A DNA stretch of 64,000 nt from assembly GCF_002163855.1 (NCBI RefSeq), contig NZ_CP019332.1, positions 161,213 to 225,212 of the forward strand. The letters are read 5' to 3'. Shown here piece by piece: positions 1 to 64,000 of the stretch; position 1 is the first letter of the stretch; each line of letters begins with the position of its first letter. This DNA is from Winogradskyella sp. PC-19. Lineage in GTDB: Bacteria > Bacteroidota > Bacteroidia > Flavobacteriales > Flavobacteriaceae. Position numbers and translations under genes: made by a program. A model generated the notes under the pieces. It searched no databases and was not told the origin of the DNA. It saw only the letters and a program-made list of their open reading frames with translations.

Positions 1-138
1 AACAGATAGGTATTTAGAAGTAGGGATCACTCCTTCAGTGGATTCTTTACTCTTATTTTTTGATTCACACCCGAAAACCACTATCGCTATTAAAACTAAT
101 AATGGAAGCAATTCTATCTTAATCTTGAGTATTTTCAT
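1..138 (-). CDS. Lipoprotein, N-terminal fragment (runs off the window)
   Basis: The first 46 codons of a minus-strand gene whose 3' end lies left of base 1. The start is the ATG at 138, 22 bases inside the cassette edge at 161. The protein begins with a basic N-terminus and a hydrophobic stretch ending in FGCES, a type II signal peptide with a lipobox cysteine at residue 24, then a Lys/Ser-rich linker. It is therefore predicted to be a lipidated envelope protein. Nothing after the linker is visible, so function cannot be given. Its cassette edge reads AAT-TGGGTAC-AAC; the matching edge should lie outside the window. Confidence 0.75.
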   Translation of the reverse strand, partial: MKILKIKIELLPLLVLIAIVVFGCESKNKSKESTEGVIPTSKYLSV

Positions 139-163
139 AATCTATGTTTTAATTGGGTACAAC

Positions 164-389
164 GTCCACTGTGTATGGCGTAGTGAGGCGCGCCTCATGG
201 AAAGCCATTGTTGCGCCTCATTAGCTATACACGCTGTTGTATGTAGTTTCGTGTGTAGTTCACGTAGACTTGACTAAATATACATAAAATCGGCGAGGTG
301 CGACAAACAGTGGACGTTGGTATGTAATTAGTAGAAAGGAAGCGTTTGCAAAACGCGATTCTACGTGCCGCAGGCAATTACATACCAAC
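164..389 (-). mobile_element. 226-bp gene-less repeat cassette, copy 1
   Basis: Spans GTCCACTG to CATACCAAC on the + strand. It contains its own attC-like site (161-318, closed by AACGTCCACTGT and its exact complement) and a 70-bp body bounded by GTTGGTATG and CATACCAAC. The body holds a GCGTTTGCAAAACGC hairpin. The unit is nearly identical to eight other copies and carries no credible gene. Confidence 0.85.
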
Positions 390-510
390 GTGTTTGTGTA
401 TGATTTCGTTGCGTGTTTCAGCACTAAAGTTAGCAAATAAATCACAGATAGAAAGTCCGCGAGGACTTTCGTAAGTAGGCTATAACTAGCAATGAATTAT
501 ACACGTTGTT
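387..510 (-). repeat. attC-like site 1 (GTGTATGATTTCG type)
   Basis: From AACGTGTTTGTGTATGATTT to TTATACACGTTGTT, an imperfect palindrome with an internal hairpin (AAAGTCCGCGAGGACTTT). It ends the cassette of the gene at 527-1321, whose barcode reads GAGGTTA at this edge and GTGGTTA (reverse complement) at the other edge: one mismatch in seven. Confidence 0.8.
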
Positions 511-526
511 GAGGTTAGTACTTATT

Positions 527-1321
527 TTATTTACTTAACTTCAATATTCTAATTGCACCTTGAATTACCAAAATAAAAACGATTGTTCCAATAATTAAAT
601 CAGGTTTACTTGAACTCAACCAATTTACCAAAATTCCTGCGATAATTACACCTAAATTGATAATCACATCATTTGAAGTAAAAATCATACTCGCTTTCAT
701 ATGAGCTTCTTCTTTACTTTTTGACTTTTGTAAAATATAAAGACAAATTCCGTTTGCGATAAGTGCAAAAATTGAAACGATAATCATTGTTGAAAAATTG
801 GGAAGTTTTTCGTCTCCGAAAAATCTCGTTAAAACTTCTACAAATCCAATAATTGCTAGTGTAATTTGAAAATATCCAGCAAGTTTTGCAATCCGCTTTT
901 TCTTAATTACAGTTCCGCCAACCGCAAACAAACTAATTCCGTAAACAAAACTATCGGCAAGCATATCCAAACTATCTGCAACAAGTCCCATTGATTTTGA
1001 GATAATTCCTGTTGTCATTTCGATAATGAAAAAGGCAAAATTGATTGCAAGTACAGACCAAAGTAGTTTTTTTTGGTTTGTATTTTCTTTAAATTCCGTT
1101 TGGTCGGTTTGTTCAGTTGAGATTTTTTTCCCGCCTAAATTCAGTTCGATAACTGACTTTTCGATTCTGTTAATTTCTCCGCTATGAAAAATGGTCAATT
1201 TTCGATTCGGAATGTCAAAGTCCAAATTCGCAATACTTGAAATTCCGTCCAATTTCATTCGGATTAGATTTTCCTCTGAAGGACAATCCATTTTTGTAAT
1301 TTCAAATATGGTTTTTTTCAC
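527..1321 (-). CDS. Cation diffusion facilitator-type transporter with N-terminal HMA-like domain
   Basis: 264 residues. Residues 1-70 look like a heavy-metal-associated domain with a single cysteine (MDCPSEE, Cys13) in place of the usual CxxC. Residues 85-260 hold several membrane segments with CDF metal-site residues: ADSLDMLAD in TM2 (Asp116, Asp119, Asp123) and SND (216-218) later. The family exports divalent metals by proton exchange. The usual C-terminal cytoplasmic domain is missing, so the protein is short for the family. It is alone in its cassette, between sites 1 and 2. Metal specificity cannot be read from sequence. Confidence 0.8.
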   Translation of the reverse strand: MKKTIFEITKMDCPSEENLIRMKLDGISSIANLDFDIPNRKLTIFHSGEINRIEKSVIELNLGGKKISTEQTDQTEFKENTNQKKLLWSVLAINFAFFIIEMTTGIISKSMGLVADSLDMLADSFVYGISLFAVGGTVIKKKRIAKLAGYFQITLAIIGFVEVLTRFFGDEKLPNFSTMIIVSIFALIANGICLYILQKSKSKEEAHMKASMIFTSNDVIINLGVIIAGILVNWLSSSKPDLIIGTIVFILVIQGAIRILKLSK

Positions 1322-1350
1322 TCGGTTTCTGGGTTTTCGGTATTAACCAC

Positions 1351-1478
1351 AACGGTCTCGGCTATGATTCCGTTGCGGCGAAAATCAGAATGATTTTCAG
1401 AGTAGGAATCAGTAGCATAGGTTAGGGGATTAAATTTAGTTTTTCTCACGGTTATAGCAATGGATTATAGCCATTGTT
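1351..1478 (-). repeat. attC-like site 2
   Basis: AACGGTCTCGGCTATGATTC pairs with GGATTATAGCCATTGTT. It closes the cassette of 1487-2751. Barcode GTGTGTA is identical at both edges of that cassette (GTT-GTGTGTA-G at 1476; AAT-TACACAC-AAC ending at 2876). Confidence 0.85.
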
Positions 1479-1486
1479 GTGTGTAG

Positions 1487-1858
1487 TTATTTTTTTATGA
1501 AGGTTTGATTGTTGTAAAACGAAATTTTGTCTTTAGAAACTATTCCCTTTTCTATTCTATTGTTACCATCTAGGGTTATAATTGAATCGTTAAGGGTGTA
1601 CTTCCCATTTACTTTCTCTATATTATTATCAATTGCTTTTGTGTAGGTAACTACAAATTCAGATTCAGACAAAAACTTTATAACGTATATATCATCTATA
1701 TCGATAAACTCCCATTGAGAATTTACAAGTTGTAACGGTTTTTTCTCAGTCTTATTGCATGATATTGTTAACACCAATATTAAGATTGAAATAATTTTTA
1801 TGAGTTTTAAATTAACTAATTGAATCTTCATTGTTAAAGTAAAAACTGAGTTTATCAT
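1487..1858 (-). CDS. Small lipoprotein of unknown function
   Basis: Up to 123 residues. The ATG at 1831 (MKIQLVNLK...) gives a better signal peptide than the one at 1858. The hydrophobic stretch ends in LVLTISCNK, a lipobox, so the mature protein should be lipidated. The rest is predicted mostly beta (QWEFIDIDDIYVIKFLSESEF... GKYTLNDSIITLDGN), resembling the small lipocalin-like or META-like lipoproteins common in Bacteroidota, but I do not recognise a family. It shares a cassette with 1876-2751, 17 bases upstream in transcription order, and is probably cotranscribed. Confidence 0.7.
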   Translation of the reverse strand: MINSVFTLTMKIQLVNLKLIKIISILILVLTISCNKTEKKPLQLVNSQWEFIDIDDIYVIKFLSESEFVVTYTKAIDNNIEKVNGKYTLNDSIITLDGNNRIEKGIVSKDKISFYNNQTFIKK

Positions 1859-1875
1859 AATATGTAAATACTATT

Positions 1876-2751
1876 TTAGTTTGATAATATTAATTGAGCT
1901 GCTATTACGTTATGTTTAATCGTTTGGTTTGTCTGCCACATTTCGTTAAAAGTCTTCCATTTTCCTTGTGAATATATAAATGCGTCATATTGAGAATTAT
2001 TTGAAACCGTGCCAATACTAGGTTCGTAGGCGTACTGTTTTTTCTTTGATCCCCTTATATTAACCTTGTATTCATATTTATTTTCTTCTATAATTAACCA
2101 TTCAAAAGCTAGAAAGAAGCCTTTTTTAGGAAACTGAATATTTAAATGAGAAACGTCGACTTCAGTTTTTCTTTTTCCTTTTTTCGCTATTCCATAAATG
2201 TTTTCATTAGTAATTAAATTACCTGGTTTACCGTCTTTACTTACAGCATGGATTCTTAAATTAAATTTAGCATTCTTAACATCACTCGACGTCAAAATTT
2301 TGATTGTTTTGATGAATGGTGCTTCATCATATTCTTTGTTATAATTAAAATATCTAGCTGTAATCCATGGTACAGGACCACAACCAAAACTAGTTGTAGA
2401 TTTGTTCTTAAAATCACTTACTTTTATTTCTTTACTATTTTGTCTGGCCTTTACAATAACTTCTTGTAACATTACAGTACTTGGTTCTAATTTAATAACA
2501 TCATTTATTAAATTAGAGTTTAACTTTAATCTTTTGTAACCTATAGCCGAAAGAATTATCTGTTTTGGCTTATCGATATTTAATATAAATTTTCCTTGTT
2601 CATTAGAAGTGGTTCCAATGTTTTCGTTCTCTACCCAAATATTTACATATGGTATATTTTGTGAGGTTTCACTATCAATAATTTTAGCTGTTATTTGGCC
2701 AAAAAGAGAATAACCAAAAAGTAAAGAGAGTGTTAAGAATATTGTTTTCAT
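1876..2751 (-). CDS. Secreted protein with CarboxypepD_reg-like domain
   Basis: 291 residues. Residues 1-18 are a Sec signal peptide (ending LFGQ). Residues 20-95 match the carboxypeptidase-regulatory-like beta-sandwich typical of Bacteroidota envelope proteins: ITAKIIDSETSQNIPYVNIWV, then EQGKFILNI, then LSAIGYKRL and LQEVIVKA. The remaining 190 residues are not a TonB barrel and are unknown to me. The protein is probably periplasmic or surface-exposed. First gene of a two-gene cassette, with the lipoprotein 1487-1858 following. Confidence 0.75.
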   Translation of the reverse strand: MKTIFLTLSLLFGYSLFGQITAKIIDSETSQNIPYVNIWVENENIGTTSNEQGKFILNIDKPKQIILSAIGYKRLKLNSNLINDVIKLEPSTVMLQEVIVKARQNSKEIKVSDFKNKSTTSFGCGPVPWITARYFNYNKEYDEAPFIKTIKILTSSDVKNAKFNLRIHAVSKDGKPGNLITNENIYGIAKKGKRKTEVDVSHLNIQFPKKGFFLAFEWLIIEENKYEYKVNIRGSKKKQYAYEPSIGTVSNNSQYDAFIYSQGKWKTFNEMWQTNQTIKHNVIAAQLILSN

Positions 2752-2873
2752 AGATGAAGATGTAGGTTGTGTTGATGTCTAACAAGGGTTTTAACGATAA
2801 TTAAAAAATTTTATTGCAGAAGGATTCAATCTTGCCAAATAAGAATAGTCAATTTTGTTGTTTAATTACACAC

Positions 2874-2995
2874 AACGGTCTCGGCTATGAGTAGTTGTGT
2901 TGGTTAGCAATTAACTTTGCAAGTAAACACCAAACTGAAAATCCGCAGGATTTTCCGAGTACACACAAACTAAGCAATTGGTTATACACGTTGTT
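2874..2995 (-). repeat. attC-like site 3 (GGCTATGAGTAGTTG type)
   Basis: AACGGTCTCGGCTATGAGTA ... TTATACACGTTGTT with an internal AAAATCC/GGATTTT hairpin. Closes the cassette of 3048-3599; barcode GTGTGCA is exact at both edges. Confidence 0.85.
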
Positions 2996-3047
2996 GTGTG
3001 CAGTTTTTTTAAACAAACGTTTTAATTTCAATTTTTGGCCTGCGTCT

Positions 3048-3599
3048 TTACTTTCTTAAAATTATTTTGGCCTTAATTATTTTAAATGAATTTTCAGTAT
3101 CAATATTTAGTTTAGCCGCAAAAGTATATTCACCATCTTCTTTTACGGTAAAGACTGGATTGTTTTTTCCTTTTACATTTTTCTTGATTCCATATTTTAT
3201 AATATACTTTTGTTTTTGATGATCTTCTCTTTCATCTTTATTTTTTTTCCAACCAAATATTGTAAAGCGATTTTCATTATATCTTTTCCAATCAGGATTT
3301 TTCTTTTTTGAAATAATCCATCTTTCATCAGAAGACAAATATCTTGGATTTGTGCTTAATGGGTTATAATTATATTGTTTATAAAATTCACCATTCTTAT
3401 AAATTATCACTGAATAGCCTAACTCTAAAGCATTTTCGTACCTGTATTTTATTTTTGTCCAAAATTTAATTTTATCTCCTTTATAGAGTTTTAAAGTTTC
3501 AGAATGTTCCAATCTGTCTTCTACAGCGATATTACTTATAGCTTTTCCACAGGAATTTAATACTAATGCTAGTATTATGATTTTAATATAGTTTTTCAT
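3048..3599 (-). CDS. Lipoprotein of unknown function
   Basis: 183 residues with a lipoprotein signal (MKNYIKIIILALVLNSCGK; Cys17 at the lipobox). The mature part is lysine- and aromatic-rich and predicted beta, with KGDKIKFWTKIKY near the start and DGEYTFAAKLNI near the end, a pattern seen in small carbohydrate- or ligand-binding beta sandwiches. I do not recognise a family. Single gene in its cassette; the start codon lies about 95 bases from the cassette edge. Confidence 0.65.
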   Translation of the reverse strand: MKNYIKIIILALVLNSCGKAISNIAVEDRLEHSETLKLYKGDKIKFWTKIKYRYENALELGYSVIIYKNGEFYKQYNYNPLSTNPRYLSSDERWIISKKKNPDWKRYNENRFTIFGWKKNKDEREDHQKQKYIIKYGIKKNVKGKNNPVFTVKEDGEYTFAAKLNIDTENSFKIIKAKIILRK

Positions 3600-3697
3600 T
3601 AGAATATTTCAATTGTGTAATCCAAAACTATACCATAATTGCAAAGATGAAATGTTAGTTGTAAAGATTTTCTGTGCTAGTTGAAATTGCACACAAC

Positions 3698-3923
3698 GTC
3701 CACTGTGTATGGCGTAGTGAGGCTCGCCTCATGGAAAGCCATTGTTGCGCCTCATTAGCTATACACGCTGTTGTATGTAGTTTCGTGTGTAGTTCACGTA
3801 GACTTGACTAAATATACATAAAATCGGCGAGGTGCGACAAACAGTGGACGTTGGTATGTAATTAGTAGAAAGGAAGCGTTTGCAAAACGCGATTCTACGT
3901 GCCGCAGGCAATTACATACCAAC
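3698..3923 (-). mobile_element. 226-bp gene-less repeat cassette, copy 2
   Basis: Same unit as at 164-389; the one difference I saw is GAGGCTCGCC in place of GAGGCGCGCC. It is placed between the start of the 3048-3599 cassette and attC-like site 4. Confidence 0.85.
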
Positions 3924-3964
3924 GTTCTGTATAAACTGCGTCTTAATGCAGTTTATACCTTGTT
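3921..3964 (-). repeat. attC-like site 4, very short (44 bp)
   Basis: GTATAAACTGCG ... GCAGTTTATAC with AAC and GTT ends and almost no loop. It closes the cassette of 3953-4528; barcode ATATAGC is exact at both edges (GTTATATAGCGTT and ATGCTATATAAC). The stop codon of the gene lies inside it. Confidence 0.85.
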
Positions 3965-4528
3965 ATATAGCGTTATTAATTTAGATTTTAAGTTATCTCT
4001 AACTTTACTCAAATCAACTCTGTTAAAATACTTTTCAACATCTTGAATTCCATCAAGAGTCTGGCTTATCCATTCTACTTTCACATCTCCTTCACTTAAA
4101 AGATATTCCTCTATTATTGTTTCCTTTTTAACACCAATGATTAAAAGTATTATACAAATAACAATTCCAGTTCTATCTTTTCCAGATAAACAATGAACTA
4201 GTATAGGAAATTTTAAATCAGATTTTTCAAATACTTTGATAATTTCGTTTAACCAAATTCTGACCTCTTTTTGGCTAGTATCATATTTTTCAATTTTGTT
4301 AGACATTGGGAAATGAAAATATTCTGATTTGAAAATAATAGAATCAGAACCATTTCTTAAGTTAATTATTGACCAAGCATTACCAATTTCACTTAGCTCA
4401 TTTACATAATCAATACTTCCTCCCCTTAGAAGTAGTTTTTCATTTAATAACTTTTCGCCACTTATTAAATTGACAAACTCTCCTACATCTCTGAAATTAA
4501 CACATCCATCTGTATAATCTAGTCCCAT
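3953..4528 (-). CDS. Tyrosine/dual-specificity protein phosphatase
   Basis: 191 residues, no signal peptide, probably cytoplasmic. The catalytic P-loop is HCLSGKDRTG (His112, Cys113, Arg119), the HC(X5)R signature of protein tyrosine phosphatases. The N-terminus (NFRDVGEF... LLLRGGSID) matches the Tyr_phosphatase_3 family. Acts on phosphotyrosine or related phosphoesters by a cysteinyl-phosphate intermediate; the substrate is unknown. The last residues (YNKV) and the stop are read from attC-like site 4. Single gene in its cassette, start about 15 bases from the cassette edge. Confidence 0.85.
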   Translation of the reverse strand: MGLDYTDGCVNFRDVGEFVNLISGEKLLNEKLLLRGGSIDYVNELSEIGNAWSIINLRNGSDSIIFKSEYFHFPMSNKIEKYDTSQKEVRIWLNEIIKVFEKSDLKFPILVHCLSGKDRTGIVICIILLIIGVKKETIIEEYLLSEGDVKVEWISQTLDGIQDVEKYFNRVDLSKVRDNLKSKLITLYNKV

Positions 4529-4545
4529 TTTTTATGCTATATAAC

Positions 4546-4771
4546 GTCCACTGTGTATGGCGTAGTGAGGCGCGCCTCATGGAAAGCCATTGTTGCGCCT
4601 CATTAGCTATACACGCTGTTGTATGTAGTTTCGTGTGTAGTTCACGTAGACTTGACTAAATATACATAAAATCGGCGAGGTGCGACAAACAGTGGACGTT
4701 GGTATGTAATTAGTAGAAAGGAAGCGTTTGCAAAACGCGATTCTACGTGCCGCAGGCAATTACATACCAAC
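4546..4771 (-). mobile_element. 226-bp gene-less repeat cassette, copy 3
   Basis: Same unit as at 164-389, between the start of the phosphatase cassette and attC-like site 5. Confidence 0.85.
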
Positions 4772-4829
4772 GTTTGGGCTAAAAAGCGTTGCTGTCCCGA
4801 AGGGCTGCTATGATTTTTTAGCCATTGTT
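4769..4829 (-). repeat. attC-like site 5, short (61 bp)
   Basis: GGGCTAAAAAGCG ... TTTTTTAGCCATTGTT. Closes the cassette of 5035-6483; barcode GTGCTTT(C) at this edge and GTGCTTC at the other (one extra base, as in sites 10, 11, 22 and 35). Confidence 0.8.
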
Positions 4830-4933
4830 GTGCTTTCGTTATTTGTTTTCTTTTGCTTTGAACGCGTTTTGATTACTTCTAGGTTATTGGCTTTCAATTC
4901 TACAATTTGTTAATCTTTCTCTACTTTTTCTCC

Positions 4934-5036
4934 TCAATACTCGTACTTAATGGTTGCTGTAGAATCTGATGTCATTTTCCAAGAATCCTTGTAGTTACTA
5001 TAATTTATGGGAGGTGTCCCACATTTTTTCTTGATT
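4934..5036 (-). pseudogene. Possible C-terminal gene remnant
   Basis: Downstream of the YwqK-like gene, another minus-strand frame stays open for about 34 codons and ends at a TGA at 4934-4936. The end reads NYKDSWKMTSDSTATIKYEY, which looks like the tail of a real protein. There is no start codon. It may be the stump of a gene left by a deletion in the cassette, or chance. Confidence 0.3.
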
Positions 5037-6483
5037 ATTTAGATACTACTTTAATCCCATTTTTATATTCAGTTATATGAGATACTTTACCATTTTCATC
5101 ATAAGATATCCAAGTACCATTTCCATTTTTTAATGTGCCCTTTCTTCTTTCTTTTCCCTTTATATCAAAAGATGAAATAATTTCCATTCTTAGACCGTAA
5201 GGTTCGGATGAATCGAACTTGTAAAGCACAGATTCCTCAATTTGTCCCGTGTCATAATACCAAGTAGTAACTCCATCTCTACCTCCATTTTTGTATTCTG
5301 ATTGAAAAGTCATCTTATTGTTTTCAAAAACTTTAAAAACACCATTACCATCCTTAAGAATTTGATTCCCATCAGGTAAATATTGTTCCCAAAACCTAAA
5401 GTGTTCTCCATCTTTATACTCTTTAACTAATCGAGTTTCTCCATTTTCATAATAATATTTCCATTCTCCATCATGTTTATTAGTTTTCCAGTTAAATGAT
5501 CCTTCTGATGACTTTTGACCATCTTTATTATAATGTGTCCATTTGCCATATCGAGAGAAGCTTCCCGTGTTATCTACAGACTTTTCAATATCAATAAATT
5601 CTTGTTTCTCACAATGGATAGAGTAACTTATGGCCAATACTTTTTCTCCTTTGCCAAATCCACCACTTGGATAAGTGTAATGCTCATCATATTTAGTGTT
5701 CTTTATATTTATGTTGATTGTTGAAAGTTTAGCTGGGCCTTTACATTCGTATTCATTAGCAACATTACCATTCTCCCAATAACTTGTCCAAGTTCCTACA
5801 CTTCTGTAGTTAGCTAAATCACCCCAATCTCCATCAAAAGTATATATTAATTCATACTTACCTTCTAGAAATTTTTTTCCATTCGGATAATATCCTACCC
5901 AATCATCAATTTTTTGACCGTTTTTATAATTCCCTTTCATTTTTAGTGCACCATTTAAATAGTAATATTTCCACTCACCTATTTTTATTCCGTCAATTTT
6001 ATATCCCTCACTAGTTCCAGTGAAACTTTTTTCTTGATAGTATTTTTTTTCTTTTCTTTTTTCAGGTGCTAAGTTACTAAGGTGTTTGAATGCTTTATAT
6101 AAATTTACACGAATCATTCCGTTAAGGACTAGAAGCTCTATGCTAGATTTACTTGGTCTACGGTATCCATTTTCTATAAGCATAACATCCTTATCCGTTG
6201 TGTAAAGGTTTAGGTAGGCACTGGCAATTATTACCTCATGCAATTTCTCCAAAGGTAGGGTTTCAGTAAATTTATACTTCTTCAATATTTCATAGGAAAA
6301 TGTAATAGAATTTTCTGTAATTTCAAATACAACATTGCTTGCATACTCTTTATCTGTATTGATGTATGAACTGTTTTGTTTGATAAACTCAATGGTTTCC
6401 TCCCAATTGGAATCCTCAGAAAAAGTTTGAGAATAACTTGATAGATATGAGATAATTAGAATACTAAGTGCAATAATTTTCAT
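5035..6483 (-). CDS. Secreted MORN/YwqK-repeat protein
   Basis: 482 residues with a Sec signal peptide (residues 1-18, ending SYSQ). From about residue 165 it is a string of MORN-like repeats of the form WKYYYLNGALKMKGNYKNGQ, repeated with variations at YYPNGKKFLEGKYE, YYENGETRLVKEYKDG, YLPDGNQILKDG, YYDTGQIEESVLY and YDENGKVSHITEYKNG. These match proteins annotated as YwqK-family antitoxins, though in Bacteroidota such secreted forms are probably not antitoxins. The repeats would make a long beta-hairpin rod. Single gene in its cassette, with about 200 bases of apparently non-coding DNA after it. Confidence 0.8.
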   Translation of the reverse strand: MKIIALSILIISYLSSYSQTFSEDSNWEETIEFIKQNSSYINTDKEYASNVVFEITENSITFSYEILKKYKFTETLPLEKLHEVIIASAYLNLYTTDKDVMLIENGYRRPSKSSIELLVLNGMIRVNLYKAFKHLSNLAPEKRKEKKYYQEKSFTGTSEGYKIDGIKIGEWKYYYLNGALKMKGNYKNGQKIDDWVGYYPNGKKFLEGKYELIYTFDGDWGDLANYRSVGTWTSYWENGNVANEYECKGPAKLSTININIKNTKYDEHYTYPSGGFGKGEKVLAISYSIHCEKQEFIDIEKSVDNTGSFSRYGKWTHYNKDGQKSSEGSFNWKTNKHDGEWKYYYENGETRLVKEYKDGEHFRFWEQYLPDGNQILKDGNGVFKVFENNKMTFQSEYKNGGRDGVTTWYYDTGQIEESVLYKFDSSEPYGLRMEIISSFDIKGKERRKGTLKNGNGTWISYDENGKVSHITEYKNGIKVVSK

Positions 6484-6552
6484 TGTTTAATTTTTTATTA
6501 AGTCTATTTATTCAAACAGTGTGCCTTTATCGTTCTTTTAATGAAGCACAAC

Positions 6553-6778
6553 GTCCACTGTGTATGGCGTAGTGAGGCGCGCCTCATGGAAAGCCATTGT
6601 TGCGCCTCATTAGCTATACACGCTGTTGTATGTAGTTTCGTGTGTAGTTCACGTAGACTTGACTAAATATACATAAAATCGGCGAGGTGCGACAAACAGT
6701 GGACGTTGGTATGTAATTAGTAGAAAGGAAGCGTTTGCAAAACGCGATTCTACGTGCCGCAGGCAATTACATACCAAC
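6553..6778 (-). mobile_element. 226-bp gene-less repeat cassette, copy 4
   Basis: Same unit as at 164-389, between the YwqK-like cassette and attC-like site 6. Confidence 0.85.
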
Positions 6779-6900
6779 GGTCTCGTATAAGAATAGTAGC
6801 GGGTTTTAACGCATTGACTTTTCGGTTAAACACAGACCTTTTTTATATTTACTTACTTTCGTTTTAAGCGATTAAACCGCTATTATTTTTAAACGTTGTT
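6776..6900 (-). repeat. attC-like site 6 (TATAAGAATAGTAGCGG type)
   Basis: AACGGTCTCGTATAAGAATA ... TATTATTTTTAAACGTTGTT. Closes the cassette of 6911-8386; barcode AGCAATT here, AGCAAAT at the far edge (one mismatch). Confidence 0.8.
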
Positions 6901-6910
6901 AGCAATTGTT

Positions 6911-8386
6911 TTAATTTGCGTCAATTCTTTCACCAGCTCTGTTATTTGTTAATTTATCATCTTCTACTGCTATTTGACCATTTATAATTACATAATCCCA
7001 ACCTGTTGATGCTTGATAAGGGTCAGTATATGTAGCATTTACTTTAAGGTTTTCAAGATTAAAGATTAAAATATCTGCATCAGCTCCTTCTTGTATTCTA
7101 CCTTTATTTTTGAAAGCTGGAGCAAAACTTTGTAAACGTCTGGCTGGGTAATAACTTGCTTTCGCTATTGCGTCATTAATAGATATTGTTTTTTCATCCC
7201 TTACATAATAGGTTAGTAATCTTGTAAAACTTGAAGTTAGATTTGGATTTGATTTTACTTCCATGGTTATTGCGGGCATTCCATCTGATCCTACCATCAT
7301 TGTTGGGTATTTTAAGCCTGTTTTTATCCAATCATCTTTCATGTAATGATGAATAATCATACCTTCAGGACTGTTTTTACGTTTTTCTTCCCAACTTTCC
7401 TTTGTAAACCACTCACCAGTTTCAGACCACTGAACATCTTTATAGGTAATGTCAAATATGGTTTGCCAATCTCTATTAAAAACATCCGCAGAGATAGAAG
7501 TAGAGCCAGCAGTATAAGGGAACAGTTCTACAGATATGTCAGCTCCTTTTGCATTAGCAGTGTCAATGGCTTTTAACCAATTTCCAACTTGGCCCATTGC
7601 ATTCGCGTTTATATGACAAATATGAACAGCGCCACCTGTCTCTGATGACAGATCAATAAGCTCTTTTAAACCCTTAATATCACCATTAGGACCTCTTCTA
7701 CTATGAGCGAAAATAACTACTTCATTTTTCTTTGCTACTTCGAACACCATTTTAAGTTCATCATTACTAATAGCAGGAGACATATAGTCTAATAATAGTC
7801 CAATACCAATTCCTCCTTTTTTAAGATCATCATCAATTAATTTACGCATTTCTTCAATTTGTGTGGCAGAGGCAATTTGGGTAAAAGCTTTACCTGGAAC
7901 ACTTCCTTGAAGATCACGCGAAATCATATATGCTTGGTCTTTATCTTCAATAACTTTTATTCGCGCAAATCCGTGCGCTGTAGAAGCTCCAAAATTAGCT
8001 CTTGCAGAATCTTTTATGTGATATCCATATTCCTTATGCGGAAATGCACCTGCTTCTAAATCTAAGAGTGTAGTTGCTCCATCTCTAATTTGAAAAGATT
8101 CACCTAACGGAAATGGAGAGTGCGTATGTAGATCAATAAATCCAGGAGAAGCTATCTTACCTTTAGCTTCTATAATATTTTCTCCAATAATTTTTTTTGA
8201 AGTTAATTTTTTAATTTTCCCGTCACTTATTCCAATATTCATAATTGAGTCAGTATGAGTTTCTGGGTCAATGACTCTTGCATTTAAAACAACTATGTCA
8301 TATTCTTTATTAAGTTTATCATCTGACTTTGGTGATTGACAGGAAAACAGAAGTAATATTGCACTAATGTATGTAGTTATTTTCAT
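6911..8386 (-). CDS. Lipoprotein amidohydrolase, N-acyl-D-amino-acid deacylase (D-aminoacylase) family
   Basis: 491 residues. A lipobox (LLLFSCQS, Cys16) suggests an envelope-anchored enzyme. Residues 80-92 carry the metal-binding GFIDLHTH motif of the amidohydrolase superfamily (His87, His89). Later landmarks are VVIFAHSRRG, VHICHINANAM, VGSDGMPA (catalytic Asp) and a C-terminal GADADILIFN. The order and length fit D-aminoacylases and dihydroorotase-like deacylases, which hydrolyse N-acyl-D-amino acids or related amides with one or two zinc ions. The exact substrate is unknown. Single gene in its cassette. Confidence 0.85.
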   Translation of the reverse strand: MKITTYISAILLLFSCQSPKSDDKLNKEYDIVVLNARVIDPETHTDSIMNIGISDGKIKKLTSKKIIGENIIEAKGKIASPGFIDLHTHSPFPLGESFQIRDGATTLLDLEAGAFPHKEYGYHIKDSARANFGASTAHGFARIKVIEDKDQAYMISRDLQGSVPGKAFTQIASATQIEEMRKLIDDDLKKGGIGIGLLLDYMSPAISNDELKMVFEVAKKNEVVIFAHSRRGPNGDIKGLKELIDLSSETGGAVHICHINANAMGQVGNWLKAIDTANAKGADISVELFPYTAGSTSISADVFNRDWQTIFDITYKDVQWSETGEWFTKESWEEKRKNSPEGMIIHHYMKDDWIKTGLKYPTMMVGSDGMPAITMEVKSNPNLTSSFTRLLTYYVRDEKTISINDAIAKASYYPARRLQSFAPAFKNKGRIQEGADADILIFNLENLKVNATYTDPYQASTGWDYVIINGQIAVEDDKLTNNRAGERIDAN

Positions 8387-8485
8387 ATTTATAAATTTTT
8401 TTTGAACTGAATTTAGTAAAATATACGAACGAATTTATGTTTTCTTTTTGTAATACAGGATATAATATTGATAATATTTGCTAAC

Positions 8486-8711
8486 GTCCACTGTGTATGG
8501 CGTAGTGAGGCGCGCCTCATGGAAAGCCATTGTTGCGCCTCATTAGCTATACACGCTGTTGTATGTAGTTTCGTGTGTAGTTCACGTAGACTTGACTAAA
8601 TATACATAAAATCGGCGAGGTGCGACAAACAGTGGACGTTGGTATGTAATTAGTAGAAAGGAAGCGTTTGCAAAACGCGATTCTACGTGCCGCAGGCAAT
8701 TACATACCAAC
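8486..8711 (-). mobile_element. 226-bp gene-less repeat cassette, copy 5
   Basis: Same unit as at 164-389. Here it follows directly on a truncated attC-like site, so the reading frame of the gene at 8582-8961 runs into it. Confidence 0.85.
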
Positions 8712-8961
8712 GTGTTTGTGTATAAAATTCCCGATGCAACCTTTTGTCCAATTAATTCAATAGTTTCTCCATTATAGTTTACTATAACTTTATTATTTGT
8801 CTTATTAAAAGACATTTTTAACTTGTTACCGTTTTTATTATTTGATGTTTTTTTTAAGATTTCTTCAGTTTTTTGCTTTGATGTATTGTCTTCTCTTGTA
8901 AACTCTTTACATCCTAAAAAAATACGCAAATAAAGATTACTGAATATATTGATTTGTTCAT
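8582..8961 (-). pseudogene. Small lipoprotein, frameshifted and fused to repeat DNA
   Basis: From the ATG at 8961 a typical signal peptide begins (MNKSIYSVIFICVFF) but meets a stop; one extra T in the run of seven at 8916-8922 would restore ...VFFLGCKEF, a proper lipobox. After the shift the frame continues (TREDNTSKQKTEEILKK... NYNGETIELIGQ) and then crosses the truncated site 7 into the 226-bp unit, adding about 40 meaningless residues. It is read as a gene damaged at both ends; a sequencing error or phase-variable tract is possible for the frameshift. Its start is 6 bases after the stop of 8967-9776. Confidence 0.65.
8709..8724 (-). repeat. Truncated attC-like site 7
   Basis: Only AACGTGTTTGTGTATA, the outer half-arm of the GTGTATGATTTCG type, is left; the loop and the other arm are gone and coding sequence follows directly. 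A deletion appears to have removed the 3' end of a gene together with most of the site. The cassette edge GTGGTAAC at 10289 therefore has no partner. Confidence 0.75.
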
Positions 8962-8966
8962 AAAGT

Positions 8967-9776
8967 TTAATTTTTAATTATTACTTTATTGCTATTAATT
9001 ATTTTATTTTTATTGGATATTATAATTAAGTAAATACCATTTTTTATACTAGCTGGAATTTCCATTTCAATAAAATCTGTATTCATTGATTTTGTTGAAA
9101 ATAAGACTTTTCCATTTAAGTCAACTATCATACTATTAACATCCCCATATTGTTTATTCAAATTTATATTTATATTTTTTTTAACTGGATTGGGAAATAA
9201 TGTTATCGAATTACTTTTCTCAAACTCTCCAATATTTAATGTTGTGTTAATGGTGATGGATTCAATTCTAAAATCAACCGTGTTTATTGACCCAGTGTCA
9301 ATTGTTACATCCATTCTATGAACATTTTCGACTCCCGAAGATTTTGAGAATATGTCTTTAATATCGTAAAATCCTGTATTACCTGTCATCGAAAATGGTG
9401 CACTTAAAGTCCATATGTCAATTAATGTTCCTGAGGTATTATAAAATTCTATTTTTGTGTCAGTTTCTAAAGTTATTCCTGTCGCTAGAAAATAACGCCA
9501 TACCATTCCATCTACTGAAAATGTAGAAGATGAATTACTTGCTTTAATTGTAAATATCATATCTTGTCCAGTAGTGTTAGATGTTTGCTGAAGTGAGTTA
9601 AGAGAGACCTGCATATTGTTTGATACAATTAAGTCAGCTCCTACAGGTGATGTGACTAATGATTTAAATCCATTCTCAGCACTATCATTTGAACCTGAAC
9701 TTTGAAATGTGTATGTCTGAGCGGAGGTAGAGGATATGAAGAATATCACAAAAATAATTAAAAAACCTTTTTTCAT
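8967..9776 (-). CDS. Secreted protein with type IX secretion C-terminal sorting domain
   Basis: 269 residues from the ATG at 9776; an in-frame ORF extends upstream to 9842, but the chosen start gives a clean signal peptide (MKKGFLIIFVIFFISSTSAQ). The middle is a Thr/Ser/Asn-rich beta region with no family I know. The last 75 residues are a Por secretion (T9SS type A) sorting domain: SITLFPNPVKKNININL, then SMIVDLNGKVLFS and NGIYLIIISN. The protein should be exported by T9SS and attached to or released from the surface. The damaged lipoprotein gene follows 6 bases downstream. Confidence 0.8.
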   Translation of the reverse strand: MKKGFLIIFVIFFISSTSAQTYTFQSSGSNDSAENGFKSLVTSPVGADLIVSNNMQVSLNSLQQTSNTTGQDMIFTIKASNSSSTFSVDGMVWRYFLATGITLETDTKIEFYNTSGTLIDIWTLSAPFSMTGNTGFYDIKDIFSKSSGVENVHRMDVTIDTGSINTVDFRIESITINTTLNIGEFEKSNSITLFPNPVKKNININLNKQYGDVNSMIVDLNGKVLFSTKSMNTDFIEMEIPASIKNGIYLIIISNKNKIINSNKVIIKN

Positions 9777-10045
9777 TATAAATACTTTTATTTTATCAAA
9801 ATTTTCTTCAAGATAAGAAATAAATAAAAAGTTCTCTCGCATTAATGTAATTTTAGTGGAAAACTCTTAAACCATATTTCTTTAACTTGCAAAAGAACAG
9901 AATGTTTTAAATAGGTTTGAATTATGATACACTACATAATAATATCAAAGATTATTTCTATTCTAATCAATCTTTACCCTTCGTTTAGATAGTAATTCCT
10001 CAATATCTCTAAAATTTAAAGTGAATAGAAATTTGAAATAGACAG

Positions 10046-10264
10046 CTAGCTTAATGTCTTTCCGTTAAATCTAAATTTTAGGAAATAATTACTTCTTCCA
10101 CTTTCATAGCAGTCGATGATTTTTACATCAACAGTTTTATTCCTTTCAGTTATTTTTTTATACAGATAGCCGTTTCGAATTATGATTAGGTAGACCAAAA
10201 TCATAAACACTCCTCCAAGCATAAGTCCGTATTTATTTAAATATGATAGTATTTTATTTTTCAA
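10046..10264 (-). CDS. Small membrane protein of unknown function, possibly truncated
   Basis: About 72 residues from a TTG at 10264; an ATG at 10222 is the alternative. A longer reading into the 226-bp unit (to 10324) is not credible as protein. It has one strong membrane segment (GGVFMILVYLIIIRNGYLY) followed by a short basic stretch and VDVKIIDCYESGRSNYFLKFRFNGKTLS, then stops. The ending on a beta-strand-like segment suggests the C-terminus has been lost, in line with the missing attC-like site of this cassette. Some 200 bases to its left show nothing I can interpret. Confidence 0.45.
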   Translation of the reverse strand: MKNKILSYLNKYGLMLGGVFMILVYLIIIRNGYLYKKITERNKTVDVKIIDCYESGRSNYFLKFRFNGKTLS

Positions 10265-10289
10265 GGTGTTTTTTAAAATATGTGGTAAC

Positions 10290-10515
10290 GTCCACTGTGT
10301 ATGGCGTAGTGAGGCGCGCCTCATGGAAAGCCATTGTTGCGCCTCATTAGCTATACACGCTGTTGTATGTAGTTTCGTGTGTAGTTCACGTAGACTTGAC
10401 TAAATATACATAAAATCGGCGAGGTGCGACAAACAGTGGACGTTGGTATGTAATTAGTAGAAAGGAAGCGTTTGCAAAACGCGATTCTACGTGCCGCAGG
10501 CAATTACATACCAAC
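10290..10515 (-). mobile_element. 226-bp gene-less repeat cassette, copy 6
   Basis: Same unit as at 164-389, between the edge GTGGTAAC and attC-like site 8. Confidence 0.85.
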
Positions 10516-10635
10516 GGTCTCGGCTATGATTTCGTTGTGGAATCATCTGCAGGATTATTCCGCTTAGAAATCAGCCCTTGATTTATACTTTTATTATGGT
10601 GTGGCACAAAACCATAATGAATTATAGCCATTGTT
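10513..10635 (-). repeat. attC-like site 8
   Basis: AACGGTCTCGGCTATGATTT ... AATTATAGCCATTGTT. Closes the cassette of 10644-11819; barcode GTACCAT here, GTACCAC at the far edge. Confidence 0.85.
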
Positions 10636-10643
10636 GTACCATG

Positions 10644-11819
10644 TTATTTTTTAATTCGATTATATTTTTTTAGAGTTTCTATGAGTAAATCATGAGGAAG
10701 TGCATATGCTGTATTTCCATTAATTCCTTCCATTGTTTCAGCCGCTACCATTGCATTAATAATCGCTTCCTCTACAGCCTGCACAGTTGCTTCGAAAACT
10801 GGCGTAATTTGGTCATTCGACATTGATTTTACGGTCGTGGTTTCATCTCGATTAAATGCGTTTTCATTTGCAGTTGAGAAAGCTAAAAAAATATCTCCTG
10901 AACCATTACTTCCTCGTCCGCCTACAATTCCAACTCCTAAAGGAATTCTTTGGGCTATTCTTTTCAGTTGATGTGGTAAAAGAGGTGCGTCAGTTGCTAC
11001 TATTACTATTATTGAACCATCACCTTCTTGTCTTCTTGACTTTGGTGGTGCCTTAAATTTATAGTTTAAAGTATCTTTTAATTCAATTCCAACAGGAACA
11101 CCAGCAATTGATAAGTTTCTTTTGGCTCCAAAATTTGATTGAACAATTGCTCCAACTGTATAGGTAGAATCCTTAATTTTAATTACTCTAGAAGAAGTTC
11201 CTGTACCACCTTTAAAACCCAAGCACATCATACCAGTTCCTCCACCAACGTTTCCTTCAGCAATTTTTCCACTTGAAGAATTCTCTATAGCTTCTAAAAC
11301 GTGTTTTTCTTTCACGTGAAATCCGTAAATGTCATTAAGAAATCCATCATATGTTTCCGCTACTACTGGATAGGTGTACCACCAGTTATCTCCGCTATAC
11401 CAATCTGTATCAACAAACCATTTCAGTACAGCTTGTCTTACCTCTCCAACACTATTGGTATTTGTAATCATAATAGGTGTTTCTAAGAAACCAGATTCTG
11501 TAACCCAAGTTGTACCTGTCATTTCTCCATTTCCATTAAGACTATACCAGTTAGCATAAACCGGGCTAAATTTTTTAGCTTTTCCTCTGGGAAATATCGC
11601 TGTTACACCTGTTCTTATAGGTCCTTTGCCAACGATATTTTCTCCATTTCCAGAAATAATTGTGCTGTATCCAACCTCTACACCTTTAACGTCCGTTATG
11701 GCATTAAATTCACCAGTTTTACCAATAAATGGAATTCCTAAATCTCTCGCTCTTGGTTTTTGAGCATAAGATTGAGAATAAATTAGGAATACTAAAAAAA
11801 CTATAAATACTTTTTTCAT
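10644..11819 (-). CDS. Secreted P1-family (DmpA-like) aminopeptidase
   Basis: 391 residues with a Sec signal peptide (residues 1-19, ending SYAQ). The N-terminal ARDLGIPFIGKTGEFNAITDVKGVEVGYSTI and the central EGNVGGGTGMMCLGFKGGTGTSSR are hallmarks of the DmpA/BapA family (MEROPS S58, the P1 peptidases). Residues 302-318 (RGSNGSGDIFLAFSTAN) hold the serine nucleophile at the self-cleavage point that makes the alpha and beta chains. The family removes N-terminal L-, D- or beta-amino acids. With the signal peptide it is predicted periplasmic. Single gene in its cassette, start about 24 bases from the edge. Confidence 0.88.
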   Translation of the reverse strand: MKKVFIVFLVFLIYSQSYAQKPRARDLGIPFIGKTGEFNAITDVKGVEVGYSTIISGNGENIVGKGPIRTGVTAIFPRGKAKKFSPVYANWYSLNGNGEMTGTTWVTESGFLETPIMITNTNSVGEVRQAVLKWFVDTDWYSGDNWWYTYPVVAETYDGFLNDIYGFHVKEKHVLEAIENSSSGKIAEGNVGGGTGMMCLGFKGGTGTSSRVIKIKDSTYTVGAIVQSNFGAKRNLSIAGVPVGIELKDTLNYKFKAPPKSRRQEGDGSIIVIVATDAPLLPHQLKRIAQRIPLGVGIVGGRGSNGSGDIFLAFSTANENAFNRDETTTVKSMSNDQITPVFEATVQAVEEAIINAMVAAETMEGINGNTAYALPHDLLIETLKKYNRIKK

Positions 11820-11846
11820 ATTGGTTGGCTTTTAATGTGGTACAAC

Positions 11847-12071
11847 GTCCACTGTGTAAGGCGAGTGAGGCGCGCCTCACGAGAAGCCATAATCGCGTCT
11901 CATTTGTTATACATACAGTTGTGTGTAGTTTCGTGAGGAGTTCTCGTAGACTTGACTAAATATACAATAAAATTGGGAGGCGAGATTAACAGTGGATGTT
12001 GGTGAGTAATTAGTAGAAAGGGAGCGTTTGTAAAACGCGATTCTACGTGCCGCAGGCAATTACTCACCAAC
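11847..12071 (-). mobile_element. Diverged copy (225 bp) of the gene-less repeat cassette
   Basis: The tenth copy and the only strongly diverged one. Its body edges are GTTGGTGAGTAATT and AATTACTCACCAAC, where the other copies have GTTGGTATGTAATT and AATTACATACCAAC: both arms changed together, so pairing is kept. Many other differences are spread through it. Confidence 0.85.
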
Positions 12072-12191
12072 GGTCTCGGCTATGAGTAGTTGCGTGTTTT
12101 AGCACTTAACTTTGCAAGTACCCACCAAACTGGAAATCCTCGCGGATTTTCAGAAGTAGGCGAGAACAAGCAATTACTTATAGCCATTGTT
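12069..12191 (-). repeat. attC-like site 9 (GGCTATGAGTAGTTG type)
   Basis: AACGGTCTCGGCTATGAGTA ... TTATAGCCATTGTT. Closes the cassette of 12216-13295; barcode GTACTTT here, GTACTTA at the far edge. Confidence 0.85.
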
Positions 12192-12215
12192 GTACTTTAT
12201 TGCTGATCGTAAGTT

Positions 12216-13295
12216 TTAATCAAGTATTACATTTTCATAACCTCTCTTGGTTTCAGATTCAATTATAGTTATTTCACCTTTACAAGATTTTAATATGGCT
12301 AATAAATCTAATTTTTTTATGGACTGATTTTTATATGTTTTATAGTAATATATCTTATTCTTTGTGTCAACAGCAGATGTCCAAACTGTGTAATCAGTAT
12401 GGGCATCTTTAGTTGCATTATCTCTAATTGCTCCTTTAGGAATATCAAATGCATTTAATATATGAAAAGCTCTAAAAATTCCTTCTTCTTCATTAGCAGA
12501 GGGTAGTGCAGTATTAGCAAAAGCAGCAGCCCTAACAAAACGAGATGGAGAAGTGTAGTCTCCTGGCATACCTAACATTCCAGTTCCTTGACCCATTCCT
12601 TTGATTTTTTCATTATTTACATTAAAACCTTGTCTATTATTTGGTGTTAAATTTACGTAATTTCTTAGGTTTGTTAAATGCCAATCATAGGTAGGGTTAT
12701 TACATACAGCATTTACAGTATTTTCGTGAACTTTTAATCCTTCTTTAGTATACTCTATAACAACAGATCTTCCAGTTGCGTCAGTTACAGCATAATGAAA
12801 AGGAGCTTCGCCCTGTATAACATCAATGAACGATCCAACAACAGTAACCTTTTTTAGTCCTTCAATAACTTCATCAATAGTAGCAAAGCTACCTAGAACA
12901 TAGTTGCCTAATTCTTCACTAGAAACAGCGTTTGATTGGTTGCTAGAAGTTAGTTTTTCGTATTGTGCATCTCCGCTAAAATAAAAGCAACCTAAATATA
13001 AACCTGCTTCATTTACGCCATCAACAACAATGTTTTTTTCAACAGCATTCATTCCTGCAAAACCGTATTTTGCTTTCATTTTATAGCCATCTTTTCCATC
13101 AACAAAACTTAAGAATGTTATATCAGATCCTTTAGGTATTATTAGTAATTTAGATTTAATGTCAAATCCAAATTCCATAGTTCTTGCAGGAATAGTTACT
13201 CCGTTTTGTGTTTTAATGATGATACCAGTACATGCGATTCCAATTTGATAAAATAGCATTATTAGTGCAAGAAAAGTAATTTTTAATTTTTTCAT
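12216..13295 (-). CDS. Choloylglycine hydrolase / penicillin V acylase-like Ntn hydrolase
   Basis: 359 residues from the ATG at 13295 (an in-frame TTG at 13316 lies in the cassette edge and is unlikely). The signal peptide ends right before Cys22 (IGIACTGIIIKTQNG), which becomes the N-terminal nucleophile as in the C59 Ntn-hydrolase family; PARTMEFGFD supplies the conserved Arg and Asp region. Later landmarks are VDGVNEAGL, AVCNNPTYDWHLTNLRNY and RFVRAAAF. The family cleaves amide bonds of bile salts, penicillin V or acyl-homoserine lactones; in a free-living flavobacterium the last is plausible but unproven. Exported. Single gene in its cassette. Confidence 0.85.
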   Translation of the reverse strand: MKKLKITFLALIMLFYQIGIACTGIIIKTQNGVTIPARTMEFGFDIKSKLLIIPKGSDITFLSFVDGKDGYKMKAKYGFAGMNAVEKNIVVDGVNEAGLYLGCFYFSGDAQYEKLTSSNQSNAVSSEELGNYVLGSFATIDEVIEGLKKVTVVGSFIDVIQGEAPFHYAVTDATGRSVVIEYTKEGLKVHENTVNAVCNNPTYDWHLTNLRNYVNLTPNNRQGFNVNNEKIKGMGQGTGMLGMPGDYTSPSRFVRAAAFANTALPSANEEEGIFRAFHILNAFDIPKGAIRDNATKDAHTDYTVWTSAVDTKNKIYYYKTYKNQSIKKLDLLAILKSCKGEITIIESETKRGYENVILD

Positions 13296-13314
13296 AATTA
13301 TAATTTTTAAGTAC

Positions 13315-13444
13315 AACGTCCGGTTTGTGTATGATTAGTTGCGTGGTTTACGCTACTAATTTAGCAAACAAAACCGAGTCTGAGAATGTTTCGAAGGAAT
13401 ATTCCAGATGAGCCCAAGCCAAGCAATTAATTATACACGGTGTT
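13315..13444 (-). repeat. attC-like site 10, used as integration target
   Basis: AACGTCCGGTTTGTGTATGA ... TTATACACGGTGTT. Its last ten bases (13435-13444) are the left core of the integrative element. The cassette it closes resumes at 30325 (GTT-GGCATTT-C-GTT) and ends at 31738 (AAT-GAATACC-AAC). Confidence 0.8.
13435..13444 (+). other. Left attachment core of the integrative element
   Basis: ACACGGTGTT, identical to 30318-30327. Left of it is attC-like DNA, right of it (ATATAGATACTGC) is element DNA. Joining the element's two ends gives ATATAACAC-G-GTGTTATAT, a perfect dyad about a central G, as expected for a tyrosine-recombinase core. Confidence 0.8.
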
Positions 13445-13559
13445 ATATAGATACTGCACTCAGTTACTCTGAAATTCACTGAAACCCTTTGAATACAGTG
13501 CTTTACAGGTTTTGACTAAACTAACATAATGCAACAAAATGCGCTAAAATGCTTGTTTT

Positions 13560-13580
13560 GTTGTACCTATTGTTGTACCT
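13560..13580 (+). repeat. Candidate integrase arm-binding repeats, left
   Basis: GTTGTACCTAT and GTTGTACCT lie in tandem 12 bases apart just before the integrase gene; one more copy (GTTGTACCTAT) is at 30249-30259 near the right end. Repeats at both ends of an integrative element are typical arm-type sites; this is inference. Confidence 0.45.
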
Positions 13581-13626
13581 TAGTACTCGGTTGCACCGCA
13601 TTGCATCCCTTTAAAACCAGTACTTT

Positions 13627-14844
13627 ATGTCTTCAATAAAACTAATTTTAAGAAATAACAAAGTAGATAAAGCAGGTGAAGCACCTCTTTATTTAAGAGT
13701 TATCAAAGACCGTAAAACTAAATTCATTTCGTTAAGCCTAAAATTAAAGCCAAATGAATGGGATGAAGATAAGCAAAAAGTAAAGAAGAATCACAGCAAT
13801 TCTACAAGGCTAAACGCTTATATTTCTCAAAAGGTTGCAGATGCAAAAGGCGAGATTGCAGACCTTGAAAGAAGAAACCAATCTACAACCGCAAGAAAAC
13901 TAAAAGAGGCCATTAAGGGTAAACCCTTAACGAACTTTTTTGACTACTCTGATAATCTTTGCGAAAAGCGAAAAGACACTTTAGCCTATTCAACGTATAA
14001 GAATTACAAAACCTATTTAAAGAAATTTGAAAAGTTTGTAGGGCATAGAGAATTGATGTTTGAAGATATTACAGTTACAATGTTAAAAGATTTTGCATCC
14101 TATTGCAGTTCTACATTAGGTAACAATAACACAACGATTAATTTCTCTTTAAAGATTATGAAGATAATGTTTAAGGAAGCACAAAAAGAAGATTTAATAC
14201 CTTTGGATTTATTTCCCTTTAACAAGTTCACAGTAAAAAAAGAAAAGAGTACAAAACGCTATCTATCTGCGGAACAGTTTCAGGACTTTATGGGTTTAGA
14301 AGTTCCAAATAAAGACAAAGCACAGATTATAAAAGATATGTTTATATTTTCAGTCTTTGCAGGTGGTTTAAGGTTTGGTGATATGCTAGAGTTAAAATGG
14401 AAAAATTACGATAAGAAAAACGGTAAAATCACAAAGGTTATCAGAAAAACAAACAGACAGCACAGCGTTAGAATAGGTCAAAAAGCGGTTGAGATATTAG
14501 AGAAGTATCAACAAAAAGACCAGAAACAAGAAGATATAATTTTTCCTTTTGCAAATATTGATAAAACCTATTTTACAGATAAAGAGCATAGAAATTTAAT
14601 AACCGGAAGAGCCATAGCATTAAGCAATATGTATTTAAGAAAAATGGGCAAACGTTTAGAACTACCTTTTAATTTATCGTTTCACATAAGCAGACATACA
14701 TTTGCTACTAGGGCATTAAATAATGGTATGCGTATAGAACACGTTTCTAAATTGATGGACCATTCAGATATTGGTATTACGCAAGTGTATGCAAAGATTA
14801 TTAGTAGTGAGTTAGATAATGCAGTAGATAAATATATTAATTAG
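13627..14844 (+). CDS. int: Tyrosine recombinase (integrase) of the element
   Basis: 405 residues. Residues 1-95 are an arm-binding region, about 105-205 a SAM-like core-binding domain (SYSTYKNYKTYLKKFEKF-like), and 210-405 the catalytic domain. The active-site residues are all present: Arg249 (GGLRFGDMLELKW), His353 and Arg356 (HISRHTFAT), His379 (LMDHSDI) and Tyr388 (TQVYAKI). It is of the Bacteroidota mobile-element type and should catalyse integration and excision at the ACACGGTGTT core. It sits 180 bases inside the left end and is followed 3 bases later by 14848-16830. It is not an integron integrase. Confidence 0.92.
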   Translation: MSSIKLILRNNKVDKAGEAPLYLRVIKDRKTKFISLSLKLKPNEWDEDKQKVKKNHSNSTRLNAYISQKVADAKGEIADLERRNQSTTARKLKEAIKGKPLTNFFDYSDNLCEKRKDTLAYSTYKNYKTYLKKFEKFVGHRELMFEDITVTMLKDFASYCSSTLGNNNTTINFSLKIMKIMFKEAQKEDLIPLDLFPFNKFTVKKEKSTKRYLSAEQFQDFMGLEVPNKDKAQIIKDMFIFSVFAGGLRFGDMLELKWKNYDKKNGKITKVIRKTNRQHSVRIGQKAVEILEKYQQKDQKQEDIIFPFANIDKTYFTDKEHRNLITGRAIALSNMYLRKMGKRLELPFNLSFHISRHTFATRALNNGMRIEHVSKLMDHSDIGITQVYAKIISSELDNAVDKYIN

Positions 14845-14847
14845 TTT

Positions 14848-16830
14848 ATGAAGGAAATTGTTTTTGATAGTTTTAAAAGCACACTTCAAGAAGTGAAGAT
14901 TTTAAATAATATCGTTGTAAAAGAAAAAATTAGTAAGTCTGAATTAGAAGAAAGTTTAAAGCAAGCGCAGAATTTATTATTTTCTAGTTACAGTAGCTTG
15001 AATATTTTTGCTGAATCAGTTAAAAGTTATATATCTGTAGGGTATAAGATTACACCTTTTGATAAAAAAGAGAAGAAACAAATATCAAAAATTGAAGCTA
15101 AAATAATTTATAACAAATTATTAGGCATCATAAACACGGAACTAGAAAAAGATATTATTGTATCAACAGAATCATTAATTCTTCAAAGTCAAGTTTCTTC
15201 ATTAGGTTTAGCTTTTATTTCGGCTTCAATAGATGAAAATCTAAAAAATTTTAATGACGAATTAAATATTGGTAAATTAAAATCACAAGAATTATCAACA
15301 GCACTAAATAAATATTTTGCTGCTATAATAGGTTATATCCAAGATATTTTATTGTACGACATTTATTTAATCTTTGAAAAACCAGAGATTACCTATATCC
15401 AAGAACTCGTATTTACGAGCGACTACAAAAAAGAATACATAGATAAATGGTTGAACTGTACTGTAACTTTTAATGAATTAAGAAGAAATAAAAGAACAGA
15501 TCATTGGGCTGAAATATATAAGCTAAAATTAGAATTTGAACAAACAGAAAAAATAGAAAATCATCAAAAAAAACTTTTTAATGAACGTATTGAAACAGAG
15601 ATAAGGAGTGCTATAACTGATTTTGATGAATTAGAAGATGACGTTAAAAAGGAAGCATTAAATAAAGAGATTAAATTAATACAAGACTTTTTTAATAGTA
15701 ATACATCAAAGACTGTTGTAAAAAGACTCAAAAATATTTTAAGTTTTTCAAAGCCAAAAGAGGTTGTTCTAGAGTATGATAATATTTTAAGAGATAGGTT
15801 ATTGTTGAGTGATTTTAATGTTTACGAAGTTGGTAAATCAAATTATTCATCAGCTTTTGTAGCATCTTTCTTTATGCAGTATTTAGATAAATTAAAAGAA
15901 TATTTAGAATCACTTAACAATGAAGTAAATACTAATAAAATGATAAACGAACAATTTCAATACGACAACTTCAAAGATTTATTATTAGTAGAAGAATTAG
16001 AAAAGCGTTTAGCGATTGAAGCTGTTGAGTACAAAAAGAATTGCGATGACTATTGGGAAACTTATACTTTCGACCCAACCTATTTTGATACGTTTATTTC
16101 TGGTGAGTTGTACACTATATTTTTAAACGCCATATATGAAAGAATAAAGCCTTTAAATGACTTTGAAATTAATAAATACCTAACACTATCAGTAAATCAA
16201 TTTAAGACGCATACACCAACAAAAAGAGCTGAAATATTTAAAAGAATTTATAATGCCACATATTGGTATCCAAATTATATGGAGTATGAAGAATATGAGT
16301 ATGAAACTAAATATGTAATGCACGTTTGGAAGCATTACGCAAATCATTTCCACTTATTTAAGGAAGCTACAGAAAACGTATTACAGGACTTTAAAAAAGG
16401 CTTAATTGGTAGTGGCAGAAAACAACAAGTAATTGAAAAACCAAAGCCTAAAACAAAATCAAAGCATCACTCATTTACTTATAAAAAATGGCAATTTGAA
16501 TCTACAAATCTAACTTATTTAAAAGAGTCATTAATTGATAAAAAATTAATAGCATCTGACACAGAATTAAAACACTTTAGAAAAGTATTTAGCGGAGAAG
16601 AAATTGAAAAGCCTATTGTCTGGACTGGTAATATTAGCGAACTTTCATATTTCATTAAGCAATTGCATAATGAATTAAAACTTGTTGAGGATTTAAAACA
16701 ACAGCAGTGGGCAGTAACTATAAACTGTTTTATTCAAGAAAACGGAGAGCAATATAACCGCACTAAATTAAGAACTCAAAAAGTTCCTGCTACATCAAAA
16801 AACATTGATATCGCATTAAAAACACTATAA
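14848..16830 (+). CDS. Large protein of unknown function in the element
   Basis: 660 residues, no signal peptide or membrane segment; acidic and lysine-rich, predicted mostly alpha-helical with long heptad-like stretches. Around residues 525-545 there is a basic linker (KKGLIGSGRKQQ... EKPKPKTKSKHHSF), dividing a 520-residue helical part from a C-terminal domain of about 115 residues ending near the stop. Starts 3 bases after the integrase, so probably cotranscribed. I recognise no family; proteins of this size after the integrase are common in Bacteroidota islands. A terminator-like hairpin follows. Confidence 0.65.
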   Translation: MKEIVFDSFKSTLQEVKILNNIVVKEKISKSELEESLKQAQNLLFSSYSSLNIFAESVKSYISVGYKITPFDKKEKKQISKIEAKIIYNKLLGIINTELEKDIIVSTESLILQSQVSSLGLAFISASIDENLKNFNDELNIGKLKSQELSTALNKYFAAIIGYIQDILLYDIYLIFEKPEITYIQELVFTSDYKKEYIDKWLNCTVTFNELRRNKRTDHWAEIYKLKLEFEQTEKIENHQKKLFNERIETEIRSAITDFDELEDDVKKEALNKEIKLIQDFFNSNTSKTVVKRLKNILSFSKPKEVVLEYDNILRDRLLLSDFNVYEVGKSNYSSAFVASFFMQYLDKLKEYLESLNNEVNTNKMINEQFQYDNFKDLLLVEELEKRLAIEAVEYKKNCDDYWETYTFDPTYFDTFISGELYTIFLNAIYERIKPLNDFEINKYLTLSVNQFKTHTPTKRAEIFKRIYNATYWYPNYMEYEEYEYETKYVMHVWKHYANHFHLFKEATENVLQDFKKGLIGSGRKQQVIEKPKPKTKSKHHSFTYKKWQFESTNLTYLKESLIDKKLIASDTELKHFRKVFSGEEIEKPIVWTGNISELSYFIKQLHNELKLVEDLKQQQWAVTINCFIQENGEQYNRTKLRTQKVPATSKNIDIALKTL

Positions 16831-16872
16831 TAACACTCTACACTTCAAGCGCAGTATTAAAAAACTTTTTTC

Positions 16873-16912
16873 AAAAAACACAGTTAATCTCTTTTAGGTT
16901 AGCTGTTTTTTT
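16873..16912 (+). terminator. Rho-independent terminator
   Basis: CAGTTAA pairs with TTAGCTG across a loop of about ten bases and is followed by seven T's. It lies 40 bases after 14848-16830 and would end the integrase transcript. Confidence 0.7.
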
Positions 16913-17017
16913 ATGCCACTCTACACTCTGCACCTTACTCTAAACCCTTGTTTATGAAGTATTTTTATCCTCTGTTTCTGGCAATCTTTGTTTTCATAAT
17001 CATAAAATTTTTATCAA

Positions 17018-17308
17018 ATGGAAGCAATTATTCTATCCGCACAACAGTACAAAGAATTAGTAAATCGTTTAGATGTTCTAAACAAAAAACTAGAAGAAAA
17101 GCAAAAGTCGCCTAACGACACTTTTCTAGACAATCAAGAATTTTTACAGCTAATGAATATTAGCAAAAGAACAGCGCAATCCTGGAGAGATGAAGGTAAA
17201 GTATCATTTTCTCAAATAGGCTCAAAAATCTATTACAGAATGAGCGATGTTCAGAAGCTTTTAGACAAAAACTACAAAGCAGCATTTTCTAACAAACGTA
17301 AATATTAA
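17018..17308 (+). CDS. Helix-turn-helix protein, excisionase-like
   Basis: 96 residues. An N-terminal helix (residues 1-30) precedes a winged-helix domain of the MerR/Xis (HTH_17) type: FLQLMNISKRTAQSWRDEGKVSFSQIGSKIYYRMSDVQKLLDKN. The family binds DNA; in integrative elements it commonly acts as a recombination directionality factor or repressor. Located between the integrase block and the primase gene, 19 bases ahead of the latter. Excisionase role is inferred from position. Confidence 0.8.
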   Translation: MEAIILSAQQYKELVNRLDVLNKKLEEKQKSPNDTFLDNQEFLQLMNISKRTAQSWRDEGKVSFSQIGSKIYYRMSDVQKLLDKNYKAAFSNKRKY

Positions 17309-17327
17309 TTCTAAAATGTAAAAAGTT

Positions 17328-18812
17328 ATGAAAAAAGCTGTACCAATAAAACCAGAATTTGAGAGTTTAGAAGAGCCTAATACCATTATGCAACACGTTA
17401 AGAAATTAATAGAAAAAGAAGAAATTAAACACACTACAATTTTATCGAAATTATTAAAAGAATTTAAACCTATTGATTTTGAAAAAATAGCGAATCCAAG
17501 TGTTCACGATAATTTTAAACTTTCAAACAAACACTATTCAATTATTTCAATTGATACTGTATTAAAAATTGCTAAAAGCAATAATTGGGGTTTATGTAAA
17601 AATCATAGTTTCATTTATTTATATAACGGTTCCTATTGGAATGAAATCGACAAAGAAGCATTTCAAAAGTTTTTAGGCAATGCATCAGAAATTATGGGTG
17701 TACCATTATTTTCTGCAAAGTATTACAAATTCAAAAAAGAATTATACGAACAATTTTTGGCAACTGCTTACTTGGAAGCTAAACCAACATCAGCAGATAA
17801 TGTTTTGATAAACTTAAAAAACGGAACATTTGAAATTAACACAAAAGGCACACAATTAAGACCTTATAATTCAAATGATTTTATCACATATCAATTACCA
17901 TTTGAATACAATCCAGAGGCGCAAGCACCTCTATTTAAAGCCTATTTAAACGAAGTGTTACCAGATATAGAACGTCAGAATGTATTGGCAGAATATATAG
18001 GTTTTGTATTTATCAAACACAATAGTAATCGGTTAAAAGAAGAAAAAGCATTAATACTTTACGGTACAGGTGCTAATGGTAAATCTGTATTTTTTGAAGT
18101 GATAAGTGCTTTATTAGGTGATGAAAATATAAGTAACTATTCTTTGCAAAGTCTTACCAATGAAAACGGATATTTTAGAGCAAAGTTAGCGAACAAGTTA
18201 GTGAATTACGCATCCGAAATTAATGGAAAATTAGAGAGTTCAATATTTAAACAATTAGTATCTGGCGAACCTGTAGAAGCGCGCTTACCTTATGGCGAAC
18301 CATTTACATTGAAGCAATACGCAAAATTGATATTCAATTGTAACGAATTACCAAAAGAGGTAGAACAGACAAACGCCTACTTCAGACGATTTTTAATTAT
18401 TCCTTTTGATGTTACTATTCCACCTGAAAAACAAGATAAAAACCTACATAATAAAATTATAGAAAAAGAATTATCAGGTGTTTTTAATTGGGTTTTAGAG
18501 GGGTTAAATAGACTGTTAACACAAAAAGGATTCTCTAATTGTAGTGCAGCAGAAGAAGCAGTTGCAGACTATAAAAAACAATCGGATAGCGTTAAAATGT
18601 TTATTGATGAAAACGACTATACTATTTCGCCAAATGAATACACACTCATAAAAGAAATATATCCACGTTATCGCCAATATTGTTCAGAAGATGGTTATAG
18701 ACCTGTAAGCAAAGTTAATTTATCTAAACGTCTAAAGAACTTAAATATCATAGTTGAACGTGTTGCAGGTAACAAATTAGCAGCATTTATAACAAATGAA
18801 ATTCCCTATTAA
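17328..18812 (+). CDS. P4/D5-type primase-helicase
   Basis: 494 residues. From about residue 150 it matches the D5/P4 primase C-terminal helicase: a D5_N-like region (VLINLKNGTFEINTKGTQLRPYNSNDF), Walker A ILYGTGANGKSVFFEVI near residue 246, SEINGKLESSIFKQLVSGEPVEARLPYGEPF and an FNCNELP sensor motif. An SF3-type ATPase of this kind unwinds DNA during replication of phages, plasmids and satellites. Together with 18904-20289 it suggests the excised element replicates. Confidence 0.88.
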   Translation: MKKAVPIKPEFESLEEPNTIMQHVKKLIEKEEIKHTTILSKLLKEFKPIDFEKIANPSVHDNFKLSNKHYSIISIDTVLKIAKSNNWGLCKNHSFIYLYNGSYWNEIDKEAFQKFLGNASEIMGVPLFSAKYYKFKKELYEQFLATAYLEAKPTSADNVLINLKNGTFEINTKGTQLRPYNSNDFITYQLPFEYNPEAQAPLFKAYLNEVLPDIERQNVLAEYIGFVFIKHNSNRLKEEKALILYGTGANGKSVFFEVISALLGDENISNYSLQSLTNENGYFRAKLANKLVNYASEINGKLESSIFKQLVSGEPVEARLPYGEPFTLKQYAKLIFNCNELPKEVEQTNAYFRRFLIIPFDVTIPPEKQDKNLHNKIIEKELSGVFNWVLEGLNRLLTQKGFSNCSAAEEAVADYKKQSDSVKMFIDENDYTISPNEYTLIKEIYPRYRQYCSEDGYRPVSKVNLSKRLKNLNIIVERVAGNKLAAFITNEIPY

Positions 18813-18903
18813 AAAAAGATGTTTATAAGTAGTACTTAAAGTAACTAAAATAACAAGCAGAGTTACTATAGTTATTAAAGTTACCCTTCAAGAAAAACTT
18901 TTT

Positions 18904-20289
18904 ATGCACCAATACAAATACATATTCGAAAAAGGTAGTAAAAAACACCAATGTCCTGCGTGTCATAAAAAACGCTTTGTAAGGTATATTGATGTTCAAA
19001 CAAAAGAATATCTTCCAGAAATATATGGAAAATGCGACCGAGAAATGAATTGCGGTTATCATCTAAATCCCTATAAAAATGGATATGCAAAAGACAATAA
19101 GATTAAGAGTGAATTTAACTATCAAACTATTAAACCGTTAGTAAAACCAAAAAGAGTATGTATTCCAAAAGATGTATTTTATAAAACAAGAAAAGCGTAT
19201 GAAGAAAATACATTTATACAGAATTTACTAAACAATATAGCATTCCCTTTTGAGTCAGAAGATATTGAAAAAATAATAGCACAATATCATTTAGGTACAA
19301 TAATAAAAGGCTATCGTAAAAGTGCAACAACATTTCCATTTATTGATATAGATAATAATGTAAGAGCTATCCAAGTAAAGCAATTTGATAAGAACAACCA
19401 TACAATAGGTACAGATTTTTTACACTCAATTATAGAAAAGTATTACAGCCATAGCAACCAACAAATCCCTAATTGGCTAAAGGGTTATAATAAAAACGAA
19501 ACTAAAGTTTCTTGTTTATTCGGCGAGCATCTATTAAGCAAATATCCTTTAAATCCTGTTGCATTAGTTGAAGCACCAAAAACAGCAATTTATGGTACAT
19601 TATATTTCGGTTTTCCTAACAACCCTAAAAACTTATTGTGGTTGGCAGTTTATAATTTAAGTAGTTTAAATATTAATAAGTGTAAAGCATTAAAAGGTAG
19701 AAACGTGTATTTATTTCCAGATCTATCAAAAGAGGGTAAAGCATTTAATTTATGGTCTAATAAGGCGCAGAAAATTCAACAACAATTAGATAATTCATTT
19801 TTTAAAGTTTCCGATTTATTGGAAGAACTAGCACCAAACCAAGACAAAGAAGAAGGTAAAGACATTGCAGATTATCTCATAAAATTAGACTGGCGAGAGT
19901 TCAGAGAAAGGCAAATTAGGGTGTCAGTTCCTTATCCAACGATAATAAAAAAAGTAGAAGTTAATAACCCTATATCAAGTTTTGGTAGTGGAAAACCACA
20001 AGCTGCATCAGAACCAAGTATAATTCAGAATAATACTTGTTTTGAAGGAATTATAAGTATAAAAGAAAAACTCATAAATTGGGATGATGAAATTAAGGAA
20101 TTAGAAACGTTTTTTAAATCTAATAAAATACCTTTAGCACCAATTCAATTAAACCAATGTAGCATAATTATAGATGTTTCAAAATTTATAAAAAGCCACT
20201 TGTCAACAGTAAAAGCTCAAAATGGTAATCCAATATATTTGTCTTATTTAGAAAGGTTGTTTAAATTAAAAGATTACATCTATCTTTAA
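18904..20289 (+). CDS. Zinc-finger primase-like protein (toprim-related, DUF6371-like)
   Basis: 461 residues. The N-terminus has a zinc-binding site, CPACHKK followed by GKCDREMNCGYH, as in CHC2-type primase fingers. The middle (VALVEAPKTAIYGTLYFGFP, then GRNVYLFPDLSKEGKAFNLW) follows the toprim pattern with a Glu and a later Asp. This composition is seen in primase-like proteins of Bacteroidota mobile elements. Follows the helicase gene after 91 bases, so the two likely work together at the origin. The last 110 residues are unknown. Confidence 0.75.
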   Translation: MHQYKYIFEKGSKKHQCPACHKKRFVRYIDVQTKEYLPEIYGKCDREMNCGYHLNPYKNGYAKDNKIKSEFNYQTIKPLVKPKRVCIPKDVFYKTRKAYEENTFIQNLLNNIAFPFESEDIEKIIAQYHLGTIIKGYRKSATTFPFIDIDNNVRAIQVKQFDKNNHTIGTDFLHSIIEKYYSHSNQQIPNWLKGYNKNETKVSCLFGEHLLSKYPLNPVALVEAPKTAIYGTLYFGFPNNPKNLLWLAVYNLSSLNINKCKALKGRNVYLFPDLSKEGKAFNLWSNKAQKIQQQLDNSFFKVSDLLEELAPNQDKEEGKDIADYLIKLDWREFRERQIRVSVPYPTIIKKVEVNNPISSFGSGKPQAASEPSIIQNNTCFEGIISIKEKLINWDDEIKELETFFKSNKIPLAPIQLNQCSIIIDVSKFIKSHLSTVKAQNGNPIYLSYLERLFKLKDYIYL

Positions 20290-20318
20290 GCAGAAATATC
20301 CATTTAACTTAAGTAAGT

Positions 20319-20834
20319 ATGATTGATGAAATACTAAAAAGTATTGATTATAAAGAAGATGATAAAACCTTGAAAATATTTAATCTTATAAAACCAGAGG
20401 ATGAATCATTAAGTAAAAGTACTTTAATAAAAATATTAAAATGGAAATCCCCAAGACCATTAAGATTTTATAATGAAAATGAGGAAGAAAATATTAGAAA
20501 TATTACTGCATTAGCTTTCCAACAGAATGACGACAGATTAAAAATACATATTTTAACTGCATTGAAAGGTGTTAATTACCCATCCGCGTCAGCAATTTTA
20601 ATGTTTAAAAACCCTGAATATTTTCCTGTTTTAGATATTAGAGTTTGGAAGCAATTATATAAGAATAATTTAGTTTCTGTTAATCCTCGTGGTATAGGCT
20701 TTACATTAGATCAATGGATTTCTTATATTAAAATAATTAGGTCTTTAGCTAAACAAAATAGTATGTCAGTTAGAGAAGTAGAAAAGAAGTTATTTGATTA
20801 TGACAAGTTAACGCAAGAAGGCAATCTTTACTAA
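20319..20834 (+). CDS. Helix-hairpin-helix protein, DNA-glycosylase-like
   Basis: 171 residues. Residues 65-120 (ALKGVNYPSASAILMFKNPEYFPVLDIRVWKQLY) match the HhH-GPD pattern: a hairpin around GVNYPSAS and an aspartate 14-15 residues later in VLDIRVW, the position of the catalytic Asp of this superfamily. The iron-sulphur Cys cluster of MutY/Nth is absent. It may be a base-excision enzyme or only a DNA-binding HhH protein. It sits between the replication genes and the restriction-modification locus, on the same strand. Confidence 0.6.
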   Translation: MIDEILKSIDYKEDDKTLKIFNLIKPEDESLSKSTLIKILKWKSPRPLRFYNENEEENIRNITALAFQQNDDRLKIHILTALKGVNYPSASAILMFKNPEYFPVLDIRVWKQLYKNNLVSVNPRGIGFTLDQWISYIKIIRSLAKQNSMSVREVEKKLFDYDKLTQEGNLY

Positions 20835-20851
20835 TTCTTTTTTTTCTTTAG

Positions 20852-20883
20852 TTGCTTTTATTTAAAAAAGTTTATTATATTTG
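20852..20883 (+). promoter_or_regulatory. Bacteroidota-type promoter of the restriction-modification operon
   Basis: TTG at 20852-20854, 21 bases of spacer, then TATATTTG at 20876-20883, which fits the Bacteroidota -7 consensus TAnnTTTG. Transcription would begin about 7 bases downstream, ahead of the ATG at 20913. Confidence 0.7.
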
Positions 20884-20906
20884 GACATAATTTGTCAAGA
20901 CATAAT
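20884..20906 (+). promoter_or_regulatory. Candidate operator for the HTH regulator
   Basis: GACATAATTTGTC (GACA/TGTC dyad, 20884-20896) followed by a second GACATAAT at 20899-20906. It overlaps the predicted transcription start, the usual place for autoregulation by an R-M controller protein. Inference from position. Confidence 0.5.
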
Positions 20907-20912
20907 ATTTCT

Positions 20913-21230
20913 ATGAATACTTTAAATAGTGTCGGTTCTCAAATAAGAAAACTGCGTGAAGATGCTCAAATGCCTTTAAGAAAACTTGCTTCATTACTTG
21001 ATATAGACCAGTCTACATTAAGTAAAATAGAGCGTGACGAGAGGAGGGCAAATATACAATTACTTGAAGAGGTCGCAAAGATTTTTAGCGTACATAAAAA
21101 ATCTTTGTTGGTAAATTTTTATAGTGATTTAATATCTTATGAAATTGAGGATGAAAAAGAGTATTCTGAAATTTTAAAAGTAGCAGAGGCAAAAATTGAA
21201 TATAAGCGAACAATTAAATCAAAAAGCTGA
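20913..21230 (+). CDS. XRE-type HTH regulator, controller protein of the R-M locus
   Basis: 105 residues from the ATG at 20913; the in-frame TTG at 20892 lies inside the promoter/operator and is unlikely. Residues 5-65 are a canonical XRE helix-turn-helix (VGSQIRKLREDAQMPLRKLASLLDIDQSTLSKIERDERRANIQLLEEVAKIF), followed by a helical tail. Its stop overlaps the start of the m6A methylase by one base, so the two are translationally coupled. Size and position fit C-proteins, which delay endonuclease expression in a new host. Confidence 0.8.
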   Translation: MNTLNSVGSQIRKLREDAQMPLRKLASLLDIDQSTLSKIERDERRANIQLLEEVAKIFSVHKKSLLVNFYSDLISYEIEDEKEYSEILKVAEAKIEYKRTIKSKS

Positions 21231-23218
21231 TGGAGAAAGTAATTACATTTTTACAGGACTATGAAAAGGAGTTAATTGTAAGTTATATTTTAAATGAATA
21301 TAAGTTATCTCAAAACGAGAATGCTTACAGTGATGATACAATTCATTTAATTAATGCAAATTTGCATTTAACTGATAACACAAATTTAGCCTTTAAAGCT
21401 CATAAGGATTTAATAGGAGGCCTCATTAATTATTATACCCACAATAATTTTAGCATTGAACATAATGCTGAACATTTTTTGTTATATACAAATGAGAACA
21501 TAAAGATAGAAATATTAAAATGTTTAAAATTAGAAGATATTCCATATATAGTTGAAGAATTACATATTAGGTTTTTAAATTCTCAATTTTCTTATTCTCA
21601 AGGTCAATTAAATAGGGCTAAATCAAAACACTACTTAAAAGAGTATGGTGCTGTTTATACTTTAAAAAGGATTACTAACGAAATGGTTGTTAAAACAGTT
21701 TCAAATGCTCTTAAAAACACAGATTTAAAAGATTTAAAATGTTTAGACTTTGCAAGTGGTACAGGTAGGTTTTATTTTGAAGCTATTAAAATTTTAAGAA
21801 AAAAGTATTCATTAGAACTAAAAGATATTGTTTGCAAACATCTCTATGCTGTTGATGTTGATGAGGTGGCTTTAAACATTTTAAAATGTAAGGTTATTTC
21901 TTTATTTGATAATATCGATGAAGATATTTTATTAAGTATTTCAAGAAATATATTACATCGCAACGCACTTATACCAAATACATCTTTACTATCTAATTCT
22001 AATATATCATTTGATTTTTCAAAAGATTTTAAAGAAGTATTTAATATAGGTGGGTTTAGTGCCATTTTTTCAAATCCACCATATTATTTACTAAAGGTTA
22101 ACAATAAAAAGAGTAATGTTCTTAATGGCTATTTTACAAATCTTAAGAGTAAAATTAAATCAGAAATTCAATTTTTTAAAACATCTGGTGTTTATAATTA
22201 TTCAATAGAAGGTATGTTAAATTACTATCAACTTTCTATTGAAATGATTTTAAAATTAACCAAAGAAAACGGAGAAATAGGTGTTATTTGTCCATCTTCT
22301 ATATTTGCAGATTTAACTGCATCAAGATTAAGGAAGTTTTTATTAAACAATAACACTTTAAGATTTATAAGGTATTACCGAGAAGCCTCTAATTTATTTG
22401 ATAATGTAGCGCAGTCCACAGTTATTTTTTATTTAAAAAAAGGGGGTATTTCAGATAAAATTAAAATTGAACATAACGATGATAAATTTAGGGTTGCATT
22501 AAAAACAATCAATAAAGTGTTTGATAAAAACCAAGAAATACCTCTTATTGATGAGGTTGGTTGGTCGATATTATCAAAATTATCAAGTCATAAGAAAATT
22601 AAAGATTACACTTTTATAAGAAATAAAAGAGGAGAACTTGATTTAACCCAATATAAAGATTGTATTTTAAAAGGTGAGAAAACTGATTATCGGCTTGTAA
22701 GAGGTAATATGATTAAAGAAGATGGTTTAGTTGATAAAAATGACGAATTTGTTTCTATTGATGATTTTGTCAATAGAAAATCTACAGACTTTATTGAAAA
22801 TGATTTAAACAAGTCAAGACTTATTTGTCAGCAAATATCAAATGTTGATTTAAGAAAAAGATTGAAGTTTACATTTTCAGAGCCAAGAGATATACTTGCT
22901 AATTCTTGTAATTATATAAATTCATTAAGAAGCTTTGATGATTTAAAGAAATTACATTTTTTACTAAATAGTGAACTTTTAAATTGGAGGTTTAAAGTTA
23001 CAAGCAGTAATAATCACATAAACAATTATGAATTAGATGAGTTACCAATTTTAAATTTAGAGCAATTAGATTTAAACAGTTTCAATGGTAATAAATATGA
23101 AAATGAAATGCAAATTTGTAAGTTATATGGGTTGAACGAGAGTGAAATTAATTACATTTTAGATAAAGTCCCAAATATTAAATTAGAAGAAATAAAACTA
23201 TTAAATGAAGTTATATAA
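21230..23218 (+). CDS. N6-adenine DNA methyltransferase
   Basis: 662 residues. The SAM-binding motif I is LDFASGTGRFYFEA (residues 171-184) and the catalytic motif IV is FSNPPYYLL (about 279-287), the NPPY signature of gamma-class adenine methylases of the Eco57I/TaqI type. An N-terminal helical part and a C-terminal target-recognition region (from about residue 440) flank the catalytic domain. It overlaps the m5C methylase by 14 bases. With that enzyme it would protect both strands of an asymmetric target. Confidence 0.88.
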   Translation: MEKVITFLQDYEKELIVSYILNEYKLSQNENAYSDDTIHLINANLHLTDNTNLAFKAHKDLIGGLINYYTHNNFSIEHNAEHFLLYTNENIKIEILKCLKLEDIPYIVEELHIRFLNSQFSYSQGQLNRAKSKHYLKEYGAVYTLKRITNEMVVKTVSNALKNTDLKDLKCLDFASGTGRFYFEAIKILRKKYSLELKDIVCKHLYAVDVDEVALNILKCKVISLFDNIDEDILLSISRNILHRNALIPNTSLLSNSNISFDFSKDFKEVFNIGGFSAIFSNPPYYLLKVNNKKSNVLNGYFTNLKSKIKSEIQFFKTSGVYNYSIEGMLNYYQLSIEMILKLTKENGEIGVICPSSIFADLTASRLRKFLLNNNTLRFIRYYREASNLFDNVAQSTVIFYLKKGGISDKIKIEHNDDKFRVALKTINKVFDKNQEIPLIDEVGWSILSKLSSHKKIKDYTFIRNKRGELDLTQYKDCILKGEKTDYRLVRGNMIKEDGLVDKNDEFVSIDDFVNRKSTDFIENDLNKSRLICQQISNVDLRKRLKFTFSEPRDILANSCNYINSLRSFDDLKKLHFLLNSELLNWRFKVTSSNNHINNYELDELPILNLEQLDLNSFNGNKYENEMQICKLYGLNESEINYILDKVPNIKLEEIKLLNEVI

Positions 23219-24386
23219 TCATATATCGCCAAGGTTAAGTGATTTAGAATGGGAAATGGCAAAACACATTCCACCTGGAGGTAATTGGCAAAATATACCT
23301 GTTCATTTACCGTCTAAAAGATTAGAGCAAATTAGACGTACAGGAGGAAGAACCACATATTACGGTAGATTAAGATATGATAAGCCGAGTTATACAATAA
23401 CTACCTATTTTAATAGATTAGGTAATAGTAGTAATCTTCATCCAGAACAGCAGAGAATGATTTCTATTAGAGAAGGTGCACGCCTACAATCTTTTAAAGA
23501 TAGTTTTGTTTTTTATGGAAGTAAGACATCACAGTACAAACAAATAGGTAATGCTGTACCTACGTTACTTGCAAGAGCAGTAGCTGAAGTTATTTACCCT
23601 CATATGGCCAATAAATCAATGATAGATTTATTTTCAGGTGCTGGCGGTATGTCTGAAGGGTTTCTTATGGAAGGCTTTAATGTAATAGGTTCTAATGAAC
23701 TTGAAAAACATTTTTTTGAAACATATAAGCAAAACCACTCATCAGTCAACAATGAAGATTCTTTAATTTTAGGAGATATTACTGATTCAATAATTAAAGA
23801 AAAAATTATCAACTCAAAGAATAAAGTGGATAAAGTAGGTCTTGTAATTGGTGGTCCACCTTGTCAAGGTTTTTCATATGCAGGTTGGAGAAATCCTAAT
23901 GACACAAGAAATCAGTTGTTTAAAGATTTTGTAGAAGTGGTTAGAGATGTTAGACCGGAAGGCTTTGTGATGGAAAATGTTCCAGGTATATTAACTATGA
24001 GAAAAGGAGAAGCTGTAAAAGAAATTATTAGCACCTTTGAAGGTTTAGGGTATAATGTAAACAAACCATTTAAGTTGACAGCAGAAGAATATGGTGTTCC
24101 TCAAAAACGAAAAAGAGTTTTTATAGTTGGCACATTAAGTAAAATAAAAATCAATGCACCAAAAGCCTTATTTTCTTTAAAAGATGAAAATTTACCAAAC
24201 CCAATTACTGTAAAAGAAGCTATTGGAGGTTTACCAAAAATTGAAACTGATTCAGGTGCATTTGAAGTAGAAAGTGAATATAAATCAACTTCCCCCTATG
24301 AATCTATGATGATGGGAGAAATTGATTTTAAAGAATTTTATGAATTAATGAAATCTAAAATTAATAATCTATCTTATGTTGTTTAA
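23205..24386 (+). CDS. Circularly permuted C5-cytosine DNA methyltransferase
   Basis: 393 residues in unusual order. Residues 1-135 hold what is normally the C-terminal part: NHISPRLSDLE, IPPGGNW, SYTITTYF and motif X QIGNAVP (113-119). Residues 139-310 then hold the normal N-terminal part: motif I DLFSGAGG (141-148), motif IV GGPPCQGFS with catalytic Cys220, motif VI ENVPG (257-261) and motif VIII PQKRKRVFIVG. The protein ends in YESMMMGEIDFKEFYELM, which would precede the first residues in an unpermuted enzyme. All catalytic motifs are intact. Such permutation is known in a few enzymes (M.BssHII). Confidence 0.9.
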   Translation: MKLYNHISPRLSDLEWEMAKHIPPGGNWQNIPVHLPSKRLEQIRRTGGRTTYYGRLRYDKPSYTITTYFNRLGNSSNLHPEQQRMISIREGARLQSFKDSFVFYGSKTSQYKQIGNAVPTLLARAVAEVIYPHMANKSMIDLFSGAGGMSEGFLMEGFNVIGSNELEKHFFETYKQNHSSVNNEDSLILGDITDSIIKEKIINSKNKVDKVGLVIGGPPCQGFSYAGWRNPNDTRNQLFKDFVEVVRDVRPEGFVMENVPGILTMRKGEAVKEIISTFEGLGYNVNKPFKLTAEEYGVPQKRKRVFIVGTLSKIKINAPKALFSLKDENLPNPITVKEAIGGLPKIETDSGAFEVESEYKSTSPYESMMMGEIDFKEFYELMKSKINNLSYVV

Positions 24387-24406
24387 TTATATTTTTTTAG
24401 AATAAT

Positions 24407-24913
24407 ATGAAACTTATTTACGGTACTAAATATCAACTTACAGAAGACGAACAACATATTATAACTAATATGTCAGAAGTAATTTGCGGTCAAGGACGAT
24501 TACATTTTACAAGTAAATATCAAAGGGACAAATCAATGAAGTTACATCAGATGAACTTAAATGGCTTTGGAGCTGAATTTGCTTTTTGTAAACTATGCAA
24601 TATACCTTTTGATTCATCAACAGTAGAAAAAGAAAGTCACTTTACTAAAGTTGATGCTACATTAATCAATGGTAAAACAGTCGATGTTAAGAATACAGTC
24701 TACAGTAGTGGTAAATTAATTGTTAGAACCGGTAAGGAGCAAAAAATAGTAGATATCTACGCTTTAATGATTGGTACTTTTCCAAATTTTGTGTTTTCTG
24801 GTTGGGCTACATACGAGGAAATTATACAGCCTAAATTTATTAAAGATTTAGGCTGGGGTCCTGCTTATACACTAACTCAAGGTGAGTTGAATAAAGAATT
24901 AATTATAAATTGA
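24407..24913 (+). CDS. Candidate PD-(D/E)xK nuclease of the R-M locus
   Basis: 168 residues. GFGAEFAFCKL (Glu), then KVDATLINGKTVDVKNTVYSSGKL has the spacing of a PD-(D/E)xK core: Asp in KVDA and DVK with the catalytic Lys. The rest (DIYALMIGTFPNFVFSGWATYEEI) is the beta-strand and helix that usually follow. It could be a second restriction or nicking enzyme, or an accessory nuclease. It starts 20 bases after the m5C methylase and ends 7 bases from the convergent endonuclease gene. Confidence 0.55.
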   Translation: MKLIYGTKYQLTEDEQHIITNMSEVICGQGRLHFTSKYQRDKSMKLHQMNLNGFGAEFAFCKLCNIPFDSSTVEKESHFTKVDATLINGKTVDVKNTVYSSGKLIVRTGKEQKIVDIYALMIGTFPNFVFSGWATYEEIIQPKFIKDLGWGPAYTLTQGELNKELIIN

Positions 24914-24920
24914 TAAATCT

Positions 24921-26531
24921 TTACCAATTGCTTTCAGCAATGTCTGATAAATCTTGAAATATTTGATGGAGCATTGTTAATGCTTCATCATTTTTTTCTG
25001 CATCCAATAGTTCCAACACTTTATTTACTTTAGTGGTTATTGCTTCCGATTCCCATATTTTATTTTTTCTATTGTCCTTATCTGCATATTCAACTAATTT
25101 TTCAAAAGCTATTCTGAAATAACGCTCAACATTATTCTTTTGGTTTTGTCCTTCTAATTTTTTAGATACTACTTCTTCGTATTCACCAGTTTCAGGGTTA
25201 AAACCATTAAACTCATAATCAAAATAAGAAAAATCAGGATTTAAGAATTGTTCTAAAAACCCACTATATCCTTTCTCATTAATCATAGAGAAAACGATTA
25301 AAACGTGATGTAGATTTTTACGCATCAGCCCGCTTAATTTAAGTGCATCTGTGTCATTATTAATTTTACCTTTTAATTTATCCCAAATGTATTTTGAATG
25401 CCAAGTAATAACTTCATCACCATTTTTTTCGTCATCTATTAAAATTTGAACATCACTATAAGTCATTCGATTACCTTTAGCACTATTTTCATTTGCTGTC
25501 ATCGGTTGAAATTTAGGTCTATGAGCGAAGCCTAAAGACATTGGTCCAATATGGTCAGGACTTACACCGTTCTTAACAAAAGTTGCATAAAGTCTATCTG
25601 CCATTTTCCAATTACCACCAGACCACATTTCATATACTCTTCTATCCTGTGTGTATCTCTTTAAGTTCTCTTTATATCTTCCTGTATCCGTAATAGCTCT
25701 AACATCATTATTGTATGAATGATAACCATCGTAACGGTCAGGAGAATTACTCATTACACCAGGAGAAACAAAAGGGGAATATTCAACATCTACAAAATCA
25801 GCTTTTAAAATTTCCAAAAGTTCATCTACATTATTAAACTCTTTAGTTATTTTAAATATGTTGCAGAACCTTTTACAACCATCAACATCAAATAATAAAT
25901 TTGCAATCTCATATACATCTAAATCGTAATATTTTAAATCTTGGTCATAGGCTTTATTCAACAAGTCAATTCTATTAGGAGAAGGATACCTATAATCAAT
26001 ATAAAGTTCACTACCTGAAAACAAACAGATATGTATTTTTGTTGGATGATTTGCAAAAGCAACTTTTTGTCTAAACCCTGGTTCTAAAACGTGATTAGCT
26101 TCAATTCCTAACTCTTGTCTTTTGTGTTCCCAAAATTCAACCCTTTGTTGTCCATCTTTTGTTTTTATTGTTGCAACCCATTTTATTGTTCCGTCTTTTT
26201 TCCTCTTTAATGGTAATCCAATGTAGTTTTCGTGATTAGCTATAAATTCTTGATATTTTATACCATTTGGATGTGAGTTAAGAATATCCTTGGTTAAACT
26301 TAATTTAAATTCAGTACCTTTTTCCCACGCTTTTTCTTGATATAAAACGAACAGATAAGCGATTAAGAAAATATCGATTGGGGTTACTGGGTCATTATTC
26401 TCATACATTTCAAGTTTTTCAACATCAACTGCATCATCATTTTCAAAATACTCATAAGTTAAACCAGCTAATTCTCTTGCTTCTTTAAGTTTGTTTGGAT
26501 TGTAATTAGTAATTAAGATTTCTTTATTCAT
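24921..26531 (-). CDS. HNH restriction endonuclease, Alw26I/Eco31I/Esp3I-like
   Basis: 536 residues. The key region is NGVSPDHIGPMSLGF, then FQPMTANENSAKGNRMTYSDV: an HNH-type site with Asp-His, then Asn 23 residues after the Asp, and a further Asn. From memory this matches the spacing of Asp311 and Asn334 in Eco31I, and the overall length is similar. Those type IIS enzymes cut outside GTCTC, GGTCTC or CGTCTC. The N-terminus (residues 10-60) looks like a degenerate HTH. It is convergent with the methylase operon, so it has its own promoter. Confidence 0.7.
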   Translation of the reverse strand: MNKEILITNYNPNKLKEARELAGLTYEYFENDDAVDVEKLEMYENNDPVTPIDIFLIAYLFVLYQEKAWEKGTEFKLSLTKDILNSHPNGIKYQEFIANHENYIGLPLKRKKDGTIKWVATIKTKDGQQRVEFWEHKRQELGIEANHVLEPGFRQKVAFANHPTKIHICLFSGSELYIDYRYPSPNRIDLLNKAYDQDLKYYDLDVYEIANLLFDVDGCKRFCNIFKITKEFNNVDELLEILKADFVDVEYSPFVSPGVMSNSPDRYDGYHSYNNDVRAITDTGRYKENLKRYTQDRRVYEMWSGGNWKMADRLYATFVKNGVSPDHIGPMSLGFAHRPKFQPMTANENSAKGNRMTYSDVQILIDDEKNGDEVITWHSKYIWDKLKGKINNDTDALKLSGLMRKNLHHVLIVFSMINEKGYSGFLEQFLNPDFSYFDYEFNGFNPETGEYEEVVSKKLEGQNQKNNVERYFRIAFEKLVEYADKDNRKNKIWESEAITTKVNKVLELLDAEKNDEALTMLHQIFQDLSDIAESNW

Positions 26532-27383
26532 TGATATATTGATTTTGTTTGTTTTTAGCTATTCAAATTAACTGATTTTTTTTAACATAGTCCCCACAAA
26601 ACAAAACCCAGTTTTTTCGTACCTCAAAACCCTCTGTCTTTTGTTTTGTTCCGCTATCCAACGCATAGTTGGTTTTATGTCATAATACTTTTAGCCACCA
26701 CTATAATGGCACATTGCTTGTTTTATTTAAATGTATCTATTTTGTAAAATTGGTACAATAAAAAATCAAAGAGCCATTGCCAACGCTCAAACAACTATTA
26801 CGCCAAAAAACCAACCCAAAGCTATGTTACATAATAGAAGTTATAGTAGCAAAAACCTTTTCAAAGGTTGCCTACGGCGTGTTATTATGTTTTGGTAGCT
26901 ATAACTGCTATTATGTAAAATATCCGCTCATCCAATGCTCAAATTCGTACTATTAACCACATTTTGAACAAGCATTAAATATTCGAACATTTTAAGGATT
27001 ACGTTAATTGATAATAATATTATTTATCTCATTCAACTGCACAAAACCATCGTTAAGTCCAAGTATTCCTTACCTCAAGTCTTTGTTTGTTTCATTTCGC
27101 TAACTAATATTAAAGTCCACTTTTCCCCACCACCCAAGTCAGCGGTTATATAAAAATAGGTTTACAATATTTAGTAGTACGCCATAGCACATTACTTTTT
27201 ATCGTGCATCAAAAAAGCAATAAGCTATTGCCTAAAAGTCCTGTATAAGTAGCTTGTTTAAATGCTGTTTTATCAAACAACTATTTAAAACGCTACCCAT
27301 ACAAACGCTTCATCCAACGCTCAAACCCGAACTGAAACCTATTTTTTTAAGTGTTAATTCCCCAGAAAAGTTATATTTAGGGT
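26532..27383. other. 852-bp non-coding region of the element with inverted repeats
   Basis: No credible gene on either strand. It contains a 19-base inverted repeat (26828-26846 with 26899-26917), inside it a tight ACCTTT/AAAGGT hairpin, the small dyad CCAACGCATAGTTGG (26657-26671), GCAATAAGCTATTGC near 27220, and the motif CCAACGCTCAAAC twice (about 26780 and 27315). The density of structure suggests an origin of replication or transfer, or a structured RNA. Nothing decides between these. Confidence 0.5.
26828..26917. repeat. Inverted repeat with nested hairpin
   Basis: TACATAATAGAAGTTATAG (26828-26846) and CTATAACTGCTATTATGTA (26899-26917) are complementary but for one base. Between them ACCTTTTCAAAGGT forms a second stem. 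Confidence 0.75.
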
Positions 27384-27551
27384 ATGAAAAAAATGATTGT
27401 AGATTTATTTGACTTATTCTTTCCTCACGATATAGATGATAACGGTAATAAAATCGTGAATCCTAAAGGTGATGATTCTTATTCTACAAAGCTCTTCACA
27501 ATTGTTATGATTGTTATTATAGTAATATTAACAGGTTTGGTATTAAAATAA
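27384..27551 (+). CDS. Small single-pass membrane protein
   Basis: 55 residues: MKKMIVDLFDLFFPHD, a short charged stretch (DDNGNKIVNPKGDDSYSTK), then one membrane segment (LFTIVMIVIIVILTGLVL) and a final Lys. No family recognised. The ATG at 27384 follows the structured non-coding region, and a GGTAGC/GCTACC hairpin follows the stop. Small proteins of this shape occur in the accessory part of many Bacteroidota elements. Confidence 0.6.
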   Translation: MKKMIVDLFDLFFPHDIDDNGNKIVNPKGDDSYSTKLFTIVMIVIIVILTGLVLK

Positions 27552-27800
27552 AAAAAGGTAGCAAATATATGTGGCTACCTCTGCCAGCCGCACAAGGCAG
27601 TAAAGGTCAAGCCCTACGGGTTTTGAATAAAACTTTTTTCACAATATTTCTGCTATTTCATTAAACATTTTAACTCAAAAAACTTTTATCCAAAAACCTT
27701 GACAGCCTTACCCACGCCACAATAACTATGGCTATCTTTTTTTCTTTTCAAAAAAAATAATGGTGCGAAGCGTAGCGAAGCAATTTTAAATTGGATAGCT

Positions 27801-28241
27801 ATGTCAACTTTTGAACTAAAAACACACAAATCTGGTCGCACTTACTCGAACCCTCATTTTTTTATTCTAAACAAAGGTCTAAACAGCGGAAAACCGCTCT
27901 CAAATCCTTGCCCTAATTGTTTTGTAGTCACAACTGCAACCGAAGAAGCAAAAAACACATTATTTCACTTATCGATGATGTTGCAAATAGGCGGTTTTTA
28001 TGGGTATTATTTAAAAGGTACTGTTATTCCGTTTATCTCAATTGATGATTGCAGAAACACGCTTAAAAAAGGTTTAAAATCAAGTAATAATATCGCTAAT
28101 CAGATGCAAAAACACATAAAAGCGGTAGAGGTAATCAGTAAAAAGGAAAAAGAACTGCAAAATGTCATTGATAAAATGGCAGTTTTAAAGGTGGCATATA
28201 TCCGTAATTGTTTCAAAGTAATGCAAAGCAAAGAAGCCTAA
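27801..28241 (+). CDS. Bacteroidota mobile-element protein of unknown function (DUF6943-like)
   Basis: 146 residues, soluble. The N-terminal half is beta-rich with LKTHKSGRTYSNPHFFILNKGLNSGKPLSNPCPNCFVV, and the C-terminal half is helical and basic (SSNNIANQMQKHIKAVEVISKKEKELQNVIDKMAVLK). I connect it with DUF6943 from memory, weakly. It precedes the DUF6266 gene by 137 bases and may be expressed with it. No role is known to me. Confidence 0.6.
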   Translation: MSTFELKTHKSGRTYSNPHFFILNKGLNSGKPLSNPCPNCFVVTTATEEAKNTLFHLSMMLQIGGFYGYYLKGTVIPFISIDDCRNTLKKGLKSSNNIANQMQKHIKAVEVISKKEKELQNVIDKMAVLKVAYIRNCFKVMQSKEA

Positions 28242-28378
28242 CGCAAAGGCATCTAAAGAGCCTGTAACCGTAACAATATGGCACAATATTAGTTATATTA
28301 GTAACGAAAATAAGGTTTAAAAGCAATGTTAAGTCCGTACCAAATCCGAACGAGTATTAATTTTAAATATTTATAGTT

Positions 28379-29020
28379 ATGGGGAAAATAGCCCAAGGAA
28401 TTTTAGGTGGCTTATCTGGTAAGGTAGGTAACATTGTTGGAGGTAGCTGGAAAGGCATCGACTACATTAGAATTAAGCCATCTAGTGTGGCGAATCCTCG
28501 AACAGAGGGACAAGTGAATCAGCGTAATAAATTTACCATTACATTGGAGTATTTGCAAGCGACTAAAGATTTTATCAAAATCGGTTATAAGGCATTTGCG
28601 ACCAAGAAAACAGAATTTAATGCAGCAATGTCTTATGTATTAAATAATGCGGTAGGAGGTATTGCACCTAACTTTACGATTGATTATTCTTTAGCTTTAT
28701 TAAGTAGAGGTTCTTTATCTGGCGTATTAAATGGCACAACCGATTTAGCAACACCAGGACAAGTAAGTTTTGATTGGGATGATAACTCGGCAGAAGGCAA
28801 CGCAAATGTAACAGACAAAGCGATGGTATTAGTTTACAATCCAAGTAAGAAAGAATCAATTTCTATTTTGGATGGTGCTGTTAGAACTGTAGGTTCACAA
28901 GTGGTTACAATACCAAATACCTATGCAGGAGATACAGTAGAGCTATTTATGGCGTTTGTTTCTGCTGATGGTACACAAGTATCGAATAGTGTGTATTTAG
29001 GCTCTGGTACGGCAGCTTAA
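28379..29020 (+). CDS. DUF6266 family protein
   Basis: 213 residues. The N-terminus, GKIAQGILGGLSGKVGNIVGGSWKGIDYIRIKPSSVANPRTEGQVNQRNKF, is the signature of DUF6266, a Bacteroidota family often present in islands and in several copies per genome. The rest is beta-rich (TPGQVSFDWDDNSAEGNANVTDKAMVLVYNP) and reminiscent of Ig-like or structural proteins. No enzymatic residues stand out and function is unknown. A strong terminator follows at 29045. Confidence 0.8.
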   Translation: MGKIAQGILGGLSGKVGNIVGGSWKGIDYIRIKPSSVANPRTEGQVNQRNKFTITLEYLQATKDFIKIGYKAFATKKTEFNAAMSYVLNNAVGGIAPNFTIDYSLALLSRGSLSGVLNGTTDLATPGQVSFDWDDNSAEGNANVTDKAMVLVYNPSKKESISILDGAVRTVGSQVVTIPNTYAGDTVELFMAFVSADGTQVSNSVYLGSGTAA

Positions 29021-29044
29021 TAACTTTAAGTTTAAATACATATT

Positions 29045-29080
29045 AAAAACCGTTTCTATTGGTTTAGGAACGGTTTTTTT
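29045..29080 (+). terminator. Rho-independent terminator after the DUF6266 gene
   Basis: AAAAACCGTT pairs with AACGGTTTTTTT around a loop of about 14 bases, 25 bases after the stop at 29020. Confidence 0.8.
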
Positions 29081-29167
29081 AATTCTTGTTTATTGATAAA
29101 CTAAACGATTTGTAATTTTATTTAACTATCTCAAACTCAATAATTTTATTTATGGGTTTGTTTTTTC

Positions 29168-29175
29168 TAACTTTG
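29168..29175 (+). promoter_or_regulatory. -7 element of the toxin-antitoxin promoter
   Basis: TAACTTTG fits the Bacteroidota TAnnTTTG consensus and lies 17 bases ahead of the ATG at 29193. I could not place a convincing -33 TTG. Confidence 0.5.
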
Positions 29176-29192
29176 CATCGAATTAATCTAAA

Positions 29193-29705
29193 ATGGAAAC
29201 TAAAAATTTAAAATCACTAGTTAAGTTTATAATACTTTATTGTCAAAATAAGGGTATGTCCATTAGTCCTTTAAAACTACAAAAGCTTTTATATTACATA
29301 CAAGTTTGGAATATAATAAAATTTGACAAGTATACTTTATTTGATGAATTACCTGAAGCTTGGGTAAATGGTCCAGTATATAGATCTGTATATAATACCT
29401 TTAAAGATAAATTTTTCAGAAATGATAATTTCAAATATAATTTTGATGAAGTAAAATTATCCGAAGAAATTTCTCAAAAACTTAAAGAATTAAGTTTATC
29501 GGAAGATCAACAAAAGTTGTTGTTTGCTGTTTTAGATAGTTATGGGGTTATGTCTGATGAAAAGCTCGTTTTCCTTACTCACAAAGAAAGTCCTTGGAAT
29601 GAAGCTAGAGAGGGTTTGTCACCAATAGAGCGCTCTACAAATACAATAACAGTTGATAGTATTTATAACTATTATACAGCTCGTTTAAAAAAGAAAAATG
29701 CTTAA
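29193..29705 (+). CDS. DUF4065 (Panacea / SocA-like) antitoxin
   Basis: 170 residues. The signature SPLKLQKLLYYIQVWNIIKFDKYTLFDELPEAWVNGPVYRSVYNTFKD matches DUF4065 (GepA/SocA), the 'Panacea' antitoxin domain paired with many toxin folds. The C-terminus (SPWNEAREGLSPIERSTNTITVDSIYNYY) is also typical. It is cytoplasmic and neutralises the adjacent toxin. Overlaps the next gene by 8 bases and has its own promoter. Placed beside the right end of the element, where it would select for retention. Confidence 0.88.
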   Translation: METKNLKSLVKFIILYCQNKGMSISPLKLQKLLYYIQVWNIIKFDKYTLFDELPEAWVNGPVYRSVYNTFKDKFFRNDNFKYNFDEVKLSEEISQKLKELSLSEDQQKLLFAVLDSYGVMSDEKLVFLTHKESPWNEAREGLSPIERSTNTITVDSIYNYYTARLKKKNA

Positions 29706-30213
29706 TATACTTGATGAAATACAATATTTTATTGAGGATGAGGAAAGAGATTTAAAGTATCAATTAGGTGATAATTTTTCGATTCCTCTGACAACAACAC
29801 CATCCATAGCATATGACTATTTGAATATAGATGATGTTCCAGAGTATTCATTTCATAACCCTGAATTTTTAAAAACGGAAAGTGAGGAATTTCCAAACAA
29901 GTCTGATTACAATATATATTTTAATAAGATTAAGGATTTATGTAAACGTAGTTTAGATGATTCTCTTTATAATTTACCATATACAGAACACTTAAAAACA
30001 ATAAGACCAAACAAGAATCTCTTAAGCGTTGTAAAGAAAATATTTAAAAAAGATTATATACCAGATGAACAATTACCTCAATTCGGTGAGTTTGGTTTGT
30101 ATACTAATAAAAATAATGATAGAGCGCCAAGAGTATTCTTCTTTATTGGTAATGTAGGTATGATTTACATACTTTTTTACGACCCTTTTCATAAGATTTT
30201 CCCTGGTAAATAA
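29698..30213 (+). CDS. Predicted Panacea-associated toxin
   Basis: 171 residues, acidic first half (DEIQYFIEDEERDLKYQL), then a basic helical segment (RPNKNLLSVVKKIFKKDY) and a compact C-terminal beta part, RAPRVFFFIGNVGMIYILFYDPFHKIFPGK. The ending recalls the mRNA-interferase-like beta sheet of RelE/HigB-type toxins, but no catalytic residues can be assigned. Called a toxin because of its 8-base overlap with a DUF4065 antitoxin, the usual gene order. Confidence 0.65.
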   Translation: MLNILDEIQYFIEDEERDLKYQLGDNFSIPLTTTPSIAYDYLNIDDVPEYSFHNPEFLKTESEEFPNKSDYNIYFNKIKDLCKRSLDDSLYNLPYTEHLKTIRPNKNLLSVVKKIFKKDYIPDEQLPQFGEFGLYTNKNNDRAPRVFFFIGNVGMIYILFYDPFHKIFPGK

Positions 30214-30248
30214 TTAGAAATATTATAAAAGGTTGTTGTTATACCTAT

Positions 30249-30259
30249 GTTGTACCTAT
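30249..30259 (+). repeat. Candidate integrase arm-binding repeat, right
   Basis: GTTGTACCTAT, identical to 13560-13570 at the left end and in the same orientation, 59 bases inside the right core. Confidence 0.45.
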
Positions 30260-30317
30260 TTTAATAATATTTATTTAAAGTCAATAAATAAAATACTTTC
30301 AAGAGGTTATTAATATA

Positions 30318-30327
30318 ACACGGTGTT
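30318..30327 (+). other. Right attachment core of the integrative element
   Basis: ACACGGTGTT, identical to the left core. DNA to the left (TTAATATA) belongs to the element, DNA to the right (GGCATTTCG) is the interrupted cassette. The following GTT-GGCATTT-C-GTT pairs with AAT-GAATACC-AAC ending at 31738. Confidence 0.8.
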
Positions 30328-30430
30328 GGCATTTCGTTTTCTTGTTTAGCAAATTTCAGATAAAACTTTTAATTTCAGAAGGTGTAATTGTGTGAGTAAT
30401 ATTTTTTAGAATGATAGTAATTATTACTGT

Positions 30431-31141
30431 CTATTCTTTTCCAATTTTATATGATTTTGAAAAGTTAGAGTCTTCATCTGTTACTTTTAACAAATAAATA
30501 GCATTTGGTAAATACAACATTTCAATGGATGAATTTTTTGTTCTCAAAATTCGTTGACCAAAGAGATTATATAACTCAAATGATAGGTTTTTATCGGTTC
30601 TTATATTCAGTAATGAAGTAGTTGGATTAGGGTAAATTTTAATTCCGTCAAATTCATTCCCGAAATCTTCCACAGGTAATGTGATACCATCTCCAGCTGC
30701 TGTTATTGATAATAAGTCAATTAAAGAAAAGGTATAAGTAATTGTGTTTAAAGTTTGGTCAATAGTTCCTGTAAATGGTGCCCATATTCCGCTAGGGCTT
30801 TCCTTAACGTAAAGTTTAAGAGTACTCTCATTTGCACCACTATTTACAAGTTCAATATCTTCATAATGAAAAATCATAGTACCTTGGAAGCCATTCATGG
30901 CATTTGAATTATTATAAACTCTATCAATACTGGTTCCATTAGAACCTGTGATAGGGGTTCCTGATTTGGAAATTGTATTTGCTCCAGAAATATCATAGTT
31001 CACTGAAGGTAATAATTCCAAACCTCCAATATTTATAGAACCTCCATTTTCAATCGTAATGGTACTTGAATTATCCACAGTTAATTCTTGTGACTGAGCA
31101 ACGGTAGTAAAAAGAAATAAAATAAGTAGTGTTTTTTTCAT
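30431..31141 (-). CDS. Secreted protein with type IX secretion sorting domain
   Basis: 236 residues, signal peptide residues 1-18 (ending VAQS). The middle part is beta-rich and begins with repetitive hydrophobic strands (TVDNSSTITIENGGSINIGG). The C-terminal 75 residues are a T9SS type A sorting domain (IKIYPNPTTSLLNI, then SFELYNLFGQRIL and NAIYLLKV). Exported and probably surface-anchored. Second gene of a two-gene cassette, 10 bases after 31152-31664, which also looks surface-related; the two may form one structure. Confidence 0.82.
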   Translation of the reverse strand: MKKTLLILFLFTTVAQSQELTVDNSSTITIENGGSINIGGLELLPSVNYDISGANTISKSGTPITGSNGTSIDRVYNNSNAMNGFQGTMIFHYEDIELVNSGANESTLKLYVKESPSGIWAPFTGTIDQTLNTITYTFSLIDLLSITAAGDGITLPVEDFGNEFDGIKIYPNPTTSLLNIRTDKNLSFELYNLFGQRILRTKNSSIEMLYLPNAIYLLKVTDEDSNFSKSYKIGKE

Positions 31142-31151
31142 GTTCTAAATT

Positions 31152-31664
31152 TTAATATTTACCCCCAATAGCAACCCATGTTGCTACTGGAAATGGTGCA
31201 TCTTGGTATATAGCTTGTATGACAACAAATTCGTTTGCTGCATCAAGAGTAAATGTTGTAAGACCATCTATTGATTGGCCTGTAAAAGGACTTATGTCAA
31301 CAGTATCGTCACGTCGTTTAATAACATAGATTCTACCGTTAATCGCTGAAGTTACTTCAGGTAAATTAACAGTTAATGTACCGGTTTGAACACCAATAAG
31401 AGTATAGTCAGAATCACCCATGGTGTATGAGTTTGCAATAGTTACAAAATTAGATAGCGATATAGATCCACTTACTTCCAATGTACTTGTAGGTGTGTCA
31501 GTACCAATACCAACTTTTCCAAACGGATCAACTTTTAAGAAGTTTGTTCCATCATTTTTATTAACTAAAAAGCTACCGTTTGAACCAAGTGTATTAATAA
31601 TATCCTGTGCTTGCATTGTATGCGCAAAACTTGCAATGATAATAATTGTAAAGAGTTTTTTCAT
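31152..31664 (-). CDS. Secreted tail-fibre-like surface protein
   Basis: 170 residues with a signal peptide (ending MQAQ). The line FLKVDPFGKVGIGTDTPTSTLEVSGSISLSN is the repeat seen in tail-fibre and adhesin-like surface proteins of flavobacteria ('GKVGIGT.P..TLEV'). The rest is beta (SDYTLIGVQTGTLTVNLPEV... GRIYVIKRRDDTVDI), probably a fibre head. No known enzyme. First gene of its cassette, start about 72 bases from the edge at 31736. Confidence 0.72.
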   Translation of the reverse strand: MKKLFTIIIIASFAHTMQAQDIINTLGSNGSFLVNKNDGTNFLKVDPFGKVGIGTDTPTSTLEVSGSISLSNFVTIANSYTMGDSDYTLIGVQTGTLTVNLPEVTSAINGRIYVIKRRDDTVDISPFTGQSIDGLTTFTLDAANEFVVIQAIYQDAPFPVATWVAIGGKY

Positions 31665-31735
31665 GATTTTTAATTTTGTAGTGTACTAATTTAAGTTTTT
31701 TAATTATTAATATATTGATAATATCAATGAATACC

Positions 31736-31860
31736 AACGGTCTCGTATAACCGTCAGTTACGGGTTAATATACTCTAATTTTCGGTTTGGCACGGACTTT
31801 AGCAATTCCGAGTGGATTCGGACGTAGTCGAATCCGCCGTAATTGCGGTTATACATTGTT
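31736..31860 (-). repeat. attC-like site 11 (TATAACCGTCAGTTACGGG type)
   Basis: AACGGTCTCGTATAACCGTC ... TTGCGGTTATACATTGTT with an internal GGATTCGGAC/GTCGAATCC stem. One of five near-identical members (11, 18, 24, 28, 34). Closes the cassette of 31870-32601; barcode GTGCTTT(C) here, GTGCTTC at the far edge. Confidence 0.88.
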
Positions 31861-31869
31861 GTGCTTTCG

Positions 31870-32601
31870 TTATTTTTGAATATCAGATTCATATTTTTTA
31901 AGTTGATTTAGTAAGAGCCGATTTTGATTCTGTAAAATTTGTAATTTTTCATTTAATGTAACGACATAATTTGCCAATACACGATTTTTAAGTTCATCAT
32001 TTTTTAAAGCATCAATTATGTCAGGTGTTTTTGAATTAACAGTTAATCCGTTATCAAATACTCTCGGTATTTTTAATGCTATTTTTCTTAACTCTTCTCT
32101 ACCACGTTCATAATACGACTGAAAATTATTTGTGAAGTTTTCGTATGTATTATATGTCTTAATGATTTGTTTTCTAATACTGGAATTTTGAATAAGTCCT
32201 ATTCTCCCTGTGCTTTTCAATTCATCTATTGTTATTGTAATTGGATTGAACTCATATGTTATTTCCCATTGTGAAGAAAAGAAATGAGCGATAGAATCAT
32301 TAGTGAATTGTTTTCCCTCAAAATACTCTATTAATTTATTTTTTCTTTTTACTTGTTCGTTTGATACCATTTTTATTTCAGAAATTGCAATTGAGTCAGC
32401 TTCAAGGTCATTAATCAGACTCGAGATATATTGTTTCTCTAATTTCAGATCTTTAATGTTATTGTTCAAATTATTAATGGATAGAGCTATTAAAATTCCA
32501 ATTACGACTAGTACAATCTCACCAACAGCATATTTAAAATACTTTCCAGTTTTACCTTTCGAAAGTAAATTTTGTCTAATATTTCTAAAGAATTTTATCA
32601 T
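31870..32601 (-). CDS. DUF6090 family membrane protein
   Basis: 243 residues. The N-terminus MIKFFRNIRQNLLSKGKTGKYFKYAVGEIVLVVIGILIALSINN is the signature of DUF6090, a flavobacterial family with one membrane segment and a long helical extracytoplasmic part. The remainder here is helical (LEKQYISSLINDLEADSIAISEIK... coiled-coil-like). Function unknown. A paralogue sits at 49069-49800 in another cassette. Start 29 bases from the cassette edge. Confidence 0.85.
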   Translation of the reverse strand: MIKFFRNIRQNLLSKGKTGKYFKYAVGEIVLVVIGILIALSINNLNNNIKDLKLEKQYISSLINDLEADSIAISEIKMVSNEQVKRKNKLIEYFEGKQFTNDSIAHFFSSQWEITYEFNPITITIDELKSTGRIGLIQNSSIRKQIIKTYNTYENFTNNFQSYYERGREELRKIALKIPRVFDNGLTVNSKTPDIIDALKNDELKNRVLANYVVTLNEKLQILQNQNRLLLNQLKKYESDIQK

Positions 32602-32629
32602 TGGTTAGTGGTTTGTCATAATGAAGCAC

Positions 32630-32755
32630 AACGGTCTCGTATAAGAATAGTGCAGTTTTATGTGCGAGAATTTTCAGCAAGAAAATCAGCAGTAACAAAA
32701 TTGCGCGACTCTTTAGTTAAGCACTATAAAGGGAGCATTATTCTTATACGTTGTT
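32630..32755 (-). repeat. attC-like site 12
   Basis: AACGGTCTCGTATAAGAATA ... TTATTCTTATACGTTGTT. Closes the 5.3-kb cassette of 33126-37689; barcode AGCCACA here, AGCCTCA at the far edge (38031-38042). Confidence 0.85.
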
Positions 32756-32998
32756 AGCCACAGTATTTATATTTATTAATTTTTTTGGAATCCTATCAGA
32801 TAAATTCATCTCTAAAAGTTGGTATTCTTCAAATTTAATTTTCAATTTCATCAAGTTGCTTAAATTTTATTATCAAAAAACTGAATTTTTTTAAAAAAAT
32901 CAATTCTTTTCCGCACTGAAGCTAACTTTTTACATTAGAAATTAACGATGTTACCAATAAAAAAGTTTTGAAACAAGCTAAATTTCAAGAATTTATAT

Positions 32999-33025
32999 AA
33001 AAAAAACCGAAGTTATTAACTTCGG
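32999..33025 (-). terminator. Rho-independent terminator, minus strand
   Basis: CCGAAGTT (33007-33014) and AACTTCGG (33018-33025) with a run of A's to the left, i.e. a T-run on the minus strand. It lies about 100 bases after the stop of 33126-34982. Confidence 0.85.
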
Positions 33026-33125
33026 TTTTGGTTGAAATAACCATTAATTAGAAAACTAAACTATTACATTTCTATTGATATATAAATTTAATTTACCATT
33101 TTTTCAATTATTTACTTTTAAGTAA

Positions 33126-34982
33126 CTATTTTATTTCATCAACTCCAAAACTTACTAAAGTATAATCATTCTCATGAGTTCCATCTCCTTCTATTTCTAC
33201 TGACACCTTAGAGTTCTTTTTTAATTTAAATGTGTATTCCCTCGTAATTGTTCCGTTATTAGCATTATATTCAGTTCTTGTAAGATTAATGTTTTCAAAA
33301 TTACTCCACGTACCATCTTTATTAGTCCATATTTCTGCTTTAGCTTTTGTAAAATTTGTATCTAGATGTTTAAAAGTCAACCGAATTTTATAAGTTCCTT
33401 CCTTAGGAGCAGAATACCTTACTTTAGCATATTCATTTTTGTATTGCCCAGGATGTAATGCAATTGCACCTTTTGATTTTGGTGGAAATGTGATTGAATG
33501 TTTTACATCAACCCAATCTTTATTAGAATTATTTTGAGCTGCAGAATAAAAAGCAGTACCGCTTTTTTTCATAATGTTAACCGGGCTTCCTTTTTTATAA
33601 GCTACAGGAGGAGGAAACGATGTGAAATCCTCACCTGCTTTACCATATCCATAAGACCATTTAGGGTCATTCTTTTTTGAAAGATCTGGTATAAATTCTG
33701 ATACCGTTACTTTTTTTACTGTTGTTACTTTTTTTATTTCTTCTGGACTTAAGACACCAGAATAAATCATTGCTTCCTCAATTCTGGCGTTTACCCAAGG
33801 ATTAGAAGGAAGTCCGTTCCAAAAGTGACGTTGGCCAAAAATAACCCCAACTTGATTTTTATCTAAACTTAAAATTTCTCCTTTAATATATGTACCAGCT
33901 AAAACATCATTTCTGTAAAGTTTTACTTCATTTTTTCCGTTTTTTGACCCAAATGAAATTGCAATTTTTACTTGACTGCCAATTAAGGTTTCTTTAGCTT
34001 TGTTTCCTATTGGTTGTGTTCTGTTCCAATCACCACTTCCTGCCATCCAAGTGTTTTTTTGTTTTTCACCAAAAATAATTCCATCAAAATCAAAATCTGG
34101 AACTTTTTTGCCTACAGTTAAAACTGTTCCTCCTTGTTGTTTAGGATTTAAAACAGTAACCCAAGTTACTAATGTCTTTTCTTTTATATCTGGACCATTA
34201 TATGTAGTGCTCCATGCTAATTGGTTATTCCCTACATGAAGTTGGCCATCTTCTATAACTGATCTCTCTAGTGTTAAATCTCCAAAGTTTCCTGTTAAAT
34301 CTTTTGTAGAGCCGTTTTCGAAAGTCCAATGCCCAATGATTTTTGACTCGGCTAGAGGCTTTACAGTTTCCATTTCTTTTACTGTTTTGTTAGAAACAGG
34401 AATTGTTTTAGCATCTGCAATCATAGAAACACCTTCTATATGATTACCTTTTGCACTGTTATCAAATTGAACAATAACAATTCGATTTTTACCAGTAACT
34501 AATAAATCAGCAAAATTTCCAATAGTTCTAGCAGGTTGAGGTCTTGCATTATACCAAGTATCTAGTACAAAATCAGTTCCATTCTTATAAGTTCCTTTAG
34601 GGTATTTGCTATTGAATATATATACTCGAGCTCCATCATCAACAAATTTAAACGAAATTGTTAGTTTATTTGGTTTGGTATTTTTTGGAATATCAATTAT
34701 ACTTTGAAAGTAAGTAAAATCTAGTTGTTGATATTTAGGGATAGTTGATGGCTCTTCAAGCTTAATCCCATTTGGAAGTGATTTCCATCCTGTATCTTCT
34801 GTAGCTGGAATGTTTTTTTGAGAATATGCAGTTGGATCACCCCACTTTGTAGTTACAAAATCAAAAGCAGGTTTGCCTCTGTGCATTTCCCATTTGGAAA
34901 TAGTAATTTTTTGTGCATTTGTTGTAAATGCAGCCAAAGCAAATATTAAAAAGAATAGGTTTGTTAAATTTTTGGTTTTCAT
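33126..34982 (-). CDS. Secreted LamG/ConA-like lectin-domain protein
   Basis: 618 residues, signal peptide ending TTNAQ (residue 23). Residues 80-200 form a beta-sandwich (LTISFKFVDDGARVYIFNS). Residues 215-415 match a Laminin-G/ConA-like jelly roll (IIGHWTFENGSTKDLTGNFGDL, then VKLYRNDVLAGTYIKG and ARIEEAMIYSGVLSPEEI). The last 150 residues are another sandwich (APKEGTYKIRLTFKHLD). Probably a carbohydrate-binding surface or periplasmic protein. In one cassette with a two-component system that may control it. Confidence 0.78.
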   Translation of the reverse strand: MKTKNLTNLFFLIFALAAFTTNAQKITISKWEMHRGKPAFDFVTTKWGDPTAYSQKNIPATEDTGWKSLPNGIKLEEPSTIPKYQQLDFTYFQSIIDIPKNTKPNKLTISFKFVDDGARVYIFNSKYPKGTYKNGTDFVLDTWYNARPQPARTIGNFADLLVTGKNRIVIVQFDNSAKGNHIEGVSMIADAKTIPVSNKTVKEMETVKPLAESKIIGHWTFENGSTKDLTGNFGDLTLERSVIEDGQLHVGNNQLAWSTTYNGPDIKEKTLVTWVTVLNPKQQGGTVLTVGKKVPDFDFDGIIFGEKQKNTWMAGSGDWNRTQPIGNKAKETLIGSQVKIAISFGSKNGKNEVKLYRNDVLAGTYIKGEILSLDKNQVGVIFGQRHFWNGLPSNPWVNARIEEAMIYSGVLSPEEIKKVTTVKKVTVSEFIPDLSKKNDPKWSYGYGKAGEDFTSFPPPVAYKKGSPVNIMKKSGTAFYSAAQNNSNKDWVDVKHSITFPPKSKGAIALHPGQYKNEYAKVRYSAPKEGTYKIRLTFKHLDTNFTKAKAEIWTNKDGTWSNFENINLTRTEYNANNGTITREYTFKLKKNSKVSVEIEGDGTHENDYTLVSFGVDEIK

Positions 34983-35098
34983 ATATTTAGTTTTTAAGTT
35001 ATTTGATAAATGTATTACAGATATAAATAAATATTAAAAATTTGTTCTGAAACTGGTCTTTTTTGTTCTGAAAACGGCAGATTTAAATTTTTTTGATG

Positions 35099-35779
35099 CT
35101 AAAAACTAAGATTTGATTTATACTTTTCAGAAATTTTAAAAGTCTTATCATTTAGTTTAAGGCTTGATTTTCCTATATGATTTATGGCAGTTGGATTTAT
35201 GGCAGTACTTCTGCTAATCTGTATAAATTCTTTATTAGGTAATTGCTCTAAAAATTTGGTTAATGAAATGCGTATAGATTGTCTATGGTTAGTAAAATAG
35301 AAATTTGTATATACATGTTCTGACTCTATATATTGTAAATCTGTACAATTAATATTATATGTTTTTGTGCCAGATTTAATTGGAATAATAAGTTGTGTGT
35401 GTATTTTAGTAGAACTAAAATACAAGTCTATATTGGTGAGTAAAGTAGCATCATTTATAGGTTTATTAATATAACCAATTGGATTTAAAACTTTAAGACT
35501 TTTTAAAGTTTCTACATCATTATAAGATGTTAGAAATAAAAACGGTAAAGCAAGATTCTGATTTACGTACTTAGCAATATCAATACCATCTTTTGAGCCA
35601 TTAATTTTTATATCTAATAAAATTAAATCTACAGGATTACTTTCTAACAATTCTATAGCTCTTGTATAATCTACAGCAATACCAACGCTATTATATCCGT
35701 TATGCTCTAAAAACATTTCAATTTGATTTGCAATTAGTACTTCATCTTCGACAATCAAAATATTTTTTTGTGATTCCAT
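35099..35779 (-). CDS. LytTR-family response regulator
   Basis: 226 residues. Residues 5-115 are a receiver domain with the acidic pair EDE near residue 11, the phospho-acceptor Asp in DLILLDIKI (about residue 56), a Thr/Ser position and Lys in PIGYINKP. Residues 125-226 are a LytTR DNA-binding domain (LQYIESEHVYTNFYF, then RISLTKFLEQLPNKEFIQISRSTAINPTAINHI). It overlaps the sensor kinase gene by one base, so they form one two-component system. The missing gap to 33126 is 116 bases. Confidence 0.92.
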   Translation of the reverse strand: MESQKNILIVEDEVLIANQIEMFLEHNGYNSVGIAVDYTRAIELLESNPVDLILLDIKINGSKDGIDIAKYVNQNLALPFLFLTSYNDVETLKSLKVLNPIGYINKPINDATLLTNIDLYFSSTKIHTQLIIPIKSGTKTYNINCTDLQYIESEHVYTNFYFTNHRQSIRISLTKFLEQLPNKEFIQISRSTAINPTAINHIGKSSLKLNDKTFKISEKYKSNLSF

Positions 35780-37689
35780 TATACCTTTTTAGAGTTTTTT
35801 AATTGTAAGGTTATTTTGTATTCTGAATCTATACGGGTAATAGTTCCTTTTAATTGTTTAATCATGCTATTAATGATGCTAACTCCTAGGCTTTTAGAGT
35901 TTTTACTTTCTATAAACGTTGCCCCAGAATCTTTATAGGTAATAGAGATGTCAGATTGTAGTAAAGATATTTGAATATCTATGATCAATAAATCTTTAAA
36001 TAAAGCATGTTTTAAACTGTTAGACATCAATTCATTTATCAAAATACCAATAGGTAGCATGGTGTCAATATTTAGATTGATACTTTTAGCATCTAAATTT
36101 AGTTTTATGTTCTTTGTTGAAATATCAATTAGTGCATTTGTTATTTTAGAAAGATATTCTTTTACATCATATTCTTCACCTTCAATATTTTCTTTGCTGT
36201 ACAATAATTGTTCATGAGCAGCAGCTATCGTTTTAATACGATTTTCTAAACTTTGAAATTTATTTTTATATTTAGGTTCATCAATTTCATAATATTGAAA
36301 TTTAACCAAACTCAAAATAAGTGCTAAATTATTTTTTACACGGTGGTTTAATTCGCGTAATAAAAATTCTTTTTCCTTTAGTTCTCTACTAGTTTCTTTT
36401 TCACTAGCCTTAATAATTTTATTTTTTTTCTTTGAAGAGTAAAAACCTAAAATTAAAATTACCAATATTATAATTGTTAATATTAGTAGGGAAGTTATAT
36501 TTTTTCTTTCAATATTATTATTTAAAGCTCTTTGTTCTGCTTCCTCTTTTAGGTTTGTAATTTTATCAACGTCATATTTGGTTAAGTCTAAAGCTCTATT
36601 TTTTGCCAGTCTATTTATTTTAAAAGCTTTAAATTTTTCTAAATTTTTTGTTGCAGTTTCTTCTTTATCTAGCTTATCAAGAATTCTAATTTTTAAAAAA
36701 TATAATTCTTGTGTTTTTTTTAGGGAAACCTTTTTTTCTCCAAGTTCAAGTGCTGTGTCAATAAAAGTTAGTGCCTTTTGATATTGCTTTGTTTTAAAAT
36801 AATAAGTACCGATAAAATGATTGGCAAAAACTGCAGTATGAGCTTCATCTGAAAAATTAGTTACAGCATTTTTTAAGAAGTTTTCTGCAAATTCAAGGTT
36901 TTTATTGACGAATAATTCTTGATGCCAAAAATCATGTAACAGAATATAATCTCTAATATAATTCTTATAATCAGTACCAAAAATACTTGATTTTTTAGAT
37001 TTTAATATTTTTATAGCATTTAATCTATATTTTAAAACGCTATCTTTTTTATTCAGTTCTTCATAAATAGATGCTAAATCATTTGCTACAACAGCATAAC
37101 TTATTGGGTCTACTTTTAATGAATCTTTAACTAAATATTGTGTGTAGTATTTACTTGCTTCTTCATAGAATCCAGCGGAAGATAATACATCGCCTCGTAA
37201 TTTTTTTAAATTTTGAGGTTCCGTTTCTCTATAGAAATTAAACTTAGAACCCAATTCTTCTAAAGGTTTTATTTGTTCTAATTGACCAACTAAATTTTCA
37301 GAATAACTAAAAACTCTAAAAATTCTCCAATGCAAATCTATGGCGGCTTTAGAAGTTTTTGCTTCTGGAAGTTCTAATCCTTGATATAAATAAACTAAAG
37401 CGGTGTCAACTCTTTTTAAGCTTATATTTGCATTAATGATGTATTGTAATGCTCCCATGGCTTTATATCGTTCTTTTTTTCGATCTAAAGTTTTTAAATA
37501 TTTTTTTGATTTTTTTTCGTAATATAAAACGGAATCTTTTGTTAGCTGATTAAAATTATACATAGTAGATTCTATTACAGTATAATCTTTATTTACCAAA
37601 TAGTGTTTTTTTACATGTTCTTGAGAAAATGAATTTAGTAGCCCCAAAAAAAATAAGGGAATTATAAAGAAAAAATATTTGATATTCAT
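35779..37689 (-). CDS. TPR-containing sensor histidine kinase (HisKA_2 type)
   Basis: 636 residues. Signal peptide or first membrane segment at 5-22; tetratricopeptide-like helices about 50-370 in the periplasm; one membrane segment near 398-418 (ITSLLILTIIILVILILGFY). The phosphorylation box is LRELNHRVKNNLALILSLVKFQY, typical of the HisKA_2 class, followed by an ATP-binding region with GILINELMSNSLKHALF. Cognate regulator is 35099-35779. The sensed signal is unknown, but TPR-HK/LytTR pairs in flavobacteria often control surface proteins. Confidence 0.9.
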   Translation of the reverse strand: MNIKYFFFIIPLFFLGLLNSFSQEHVKKHYLVNKDYTVIESTMYNFNQLTKDSVLYYEKKSKKYLKTLDRKKERYKAMGALQYIINANISLKRVDTALVYLYQGLELPEAKTSKAAIDLHWRIFRVFSYSENLVGQLEQIKPLEELGSKFNFYRETEPQNLKKLRGDVLSSAGFYEEASKYYTQYLVKDSLKVDPISYAVVANDLASIYEELNKKDSVLKYRLNAIKILKSKKSSIFGTDYKNYIRDYILLHDFWHQELFVNKNLEFAENFLKNAVTNFSDEAHTAVFANHFIGTYYFKTKQYQKALTFIDTALELGEKKVSLKKTQELYFLKIRILDKLDKEETATKNLEKFKAFKINRLAKNRALDLTKYDVDKITNLKEEAEQRALNNNIERKNITSLLILTIIILVILILGFYSSKKKNKIIKASEKETSRELKEKEFLLRELNHRVKNNLALILSLVKFQYYEIDEPKYKNKFQSLENRIKTIAAAHEQLLYSKENIEGEEYDVKEYLSKITNALIDISTKNIKLNLDAKSINLNIDTMLPIGILINELMSNSLKHALFKDLLIIDIQISLLQSDISITYKDSGATFIESKNSKSLGVSIINSMIKQLKGTITRIDSEYKITLQLKNSKKV

Positions 37690-38039
37690 TTCGTAAAACT
37701 AAACTATTAATCAGCTGTTAAAAAAAAGATTTATAATTTATTAAAAATAATACTTGTTATTGCAAATAATAAAAAATATTATTTAGGGATGATAATTTTG
37801 TTATGAAAAGCAATTATTTGTTCTGAAAAAGTAAAAGTATAAAAAAAACAGAAGCTTTGGGCTTCGGTTTTTCTAATAAAAATAGAATAACTTATTAATT
37901 GAATTTACTTAAATCTAGTAAATGTTAGATACAGACTATAAAACAATTTTTTCAGGATGAAATTTAATAAGCAAATCTCAAAAGGTAGAATTAATTTTGT
38001 AATTAAATCTCATATACGGGTTTTAAACATATTGAGGCT
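37690..38039. other. 350-bp region ahead of the kinase gene
   Basis: Holds a terminator-like hairpin at 37841-37875 and otherwise nothing I can interpret. No gene now lies upstream of the hairpin within the cassette, so one may have been lost. The promoter of the kinase operon must also be here but I could not place it. Confidence 0.4.
37841..37875. terminator. Terminator-like hairpin, possibly bidirectional
   Basis: ACAGAAGC and GCTTCGGT around TTTGG, with A's on one side and T's on the other. Confidence 0.65.
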
Positions 38040-38093
38040 AACGTCCACTGTGTATGGTGCGTATCCCAAAGGGTATGCACTATAAACCGTGTT
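38040..38093 (-). repeat. attC-like site 13, short (54 bp)
   Basis: AACGTCCACTGTGTATGG, a GCGTATCC/GGGTATGC hairpin, then TATAAACCGTGTT. Its first 18 bases equal the start of the 226-bp unit. Closes the cassette of 38140-39021; barcode AGCTGTT here, AGCTGTA at the far edge. Confidence 0.85.
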
Positions 38094-38139
38094 AGCTGTT
38101 GTTGTTTTTCAGGTTCCTGAATTCTTAAATAATTGGTCT

Positions 38140-39021
38140 TTACTGTTTGTAATTTGAATCATGGTTATCGGTTATTTGTTTTGCGATTTCGTGTAAATCT
38201 GTATTGAATCCTGTTTCATAAGTATTGGTATTTAGATCAACATGATAGATACTGTTTAACCATATAAGACCACCTGTTACGCGAACTATATCACCTTGAT
38301 GTCCTTTTGGGTCTGTAAAAATAGATGTTTCGCGTGCCCCAAACATATCAATATCGTCAAGCAATAAGCCATCAATATTCATTTGTGCTAATTCAAAGGT
38401 TGCCAATCCAGTTGGGATGGTGAATATATTGGTAGAAGGAAATTCGATACGCAATTCGTCTACAATTTCGTTATGTATGATCTCATTTATGTAATAATCA
38501 TAGAACTCCTGTATTGAATTGAATCCATTTTCGATTGCAAATGTATTCCAATTTGGTCGAGTACCATTAGGATCTCCGTTGGGAAAGTCAAAAGGTGATA
38601 ATGATATAAAAATAGTTACGTCTGGATTGTTTTGTAATGCATAGTCTATCCAAGCGCGATGACCTTCAATTCGATTGATTGAATCGTGCCCAAAAGTCAT
38701 CCCAAAGTATTTAATATTACCCGCATCAAGTACAGACTTTATCTGTTGATGTTCGGCACTAGTAGAATCGTTCCAAAAATTGATAGGTCTTCCATTTTCG
38801 CCCCCACGAAAGACAGTCGTACTAGTGTGATTTTCAAAACCAGCATCAACTGCCATTATATCAAATTTTTCTGCATAAGGTCTAAAAAAGCTATTCCCAA
38901 TAAGAAGCATATTATACCCTTCTGTTTCAATTGGTTCAGATTCCTCTAATGGATTGTCGTCTTTGCTGCATGCAAGAAATACTAACATCAATGCAATTAT
39001 CCATAAATTATTTCTGGTCAT
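38140..39021 (-). CDS. SGNH-like hydrolase lipoprotein
   Basis: 293 residues with a lipobox (LVFLACSKDD, Cys18). The start of the mature domain, GYNMLLIGNSFFRPYAEKFDIMA, resembles block I of SGNH/DUF4886 hydrolases (nucleophile Ser in GNSF). Further landmarks are YFGMTFGHDS, DVTIFISLSPFD and near the end FTDPKGHQGDIV, a candidate catalytic Asp/His pair. Family enzymes are esterases or acetyl-removing enzymes on polysaccharides. The assignment rests on motifs only. Single gene in its cassette. Confidence 0.65.
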   Translation of the reverse strand: MTRNNLWIIALMLVFLACSKDDNPLEESEPIETEGYNMLLIGNSFFRPYAEKFDIMAVDAGFENHTSTTVFRGGENGRPINFWNDSTSAEHQQIKSVLDAGNIKYFGMTFGHDSINRIEGHRAWIDYALQNNPDVTIFISLSPFDFPNGDPNGTRPNWNTFAIENGFNSIQEFYDYYINEIIHNEIVDELRIEFPSTNIFTIPTGLATFELAQMNIDGLLLDDIDMFGARETSIFTDPKGHQGDIVRVTGGLIWLNSIYHVDLNTNTYETGFNTDLHEIAKQITDNHDSNYKQ

Positions 39022-39079
39022 AATTTGTGATTTTTGATATTAGACCCAAATTTTCTTATTTGGTTTAATTACAGCTAAC

Positions 39080-39305
39080 GTCCACTGTGTATGGCGTAGT
39101 GAGGCGCGCCTCATGGAAAGCCATTGTTGCGCCTCATTAGCTATACACGCTGTTGTATGTAGTTTCGTGTGTAGTTCACGTAGACTTGACTAAATATACA
39201 TAAAATCGGCGAGGTGCGACAAACAGTGGACGTTGGTATGTAATTAGTAGAAAGGAAGCGTTTGCAAAACGCGATTCTACGTGCCGCAGGCAATTACATA
39301 CCAAC
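39080..39305 (-). mobile_element. 226-bp gene-less repeat cassette, copy 8
   Basis: Same unit as at 164-389, now on the other side of the integrative element, between the SGNH-like cassette and attC-like site 14. Confidence 0.85.
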
Positions 39306-39426
39306 GTTGTTGTGTATGATTTCGTTGCGTGTTTAAGCACGAAAGTTAGCAAATAAATCACAGATAGAAAGTCCGCGAGGACTTTCGTAAGTAGGCTATA
39401 ACCAGCAATGAATTATACACGGTGTT
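39303..39426 (-). repeat. attC-like site 14 (GTGTATGATTTCG type)
   Basis: AACGTTGTTGTGTATGATTT ... TTATACACGGTGTT. Almost the same as site 1. Closes the cassette of 39512-40743; barcode GTAAACA is exact at both edges. Confidence 0.85.
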
Positions 39427-39511
39427 GTAAACAGTTTGAATAAGAATATAAATCAATCGCTTGTATATCAACTAATAAACTCAACTCACTTGTTCAGCAA
39501 AATAGTTTGGG

Positions 39512-39817
39512 TTAGGTGCAATTTAGAGCAGCTATTTCAGCTTCAAGATCTTCGATTTCTTGTTCTAATTCTGCACGATCATCTGCATCAAGACAATCTA
39601 GTATACTATTACTGTAATCAATATATTCTTCTGCGGCCGTTTCATAGGCAACACAATTAGAATTACTATTATCTGCTAAATAAGCTAAGGCTGTACTAAT
39701 TAAATTTAAAGAAACTTCTTCTCCATTTGAAGCTAAGTTGTCACAAGGGTTATCATCATCACTTGATGAGCAACAAAAGCAAGTGATTGTAAATAAAAAT
39801 AATAAAAGTTTTTTCAT
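39512..39817 (-). CDS. Small acidic lipoprotein
   Basis: 101 residues. Lipoprotein signal (MKKLLLFLFTITCFCCSSSDDD; lipobox Cys at 15 or 16). The mature part is short, acidic and Cys-containing (NPCDNL, NSNCVAY, ILDCLDADDRAELEQEIEDLEAEIAALNC), ending in a predicted helix. Resembles the small DUF-type lipoproteins common in flavobacteria. No function known. Follows 39862-40743 after 44 bases in the same cassette. Confidence 0.7.
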   Translation of the reverse strand: MKKLLLFLFTITCFCCSSSDDDNPCDNLASNGEEVSLNLISTALAYLADNSNSNCVAYETAAEEYIDYSNSILDCLDADDRAELEQEIEDLEAEIAALNCT

Positions 39818-39861
39818 TGCAATAGGGTTTAGAATTTTAGTATAAAATTGTCTATGTTAGT

Positions 39862-40743
39862 CTAATTTGACTTATCCATTGTCATATCTAAAGCAACCTT
39901 CATACATTGTCTAAACTCTTCTTTTGATAGGGATAAATAATCGCCAATAGGCTCTTCATTATTTTTATCGAAAATTCTTGGAATTCTTTTAATTTTGAAG
40001 AATTTCCCTTTTTTATCTTCAAGAATATCAAATGAATTGAAGACACTTGAGAAATCTTTTACTTCTTTTTCTTTTACCCACAGTTCATCGCCTTTTTTAT
40101 TCGAAGCGGTAATCGAAACTTTTATTTTGAATTTCAAAAATGGCTCGCTTTTTACCTTATCCATTACGATAGAATAATCCTTGGCACCTCCGAACATAAA
40201 CTTCATTTCAATTTCATAATATTCATCTGCAGATACTTTTATTTTTTTTAATTTTTTGTTTGGTAGGTAAAACGAAATTTTGTTCGACCCCATTGCATTA
40301 CTGGCCACATTACCAAGCATACCAGACATAACGGATCCCTTACTTCCTTTTAAAAATTCAACTGTTTCATTATCTGTTTTTCCCATTATTACATTAGAAA
40401 AATCAGTCAATAAGTCATTTGTTTCGTTTTGATCAAGCATTTCATATAGTGGACCATTAGCTTCTGTGTTGAGATTATTTTTTTTCAACCATTTCTCTTC
40501 AACCTTGTCTATAAATAGTGTTTCATACCCTATTATCGCTTTTTTCTTATAGATTGGATTATAATAAATAGAATTGTCTCTGTCTTTAACTAGTGCACGC
40601 TCCATAATATTTTCATCAATATTCACTTTGACTTTATATATGTATCCAGTTTTAGATATGGATTTATTGCAGTTGTTACTCTCTGCAAAGGATAATGAAA
40701 TTAAAGATAAGATTAGGATAAAAAGGCCTTTAGATTTATTCAT
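39862..40743 (-). CDS. Secreted protein of unknown function
   Basis: 293 residues, signal peptide ending LSFAES. The mature domain mixes beta strands and helices: YIYKVKVNIDENIMERALVKD, a Gly/Ser segment (KGSKGSVMSGMLGNVASNAMG), then IKVSADEYYEIEMKF and LKFKIKVSITASNKKGDELWVKE. The beginning and end resemble DUF-like lipocalin or OmpH-independent periplasmic proteins, but I recognise no family. First gene of a two-gene cassette; about 160 bases between its start and the edge at 40904 look empty. Confidence 0.6.
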   Translation of the reverse strand: MNKSKGLFILILSLISLSFAESNNCNKSISKTGYIYKVKVNIDENIMERALVKDRDNSIYYNPIYKKKAIIGYETLFIDKVEEKWLKKNNLNTEANGPLYEMLDQNETNDLLTDFSNVIMGKTDNETVEFLKGSKGSVMSGMLGNVASNAMGSNKISFYLPNKKLKKIKVSADEYYEIEMKFMFGGAKDYSIVMDKVKSEPFLKFKIKVSITASNKKGDELWVKEKEVKDFSSVFNSFDILEDKKGKFFKIKRIPRIFDKNNEEPIGDYLSLSKEEFRQCMKVALDMTMDKSN

Positions 40744-40903
40744 AGTTTTTTATGTTATTTAGATGTGTCAATAGTACGATAAAATGCTTGGATACGAAAT
40801 AAAAAGTTTATAGTAACAGAATTTTTGTCAATTATAACTATAAAAAATGAGCAAGACTTGAAGCTTAAACCTGTAAAGCTAAAAGTTTCTCATAATTGTT
40901 TAC

Positions 40904-40948
40904 AACGATTTGTGTAAAATGCGTTTTAATGCATTTTTACACTTTGTT
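40904..40948 (-). repeat. attC-like site 15, shortest type (45 bp)
   Basis: GTGTAAAATGCG, a TTTAA loop, and GCATTTTTACAC between AAC and GTT. Closes the cassette of 40957-41553; barcode GTAAAAC exact at both edges, the same barcode as at sites 18 and 33. Confidence 0.85.
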
Positions 40949-40956
40949 GTAAAACG

Positions 40957-41553
40957 TTACTTCAATATTTTTCTTTCGTTGACAACCTTGTCAATATTAA
41001 TTTTAACTTCAGATTTTTGATTCATTGAGAAATCAATTTCATCTACAAAACCGAGGTGCTGTATAATATAGTCCTCTTCTAAAAAAGATCTTTGGCCTCT
41101 CATAAAACCCCAAGTATCATATTTATAATTTGATCGATACCTAATCGTTTTATTTGGTTTGATTTCTGCAACTTTATGTGCAGACCTTTCTGGTGACGGT
41201 ATTTCTAAGAACGATACATTTTTTGAAGAAATTACGTGTATTTCAAATAACGAGTCTTTAATTCTTCTAATTTTTAATGAACCTAATTTCAGAAATAGAT
41301 GATTTTTAGGATACATTGAAATATAAGATTTGTCTTCCCTGTTATCTTCACTTATAACAATTAAGCCAATTGATTTATTTAGTATGATTTCGGGTTTTAA
41401 TTCTTTTAATAAGAAAAGTCTGTTTTCAATCTTTAATGCACAAGAAGAATGAGATTCATTCGCCCAGTTATTTAAGTAACTTCTATACCCAGAATCGTAC
41501 GATGATTTCATTCTTCTTTCGCTGTTATCAAATATCCTAATGAGTTCTATCAT
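40957..41553 (-). CDS. Cytoplasmic protein of unknown function
   Basis: 198 residues, no signal peptide, basic and beta-rich. Segments visible: MIELIRIFDNSERRMKSSYDSGYRSYLNNW, then ALKIENRLFLLKELKPEIILNKSIGLIVISED, ISMYPKNHLFLKLGSLKIRRIKDSLFEIHVISS and IRYRSNYKYDTWGFMRGQRSFLEEDYI. I recognise no family. Single gene in its cassette, stop 9 bases inside the edge, start about 28 bases from the other edge. Confidence 0.55.
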   Translation of the reverse strand: MIELIRIFDNSERRMKSSYDSGYRSYLNNWANESHSSCALKIENRLFLLKELKPEIILNKSIGLIVISEDNREDKSYISMYPKNHLFLKLGSLKIRRIKDSLFEIHVISSKNVSFLEIPSPERSAHKVAEIKPNKTIRYRSNYKYDTWGFMRGQRSFLEEDYIIQHLGFVDEIDFSMNQKSEVKINIDKVVNERKILK

Positions 41554-41580
41554 ATTTTAAGACGGGTCAAAATGTTTTAC

Positions 41581-41766
41581 AACGTTCAGTATAAGAAACG
41601 TAGGGCAGATGATAAGCGATACGTTTCAGTTTTGTAATAAGCCAAATATAAATATTTTGCTTTTATCTTTTTTATTGAAAATGCCAAATTTTATAGTTAG
41701 CGACTTTGCAAACAAACACAAGCTTTTCGATTAAGCCAAAAAGCCCTATGTTTTTTATACCTTGTT
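41581..41766 (-). repeat. attC-like site 16, long type (186 bp)
   Basis: AACGTTCAGTATAAGAAACG ... CCCTATGTTTTTTATACCTTGTT, with an AAGCCAAA-containing middle as in sites 30, 33 and 35. Closes the cassette of 41785-44125; barcode GTGTGGC here, GTGTGTC at the far edge. Confidence 0.75.
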
Positions 41767-41784
41767 GTGTGGCGTACTTTTTTA

Positions 41785-43470
41785 TCACATGACTTTTTTA
41801 AACCATACATTTCGAGTACGACCATTTGTCATTCTTAAACCCAAAACTTTTCCTTCATCATTCTTCTTAATTTCAACAATGCCTGCAGGCCAATCACCCA
41901 AAAAAATAGTATTGTATAACTGTTTTAATTTTATTGAACCATGTCTGGCATGCTCGATATAGATACTAGATTTATCATCTGTAAAAATTGAATAACTAGT
42001 TTTGAGTTCCGGACTATAATAACTCCCCTCAAATATCTTTAAGTCATTTCTTTTTTCGTCTAAGTTACTTTGAAGAAATGTAAATACTCCAGATAAATTA
42101 TTTTCAATTTGAACGGTCATTTGTTGCTTTTTACTATCAAATTGTACAATTGGTTTTACAGATGCACGAATCATTACAAATGTTTGCTTATCGATAGGTA
42201 ACAAGGGCCATTCCTTTTTATCAGAACTCGAATATCGCAAGGTATCATTTTTTACAAGAATTTTTCTTCCTATTTTCTCTTCATCACTCCAGTAAACACC
42301 CTCAAATCCCTTTAACTTATTATTTGATAACTTGATTGTTTTAGTAGGTGTTTGCGCTATTTTTTTAGTTTCTTTAACTGATAGATTTTTACTTTTATCA
42401 AAAAAAACATCGGATATCTTATTGGTCTTGGATACAATGCTACTTTCAGAATAATTACTTAGAATTATAATATTGAGATGCTCTTGGGGGAAACTTCTCG
42501 CAATCGCTCTAAAGCCACCAACAGATCCGCTATGCTGAATCACCTTCTTACCAAAGTAATCATCAACTCTAACCCCAAAACCATAATTGGTTTCAAAACC
42601 ATTTTTTAGAGGTGTCGTGATTATTAGCTTTTTAAACGCTGTCTCCCAATTATTTTGAGGCGTACTAAAATTTTGTAACCAAATATTTAAATCTTCTATT
42701 GTAGAGTGTATATTTCCAGAACCATAGTAACCCCAATATTCCAAAGCTTTTTCAAATTCTTTTCTTAAATAGTATGATGTAGCATTGTTTGGAACAATTT
42801 TCTTTATAGAGGTTTCTACATATGTGTTTTTCATTCCTAATGGTTGAAAAATATTTTGCTTCATCCATTGGTCAAATTTCAATTGACTAATATTTTCAAT
42901 AATTTTAGCTAAAAGTATGTATCCAGTATTGCTATATAAAAATTCTTCGTCAGGTTTAAAGTTGAGTTCCTTTTGATTTTTAATTATTCTGTAAACATCA
43001 TCGTTTGTTTCTAAATCTCCACTTCTCCAACCGGCCAACGCTAATAAACCGTGTAAATCTCTCAATCCACTGGTATGGTGCAATAAATGACGAATAGTAA
43101 TAACTTCACCAAAATCTGGTAATTCAGAAATGTGTTTTCTAATATCATCGTCAAAAGAAAGTTTGTTTTGTTCTTCTAATAATACAATACCCATAGCTGT
43201 GAATTGTTTTGATATGGAACCTATATTAAAAAGAGTGTTGTTTGTGTTTGGAATGTTATATTCAATATTAGCTAAACCATAGGATTTTGAAAAAATAGTT
43301 TTTTCGTCCTTTGAAACCAATACAGAACCACCTGGATGATTAGACGCATTCCAAGAAGTAAAAAGACTATCTATTTTTTGCAATTGTTTTTGACTAATCT
43401 GACCGTAACTATTTAAGACGTGTATTAAAACAATAAACAGGCTTAAAATATATACTCTTATTTTCATCAT
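41785..43470 (-). CDS. Secreted serine hydrolase, class C beta-lactamase family
   Basis: 561 residues, signal peptide ending SYGQ. Active-site motifs of the family are in order: SISK (Ser85, Lys88), YSNTGY (Tyr179) and HSG in VIQHSGSVGG (the KTG-like position). After about residue 360 comes a C-terminal beta domain (DUF-type lipocalin-like) common in such proteins. They include D-aminopeptidases, esterases and peptidoglycan enzymes as well as lactamases, so the substrate is open. First of two genes in a 2.4-kb cassette. Confidence 0.88.
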   Translation of the reverse strand: MMKIRVYILSLFIVLIHVLNSYGQISQKQLQKIDSLFTSWNASNHPGGSVLVSKDEKTIFSKSYGLANIEYNIPNTNNTLFNIGSISKQFTAMGIVLLEEQNKLSFDDDIRKHISELPDFGEVITIRHLLHHTSGLRDLHGLLALAGWRSGDLETNDDVYRIIKNQKELNFKPDEEFLYSNTGYILLAKIIENISQLKFDQWMKQNIFQPLGMKNTYVETSIKKIVPNNATSYYLRKEFEKALEYWGYYGSGNIHSTIEDLNIWLQNFSTPQNNWETAFKKLIITTPLKNGFETNYGFGVRVDDYFGKKVIQHSGSVGGFRAIARSFPQEHLNIIILSNYSESSIVSKTNKISDVFFDKSKNLSVKETKKIAQTPTKTIKLSNNKLKGFEGVYWSDEEKIGRKILVKNDTLRYSSSDKKEWPLLPIDKQTFVMIRASVKPIVQFDSKKQQMTVQIENNLSGVFTFLQSNLDEKRNDLKIFEGSYYSPELKTSYSIFTDDKSSIYIEHARHGSIKLKQLYNTIFLGDWPAGIVEIKKNDEGKVLGLRMTNGRTRNVWFKKVM

Positions 43471-43588
43471 TATTTTATTTTACAAGATTAAAATGCAAAA
43501 ATCAATAACTGACTAAAACGATAAAAAAAAAGAACACGCCAATAACCCGTCACAAAGCTGTCAGTGGCATGCCAACAGGAAGATTAAG

Positions 43589-44125
43589 CTAAATAACATT
43601 AAACTTAAGGCTAAAGAAAAGTCGGTTGTTTTTGTTTAATTCAGCACTGTTTCTAAGGATAATAAAAGCGTTTGCAAGCACTAGAAATAGTAAAACTCCG
43701 ATTCCAATATTACGGCCTAATTCATTAACGAAAATAATACTTCCAATTAAGTATAACGAGATCATTATTACAGACCATAATATTTGAATTGTTATAATCT
43801 GTCTAGTTAATGAATTTAATTGTTTTTTGATCAGTGTAATTATTAGAGGTAAAACAAAATTCGCAATAGGAATAAAGACAACAAGCAATGAAGAGAGATT
43901 AATTAAGTTAATAACCTTAGAATTGGATTCTTTGTTTAAGATGTTAGTTTTAATAAGCTCATTTTCTTTTATATTCAATGATTTAGCCAATGCTTTTAAA
44001 GTATAACCTTTGGGTTCTATCCCAGATTCTATTCGCTGAATAGTTCTTACAGAAATTCCCGATTTCTTTGCAAGTTCTTCTTGGGTTAAGTTTTGCTTCT
44101 CTCTATATTCAGTTAATTTCGACAT
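43589..44125 (-). CDS. XRE-type HTH membrane protein
   Basis: 178 residues from the ATG at 44125; an in-frame ORF to 44212 starts inside the 226-bp unit and is judged spurious. Residues 1-60 are an XRE helix-turn-helix (LTEYREKQNLTQEELAKKSGISVRTIQRIESGIEPKGYTLKALAKSLN). The remainder has three or four membrane segments (LSSLLVVFIPIANFVLPLIITLI, then IQILWSVIMISLYLIGSIIFV). Membrane-bound XRE proteins of this type are frequent in Bacteroidota. It lies upstream of the serine hydrolase in the same cassette. Confidence 0.85.
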   Translation of the reverse strand: MSKLTEYREKQNLTQEELAKKSGISVRTIQRIESGIEPKGYTLKALAKSLNIKENELIKTNILNKESNSKVINLINLSSLLVVFIPIANFVLPLIITLIKKQLNSLTRQIITIQILWSVIMISLYLIGSIIFVNELGRNIGIGVLLFLVLANAFIILRNSAELNKNNRLFFSLKFNVI

Positions 44126-44167
44126 ATTTATTTGCCAGCTTATGGGATTGATTTTATGACACACAAC

Positions 44168-44393
44168 GTCCACTGTGTATGGCGTAGTGAGGCGCGCCTC
44201 ATGGAAAGCCATTGTTGCGCCTCATTAGCTATACACGCTGTTGTATGTAGTTTCGTGTGTAGTTCACGTAGACTTGACTAAATATACATAAAATCGGCGA
44301 GGTGCGACAAACAGTGGACGTTGGTATGTAATTAGTAGAAAGGAAGCGTTTGCAAAACGCGATTCTACGTGCCGCAGGCAATTACATACCAAC
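44168..44393 (-). mobile_element. 226-bp gene-less repeat cassette, copy 9
   Basis: Same unit as at 164-389, between the HTH gene's cassette and attC-like site 17. Its in-frame ATG could extend the HTH gene by 29 residues (MAFHEARLTTPYTVDVV...). Confidence 0.85.
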
Positions 44394-44513
44394 GTTTCGT
44401 GTATGATTTCGTAAGGGATTTCGGACTTTAAACCTGTCAAGTTACCACCAAATTTTGATGCGAGTGATAATGCCTGAAAACCTCTGAAACCCTTATGAAT
44501 TATACACATTGTT
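44391..44513 (-). repeat. attC-like site 17
   Basis: AACGTTTCGTGTATGATTTC ... AATTATACACATTGTT. Closes the RtcB cassette; barcode ACCAGCT here, ACCAGCA at the far edge. Confidence 0.8.
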
Positions 44514-44528
44514 ACCAGCTTTTGATTT

Positions 44529-45452
44529 TTATATCTGTCCAAGGTACGCAAATGGACTAAATCTTTTTTCTATTATTATTAAATCATCAATCAGGGCTAA
44601 ACAATCATCCAAATCTCGATAGCAAAAAGGTGCCTCTGTCTTTATAGATGTATCCTTAATCATCTCAGGAATATAAATCCTTTCTCGAAGTCCAACATAA
44701 TCATATTTGTCAGAATGTTCTTTTGCGTCTGAACGCGACATTACTCTTCCTGTCCCATGATTTAAAGAATTATAAGTTTCTAAAACCTTATCAGTCGATT
44801 TGACAAGCACAACATCTCCATCAAGGTTTGAAGGTAATATTGCCAATTCATTAGGATTTATCCTTATTGCACCTTTTCTAATAATCACACCGTCGTCTGT
44901 CAGCTCAAAGTTATTGTGATTGCGGTCAACAATAATTTGTAATTTCCCAAAATACTTTGACACCATATCAGCGATTGCTTTTCGATTATTTTCTGCCCAA
45001 TCGCAAACATCAAGAAATACTTTATCAAATTCACTTGGTTTCTCAATCAGGTGGTCAACTATTTTAGATTCATTTCTCGAACCTGTATGAATCAAAAAGT
45101 AAATAAAGTCATCGTCATATGATTCCAACGCATCAAGAAAGTGATTTCCTGAACCAAGGTCTCCTAATTTACCTTTATTGTTTTTTAAGTCATGGTAAAT
45201 CTTATCCCAATCCGTTTCTTTAAAATCGGAACGTTTCACTTCCGATTTAGCTAAAAGCATTCCACATCCACAATCCGAGACTGCAAATTTCCTCCAGTCT
45301 GCTTGTTTTGTATAGACAACAGTTCCTGTCGGTAAAGGGGATTTTCCAGGACATGCATCTGGGAAAAATATTACTTTCTCCGCTTGCAGTTCTCTTGGCA
45401 ACCATCCATATAATTTGTTTATCGGTTCTGCTGAATAATTTATCAATTCCAT
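44529..45452 (-). CDS. Short RtcB-like RNA ligase
   Basis: 307 residues from the ATG at 45452 (45470 is possible, adding six residues). RtcB landmarks: FPDACPGKSPLPTG, VSDCGCGMLLAK (metal-binding Cys), LGSGNHF, IHTGSRNESK, and the guanylate-accepting loop SLNHGTGRVMSRSDA with its active-site His. RtcB joins RNA 2',3'-cyclic phosphate ends using GTP. The usual protein is 400-480 residues, so this is a compact form lacking the archease-linked insert. No archease or RtcA is nearby. Single gene in its cassette. Confidence 0.88.
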   Translation of the reverse strand: MELINYSAEPINKLYGWLPRELQAEKVIFFPDACPGKSPLPTGTVVYTKQADWRKFAVSDCGCGMLLAKSEVKRSDFKETDWDKIYHDLKNNKGKLGDLGSGNHFLDALESYDDDFIYFLIHTGSRNESKIVDHLIEKPSEFDKVFLDVCDWAENNRKAIADMVSKYFGKLQIIVDRNHNNFELTDDGVIIRKGAIRINPNELAILPSNLDGDVVLVKSTDKVLETYNSLNHGTGRVMSRSDAKEHSDKYDYVGLRERIYIPEMIKDTSIKTEAPFCYRDLDDCLALIDDLIIIEKRFSPFAYLGQI

Positions 45453-45493
45453 AATCTTATCTCTGTGCAATGTCGTCCTTTACAATTGCTGGT

Positions 45494-45618
45494 AACGGTT
45501 TCGTATAACCGTCAGTTACGGGTTTTAAATTACTATTTTTTGATTAATAACTGACGCTCGCAATTCCGAGTGGATTCGGACGTAGTCGAATCCGCCGTAA
45601 TTGCGGTTATACATTGTT
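45494..45618 (-). repeat. attC-like site 18 (TATAACCGTCAGTTACGGG type)
   Basis: AACGGTTTCGTATAACCGTC ... TTGCGGTTATACATTGTT. Closes the cassette of 45607-46350; barcode GTAAAAC exact at both edges. Confidence 0.88.
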
Positions 45619-46350
45619 GTAAAACGTTTTTTGTTTTTTTAAAATTTGCTTTATTACTTCTTTAGCATTTTTAAAGTCAAGTCCTGGTTTCATTTTCGGA
45701 TGATATAGCATTTTAATGATTTCCTTATCCATTTTTGAATATTCCACAGTTATAATGCTATCTAATTTATTCTGATAAAACACACTATTAGAATATTTTT
45801 CCGAATCATTCATTAAACCTATACTTTGTGTTATTTCCTCTACAATAGTTGTCTCAATAGATTCCTTTGGTTGTAGAATATCTATAAATATTCTTGCGTC
45901 ACTAATATGGAAGGTTTCTGTGTCAAATCCAATATCTGCTATTCCATTAATTTCTGTCTCAATATTCTCAAATAAGTCGGGCATTAATGGTTCCAATCTC
46001 TCTCTTTCCCTTAAGATAATAAATGCATTAGCCTTTTTGGGGTCGTCTATTAATTGGATGTGAAATTCATCCTTTGTCAGATTATTAATTTTTTCAACTG
46101 TCTTTTTAACTAAGGTAACCTCGTAACTAAGATCTTTTTCCTTAATTATAAAAAGTTTCATTGGTTCAGTCCATTTTATAATTCTTTTAGGGTTTGAATC
46201 ATATTCCGTATTTAAGGCAACTTCGTTGAAGTAATTTACCATTTCAGTATCATATTCGGTAAACTCATATTCCTCGAAGTCAACAAAACTATAAACAGCA
46301 ATTCCAGCTATTATTAATAGACTAATAAAAAGGGTAGTTTTCTTCTTCAA
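45607..46350 (-). CDS. Small secreted protein of unknown function with attC-encoded end
   Basis: About 247 residues from the TTG at 46350; a TTG at 46365 also fits, and there is no ATG. The longer ORF to 46422 starts in the 226-bp unit. After the membrane or signal segment (KTTLFISLLIIAGIAVYSF) the protein is acidic and helical (EYDTEMVNYFNEVALNTEYDSN). It resembles DUF2927-type metalloprotease-like proteins in IQLIDDPKKANAFIIL and DARIFIDIL but with no zinc motif. The last residues (YNNV) and stop come from attC-like site 18. Confidence 0.55.
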   Translation of the reverse strand: MKKKTTLFISLLIIAGIAVYSFVDFEEYEFTEYDTEMVNYFNEVALNTEYDSNPKRIIKWTEPMKLFIIKEKDLSYEVTLVKKTVEKINNLTKDEFHIQLIDDPKKANAFIILRERERLEPLMPDLFENIETEINGIADIGFDTETFHISDARIFIDILQPKESIETTIVEEITQSIGLMNDSEKYSNSVFYQNKLDSIITVEYSKMDKEIIKMLYHPKMKPGLDFKNAKEVIKQILKKQKTFYNNV

Positions 46351-46377
46351 TATTTTGTTTCTCAAATGTTTTACAAC

Positions 46378-46603
46378 GTCCACTGTGTATGGCGTAGTGA
46401 GGCGCGCCTCATGGAAAGCCATTGTTGCGCCTCATTAGCTATACACGCTGTTGTATGTAGTTTCGTGTGTAGTTCACGTAGACTTGACTAAATATACATA
46501 AAATCGGCGAGGTGCGACAAACAGTGGACGTTGGTATGTAATTAGTAGAAAGGAAGCGTTTGCAAAACGCGATTCTACGTGCCGCAGGCAATTACATACC
46601 AAC
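46378..46603 (-). mobile_element. 226-bp gene-less repeat cassette, copy 10
   Basis: Same unit as at 164-389, between the 45607-46350 cassette and attC-like site 19. Confidence 0.85.
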
Positions 46604-46724
46604 GGTCTTGTATATGAAAAGTAGCGGATTTTTAAGCACTACTTTTCGGTTTATTACTAACTATAAATTTAAAAAATTAAATTTCGTTTAAACTTTAAAA
46701 CCGCTATTTTTTATATACGTTGTT
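46601..46724 (-). repeat. attC-like site 19 (TATATGAAAAGTAGCGG type)
   Basis: AACGGTCTTGTATATGAAAA ... CTATTTTTTATATACGTTGTT. Closes the cassette of 46688-48842; barcode GGCAACT here, GGCAACA at the far edge. Confidence 0.82.
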
Positions 46725-47857
46725 GGCAACTGGCTTTTATTCAGTGGTCTTTTTCGTGGTTTCATTCCGAAAAGCACTCTCATAATTCTAAAAGGGTAAA
46801 TGGCAAAACGGTAAATTACTACAATAATAATAAATGAAATAACTAAAAGAACGATAAACTTAGCAGGAATATTTAAGTCTAGTTGAATGATGTAATATGC
46901 ACAAATTATAATAACTGTTTGATGTAAAATATAAAATGGATAAATAGCTTCGTTCATTCGTTTAAGGTAAAGACTAGGTTTATTGAAGTAAACTTGCCCA
47001 TATCCTAATATGGTCAAAACAAAACACCAGCCCAATAGACTGCACAGGACATACCAGATATCCCAACGAACAGAAACGGTTAAATAAGGCTCCACGATAG
47101 TATTCGGTATGAAATAGTAACCGTAGAATAATAGTGTGCTAATAATGAAGCTATTAAGATGAACAAGTCTAAAGTTCTTCAAATTTTCCCAAAACATTTT
47201 TGAACTTGCAAACAAAATACCAGAAATAAAAAAGTAAGTGTAAAAGAATGTTTCTGAAAGATTAGTTAATGAAGAAGACCCAGTTGGATAATACCTTTTT
47301 AGTATTACTGTTACAATGATAAGAGGAAGTCCGCTCAATAAAAGTCCCATTTTATAAGAGGATATTTTTTCGAACCAATTTATAAATCCCTCAGATTTTT
47401 TGGATTTAAGAAAAATAATTAAAGGAATTATAATTATAGAAATCACATAAAGATTTTCTATAAACCAAAGATGATTAGTTTCAAATCTACCTTCTGTGTA
47501 TATCTGCCAGTAAGAATTGAATTCATTGATGTATTGATAATATGTTTGAGGTGGTACAATAAATAGCACACCAAAGAAGAGTGGAATTAAAAGTCTTCCT
47601 GTACGTTCCTTTAAAAAATGCTTCCAATTCCGCTTAGAAAATGCGAGTACTGTTCCTGTACCAGATATCAAAAATAGTAGAGGAAGTCTAAACTGCTCAA
47701 AGTAAACCATTATGTCGTCTAATAATTTGCTAGAATCGGCATTCATAATATGAAAATCATCTCCATTAAAAGGCATACCTAAATGATGGAAATAAACAGC
47801 CAAAATAGCAATAACTCTTAACCAATCTAAATCGTGTCTTCTTTTTGAAATACTCAT
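46688..47857 (-). CDS. Acyltransferase family 3 membrane protein
   Basis: 389 residues with about ten membrane segments. The N-terminus RRHDLDWLRVIAILAVYFHHLGMPF and the next loop LPLLFLISGTGTVLAF...FLKERTGRLLIPL are typical of the acyltransferase-3 family (with the conserved His in YFHH and Arg in ERTGRLL). These enzymes add acetyl or other acyl groups to sugars and glycans at the inner membrane. The last 12 residues (ending IKNSGFKV) and the stop are inside attC-like site 19, so the true end of the protein depends on the site sequence. Confidence 0.88.
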   Translation of the reverse strand: MSISKRRHDLDWLRVIAILAVYFHHLGMPFNGDDFHIMNADSSKLLDDIMVYFEQFRLPLLFLISGTGTVLAFSKRNWKHFLKERTGRLLIPLFFGVLFIVPPQTYYQYINEFNSYWQIYTEGRFETNHLWFIENLYVISIIIIPLIIFLKSKKSEGFINWFEKISSYKMGLLLSGLPLIIVTVILKRYYPTGSSSLTNLSETFFYTYFFISGILFASSKMFWENLKNFRLVHLNSFIISTLLFYGYYFIPNTIVEPYLTVSVRWDIWYVLCSLLGWCFVLTILGYGQVYFNKPSLYLKRMNEAIYPFYILHQTVIIICAYYIIQLDLNIPAKFIVLLVISFIIIVVIYRFAIYPFRIMRVLFGMKPRKRPLNKSQLPTTYIKNSGFKV

Positions 47858-47966
47858 TAATTTTGTTTTTTGGGCAATGATAAAAACAAAATCAACACGG
47901 TTTATACTAGTGGGATGAATAGCAACAGAAAGTGACGAAATACAACTGAAAAGGTCGAATTACAAG

Positions 47967-48842
47967 CTATTGGTTTTTTAAACTGTTATGAACTTGGTTA
48001 AATTCTTCAATTTTAGAACGAGAAACAGGGATTGTTCTTTTGGAGTAGTTTTTTAAATAAAGTACATATCCTTGGGCATTTCCAGAAACAGATTCAATTG
48101 CGTTAAGGTTTACAACATAAGAGCGATGAGTTTTAAAAATAAACGGATAAGACTTTAATTGGTCTAAAAATTCTTTTAGAGTTAATCTTTTTAAGTCCTT
48201 TTCATTAGTATTTGAATAGTCATAAAATATTTCTAAATAGTTACTATCCACTTTTGCGTAAAGAAAAGTCTGAATGTTTAACTCAAAATTCTCCTCTTTT
48301 ATTGGCGTAACAATTTGAACAGTTGCATTAACGTCATTGATATATTGTTGCGTAACGGATATTTTTTTTAAATCATTTGAGTGCTTAATAATCAAACGAT
48401 GAAGATTTAATGGTAAAATAATCATCAGCAATAAAATTCCTACTAAAAACGTATTTCTTATTTCTTCCCACAAGTAGCGAAAAGACCAATTATCAGGATT
48501 TGTATAAATAAAATCTCGAATCAAGAAGCTAACAAAACCTATAAATAATAGAATTACTGCCAAATGCAAAAACTCCTTGCCTAATGTCCAATTTTCAATA
48601 TTTTTTATCGATTTTTTGAGCAAGAAAAAATACGTAAAAGCAACAGGGATTGGTAGAACGGAATGTATTACCATAATCCAAAAATTATCTATTTTATGTT
48701 CTTCAATATTTACAATAAAAGGTTCAAATAAATAGGTGAAAATAAAACTTGCTATTGCAAGAAAGCAAAGCAATAAGAATACTCTTTTTAATTCCTCATA
48801 ATAAAATGGGTATGGTTGTTTTATGTAGGCTTTAATTTGCAT
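47967..48842 (-). CDS. LytTR regulator with membrane N-terminus
   Basis: 291 residues. Four membrane segments (residues 20-40, 55-72, 90-110, 133-150) are followed by a LytTR DNA-binding domain from about residue 195 (FLYAKVDSNYLEIFYD, LKEFLDQLKSYPFIFKTHRSYVVNLNAIESV, KRTIPVSRSKIEEFNQVH). This kind of regulator senses at the membrane without a kinase. It is upstream of the acyltransferase in the same cassette and probably controls it. Confidence 0.88.
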   Translation of the reverse strand: MQIKAYIKQPYPFYYEELKRVFLLLCFLAIASFIFTYLFEPFIVNIEEHKIDNFWIMVIHSVLPIPVAFTYFFLLKKSIKNIENWTLGKEFLHLAVILLFIGFVSFLIRDFIYTNPDNWSFRYLWEEIRNTFLVGILLLMIILPLNLHRLIIKHSNDLKKISVTQQYINDVNATVQIVTPIKEENFELNIQTFLYAKVDSNYLEIFYDYSNTNEKDLKRLTLKEFLDQLKSYPFIFKTHRSYVVNLNAIESVSGNAQGYVLYLKNYSKRTIPVSRSKIEEFNQVHNSLKNQ

Positions 48843-48891
48843 TAAATTTATTCAGTCAAGTTCGGTTTAGATATTTTTTCAGCTTGTTGCC

Positions 48892-49014
48892 AACGGTCTA
48901 GGCTATGAGTAGTTGCGTGGGTTAGCACTTAACTTTGCAAGTACACACCAAACTGAAAATCCACGAGGATTTTCAGAAGTAGGCGAGAACCAGCCATTAA
49001 TTATACACGTTGTT
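48892..49014 (-). repeat. attC-like site 20 (GGCTATGAGTAGTTG type)
   Basis: AACGGTCTAGGCTATGAGTA ... TTAATTATACACGTTGTT. Closes the cassette of 49069-49800; barcode AGCCTCT(C) here, AGCCTCC at the far edge. Confidence 0.82.
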
Positions 49015-49068
49015 AGCCTCTCGTTTTTATCTATTTTTTAAAATCAACTGAAATTGTCATTTCATCCT

Positions 49069-49800
49069 TTATTTTATTTCAGAAAGCATTTCATCCAGCT
49101 GCGTTAATCCACCTTTTAAATCATTTATCAGAAATTGCGATCTTTTATACCGGTTTATCAAGACTGCATAAATTTCATTGTTTCTAATCAATAATTCATA
49201 ATCTACCGGAAATTTAACTTCGTTGGGTTTGTCGAAAAATATCCACCAACTGGGAATTCCTGATTTTATTAATGCATTTTCTAGATCTTCTTCTCTATTA
49301 GCTTCCATTAAAGAGTAATCAGCCGATATTCTTCCAGCGAAGTGTTTCCAGTTAATTAGATTATTAATGAGTTGACCATATTTTTGCTTTTGAATTGGTT
49401 CAAAATCTACTTGTGTTTCTAAGTTTAGTCTCTCTGCTGTTATCAAATCTACATTTAGTGTAATAGCTAATAATCTGTGTATGGAATCTTGTGAAATTGT
49501 TAAGGTGGCATCTGGTCTCATCAATTCCAATAAGGCCTCATTTCCTTTTATTGAAGTTTCTAAAACGTTTGTGTGAAATTTTAAAAATTCTTGCATTGAT
49601 TTTATTTCTATTTTCAAGTCAGATAATTGGGTTAACTGAATTTCCTTTTTCTTATTTTTTTCATTCCAATTGTTGACTTGTAATGCAAGCAATATTCCTA
49701 TCATCACCAATAATATTTCTCCAATAGCATAAATCAAGTATTTTCTTAATCTACCTTCATTCAACAGCTTATGCCTAATTTTTCTAAAGAATTTTATCAT
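49069..49800 (-). CDS. DUF6090 family membrane protein, second copy
   Basis: 243 residues, same length as 31870-32601 and same N-terminus pattern (MIKFFRKIRHKLLNEGRLRKYLIYAIGEILLVMIGILLALQVNNWNE). One membrane segment, then a helical extracytoplasmic domain that is quite different from the other copy. Function unknown. Single gene in its cassette, start 28 bases from the edge as in the other copy. Confidence 0.85.
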   Translation of the reverse strand: MIKFFRKIRHKLLNEGRLRKYLIYAIGEILLVMIGILLALQVNNWNEKNKKKEIQLTQLSDLKIEIKSMQEFLKFHTNVLETSIKGNEALLELMRPDATLTISQDSIHRLLAITLNVDLITAERLNLETQVDFEPIQKQKYGQLINNLINWKHFAGRISADYSLMEANREEDLENALIKSGIPSWWIFFDKPNEVKFPVDYELLIRNNEIYAVLINRYKRSQFLINDLKGGLTQLDEMLSEIK

Positions 49801-49827
49801 TGGTTTTTGTTTATTCTAATGGAGGCT

Positions 49828-49951
49828 AACGTGTTTGTGTATGATTTCGTTGCGTGTTTAAGCATTAAAGTTAGCAAATAAATTACAGATAGAAAGTCCG
49901 CGAGGACTTTCGTAAGTGGGCAATAACTAGCAATGAATTATACACATTGTT
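49828..49951 (-). repeat. attC-like site 21 (GTGTATGATTTCG type)
   Basis: AACGTGTTTGTGTATGATTT ... AATTATACACATTGTT. Closes the cassette of 49962-50432; barcode GTAGCAC here, GTATCAC at the far edge. Confidence 0.85.
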
Positions 49952-49961
49952 GTAGCACGTT

Positions 49962-50432
49962 TTAATCAGATATTGTTATGATTTCAAATTTCCAACCTTT
50001 ATCTGTTTTATGGTTTTTGTTAATATTTGGTGATTTTATTCCAGTATAAATCATTCCTGCTGCTGGCAGAACCAACCAAAATGCAGTTGAATCGGCTAAT
50101 ATTCCAATTATAAAGCCAAATCCAGCTGTTATAGCTCCTCCGTAAATAAGAAATCCAGAAGTAAAAATGGAAGTTAAAAGAGGATTCCGCTTCAATGAAT
50201 CAATATCAGACAAATCTATTCGGACATTATCAACAACAATTGTACTATTATTTTCTATCTTATATCGGCCTTTAATTTTTCGACCATCAAATGTCTTTAG
50301 CTTTATTCTTTTGTTCTCTTTAATAATTTTTTCTTTGTTGGTATTAATATTGGTGATTTTTATAGCCTGATTTTGTGCTATAATTTGATTAAAAAAGAAT
50401 AAACTAATAATAATTAAAAGGATTTTTTTCAT
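49962..50432 (-). CDS. Membrane protein of unknown function
   Basis: 156 residues. Signal peptide or first segment (MKKILLIIISLFFFNQIIAQ), then a small beta domain (IKLKTFDGRKIKGRYKIENNSTIVVDNVRIDLSDIDSL, reminiscent of an SH3/Sm-like fold) and two membrane segments (TSIFTSGFLIYGGAITAGFGFIIGIL and FWLVLPAAGMIYTGI). No family recognised, although short proteins of this layout are common in flavobacteria. Single gene in its cassette. Confidence 0.6.
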   Translation of the reverse strand: MKKILLIIISLFFFNQIIAQNQAIKITNINTNKEKIIKENKRIKLKTFDGRKIKGRYKIENNSTIVVDNVRIDLSDIDSLKRNPLLTSIFTSGFLIYGGAITAGFGFIIGILADSTAFWLVLPAAGMIYTGIKSPNINKNHKTDKGWKFEIITISD

Positions 50433-50491
50433 TACAAATATTTTTTTAGGTAGATGCAGGAATAACTAGATGGTTGCGTCAAATGTGATAC

Positions 50492-50617
50492 AACGTGTTT
50501 GTGTATGGTTAGTTGCGTGAGCGACTAAAGATAGCAAAAGGGGACGAGTCTGAGGAAAATTCGGAGAATTTTCCGATTGGCAGGAAGAAACTCTCGCAAT
50601 TAATTATACACGGTGTT
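50492..50617 (-). repeat. attC-like site 22
   Basis: AACGTGTTTGTGTATGGTTA ... AATTATACACGGTGTT. Closes the cassette of 50631-51200; barcode GTGCGTT(C) here, GTGCGTC at the far edge. Confidence 0.82.
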
Positions 50618-50630
50618 GTGCGTTCGTTTT

Positions 50631-51200
50631 TTAATTCATAATGCTATCTAATTCGAATATTAATCTTTCAGCATTTCTTGGTCGAGTTACTGACTTCTTA
50701 ATTATCTTTCCTTTATTCGATATAATCATATATTTTGGAAAACTAGTTACAGTTCCAGAGTCTGTTTTTCTTGAATATTGAAGATTCCATTCATATCCTT
50801 GTGGAAGATTTATATGATAGCCTTTTAAATCATATTTTTTAATTAATTTTTTCCACTCATATTCATTAAAAAATCCGTTTATATCATCAGCAGTGTATAA
50901 AAAAATAAGGTTTTGTTTATTATATTTTTTTTGCAACATTTTCATCGAGTTGATGTCTTCTCGAAAGTCTTTCCAGTCTGCTCGATTGTTCAAGGTTGCA
51001 TAAACATATTTGTTTTTCAATTCATCAAGTTGAAATATCTCTTCGTAATTATGATTTTTACTTTCTTCAATTTTCAGGAAATGAATATCATCATTTCCAT
51101 TAAATGTATAATAATAAGTAAAGTCGATAACCTTATAAGCAATGAATAAAATTCCAATAATTGAAATAAGCCTAGATATTTTCTTTTTAGATAAATTCAT
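50631..51200 (-). CDS. Membrane-anchored thioredoxin-fold protein without CxxC
   Basis: 189 residues. One N-terminal membrane anchor (LISIIGILFIAYKVIDFTYYY). The periplasmic part follows the TlpA-like thioredoxin pattern: YVYATLNNRADWKDFREDINSMKMLQKKYNKQNLIFLYTADD, later TSFPKYMIISNKGKIIKKS with the cis-Pro. The redox CxxC, expected after YATL, is replaced by NNRAD, so it is not a disulphide enzyme. Perhaps a structural or binding relative. Single gene in its cassette. Confidence 0.7.
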   Translation of the reverse strand: MNLSKKKISRLISIIGILFIAYKVIDFTYYYTFNGNDDIHFLKIEESKNHNYEEIFQLDELKNKYVYATLNNRADWKDFREDINSMKMLQKKYNKQNLIFLYTADDINGFFNEYEWKKLIKKYDLKGYHINLPQGYEWNLQYSRKTDSGTVTSFPKYMIISNKGKIIKKSVTRPRNAERLIFELDSIMN

Positions 51201-51231
51201 TAGTTAATTGAGTAAGTTTTAAATGACGCAC

Positions 51232-51353
51232 AACGTTCCGGCTATGAGTAGTTGCGTGGTTTAACACTTAACTTTGCAAGTACACACCAAACTGAAAATC
51301 CGCGAGGATTTTCAGAAGTAGGCGAGAACCAGCAATTACTTATAGCCATTGTT
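51232..51353 (-). repeat. attC-like site 23 (GGCTATGAGTAGTTG type)
   Basis: AACGTTCCGGCTATGAGTAG ... TTATAGCCATTGTT. Closes the RloA/RloB cassette; barcode GGCAATA is exact at both edges and complementarity continues to 14 bases. Confidence 0.88.
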
Positions 51354-51365
51354 GGCAATAGTATT

Positions 51366-52052
51366 TTATTTTCTACAATTTTCATTCAAAAATTCAACTA
51401 ACTCATAAACTAGAGTTATGGGATTTTGTTTGTGAAATGTTAAATCTTTTTGATTATCTAATAGTTTCTTAGCTCTTTCGATTGCCTTTTCCTGTGAAGC
51501 ATTTACGTCAGATTCTAAAAGCGAATAAGTTTTTAAACAAAAATCATATTTCTTACCGTCTTTTTCATAGTTGCAATTCCATAAATTTCCTAAATGTTTG
51601 TAATAGAATGTTCTATGATTCTTTTGGTCTGAAAAATAGTAATGTAAATAGAACCAAACTTCAAAACAGTCATTAGAATAAGCTACCCTGTAATTTTTTG
51701 CAATACCACTTTCTATTGCATTATCAAAGTCGGAAAATTCTTTTTCTCCTTGCTTGATATCCATATCAAAGACACACCAAACGATGTCATATTTGTCATC
51801 ACTTTTATTAACTATATTTTCTGTTGCCTCAATTAACTTTAATTTGCTTTGACCTTCAAGATTAACAGTTTTTACTGTTAAAGTTAGTACAGGGAATGAT
51901 TCAAAATATAAAGTTTCTGTTTGACCTTCAGCAACAATTAGAATTGTTTTACCAATCTCTTTTGTTTCAACTTCATAGATTGAAGGCTTGACTTTTTTCA
52001 ACCAAGCCTTTTTTCTATCAGTTTTTTTAATAGATTTAGTTTTTCTAGGCAT
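51366..52052 (-). CDS. rloB: RloB family protein
   Basis: 228 residues. Basic N-terminus, then TILIVAEGQTETLYFESF (Glu and Thr-Glu of a toprim-like active site), VWCVFDMDIKQGE (Asp pair) and AYSNDCFEVWFYLHY, the last being a hallmark of RloB. RloB is found next to RloA ATPases and is believed to act in phage defence, probably as a nuclease-like partner, though the mechanism is not established to my knowledge. Overlaps the rloA stop by one base. Confidence 0.85.
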   Translation of the reverse strand: MPRKTKSIKKTDRKKAWLKKVKPSIYEVETKEIGKTILIVAEGQTETLYFESFPVLTLTVKTVNLEGQSKLKLIEATENIVNKSDDKYDIVWCVFDMDIKQGEKEFSDFDNAIESGIAKNYRVAYSNDCFEVWFYLHYYFSDQKNHRTFYYKHLGNLWNCNYEKDGKKYDFCLKTYSLLESDVNASQEKAIERAKKLLDNQKDLTFHKQNPITLVYELVEFLNENCRK

Positions 52053-53368
52053 TAGTCTTCGAAATTTAAGATTTTATTAAAATTACCTAAAAAAGGAATA
52101 GCACCATATTTCCCTTGAATATAGTCTTTCTCAAACGTTGCATTATTTCTAATGCCCTTAAACTGAACTAAAGAATATAGGTGGCTTGCTCCAAATTTAT
52201 CTTTTTCAACAAATTCAATTTGGTCTCTTCTCAACAAATCGGATGATAAAAGATTCGTGTCGTGAGTTGTGAAAATTAATTGAGCACCCTTGTTTATTTT
52301 TGAATTAAATAATTCAAGTATCTTTTTTGTTAACAATGGATGAAATCTAGCATCAAATTCATCAATAATAATCGTTCTTTGTTCACTTAAAGCTTGGTAA
52401 ATAAATGGACTTAATTCAAACAATTTTTGAGTACCTTCAGATTCGTGTAAGCTAAATGAAAAACTTTCATCCTCTACAAACTTATTATTTGCATCATATT
52501 TTTTTCTAGATGAAATTAAGAGTTTTCTTTTTTTAGATTTATCAAAATCTTTTTTTACATCATTATCTAAATCATCTGGTAAATCGTCTGATGAAATTTC
52601 AATTGCATTTAAATCTTCTATTCCAATATCACCATATTTAAGAAAATCCAATATGTATTTCTTCTTTTCTTTATCTTTTAAAGATTCACCTGCATATCTG
52701 TACATTCCTTCGTGACCTAAACCACTAATAATGTAAGTCGAAGTTATGCTCTTAACTAATTGTTTTGATAGTTTTGCAAAACCAAAAGTTGCAAGAGTTG
52801 AAAGAAATAGTGAATTATTTCGGAAGATTTCATTTTCTTCGGACTCTTCGTCAAATAATAGAGTTTTTAATTTATCCCCTTCAGAAAAATTAGTTTTATC
52901 AAGTTCAATAATTTCTTTTCCTTCCCTAATAAAATAGCAGAGTTCTCTTTCCCCTGGTTTACCATAAAGCCATTCAGAGTAAATATTTTCATCGTCTAAT
53001 TCAAAACCATATCTATATTTAGTGTTTTTATCCCAAAAAATAATTTGAAAAAAACTAGGTTCATTTTCAGTCTCTGTAGAAAGTCTAAATGAATCAATCA
53101 TATTTAGAACTTTATCATCTTTAACTGAAGTTCTAATGATTCTAGAAAAAGTTACAAGTGCTTTAATAATATTACTTTTTCCACTTGCGTTAGCACCATA
53201 TATAGCTTTTGATTTTAGAAAAGAAATATTTTCGATATTCTTTCCAATAATAACATTGTTTGTATCAATACTTTCGTGTTTTGATTTTATTTTGGCAGCC
53301 GATAAATTCAATGTATTGATGTCCTTGAACGACCTAAAATTCCCAAAGCTAAATTCTTGCAGTTTCAT
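52052..53368 (-). CDS. rloA: RloA-like AAA/ABC ATPase
   Basis: 438 residues. Walker A in IYGANASGKSNI (residues 58-65), a long helical insert, signature-like LHESEGTQKLFELSP, and Walker B TIIIDEFDARFHPLLTKKIL followed by the switch His in FTTHDTNLL. This matches AAA_15/AAA_21 ATPases of the RloA kind, related to OLD and RecF. Partner of RloB. With the pair occupying one cassette (51353-53450), it is a candidate mobile defence module. Confidence 0.87.
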   Translation of the reverse strand: MKLQEFSFGNFRSFKDINTLNLSAAKIKSKHESIDTNNVIIGKNIENISFLKSKAIYGANASGKSNIIKALVTFSRIIRTSVKDDKVLNMIDSFRLSTETENEPSFFQIIFWDKNTKYRYGFELDDENIYSEWLYGKPGERELCYFIREGKEIIELDKTNFSEGDKLKTLLFDEESEENEIFRNNSLFLSTLATFGFAKLSKQLVKSITSTYIISGLGHEGMYRYAGESLKDKEKKKYILDFLKYGDIGIEDLNAIEISSDDLPDDLDNDVKKDFDKSKKRKLLISSRKKYDANNKFVEDESFSFSLHESEGTQKLFELSPFIYQALSEQRTIIIDEFDARFHPLLTKKILELFNSKINKGAQLIFTTHDTNLLSSDLLRRDQIEFVEKDKFGASHLYSLVQFKGIRNNATFEKDYIQGKYGAIPFLGNFNKILNFED

Positions 53369-53449
53369 TTTGTTAATTTAATATTTGCAAATATTACGCA
53401 AATATACAAATAAGAATTAAGCTTATGAAGTGTTTTTTATATTATTGCC

Positions 53450-53575
53450 AACGGTCTCGTATAACCGTCAGTTACGGGTTAATATACGCAAACCTTTCGG
53501 CTTAGCACAGACTTTAGCAATTCCGAGTGGATTCGGACGAAGTCGAATCCGCCGTAATTGCGGTTATATATTGTT
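53450..53575 (-). repeat. attC-like site 24 (TATAACCGTCAGTTACGGG type)
   Basis: AACGGTCTCGTATAACCGTC ... TTGCGGTTATATATTGTT. Closes the cassette of 53589-54032; barcode GTATGCA exact at both edges. Confidence 0.9.
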
Positions 53576-53588
53576 GTATGCAGTTTTT

Positions 53589-54032
53589 TCATCTTCCTAA
53601 TATTTCTTGGTCATAGTCATATTCCGCTTCGTTTGGAAAAAATCCATTCAAGTCAGGAAAAATTAACTGTAAATACTTGAATTCCGAATTCTCATAATAC
53701 TTAAATGAACTCAAAGTGTATTCAGTCAGCTTATCATTTTTCACCTCAATAAAGTAAACAGGAAACCGGTCAATTAAATCGTCAATTTTTTTATTCAGCG
53801 GTATTTCGTTGAATTTAAATCTTTCCGCATAATTATTAATTAATGTGTTTGTCAGTCCATTCGGAAGTCCAGAAATGAAAAGTTCAGGAATTCCAAAGTT
53901 TTTATAAATTCCAGTTGAGTATCCAAAAGGCGTAAATCCAATTTCCTCCATAACATAGGTTTTGTGAAATCCATATTCCGCAATATTATCATAAACCTTT
54001 TTGAAATATTTTTCCTTTTGTTTTTCTGTCAT
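53589..54032 (-). CDS. DUF4262-like cytoplasmic protein
   Basis: 147 residues. YDNIAEYGFHKTYVMEEIGFTPFGYSTGIYKNFGIPELFISGLP is close to the DUF4262 pattern (YTiGL...HPElii.gl). The second half is mixed alpha/beta (FPVYFIEVKNDKLTEYTLSSFKYY, YLQLIFPDLNGFFPNE). DUF4262 proteins are small soluble proteins found in bacteria with polymorphic-toxin or immunity contexts; function is not known. Single gene in its cassette. Confidence 0.75.
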   Translation of the reverse strand: MTEKQKEKYFKKVYDNIAEYGFHKTYVMEEIGFTPFGYSTGIYKNFGIPELFISGLPNGLTNTLINNYAERFKFNEIPLNKKIDDLIDRFPVYFIEVKNDKLTEYTLSSFKYYENSEFKYLQLIFPDLNGFFPNEAEYDYDQEILGR

Positions 54033-54056
54033 TTACTCGATTCTGAAATTGCATAC

Positions 54057-54180
54057 AACGGAATTGTGTATGATCTCGTTGCGTAGTTAAGCACTAAAGT
54101 TAGCAAATAAAATACAGATAGAAAGTCCGCTAGGACTTTCGCAAGTATGCACTAACTAGCAATGAATTATACACGTTGTT
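54057..54180 (-). repeat. attC-like site 25 (GTGTATGATTTCG type)
   Basis: AACGGAATTGTGTATGATCT ... TTATACACGTTGTT. Closes the cassette of 54179-54936; barcode ACCTGCT here, ACCTGCA at the far edge. The TAA of the last gene is formed by its GTTA end. Confidence 0.85.
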
Positions 54181-54589
54181 ACCTGCTGGCTTTATTCAGT
54201 TTTTTATCATTTATTTTTTCAACACTATATTTTCCAATTCGTATTAAAATCAGAACGACAGCAACTACTGCTGAAAACCAAGCCGTATTATAAACTCCGA
54301 AATAAAATTGGTCGATTGGAATAAGTCCTGAAAATTGTGTTCCTAAAACTATAGACATTAATAATATTCGGATAACAGTTTTAAACCAACTCGGTTTTGT
54401 TTGCATTTCATAAAATCCGATTACTAAAACAAATAAGAATAAACTATCTCCGTGAAAAATTCGACTTATCAATCCATCCAATTCAGAGTTAGCTTTTCCC
54501 CAAGTAACAAAATCATAATAACTTACAATAGATAAAATCAGTTGTATTATTATGATAATAATTGAAAAAAGTGGTTTATAAAATTTCAT
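54179..54589 (-). CDS. Four-segment membrane protein of unknown function
   Basis: 136 residues, mostly hydrophobic with four membrane segments (FSIIIIIIQLILSIVSYYDF, LFLFVLVIGFYEM, IRILLMSIVLGTQFSGLI, TAWFSAVVAVVLILIRIG) and a basic C-terminus (KLNKASR). Its stop codon overlaps the last bases of attC-like site 25. It overlaps the upstream gene 54589-54936 by a single base, indicating coupled translation. No family recognised. Confidence 0.65.
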   Translation of the reverse strand: MKFYKPLFSIIIIIIQLILSIVSYYDFVTWGKANSELDGLISRIFHGDSLFLFVLVIGFYEMQTKPSWFKTVIRILLMSIVLGTQFSGLIPIDQFYFGVYNTAWFSAVVAVVLILIRIGKYSVEKINDKKLNKASR

Positions 54590-54936
54590 TAGCTTAAATT
54601 GTTATTTTTCCAATTATCTACTCGTTCAAATATTCGGTTTCCAATTTCCAATCCGTCCATTCCAACTAAATCATCCCAGTCACAAGTCGGCGCAAACCAA
54701 ATCCATAATTCTGATATATCTATTCGATTACCATATTCAATGTCGTCAATATAATCAACCAAATGAGTGTGAAAGTCTTGAGCAGAGTCAAATTGATTAG
54801 AATATCCGCCTTTAAATTCTACTAAAATTTTTTCGGCTTTATGTAAGTCATCGACAAGTTCAAAAAACTCCCACTTTTTCCAATATTCGACTTTGGAAAG
54901 TTGTTCGGGTTTCTTTTTGAAAAATCTGTTTATCAT
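54589..54936 (-). CDS. Small acidic cytoplasmic protein
   Basis: 115 residues, rich in Asp, Glu and Trp: VEYWKKWEFFELVDDLHKAEKILVEFKGGYSNQFDSAQDFHTHLVDYIDDIEYGNRIDISELWIWFAPTCDWDDLVGMDG. The negative charge and size resemble immunity proteins, but I recognise no family. First gene of its cassette, translationally coupled to the membrane protein 54179-54589. Start 31 bases from the edge. Confidence 0.6.
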   Translation of the reverse strand: MINRFFKKKPEQLSKVEYWKKWEFFELVDDLHKAEKILVEFKGGYSNQFDSAQDFHTHLVDYIDDIEYGNRIDISELWIWFAPTCDWDDLVGMDGLEIGNRIFERVDNWKNNNLS

Positions 54937-54966
54937 TCCAGTAGGATGTTTTTTTAGCTTGCAGGT

Positions 54967-55089
54967 AACGGTCTCGGCTATGAGTAGTTGCGTGGGTTAG
55001 CGTTAAACTTAGCAAGTACACACCAAGCTGAAAATCCGCAAGGATTTTCATAAGTAGGCGAGAACAAGCAATTACTTATAGCCATTGTT
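54967..55089 (-). repeat. attC-like site 26 (GGCTATGAGTAGTTG type)
   Basis: AACGGTCTCGGCTATGAGTA ... TTATAGCCATTGTT. Closes the cassette of 55101-55965; barcode GCTAGTA here, GCCAGTA at the far edge. Confidence 0.85.
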
Positions 55090-55100
55090 GCTAGTAGTTT

Positions 55101-55664
55101 TTATAAATATTTAATGTTATTCAATTGATTCCCATATTCCATCATACCTTCTATGTCAAAATCAACTATACCGTTTTTATCGACTTTTTCTTTTTTTTGA
55201 ATCTCTTCGCTTATATCCAAAAGTTGTTTTTGAATATTTAAGGTTTGAGCAGTCGAAACATATGGTAAATTTTCAGGTTTATGCTCTTTATAATAATCTT
55301 GACAAAAAAAGAAGGCAGTATTCAAATCCTTTACAGTTAGTTTGTCAATCCAGCTTTTTTCGGTTAAATGAATCAACCAACTCCAAACTAAATGTCCATT
55401 ATAATCTTGAGTTTCCCAAAACCTACTGTCAGCAATAATATAATCATAACCAACTTTGCCAACTAAAGCATCAGATTCAACTTGCCAAACTCCAAATTTT
55501 ATTATTGCGATACTTGAGCAGAAATCTTCATAGTCGAATCGATTATTCTTTTTCGTATAATTAACTGCTTTATAATAGTCAGAATGGTCTTCAGTAAAGT
55601 TATGCGGAATTTCTCCATTTTGCCAAAGTTCGTATAAATGATGTTTTGCTTCTTGTTCTGTCAT
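55101..55664 (-). CDS. Cytoplasmic protein of unknown function, immunity-like
   Basis: 187 residues, soluble, mixed helix. Sections such as DFCSSIAIIKFGVWQVESDALVGKVGYDYIIADSRFWETQDYNGHLVWSWLIHLTEKSWIDKLTVKDLNTAFFFCQDYYKEH show many aromatics. Proteins of this kind occur as immunity or SMI1-like partners, but no family can be named. It is second in its cassette, 4 bases after 55669-55965. Confidence 0.55.
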   Translation of the reverse strand: MTEQEAKHHLYELWQNGEIPHNFTEDHSDYYKAVNYTKKNNRFDYEDFCSSIAIIKFGVWQVESDALVGKVGYDYIIADSRFWETQDYNGHLVWSWLIHLTEKSWIDKLTVKDLNTAFFFCQDYYKEHKPENLPYVSTAQTLNIQKQLLDISEEIQKKEKVDKNGIVDFDIEGMMEYGNQLNNIKYL

Positions 55665-55668
55665 ATGT

Positions 55669-55965
55669 TTAAAGATTTACTTCTAAATTTTCATCTAATA
55701 GATTCTCTATTTCTGTTCTGATAAATAAATTATTTGTTCTGATTTTTACTCTATCACAAACAACATCTAGTGTTAAATCACTTTGAGTAAAAGGTTGGAT
55801 AGATAATTCCGCATTCATAGTTCTCAAATAGGCTATGGCAAAAGAATCAAATTCGTTTTCATTTGTCGGTCGAATTATTAATTCTTCTATTGTAGCTCCT
55901 CTATATTTTTGTCCTATTAAATGTTCGTTTTTATTTTTTAATTCGGATGCTTCCTTATAAGTCAT
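55669..55965 (-). CDS. Small soluble protein of unknown function
   Basis: 98 residues: ASELKNKNEHLIGQKYRGATIEELIIRPTNENEFDSFAIAYLRTMNAELSIQPFTQSDLTLDVVCDRVKIRTNNLFIRTEIENLLDENLEVNL. Predicted alpha/beta, cytoplasmic. No family recognised. Leads the two-gene cassette with 55101-55664. Confidence 0.6.
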   Translation of the reverse strand: MTYKEASELKNKNEHLIGQKYRGATIEELIIRPTNENEFDSFAIAYLRTMNAELSIQPFTQSDLTLDVVCDRVKIRTNNLFIRTEIENLLDENLEVNL

Positions 55966-56001
55966 TTTATTTTATTTTGAGTTGATTGCGAAATTACTGG
56001 C

Positions 56002-56125
56002 AACGTTTAGTATATGAAAAGTAGCGTGTAACAATTCCTATACTTTTCCGACTAAAATAGAGTTATTAAATAAACAATGCAAATAAGATTTGGCACAGAT
56101 TTAGCTATTTTTTATATACGTTGTT
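56002..56125 (-). repeat. attC-like site 27 (TATATGAAAAGTAGCG type)
   Basis: AACGTTTAGTATATGAAAAG ... TTTTTATATACGTTGTT. Closes, or opens, the one cassette with reversed genes (56185-57068). Barcode AGCCATA exact at both edges, so the cassette frame itself is not inverted; only the genes are. Confidence 0.85.
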
Positions 56126-56184
56126 AGCCATAGTTTTTATATTTGCTCGAAATATTATATATTTACTATAATAAATTCTTAGAA

Positions 56185-56649
56185 ATGGAATGTTTATCAC
56201 ATAAATCGAAAATTAAAGATACTTTTTCAAGTGTTAGAGATTTCTCGTATTCTGAAAAGAGAAATCCTATGTCAGAAGATGCAATGAACAATCAACTTTT
56301 AGATGCTATACTTGATTTAAAATCTTCTATCAAGAATAAAACTAAAAGAATTTATGAAGTTAATCATAACATTGAAAAACTAACTTGGTTTAATGATTTA
56401 GACGAAGAGTGTTTAATGTTAACTAACGACTTAATTTCAGCTGCTAAGGATTTGCGTTCTTCTCTTATCCGACAATATATTTCTTTAGACTTTTTAAGAA
56501 AGAAGGGTATTGCAAAAGAAGAAATAAAAGATTTCAAGAATTCTATTGATGAATTAAAGGAAACTTATCAAGATTTAGAATCTGTATTCTTTTATCTTCC
56601 AGAAATTCCAGAATTCGTAGAAACTACTAAACAACTTTCTCTTGTTTAA
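56185..56649 (+). CDS. Coiled-coil protein, possible antitoxin, in reverse orientation
   Basis: 154 residues from the ATG at 56185 (an in-frame TTG at 56143 is less likely). Almost entirely helical with heptad spacing (LLDAILDLKSSIKNKTKRIYEVNHNIEKL, ... DLRSSLIRQYISLDFLRKKGIAKEEIKDFKNSIDELKETYQDLESVF). No DNA-binding motif is clear. It overlaps 56649-57068 by one base. The position ahead of a RelE-like gene, and the pair's own orientation, suggest a toxin-antitoxin pair; unproven. Confidence 0.6.
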   Translation: MECLSHKSKIKDTFSSVRDFSYSEKRNPMSEDAMNNQLLDAILDLKSSIKNKTKRIYEVNHNIEKLTWFNDLDEECLMLTNDLISAAKDLRSSLIRQYISLDFLRKKGIAKEEIKDFKNSIDELKETYQDLESVFFYLPEIPEFVETTKQLSLV

Positions 56650-57068
56650 TGGATTTATATTGTTTAGAGGACTTTAAAGTTGAGTTTGAGAAATTAAATT
56701 CCAAGAAGTCATATAAAACAATTGAAGCCGATTTAATAAATTACTTTTTTGATAAATCTACACAAGAACTTGCGTCTGGGACAAGATTGAATAATAGTGA
56801 TGATACTCCTTATATAAAAAAGCGTTTAAGAGGTAGCGGTGGATTCCGTTGTTATTATCTTTTAATTATAAAAAACGAAGCACTTTATTTAATGTTTGTT
56901 CATCCTAAAACAGGGTCAAAAGGTTCTGAAAATATTACAGATGAATCTAAAGCTTATCTTTATAAAAAAGTTTTAGAATGTATTAAATCAGAAGACCTTT
57001 ATAGATTAACACTCAATGACTCAAAAACTAAAATAAACTTTCAAAAAGTCATTAGCGTTCCGTCATAA
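56649..57068 (+). CDS. RelE/HigB-like protein, possible toxin, in reverse orientation
   Basis: 139 residues. The middle, KKRLRGSGGFRCYYLLIIKNEALYLMFVHPKTGSKGSENITDESKAYLYKKVLECIKSEDL, has the order seen in RelE/HigB-type mRNA interferases: RGxGGxR, consecutive strands, then KxGxxx-NI and a helix. The canonical RelE catalytic residues cannot all be assigned. One-base overlap with the helical gene upstream suggests a two-gene module. It is the only plus-strand cargo in the array. Confidence 0.6.
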   Translation: MDLYCLEDFKVEFEKLNSKKSYKTIEADLINYFFDKSTQELASGTRLNNSDDTPYIKKRLRGSGGFRCYYLLIIKNEALYLMFVHPKTGSKGSENITDESKAYLYKKVLECIKSEDLYRLTLNDSKTKINFQKVISVPS

Positions 57069-57076
57069 TTATGGCT

Positions 57077-57201
57077 AACGGTCTCGTATAACCGTCAGTT
57101 ACGGGTTTAAAGTTACTGTTTTTCGGTTAAGCACTGACTTTTGCAATTCCGAGTGGATTCGGACGTAGTCGAATCCGCCGTAATTGCGGTTATACATTGT
57201 T
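57077..57201 (-). repeat. attC-like site 28 (TATAACCGTCAGTTACGGG type)
   Basis: AACGGTCTCGTATAACCGTC ... TTGCGGTTATACATTGTT. Closes the cassette of 57190-57639; barcode GTAATGC exact at both edges. Confidence 0.9.
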
Positions 57202-57639
57202 GTAATGCGTTTTTTTCCATTCAAAAAGTTTTCCATTCAACTTTATCATTCCAAGAATTATTCCAACAAAAACAAATAGAACAGATAATCTACTAATTTG
57301 TTGAGTCATTATAGATTCAAACATCAGTGAAAGAGAAATCAAAATACAAGTGATTGGAACAAAATAAGTCATAGATTTTATACTCTTAAAGGATAAATTC
57401 CTAACATTTTTATTTTCCTTGACCCAATTCAGTTGTTTTATTGGGACAATACTTATTAAATGAAAAAACATATGATAACCAACGTTCAAAACTATTCCCA
57501 TTGAGATTCTTTCTTCAATTGGTAAATTGTCAACTGGAAAAAGTATTATAATTATTCCTATTCCAATGTTTATTAGAGAAAAAATCTTGTAAAATTTTTT
57601 AATTTTTTCCTTTGTAAAATATACGCTATAGTCTAACAT
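57190..57639 (-). CDS. Four-segment membrane protein with attC-encoded end
   Basis: 149 residues with four hydrophobic segments (FSLINIGIGIIIILFPV, ISMGIVLNVGYHMFFHLISI, SMTYFVPITCILISLSLMFE, LSVLFVFVGIILGMIKL). The end, KKTHYNNV and the stop, is read from attC-like site 28. No family recognised. Single gene in its cassette. Confidence 0.6.
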   Translation of the reverse strand: MLDYSVYFTKEKIKKFYKIFSLINIGIGIIIILFPVDNLPIEERISMGIVLNVGYHMFFHLISIVPIKQLNWVKENKNVRNLSFKSIKSMTYFVPITCILISLSLMFESIMTQQISRLSVLFVFVGIILGMIKLNGKLFEWKKTHYNNV

Positions 57640-57700
57640 TTCTTTTTAAGCTAACTCTATTATTTTTAATCGACTTTTATTCATTCCGTAAATGCATTAC

Positions 57701-57824
57701 AACGGTCTAGTATAAGAATAGTAGCGGATTTTTTGCACTTACTTTTCGGTTAGTTACTGTCGTTTGATTTATATATTTCACTTTCATTTTAGCGATTAAG
57801 CCGCTATTATTTTTATACATTGTT
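57701..57824 (-). repeat. attC-like site 29 (TATAAGAATAGTAGCGG type)
   Basis: AACGGTCTAGTATAAGAATA ... TATTATTTTTATACATTGTT. Closes the cassette of 57829-58857; barcode GTGGCTA exact at both edges. Confidence 0.88.
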
Positions 57825-57828
57825 GTGG

Positions 57829-58857
57829 CTAGTTTTTCTTTCTAATGATTTTTACAATTCGGTTAATTATAATTTCTGACAAGTTCCATTCATACCCTTC
57901 AAAATCTGTTGTGTTTATAAACTGAACTACCACAGCATCTATATCTTTATGGTATTCTGCGAGACTTTGATAACCAATGACTAAACCACCGTGATTATAT
58001 TCGTAAGGATATAATTCCTGTTCTCCTTCTTCAAATACAGAACCATCATTCAAGGCTCTTAGGAATGTTCCAACATCCTTTGCGGTTGCTAACATTCCAA
58101 ATTCGCGTGCTTTAAAATCTTCTTCAATTCCTACGTAATAACCGCTCATCACGTCTTCCAAATCCACTTCAGTTATCGAAAAATAGGTATTGTTCAATTC
58201 TAGGGGAATTAATATTTTTTCTTTGATATAATCATTGTGATTGTGTCCTAAAACCTTATCTAAAATCCTACGAAGCAATAAATAATTCGTGTTTGAATAT
58301 TCATAACCTTTGTCTGGTTTAAAGCTAGCAGGTAAGTCTAAAGCAAAATCTAATGGATTTTTGCCATTTTCTTCTTCGTTTTCCCAAAATGCTGGATTAT
58401 CTGTGAAATTTGGAATACCTGAACGATGTTGAACCATCATTTTTAGTGTAATCTCTTCTACATTTTCTATTCTTCCTTTTAGTTCTGGAAGATAATCGGT
58501 TAATGATTTATCAAAAGACAAACGCTTTTCTTTGACCAATTTCGTAGCTGCTAAAGCTGTATACAGCTTACTAATACTGGCAATTTTGAACAATGATTTT
58601 GGGTCGGCTGGTATTTTCTTTTCTCTATCTTTCCAACCACCTGTGTAGAACGATGGTGGTTTTCCCACTTCGTCTACATAAACAATCATTCCATCAAACC
58701 CATGCCCAATTGCTTCATCCACTTGTTTTTGAACCGTATCAGGTAACGGTAAAATCCAAGCCTTTACTAAAATCCATGGTACAAAAAACAGGGATATTGC
58801 TGTTCCAACAAGCAATACTATGCGCACAATCAATTTGGCTTTTTTGTTTTTTATCAT
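57829..58857 (-). CDS. Membrane-anchored serine hydrolase, beta-lactamase family
   Basis: 342 residues. N-terminal membrane anchor (residues 10-35). Active-site motifs: SISK (Ser94, Lys97), YSNTNY and a C-terminal HGG (YNHGGLVIGY) in the KTG position. Shorter than the paralogue at 41785-43470 and without a C-terminal beta domain. D-alanyl-D-alanine carboxypeptidase or esterase activity are possible. Periplasmic side. Single gene in its cassette. Confidence 0.87.
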   Translation of the reverse strand: MIKNKKAKLIVRIVLLVGTAISLFFVPWILVKAWILPLPDTVQKQVDEAIGHGFDGMIVYVDEVGKPPSFYTGGWKDREKKIPADPKSLFKIASISKLYTALAATKLVKEKRLSFDKSLTDYLPELKGRIENVEEITLKMMVQHRSGIPNFTDNPAFWENEEENGKNPLDFALDLPASFKPDKGYEYSNTNYLLLRRILDKVLGHNHNDYIKEKILIPLELNNTYFSITEVDLEDVMSGYYVGIEEDFKAREFGMLATAKDVGTFLRALNDGSVFEEGEQELYPYEYNHGGLVIGYQSLAEYHKDIDAVVVQFINTTDFEGYEWNLSEIIINRIVKIIRKKN

Positions 58858-58906
58858 TTTTCTGTTTCAGTCTTCGCTCTTGTGTTTGGTTTTTCAAATT
58901 AGCCAC

Positions 58907-59093
58907 AACGGTTTTGTATATGGCTCGTAGCGTGCAAATTATGAAATTACTTTCGGATTAAGCACGAGCCGAATTTTTTAATTTTTCTTATTACCTTTTT
59001 TCTCAATAAGCCAAATTAAAAAATTTGGCGGACTCGCAAATACACCTTAACTTCGATTAAGCAACTGACTAGCAATGAGCTATATACGTTGTT
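58907..59093 (-). repeat. attC-like site 30, long type (187 bp)
   Basis: AACGGTTTTGTATATGGCTC ... GAGCTATATACGTTGTT with GCCAAAT/ATTTGGC inside. Closes the cassette of 59098-60027; barcode AGGGTTA exact at both edges. Confidence 0.85.
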
Positions 59094-59097
59094 AGGG

Positions 59098-60027
59098 TTA
59101 GTTTTTTATCCACTCAATTGCATTTTCAGACATTTTTTTGTAGTCGTGACCTACATTTTTTATAGTGTCTATTTCCCAATTAAATGGCCAATTATTTTTG
59201 TTTTTCAATTCCTTATTAGCATTAAAAAAAGTTGTTCCACGTTCCAGTCTATGCGCTCCTTGTTCCATCGCCAAATCCGTTGTTCTGAAAGTCCCTAAAC
59301 TTGGGTCATTATCTAGTTCTCCCAATAAAATAATCAATCTTTTATTGTAAGAATTTTGCAAATTTATTCCTGTATTTTGAATGCCATACGGAAATTCAAG
59401 TTTATCGTTTGGTAGACTATAAAAGCCAGAATTTGCAGAGATAGCCGTTCCAATTCTCGATTCGGGCATTAACATTACCATTCTATGCACAAATTGTCCG
59501 CCAGCAGAATGTCCAAAAATGTCGTATTGTTCGTTTGTAATATTGTTAACCGATTTAATATGGTCAAATATGTTTTCAACCACCGTGTATGCCCATTCGC
59601 TTTTTGGGTTTTTAGTTCCGAAAAAGGTAAATAGATTTCCCTCTTGATAGTCGTTAGTTGTGTATTTTGAGAACTTATTTTCGAATTCAGGCGCAATTAT
59701 TAAAAGGTTATTTTCATCAGCTAATTCAATCCAAGCGTTTAGATAGTCATCTGCATTTCGTCCACCACCGTGCATAACGAAAACTATTTTGTCTTTATCA
59801 TTCCAACTTTCAGGTTTGTAAGTCCACACTTTAATCGATTTTCTCTCGCTATCTTTATAAGCGTAGATAACAAAAGAGTCTATTCCGCTGTTAATTTTTT
59901 TGATTTCCGTTATTTCAGGTCCTTTTGGAAGTACATAGAGGTAAATGTAACCTGCAACTGAAAGAAGCAAAAGGATAGAGAAAGTATATAAAATTACCTT
60001 TTTTAAAATTCTAAAAGTCTTGTTCAT
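59098..60027 (-). CDS. Membrane-anchored alpha/beta hydrolase, PHB-depolymerase-like
   Basis: 309 residues. N-terminal anchor (VILYTFSILLLLSVAGYIYLYV). Oxyanion region VFVMHGGGRNADDY, nucleophile elbow FGHSAGGQF (Ser174), candidate acid Asp in LLGELDNDP, and His in KNVGHDYKKM. This layout is that of PHB-depolymerase/feruloyl-esterase-like hydrolases. Works at the periplasmic side. Single gene in its cassette. Confidence 0.85.
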   Translation of the reverse strand: MNKTFRILKKVILYTFSILLLLSVAGYIYLYVLPKGPEITEIKKINSGIDSFVIYAYKDSERKSIKVWTYKPESWNDKDKIVFVMHGGGRNADDYLNAWIELADENNLLIIAPEFENKFSKYTTNDYQEGNLFTFFGTKNPKSEWAYTVVENIFDHIKSVNNITNEQYDIFGHSAGGQFVHRMVMLMPESRIGTAISANSGFYSLPNDKLEFPYGIQNTGINLQNSYNKRLIILLGELDNDPSLGTFRTTDLAMEQGAHRLERGTTFFNANKELKNKNNWPFNWEIDTIKNVGHDYKKMSENAIEWIKN

Positions 60028-60060
60028 TTTTAGTACTGTATTTTGTTTTAAATTAACCCT

Positions 60061-60184
60061 AACGTTGTTGTATAAGATTAGTTGCGAAGTTTAAGCACTA
60101 AAGTTAGCAAATAAATCACAAATGGAAAGTCCGCGAGGACTTTCGTAAGTAGGCTAGAACTAGCAATTAATTTTATACGGTGTT
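60061..60184 (-). repeat. attC-like site 31 (GTATAAGATTAGTTGCG type)
   Basis: AACGTTGTTGTATAAGATTA ... TAATTTTATACGGTGTT. Closes the cassette of 60193-60717; barcode GGGCACT here, GGGCACT/A at the far edge with pairing over 13 of 14 bases. Confidence 0.87.
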
Positions 60185-60192
60185 GGGCACTG

Positions 60193-60717
60193 TTATTTTA
60201 TCGTTTTCAATTCATCATTCATTTGATTTCGGAAATAGAAATAAGTGAATATGTAAAAAGGAAGTCCTAAAAAAACATATATTAAAATGCTGCTTGAGTC
60301 ATTTTTCTTTCCTATTTCTCTATAAAATTCATTTTGATTCATAAATGACTTAATTAAGAATACAAAGTATAATAGAATAGAAATCCAATTAATAATTAAA
60401 ATTATTGAGGCTAATAATTCAGAGTTTCGTGTGAAAACAGAAACAAGAATATTCGTAATTAATACTATTCCGTAAAGCATAAAAGCAATTTTTGAATTCC
60501 GACTAAATAATTTATGTATTCCTTTTGCAGATTCGTAAGAGTGATTTTCAAAATTTCCAGATAATTCCAGTTGTTCTTTATTAATTCCTCTTTTCTCTAA
60601 AATTCCAAGTGCAATATTTCTCAAATCATTATCATAACCATATTGCTTATAATTTTTCACAATATCAATCAATTTTCCGTTTTCGAATGATTCAAGTTTA
60701 GAATTTATGTTTGTCAT
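60193..60717 (-). CDS. Membrane protein of unknown function
   Basis: 174 residues. A cytoplasmic helical N-terminus (residues 1-70: LESFENGKLIDIVKNYKQYGYDNDLRNIALGILEKRGI) precedes three or four membrane segments (IAFMLYGIVLITNILVSVF, LLASIILIINWISILLYFVFLI, SSSILIYVFLGLPFYIFTYFYF). The N-terminus recalls the short helical hairpin seen in several Bacteroidota membrane proteins. No family recognised. Single gene in its cassette. Confidence 0.6.
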   Translation of the reverse strand: MTNINSKLESFENGKLIDIVKNYKQYGYDNDLRNIALGILEKRGINKEQLELSGNFENHSYESAKGIHKLFSRNSKIAFMLYGIVLITNILVSVFTRNSELLASIILIINWISILLYFVFLIKSFMNQNEFYREIGKKNDSSSILIYVFLGLPFYIFTYFYFRNQMNDELKTIK

Positions 60718-60743
60718 TTCTTAATTTCGTACTAATAGTGCCC

Positions 60744-60868
60744 AACGGTTTTGTATATGAAAAGTTGCGTTTATTTGAGCGCGATTTTTCAGGCTATTTT
60801 GTTTTTTTATAAAAGTAGTAAAATTTTTCAATGGAGTAGAAGTACAGCAATTTTTTATATACGGTGTT
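60744..60868 (-). repeat. attC-like site 32
   Basis: AACGGTTTTGTATATGAAAA ... TTTTTTATATACGGTGTT. Closes the cassette of 60855-61385; barcode GTACGTA exact at both edges. Confidence 0.87.
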
Positions 60869-61385
60869 GTACGTAGTTTTTAACTTTTCGTTTAAACTTA
60901 ATCCCATGATATGTGTCCATTCCGAAACTAAAAGGTGCTCTACCTTTAAATGAACCGATATTCCTGAAATTGAACAGAACTTCTTTATCTAGAACTATGA
61001 TTGTTAATTTGTGTGTTGGAATTTTAAATATTGAAGTGACGGTGAATTCCCAGTATGATTTTTTATTTTCTCGGAGAATCCATTTTGGATTATTTGCAAA
61101 AAACTCAATCATCTTTTTGTTTTCACTCAGTTTCAATTCAGAATTTATTTTTGATAAGTTTCGGTCATTAATTTTTAACCATACAGTATATAGGCTTATC
61201 GTAATCATTATGATAACGAATAGATAGTCCTTCATGTTTAGACTCTCTAAACTAAGTCTTAATAACGAGATAATAATTAGAAAAATAACGATAAAATACC
61301 ACATGAAATTTTCCCAAAAACCATCCAATTCGTCTTTAGGTAATTTTCTGTTTTCTTTAATACGTTTTAAATCATTTTTGTTCAT
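60855..61385 (-). CDS. Two-segment membrane protein with attC-encoded end
   Basis: 176 residues. Two membrane segments (MWYFIVIFLIIISLLRLSL and YLFVIIMITISLYTVWL), then a beta-rich domain (YWEFTVTSIFKIPTHKLTIIVLDKEVLFNFRNIG). The last residues, YVQHRI, and the stop are read from attC-like site 32. No family recognised. Single gene in its cassette. Confidence 0.6.
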   Translation of the reverse strand: MNKNDLKRIKENRKLPKDELDGFWENFMWYFIVIFLIIISLLRLSLESLNMKDYLFVIIMITISLYTVWLKINDRNLSKINSELKLSENKKMIEFFANNPKWILRENKKSYWEFTVTSIFKIPTHKLTIIVLDKEVLFNFRNIGSFKGRAPFSFGMDTYHGIKFKRKVKNYVQHRI

Positions 61386-61399
61386 TTCAAATTACGTAC

Positions 61400-61588
61400 A
61401 ACGGTTTTGTATAAGATTAGTGTGGGAGTTTGACAATTTGTGAATTGTCAGCCGAGCCACTAAGCTTATACTTATTTAGTATTTTTATCTTGTCGACCTA
61501 AAAATACTCAAATAAGTAAAAGCGACATAATAAAGTAACCAAAACTTTGGGCTAAACCATAAAACCCACATTAATTTTATGCGGTGTT
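61400..61588 (-). repeat. attC-like site 33, long type (189 bp)
   Basis: AACGGTTTTGTATAAGATTA ... TTAATTTTATGCGGTGTT with several internal hairpins (GACAATTTGTGAATTGTC). Closes the cassette of 61600-61998; barcode GTAAAAC exact at both edges. Confidence 0.83.
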
Positions 61589-61599
61589 GTAAAACGTTT

Positions 61600-61998
61600 T
61601 TATTTCTTTATCCTTATCGGCCAACTGTCCGAAGGCGAATTAAGATTTATTGATACATTATTTTTTTCAATTCCGACGAGTTCAATTTCAGGGCAATTTT
61701 CAGGCGTTATTTTTATCCGCTTATTTAATCGATTAGACAATTCGGTCAGAAACTCCATCAGTTTTTCGTGGTCATTTATACCATTAAATTCTCTTGGGTC
61801 AATATCGCATTCAATTTCGTCCTCCGTGAAAAAATGCGTGTTGATTTGAATATTATCTAAATAAATATTTGCAGTATTGTTCCAATCAATTTTTTTATCC
61901 CAAAATTCAATCAATCTATCAAAATTGATTTTCGTTTCAGTTTTTTGAGTGTTTTCGTTGAACCATTTAATATCAAATCTTTCATTAATGAAGTCCAC
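61600..61998 (-). CDS. Small cytoplasmic protein, start uncertain
   Basis: 132 residues from the GTG at 61998, but the same frame continues upstream as convincing protein (NWKELNNDIYFWDGSWRDIF... TDRNDWKIF) almost to the cassette edge at 62116 without an ATG, GTG or TTG. Either a rare start codon (a CTG in frame near 62096) is used, or the true N-terminus was lost when the cassette formed. The rest is acidic alpha/beta (DPREFNGINDHEKLMEFLTELSNRLNKRIKITPENCPEIELVGIE). No family recognised. Confidence 0.55.
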   Translation of the reverse strand: MDFINERFDIKWFNENTQKTETKINFDRLIEFWDKKIDWNNTANIYLDNIQINTHFFTEDEIECDIDPREFNGINDHEKLMEFLTELSNRLNKRIKITPENCPEIELVGIEKNNVSINLNSPSDSWPIRIKK

Positions 61999-62115
61999 AA
62001 AAATTTTCCAGTCATTTCTGTCTGTATCAGGAATGAAGATGTCTCGCCAAGAACCATCCCAAAAATAAATGTCGTTATTTAATTCTTTCCAATTCAGTTT
62101 TTCTAAATGTTTTAC

Positions 62116-62240
62116 AACGGTTTAGTATAACCGTCAGTTACGGGTTTTAAATTACTATTTTTCGATTAAGCACTGACGCTCGCAATTCCGAGTGGATTCG
62201 GACGTAGTCGAATCCGCCGTAATTGCGGTTATACATTGTT
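62116..62240 (-). repeat. attC-like site 34 (TATAACCGTCAGTTACGGG type)
   Basis: AACGGTTTAGTATAACCGTC ... TTGCGGTTATACATTGTT. Closes the cassette of 62229-62909; barcode GTAAACA exact at both edges. Confidence 0.9.
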
Positions 62241-62711
62241 GTAAACAGTTATTTTTTCAGCGATGTATTTTTCAATCAGTTCTTTGTCCGCTTTATTTTT
62301 TAAGATTAATAATTCATTGTTTTTATGTGTCCGATAATTCATTAAGAATTTCGTTTTTCCACTTCGAGTTAATTCCGAATATTCAAATCGATTAGGGTCA
62401 AATTTTTCTGCAATCAATTCCATTTTTTGAGTTCGGTCAAGTATTTTTTTCAGTCGTGTCACTTTTCCGCTTTTCTCGTCAATTTTTAATTCCGTATAAT
62501 AAATCCAAGAAGCAAATCGATAAAGAGTGTAACCGATTAAAGTCAATATTGCGACAAAAATTCCGACTCCAATTCCGAGAAACCAAATAAGAAAAATGAA
62601 TGAAGCAGAAGTCCAAATCATCAGTTCTTTCCAGTTAAATGGAATTCGGTCACTCAAAGTATGAATGTCTCCATTTTTGGAAATTCTAAAATAGTCTTCG
62701 TTTTCGTTCAT
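62229..62711 (-). CDS. Membrane protein of unknown function with attC-encoded end
   Basis: 160 residues. Two membrane segments close together (LMIWTSASFIFLIWFLGIGVGIFVAILTLIGYTLYRF), then a PH-like beta domain (YYTELKIDEKSGKVTRLKKIL... RFEYSELTRSGKTKFLMNYRTHKNNELLIL). Ends in VYNNV read from attC-like site 34. Its start directly follows the stop of 62712-62909. No family recognised. Confidence 0.62.
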   Translation of the reverse strand: MNENEDYFRISKNGDIHTLSDRIPFNWKELMIWTSASFIFLIWFLGIGVGIFVAILTLIGYTLYRFASWIYYTELKIDEKSGKVTRLKKILDRTQKMELIAEKFDPNRFEYSELTRSGKTKFLMNYRTHKNNELLILKNKADKELIEKYIAEKITVYNNV

Positions 62712-62909
62712 TTAAAATGAGTCGTAAATTAGTTTTATACCAATTGCAAAAAGGATAAATGCACCTAAAATGAATTCAATCGTGAACGACATTCGCATAT
62801 AATCTTCATTTTTTCTTTGAGCAACGAATTTCTTTCTTTCGTAATTGTACCATATAATTCCAAGTGCTATTAACAAAGCTCCAAGTAAAAATGTTAGTAC
62901 CTTTTCCAT
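62712..62909 (-). CDS. Small two-segment membrane protein
   Basis: 65 residues: a first membrane segment (VLTFLLGALLIALGIIWY), a basic loop (NYERKKFVAQRKNEDYMR) and a second segment (IEFILGAFILFAIGIKLIY). No family recognised. First gene of a two-gene cassette with 62229-62711, whose start follows immediately, so the two are probably coupled. Confidence 0.62.
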   Translation of the reverse strand: MEKVLTFLLGALLIALGIIWYNYERKKFVAQRKNEDYMRMSFTIEFILGAFILFAIGIKLIYDSF

Positions 62910-62919
62910 AATTGTTTAC

Positions 62920-63105
62920 AACGTTTAGTATATGGCAAGTAGGGCAGTAGAAAGCAATAAACTTTCGGATTTGCACTGAGCCAAAACGTTGTATTTTGTT
63001 TTTATCTTATTCATTTTAAAAGCCAAATCAACGATTTGGCGGTGTTTCAAATAACCACAGGACTTTCAGAAACCACTGAACGCCCTATTTGCTATATACA
63101 TTGTT
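62920..63105 (-). repeat. attC-like site 35, long type (186 bp)
   Basis: AACGTTTAGTATATGGCAAG ... TTTGCTATATACATTGTT with GCCAAATC/GATTTGGC inside. Closes the cassette of 63118-63808; barcode GTGGTGT(C) here, GTAGTGC at the far edge. Confidence 0.8.
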
Positions 63106-63117
63106 GTGGTGTCGTTT

Positions 63118-63540
63118 TTATTTTATTTCTTTAATCTTTCCAGTATTATAAAGTTCTTCGAGCATTGGTTTCAATTCCTGCCAATCTATGTCCTTACTCA
63201 TTTCTTTGTATTCATTCGTACTATCTAAATACTCCTTCAAAAACCAAGCATCAATTTTCCCGAACTTTGGTGCATTCGTCAGGATTACTTCAATGTTTTG
63301 TTGTGTTTTTCTTTTATGAAATCCACATTCTCCTCCGTGAAAAGAGTAATTGACTCTTTCAGAAAGTTTACCACTCCTGGGAACCTTTTTGTTTCCTTTC
63401 CAAATTAATTCATCGTATTCCTTTTGAACAGCTATATCGTATTCAAATTTCTTCCCCAATCTGTTCATTAGTTCCATTCCTTCTGAACGATATTCGATAA
63501 TAGCTTTGGCTAATATGTCTAATGTGATTTTTTTATTCAT
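63118..63540 (-). CDS. Small soluble protein of unknown function
   Basis: 140 residues from the ATG at 63540; the in-frame extension to 63591 lies inside the upstream gene and is unlikely. It is basic and helical with KKVPRSGKLSERVNYSFHGGECGFHKRKTQQNIEVILTNAPKFGKIDAWFLKEYLDS. A His/Cys/Gly motif (FHGGECGFHK) is notable but not a standard zinc finger. The DUF6896 family has a similar RGxW/HGxGC pattern, but I only recall it vaguely. Overlaps 63533-63808 by 8 bases. Confidence 0.6.
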   Translation of the reverse strand: MNKKITLDILAKAIIEYRSEGMELMNRLGKKFEYDIAVQKEYDELIWKGNKKVPRSGKLSERVNYSFHGGECGFHKRKTQQNIEVILTNAPKFGKIDAWFLKEYLDSTNEYKEMSKDIDWQELKPMLEELYNTGKIKEIK

Positions 63541-63808
63541 AAAACTTACCTGCATAAAGTAAAAGCGCAAAGCTCTTCCAATTAGGTTCATCCTTTATTT
63601 GTTCGCTGTCTTCACCGTACGCTTCAATGGATTCCAAAAAAGAGGAAATTGTTCCATTTTCCCAACCATTGGCTCCTGAAGAATATGGAGAAGAAGGATT
63701 TGTTTTTTCCTTCTCATCCTCATCAATTTTATCGTCTTTTAGAGCTTTTACAAATTGGAGAAATGTATCCTTTGAGTTTACTCTTTCTAATAATTCATTT
63801 AAATCCAT
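63533..63808 (-). CDS. DUF7660-like small acidic protein
   Basis: 91 residues: NELLERVNSKDTFLQFVKALKDDKID... SSGANGWENGTISSFLESIEAYGEDSEQIKDEPNWKSFALLLYAGKFYE. The regular order (an initial helix, then W.N..l..fLe.i, then W..fA.lL.AgkfYE) matches what I know as DUF7660. Found in bacteria near small immunity-like proteins; function unknown. First gene of its cassette. Confidence 0.72.
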   Translation of the reverse strand: MDLNELLERVNSKDTFLQFVKALKDDKIDEDEKEKTNPSSPYSSGANGWENGTISSFLESIEAYGEDSEQIKDEPNWKSFALLLYAGKFYE

Positions 63809-63843
63809 TTTAGATGTTCACTTGAGTTTTTTCTAATGCACTA

Positions 63844-63967
63844 CAACGGTCTGGTGTATGATTTCGTTGCGTGTTTAAGCACTAAAGTTAGCAAATAAAA
63901 CACAGATAGAAAGTCCGCTAGGACTTTCGCAAGAAGACTCTAACTAACAATGAATTATACACGGTGT
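63844..63967 (-). repeat. attC-like site 36 (GTGTATGATTTCG type)
   Basis: AACGGTCTGGTGTATGATTT ... TTATACACGGTGTT. Closes a cassette that continues past the window; its barcode here is AGCCTAC. Confidence 0.85.
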
Positions 63968-63976
63968 TAGCCTACG

Positions 63977-64000
63977 TTATTTTATTTCCAAATCTAATTT
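63977..64000 (-). CDS. Last codons of a gene continuing past the window
   Basis: Ten bases after the edge of attC-like site 36 a minus-strand frame reads KLDLEIK and a TAA. By analogy with the other cassettes, where stops lie 5-50 bases from the site, this is the likely C-terminus of the next cargo gene. Too short to say more. Confidence 0.4.
   Translation of the reverse strand, partial: KLDLEIK

Follow-up and report, generated by a model that had tools for sequence, protein, structure and literature searches.

An integron-like cassette array in Winogradskyella sp. PC-19 and a XerA-like recombinase family adjoining related arrays in Bacteroidia

Classical integrons, such as the Vibrio superintegrons and class 1 integrons, combine the recombinase IntI with an attI site and attC-bounded cassettes, with the core-box consensus RYYYAAC / GTTRRRY and an IntI-specific insertion that reads the bulged bases of the site. 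Treponema-type integrons also carry a classical IntI, and their intI gene is co-directed with the cassettes. In the pdif modules of Acinetobacter plasmids, recombination by XerC/XerD at 28-bp dif-like sites has been proposed. These modules and the GInt islands, set beside the present arrays by description, are likewise gene modules linked to tyrosine recombinases, and we know of no attC-like hairpin sites of the kind described below in either. No description of such arrays in Bacteroidia was found in the parts of the open-access literature consulted, preprints excluded.

The window (the whole 64-kb stretch of DNA analysed, Table 1) was confirmed to contain a series of gene cassettes that look exchangeable and are arranged as in an integron. 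An earlier note on this DNA had counted 36 palindromic sites between AAC and GTT; the sites are real and span the window, but the count is 45 complete sites in a curated list of 47 rows, the other two being the right half of a site split near 30318-30327 and a site at position 8709 of which only the left end is recognised. Site length is mostly 122-126 nt and otherwise 44-61, about 158 or 186-189 nt, and each of the ten copies of the 158-nt type comes with a 74-nt non-coding cassette. The genes all point one way, as had been noted, with the plus-strand ORFs at 56143-57068 as the single exception. In 38 of 45 intervals, the bases that follow GTT complement those preceding the next AAC over at least five consecutive positions, with matched runs summing to 306 compared to a mean of 70 and a maximum of 140 in 10,000 random re-pairings of the edges, bearing out the claim that these edges are complementary and cassette-specific. 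Among the seven intervals below this run length, four match at 6 of the first 8 bases and one at 5 of 8, while of the last two, one holds an inserted element and one has its right edge called 1 base off. The two flanks of the same site barely match each other (at most two bases in 40 of 46), indicating that the edge match is a property of the cassette and not of the site. A sub-threshold Rfam match to GAIT in the window (E 0.55) was dismissed as chance.

Table 1 Sites, cassette genes and other features of the window
Feature	Position	Strand	Remark
158-nt-type site, copy 1 of 10, with 74-nt non-coding cassette 316-389	161..318	-	curated; repeat family D1
Recombination site	387..510	-	curated; model match
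Cassette gene, cation efflux family (PF01545)	527..1321	-	
Recombination site	1351..1478	-	curated; model match
Recombination site	2874..2995	-	curated; model match
158-nt site, copy 2	3695..3852	-	curated; repeat family D1
Short site, 44 nt	3921..3964	-	curated
Cassette gene, tyrosine phosphatase family (PF13350)	3953..4528	-	
158-nt site, copy 3	4543..4700	-	curated; repeat family D1
Short site, 61 nt	4769..4829	-	curated
158-nt site, copy 4	6550..6707	-	curated; repeat family D1
Recombination site	6776..6900	-	curated; model match
158-nt site, copy 5	8483..8640	-	curated; repeat family D1
158-nt site, copy 6	10287..10444	-	curated; repeat family D1
Recombination site	10513..10635	-	curated; model match
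157-nt site, diverged copy 7	11844..12000	-	curated; repeat family D1
Recombination site	12069..12191	-	curated; model match
Recombination site, GTT end interrupted by inserted element	13315..13444	-	curated; no model R1 match
Inserted integrative element, 16.9 kb	13445..30327	.	
Recombination site	31736..31860	-	curated; model match
Recombination site	32630..32755	-	curated; model match
Short site, 54 nt	38040..38093	-	curated
158-nt site, copy 8	39077..39234	-	curated; repeat family D1
Recombination site	39303..39426	-	curated; model match
Short site, 45 nt	40904..40948	-	curated; model match E 0.009
Long site, 186 nt	41581..41766	-	curated; model match
Cassette gene, beta-lactamase family (PF00144)	41785..43470	-	
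158-nt site, copy 9	44165..44322	-	curated; repeat family D1
Recombination site	44391..44513	-	curated; model match
Recombination site	45494..45618	-	curated; model match
158-nt site, copy 10	46375..46532	-	curated; repeat family D1
Recombination site	46601..46724	-	curated; model match
Recombination site	48892..49014	-	curated; model match
Recombination site	49828..49951	-	curated; model match
Recombination site	50492..50617	-	curated; model match
Recombination site	51232..51353	-	curated; model match
Two-gene cassette: RloB/AbiLii-like 51366-52052 and AAA ATPase AbiLi-like 52052-53368	51366..53368	-	
Recombination site	53450..53575	-	curated; model match
Recombination site	54057..54180	-	curated; model match
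Recombination site	54967..55089	-	curated; model match
Recombination site	56002..56125	-	curated; model match
One cassette with two opposite-strand ORFs (exception)	56143..57068	+	
Recombination site	57077..57201	-	curated; model match
Recombination site	57701..57824	-	curated; model match
Long site, 187 nt	58907..59093	-	curated; model match
Recombination site	60061..60184	-	curated; model match
Recombination site	60744..60868	-	curated; model match
Long site, 189 nt	61400..61588	-	curated; model match
Recombination site	62116..62240	-	curated; model match
Long site, 186 nt	62920..63105	-	curated; model match
Recombination site	63845..63968	-	curated; model match

Compensatory changes were present in 8 of 12 predicted pairs among 27 window sites. 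The earlier note had proposed a comparative alignment as a check on stem pairing, and in an alignment of 65 sites (15 from the window and 50 from other loci) 94.9% of cells were paired and double changes occurred in 176 cells, compared to 50 in shuffles and 13-49 with the partner slid. The signal was less clear by two coarser measures: 11 pairs carried a double change versus 9.0 (attained by 16 of 500 shuffles) and 26 further pair types were seen versus 22 (attained by 18 of 500), while 6 of 17 pairs were invariant throughout. At E<=0.009 the covariance model R1, built from these 65 sites, recovered 31 sites of the window, each of them on the minus strand, and missed the ten 158-nt sites, three short sites and the site at 13315-13444, the last despite its being among the R1 seeds. 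In each of 25 window sites, the strand opposite to the genes was predicted to fold more stably (-25.1 vs -21.5 kcal/mol); this set comprises those of the 45 complete sites that are 100-135 nt long and match at 5 or more of the 6 end bases. The core box reads GTTR in 169 of 171 sites and GTTRRRY in just 17 of 171, and the sites do not conform to the RYYYAAC / GTTRRRY pattern of integrons.

The array is broken by a 16.9-kb integrative element (13445-30327) with ACACGGTGTT at each end, which carries an arm-type tyrosine recombinase (13627-14844), a D5-type primase (17328-18812) and restriction-modification genes (21230-26531) and is no part of the array machinery. Its recombinase, given its arm-binding domain, its place inside the inserted element and a score of 62.6 bits against the array-side model, was rejected as the array enzyme. 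Since the 64-kb window contains no array-type recombinase, the site was searched for in other genomes. It proved widespread in Bacteroidia, occurring in at least 96 of 295 genomes, a lower bound because just 11 candidates per genome were scored. One genome carries at least 117 sites.

In these relatives, a XerA-like tyrosine recombinase adjoins the arrays. Across 31 stretches (31 of 37 matches above 240 bits, from 30 genomes), all 178 sites are on a single strand and to one side of the recombinase, with 0 on the other side; 257 kb had been sampled on the cassette side and 107 kb on the other; at matched distance the counts were 60 vs 0. All 30 array-bearing genomes were chosen for holding sites and 15 of them for a recombinase in the same stretch, and for 15 of the 31 stretches (94 of 94 sites) the first stretch taken from the genome had contained no recombinase. 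Two of the 30 had no such recombinase above 240 bits. Recombinase and cassettes are co-directed in 25 of 31 stretches, an orientation like that of Treponema-type integrons, whose enzyme is a classical IntI. A putative attI-type junction, defined by position and hexamer, was seen in 28 of 31 stretches, where a GTT followed by the predicted hexamer lies at 6-305 nt from the recombinase match; L202 and L215 have none, that of L218 is 1.9 kb off, and a search for a strict consensus among the junctions returned none. Complementary cassette edges were found in 124 of 140 intervals of the other arrays, compared to a mean of 4.1 and a maximum of 12 in 2,000 re-pairings, and mostly extend 6-7 bases past GTT/AAC. 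Genome G029 has a large array, yet its recombinase match is interrupted by two stop codons.

The residues R235, K260, H324, R327, H350 and Y359 (L031 numbering), which we take to be the catalytic set of tyrosine recombinases, are invariant in 13 of 13 aligned proteins. The fold and domain make-up resemble those of the dimer-resolution recombinases XerA, XerC and XerD, and 5 of 10 array-side recombinases pass the NCBIfam XerA model. Unlike XerA, XerC and XerD, these proteins are array-linked, 8 of 13 carry about 100 additional residues at the N terminus, and they fall in a separate group: in a 70-protein tree, which carried a long-branch warning for XerC, 53 rows (41 new recombinases and 12 IntI) stand apart from 17 Xer rows with support of 100/99. 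Judged by sequence, the array-side recombinases are not copies of housekeeping XerC/XerD. Taken alone, the new recombinases form no single clade in the best tree, and a single clade was not rejected (p-AU 0.44). None of 10 exceeds the cut-off of the integron-integrase model TIGR02249 (191-227 vs 265 bits). IntI4 (2a3v) aligns to the array-side recombinase in two pieces, 12-182 and 247-318, and the IntI-specific insertion of about 42-43 residues is missing; among 12 rows inspected of the 70-protein alignment, the insert is confined to 4 IntI rows. This insertion is reported as essential for integron function in the part of PMC8138268 consulted, and the array-side proteins may belong to the "integron-like" subgroup of simple tyrosine recombinases described there; that part of the paper ties neither arrays nor attI to insertion-less members. 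The L018 XerA gene of a Flagellimonas plasmid, 100% identical on an Arenibacter plasmid, was set aside as probably plasmid backbone, though it had led to the array-side family.

At a threshold of E<=1e-68, the array-side recombinase family is present in 149 of 295 Bacteroidia genomes, exposing a large cassette pool overlooked by the integron-integrase model, a pool that includes the RloB/AbiLii-like and AbiLi-like pair of the window, a candidate phage-defence system. Recombinase and sites occur together in 76 genomes, the recombinase only in 73, sites only in 20 and neither in 126 (p 3e-12, uncorrected for kinship). Related arrays also occur on plasmids: DNA around the window site at 12069-12191 is 96.8% identical to a place on the Persicobacter psychrovividus plasmid pPP2. 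BLAST of two other site types against plasmids gave no match. The term "sedentary chromosomal", applied earlier to the window, is not upheld, given these plasmid arrays and the absence of an array-type recombinase there.

Nine distinct cassette pairs, three of which are one cassette in three species, are common to different genera with body and hexamers kept, as counted in a strand-filtered comparison. The sites differ in 7 of 9, stemming from 5 of 7 cassette families given that shared cassette, so that the 3' hairpin parts from the body, and the same bodies with the same ends recur beside different hairpins. In one of these five families, the L207/L210 sites, at 74.3% vs a background limit of 75.7%, fall just under it, and L216/L106 have the first 19 bases after AAC in common. 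The equal edges are partly built in, because the script that called them demands matched hexamers; the DNA homology stops at the edges, and that stop is not built into the script. The within-genome set has 38 rows; a single plasmid stretch supplies 32 of them, and another row (L073) is one place counted twice. These comparisons suggest that body and hairpin may re-assort.

The arrays resemble classical integrons in their 5' recombinase, attI-type junction, one-way order, AAC/GTT hairpin sites, complementary cassette ends and predicted better folding of the opposite strand. That they work like integron cassette arrays is strongly supported by the edges, attI-like junctions, neighbouring recombinase with its one-sided sites, and folding; to this extent the integron-type assignment of the earlier note stands. 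Unlike in classical integrons, the recombinase lacks the about 42-residue IntI insertion and is mostly co-directed with the cassettes, GTTRRRY is rare, complementarity mostly ends 6-7 bases past GTT/AAC, and hairpin and body separate between genera. With an insertion-less recombinase below the cut-off and GTTRRRY in 17 of 171 sites, this is therefore no ordinary IntI/attC integron, and the assignment fails in that respect.

The window is very probably an internal piece of a Bacteroidia integron-like array, with the XerA-like recombinase as its enzyme. A cassette would then be a gene body running from GTT to AAC, with a specific hexamer inverted at both ends, plus the hairpin site after it; on excision as a circle, the two hexamers would be brought together, lengthening the hairpin stem. 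The recombinase, encoded at the array 5' end, would bind the strand opposite to the genes in its folded form, this folded single strand being the presumed substrate, and would insert cassettes at the attI-type junction adjoining its own gene. The window's own recombinase would lie beyond position 64000. Counting against this explanation are the 20 of 96 site-bearing genomes without the recombinase and the 73 recombinase-bearing genomes without a detected site. So do the lack of such a recombinase in the window and, above 240 bits, in 2 of the 30 array-bearing genomes, the interrupted match of G029, the missing insertion, the loose attI-type junction, which 3 of 31 stretches do not have close to the recombinase, and the separation of hairpin and body in 7 of 9 pairs. 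The system makes it possible to ask directly which part of the protein is needed for recombining folded single-stranded sites.

An ordinary integron whose classical IntI acts in trans from another locus, with the XerA-like protein as an unrelated neighbour, would account for the attC-like layout of the sites and is in keeping with the grouping of the new recombinases with IntI against XerC/XerD (100/99) and with classical IntI above cut-off in 84 of 296 genomes of a wider phylum sample. Within Bacteroidia, 1 of 295 genomes has an IntI above this cut-off, so that the rarity of integrons claimed earlier for Bacteroidota holds for this class but not for the wider phylum sample; among the 30 array-bearing genomes the number is 0. 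A scan of 48 kb from 13 loci with classical IntI gave no match to the site model, and in every one of the 31 stretches the XerA-like gene is on the 5' side of the sites, with the attI-type junction in 28, making a trans-acting IntI very unlikely. Recombination by the housekeeping XerC/XerD, in the style of pdif modules, is slightly less probable again: no site was found around 20 XerD-type genes (298 kb), the arrays are accompanied by a distinct recombinase that has an attI-type junction of its own, and their hairpin sites measure about 124 nt as opposed to the 28 bp of dif-like sequences.

We give least credence to selfish REP/MITE-like hairpin repeats scattered by a transposase without cassette exchange. 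The sites are indeed repetitive, some nearly identical across orders, and many genomes have copies on several contigs, but repeats alone leave unexplained the matched inverted hexamers of the flanking bodies, the pointing of all sites one way from the recombinase, and bodies with constant ends beside different hairpins.

Beyond the integron-like reading itself, it is possible, though we hold it tentatively, that the arrays form their own widespread Bacteroidia integron lineage, a pre-IntI form with insertion-less recombinases branching with IntI and with two-part cassettes; within this joint and equally tentative reading, the insertion was never present or was lost. Lacking it, the enzyme could act on one strand of the near-symmetric hairpin as well as on the other, which would allow crossovers at AAC as well as GTT and thereby make hairpins and bodies with their hexamers separately exchangeable. 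If true, this would explain the apparent lack of integrons in Bacteroidia, and would represent a two-part cassette unlike the classical one and an integron form preceding IntI.

The gene tet(X3) was considered as a cassette and is retained as no more than a lead, as no site follows it at E<=1 and its end hexamers differ. Its upstream DNA does contain an attI-like stretch, along with a related recombinase that is truncated.

The cassette array fills the whole 64-kb window from end to end, with 45 complete attC-like sites in the curated list, each starting with AAC, ending with GTT and usually 122–126 nt long. Outside the inserted element, the longer open-reading frames lie on the minus strand and each ends against its own site; the exception to the common direction is a two-ORF cassette. 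In 38 of the 45 window intervals, the sequence following GTT at one edge was complementary, over at least 5 bases, to that preceding AAC at the opposite edge. Matched edge bases totalled 306, compared to a mean of 70 and a maximum of 140 in 10,000 random re-pairings within the window. The flanks of one same site matched at no more than two bases in 40 of 46 cases. A non-coding cassette of 74 nt, accompanied by a 158-nt site, is present in ten copies, in which the 3′ site is constant and the 5′ neighbour varies. In these ten copies, spread over window positions 161–46532, the 158-nt site has an additional terminal palindrome of 20 nt as well as an internal site-like half of 78 nt, and it may have arisen by the fusion of two sites.

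Table. Coordinates of two features interrupting the regular pattern of the window array
Feature	Position (nt)	Remarks
Integrative element	13445 to about 30327	16.9 kb; at the GTT end of site 13315–13444
Two-ORF cassette	56143–57068	Exception to the common ORF direction

The inserted element encodes its own arm-type recombinase together with a D5-type primase, and carries an Alw26I-like restriction-modification locus. It lies at the GTT end of an array site, as if it had taken that site as its target, and the ten bases ACACGGTGTT are present at both of its ends. The cargo of the window includes efflux, phosphatase, peptidase S58, choloylglycine-hydrolase family and two beta-lactamase family proteins, as well as LytTR regulators, an AbiLi/AbiLii-like pair and two proteins with the Por_Secre_tail sorting domain, a Bacteroidota trait.

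Folding of the sites was supported by a 12-pair consensus stem for 27 window sites, with compensatory double changes in 8 pairs. When 17 pairs were tested in 65 sites (15 from the window and 50 from other loci), 94.9% of cells were paired and 176 held double changes, compared to 50 in shuffles and 13–49 with the partner slid; 6 of the 17 pairs were invariant, and 16 of 500 shuffles reached the observed value of one coarser covariation measure and 18 that of another. When the ends are matched, as they are in an excised circle, the strand opposite the genes was predicted to be more stable for all 25 window sites tested (−25.1 vs −21.5 kcal/mol), the array form being weaker (−19.5).

In relatives, the arrays adjoin an XerA-like tyrosine recombinase lacking the IntI-specific insertion; its model, run against all six window frames, matched solely the recombinase of the inserted element (62.6 bits). 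A tblastn search with a plasmid XerA matched 16 of 143 other loci, all with the recombinase at the 5′ end of the sites found. The 30 genomes behind the array loci all contain sites (3 to at least 117 each), and 28 have a recombinase above 240 bits, a score well separated from those of the housekeeping-type Xer matches (140–209 bits). Of the 37 matches scoring this high, 31 were analysed with their surroundings, and all 178 sites lay on a single strand, to the cassette side of a recombinase that points with the cassettes in 25 stretches and against them in 6. Less DNA was covered on the other side; at matched distances, 60 sites were counted on the cassette side and 0 on the other. For 15 stretches from genomes lacking a recombinase in the first stretch, 94 of 94 sites were on the cassette side, and no sites surrounded 20 XerD-type control genes of the same genomes (298 kb). 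Of 13 aligned recombinases, 8 (e.g., L031:3639–4769) have about 100 extra N-terminal residues, with no convincing Pfam match, ahead of the Xer-like part; several recombinases directed away from the array lack them.

The 5′ edge of the first cassette was predicted from the hexamer upstream of the first site, and in 28 of 31 stretches GTT plus this hexamer was found at a distance of 6–305 nt from the recombinase match; L202 and L215 had none, and that of L218 was 1.9 kb away. No strict consensus preceded this attI-type junction, two sub-forms being discernible by eye. Edges were complementary in 124 of 140 intervals of recombinase-adjoining arrays, and a purine directly followed GTT in 169 of 171 sites. 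On plasmid pHH1107 (L145 4052–6073), a truncated recombinase, 54% identical over 234 residues to an array-side one, adjoins tet(X3) with an attI-like stretch in between; the end hexamers of tet(X3) were unmatched, with no site downstream at E ≤ 1. Many Acinetobacter plasmids carry recombinases scoring equal to that of pHH1107.

Nine distinct cassette pairs (seven families) with 75–99% identity and equal hexamers are common to different genera, their homology ending at GTT and at or just past AAC. For 7 of the 9 pairs, which represent 5 of the 7 families, the sites on both sides showed no sharing beyond background, indicating that the hairpin has been exchanged between genera. Among 38 rows of duplicates within one record, of which a single plasmid supplied 32, the 3′ site was retained in 37, indicating that the hairpin moves with the body on short time scales, as it does in classical integrons. 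A near-symmetric hairpin cut at either end would lead to exchange of body and hairpin; such two-ended cutting may lie behind the exchange, as may gene conversion or another route.

Classical IntI passed the cut-off in 1 of 295 Bacteroidia genomes, the array-side recombinase was found in 149 (E ≤ 1e-68) and the site in at least 96 (E ≤ 1e-6); both occurred together in 76 (p = 3e-12, uncorrected for kinship). In a wider phylum sample, classical IntI passed in 84 of 296 genomes; the GTDB phylum includes Rhodothermia, Chlorobia and Ignavibacteria, and one genome of this type was G+C-rich with classical-looking attC. The site model had no match in 13 classical IntI loci. As judged by titles and abstract openings, no description of such Bacteroidia arrays was found in the open-access literature searched; PMC8618304 lists Bacteroidota among integron-bearing phyla and PMC9668308 names the IntI-specific domain among defining characteristics.

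Beyond the window, a degenerate site pattern matched 23 stretches of viral contigs and at least 119 of genome contigs, the latter, among the sources listed, mostly from marine Flavobacteriaceae and other Bacteroidota by title. Three MAG contigs with site matches (L074, L090, L120) are labelled Patescibacteria or Thorarchaeota and may represent either genuine transfers or Bacteroidota that were mis-binned. Near-identical sites are carried by the Persicobacter psychrovividus plasmid pPP2 (L017) and by a plasmid of Flagellimonas marinaquae (L018). In a 40-kb segment of pPP2, 51 site matches were obtained at E ≤ 1, 50 on the same strand; one of its cassettes (hexamer ATCTCT) recurs in many copies that have a constant 3′ site but differ in their 5′ neighbours. 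On the Flagellimonas plasmid, typed as mobilizable, a dihydrofolate-reductase-family gene (10816–11649) is flanked by two sites of this family and adjoins erm(F). In Lacinutrix neustonica (G029; L228), with at least 117 sites in the genome, the array extends over about 160 kb or more (sites listed at ~841–1001 kb), and the recombinase match at its start has stop codons.
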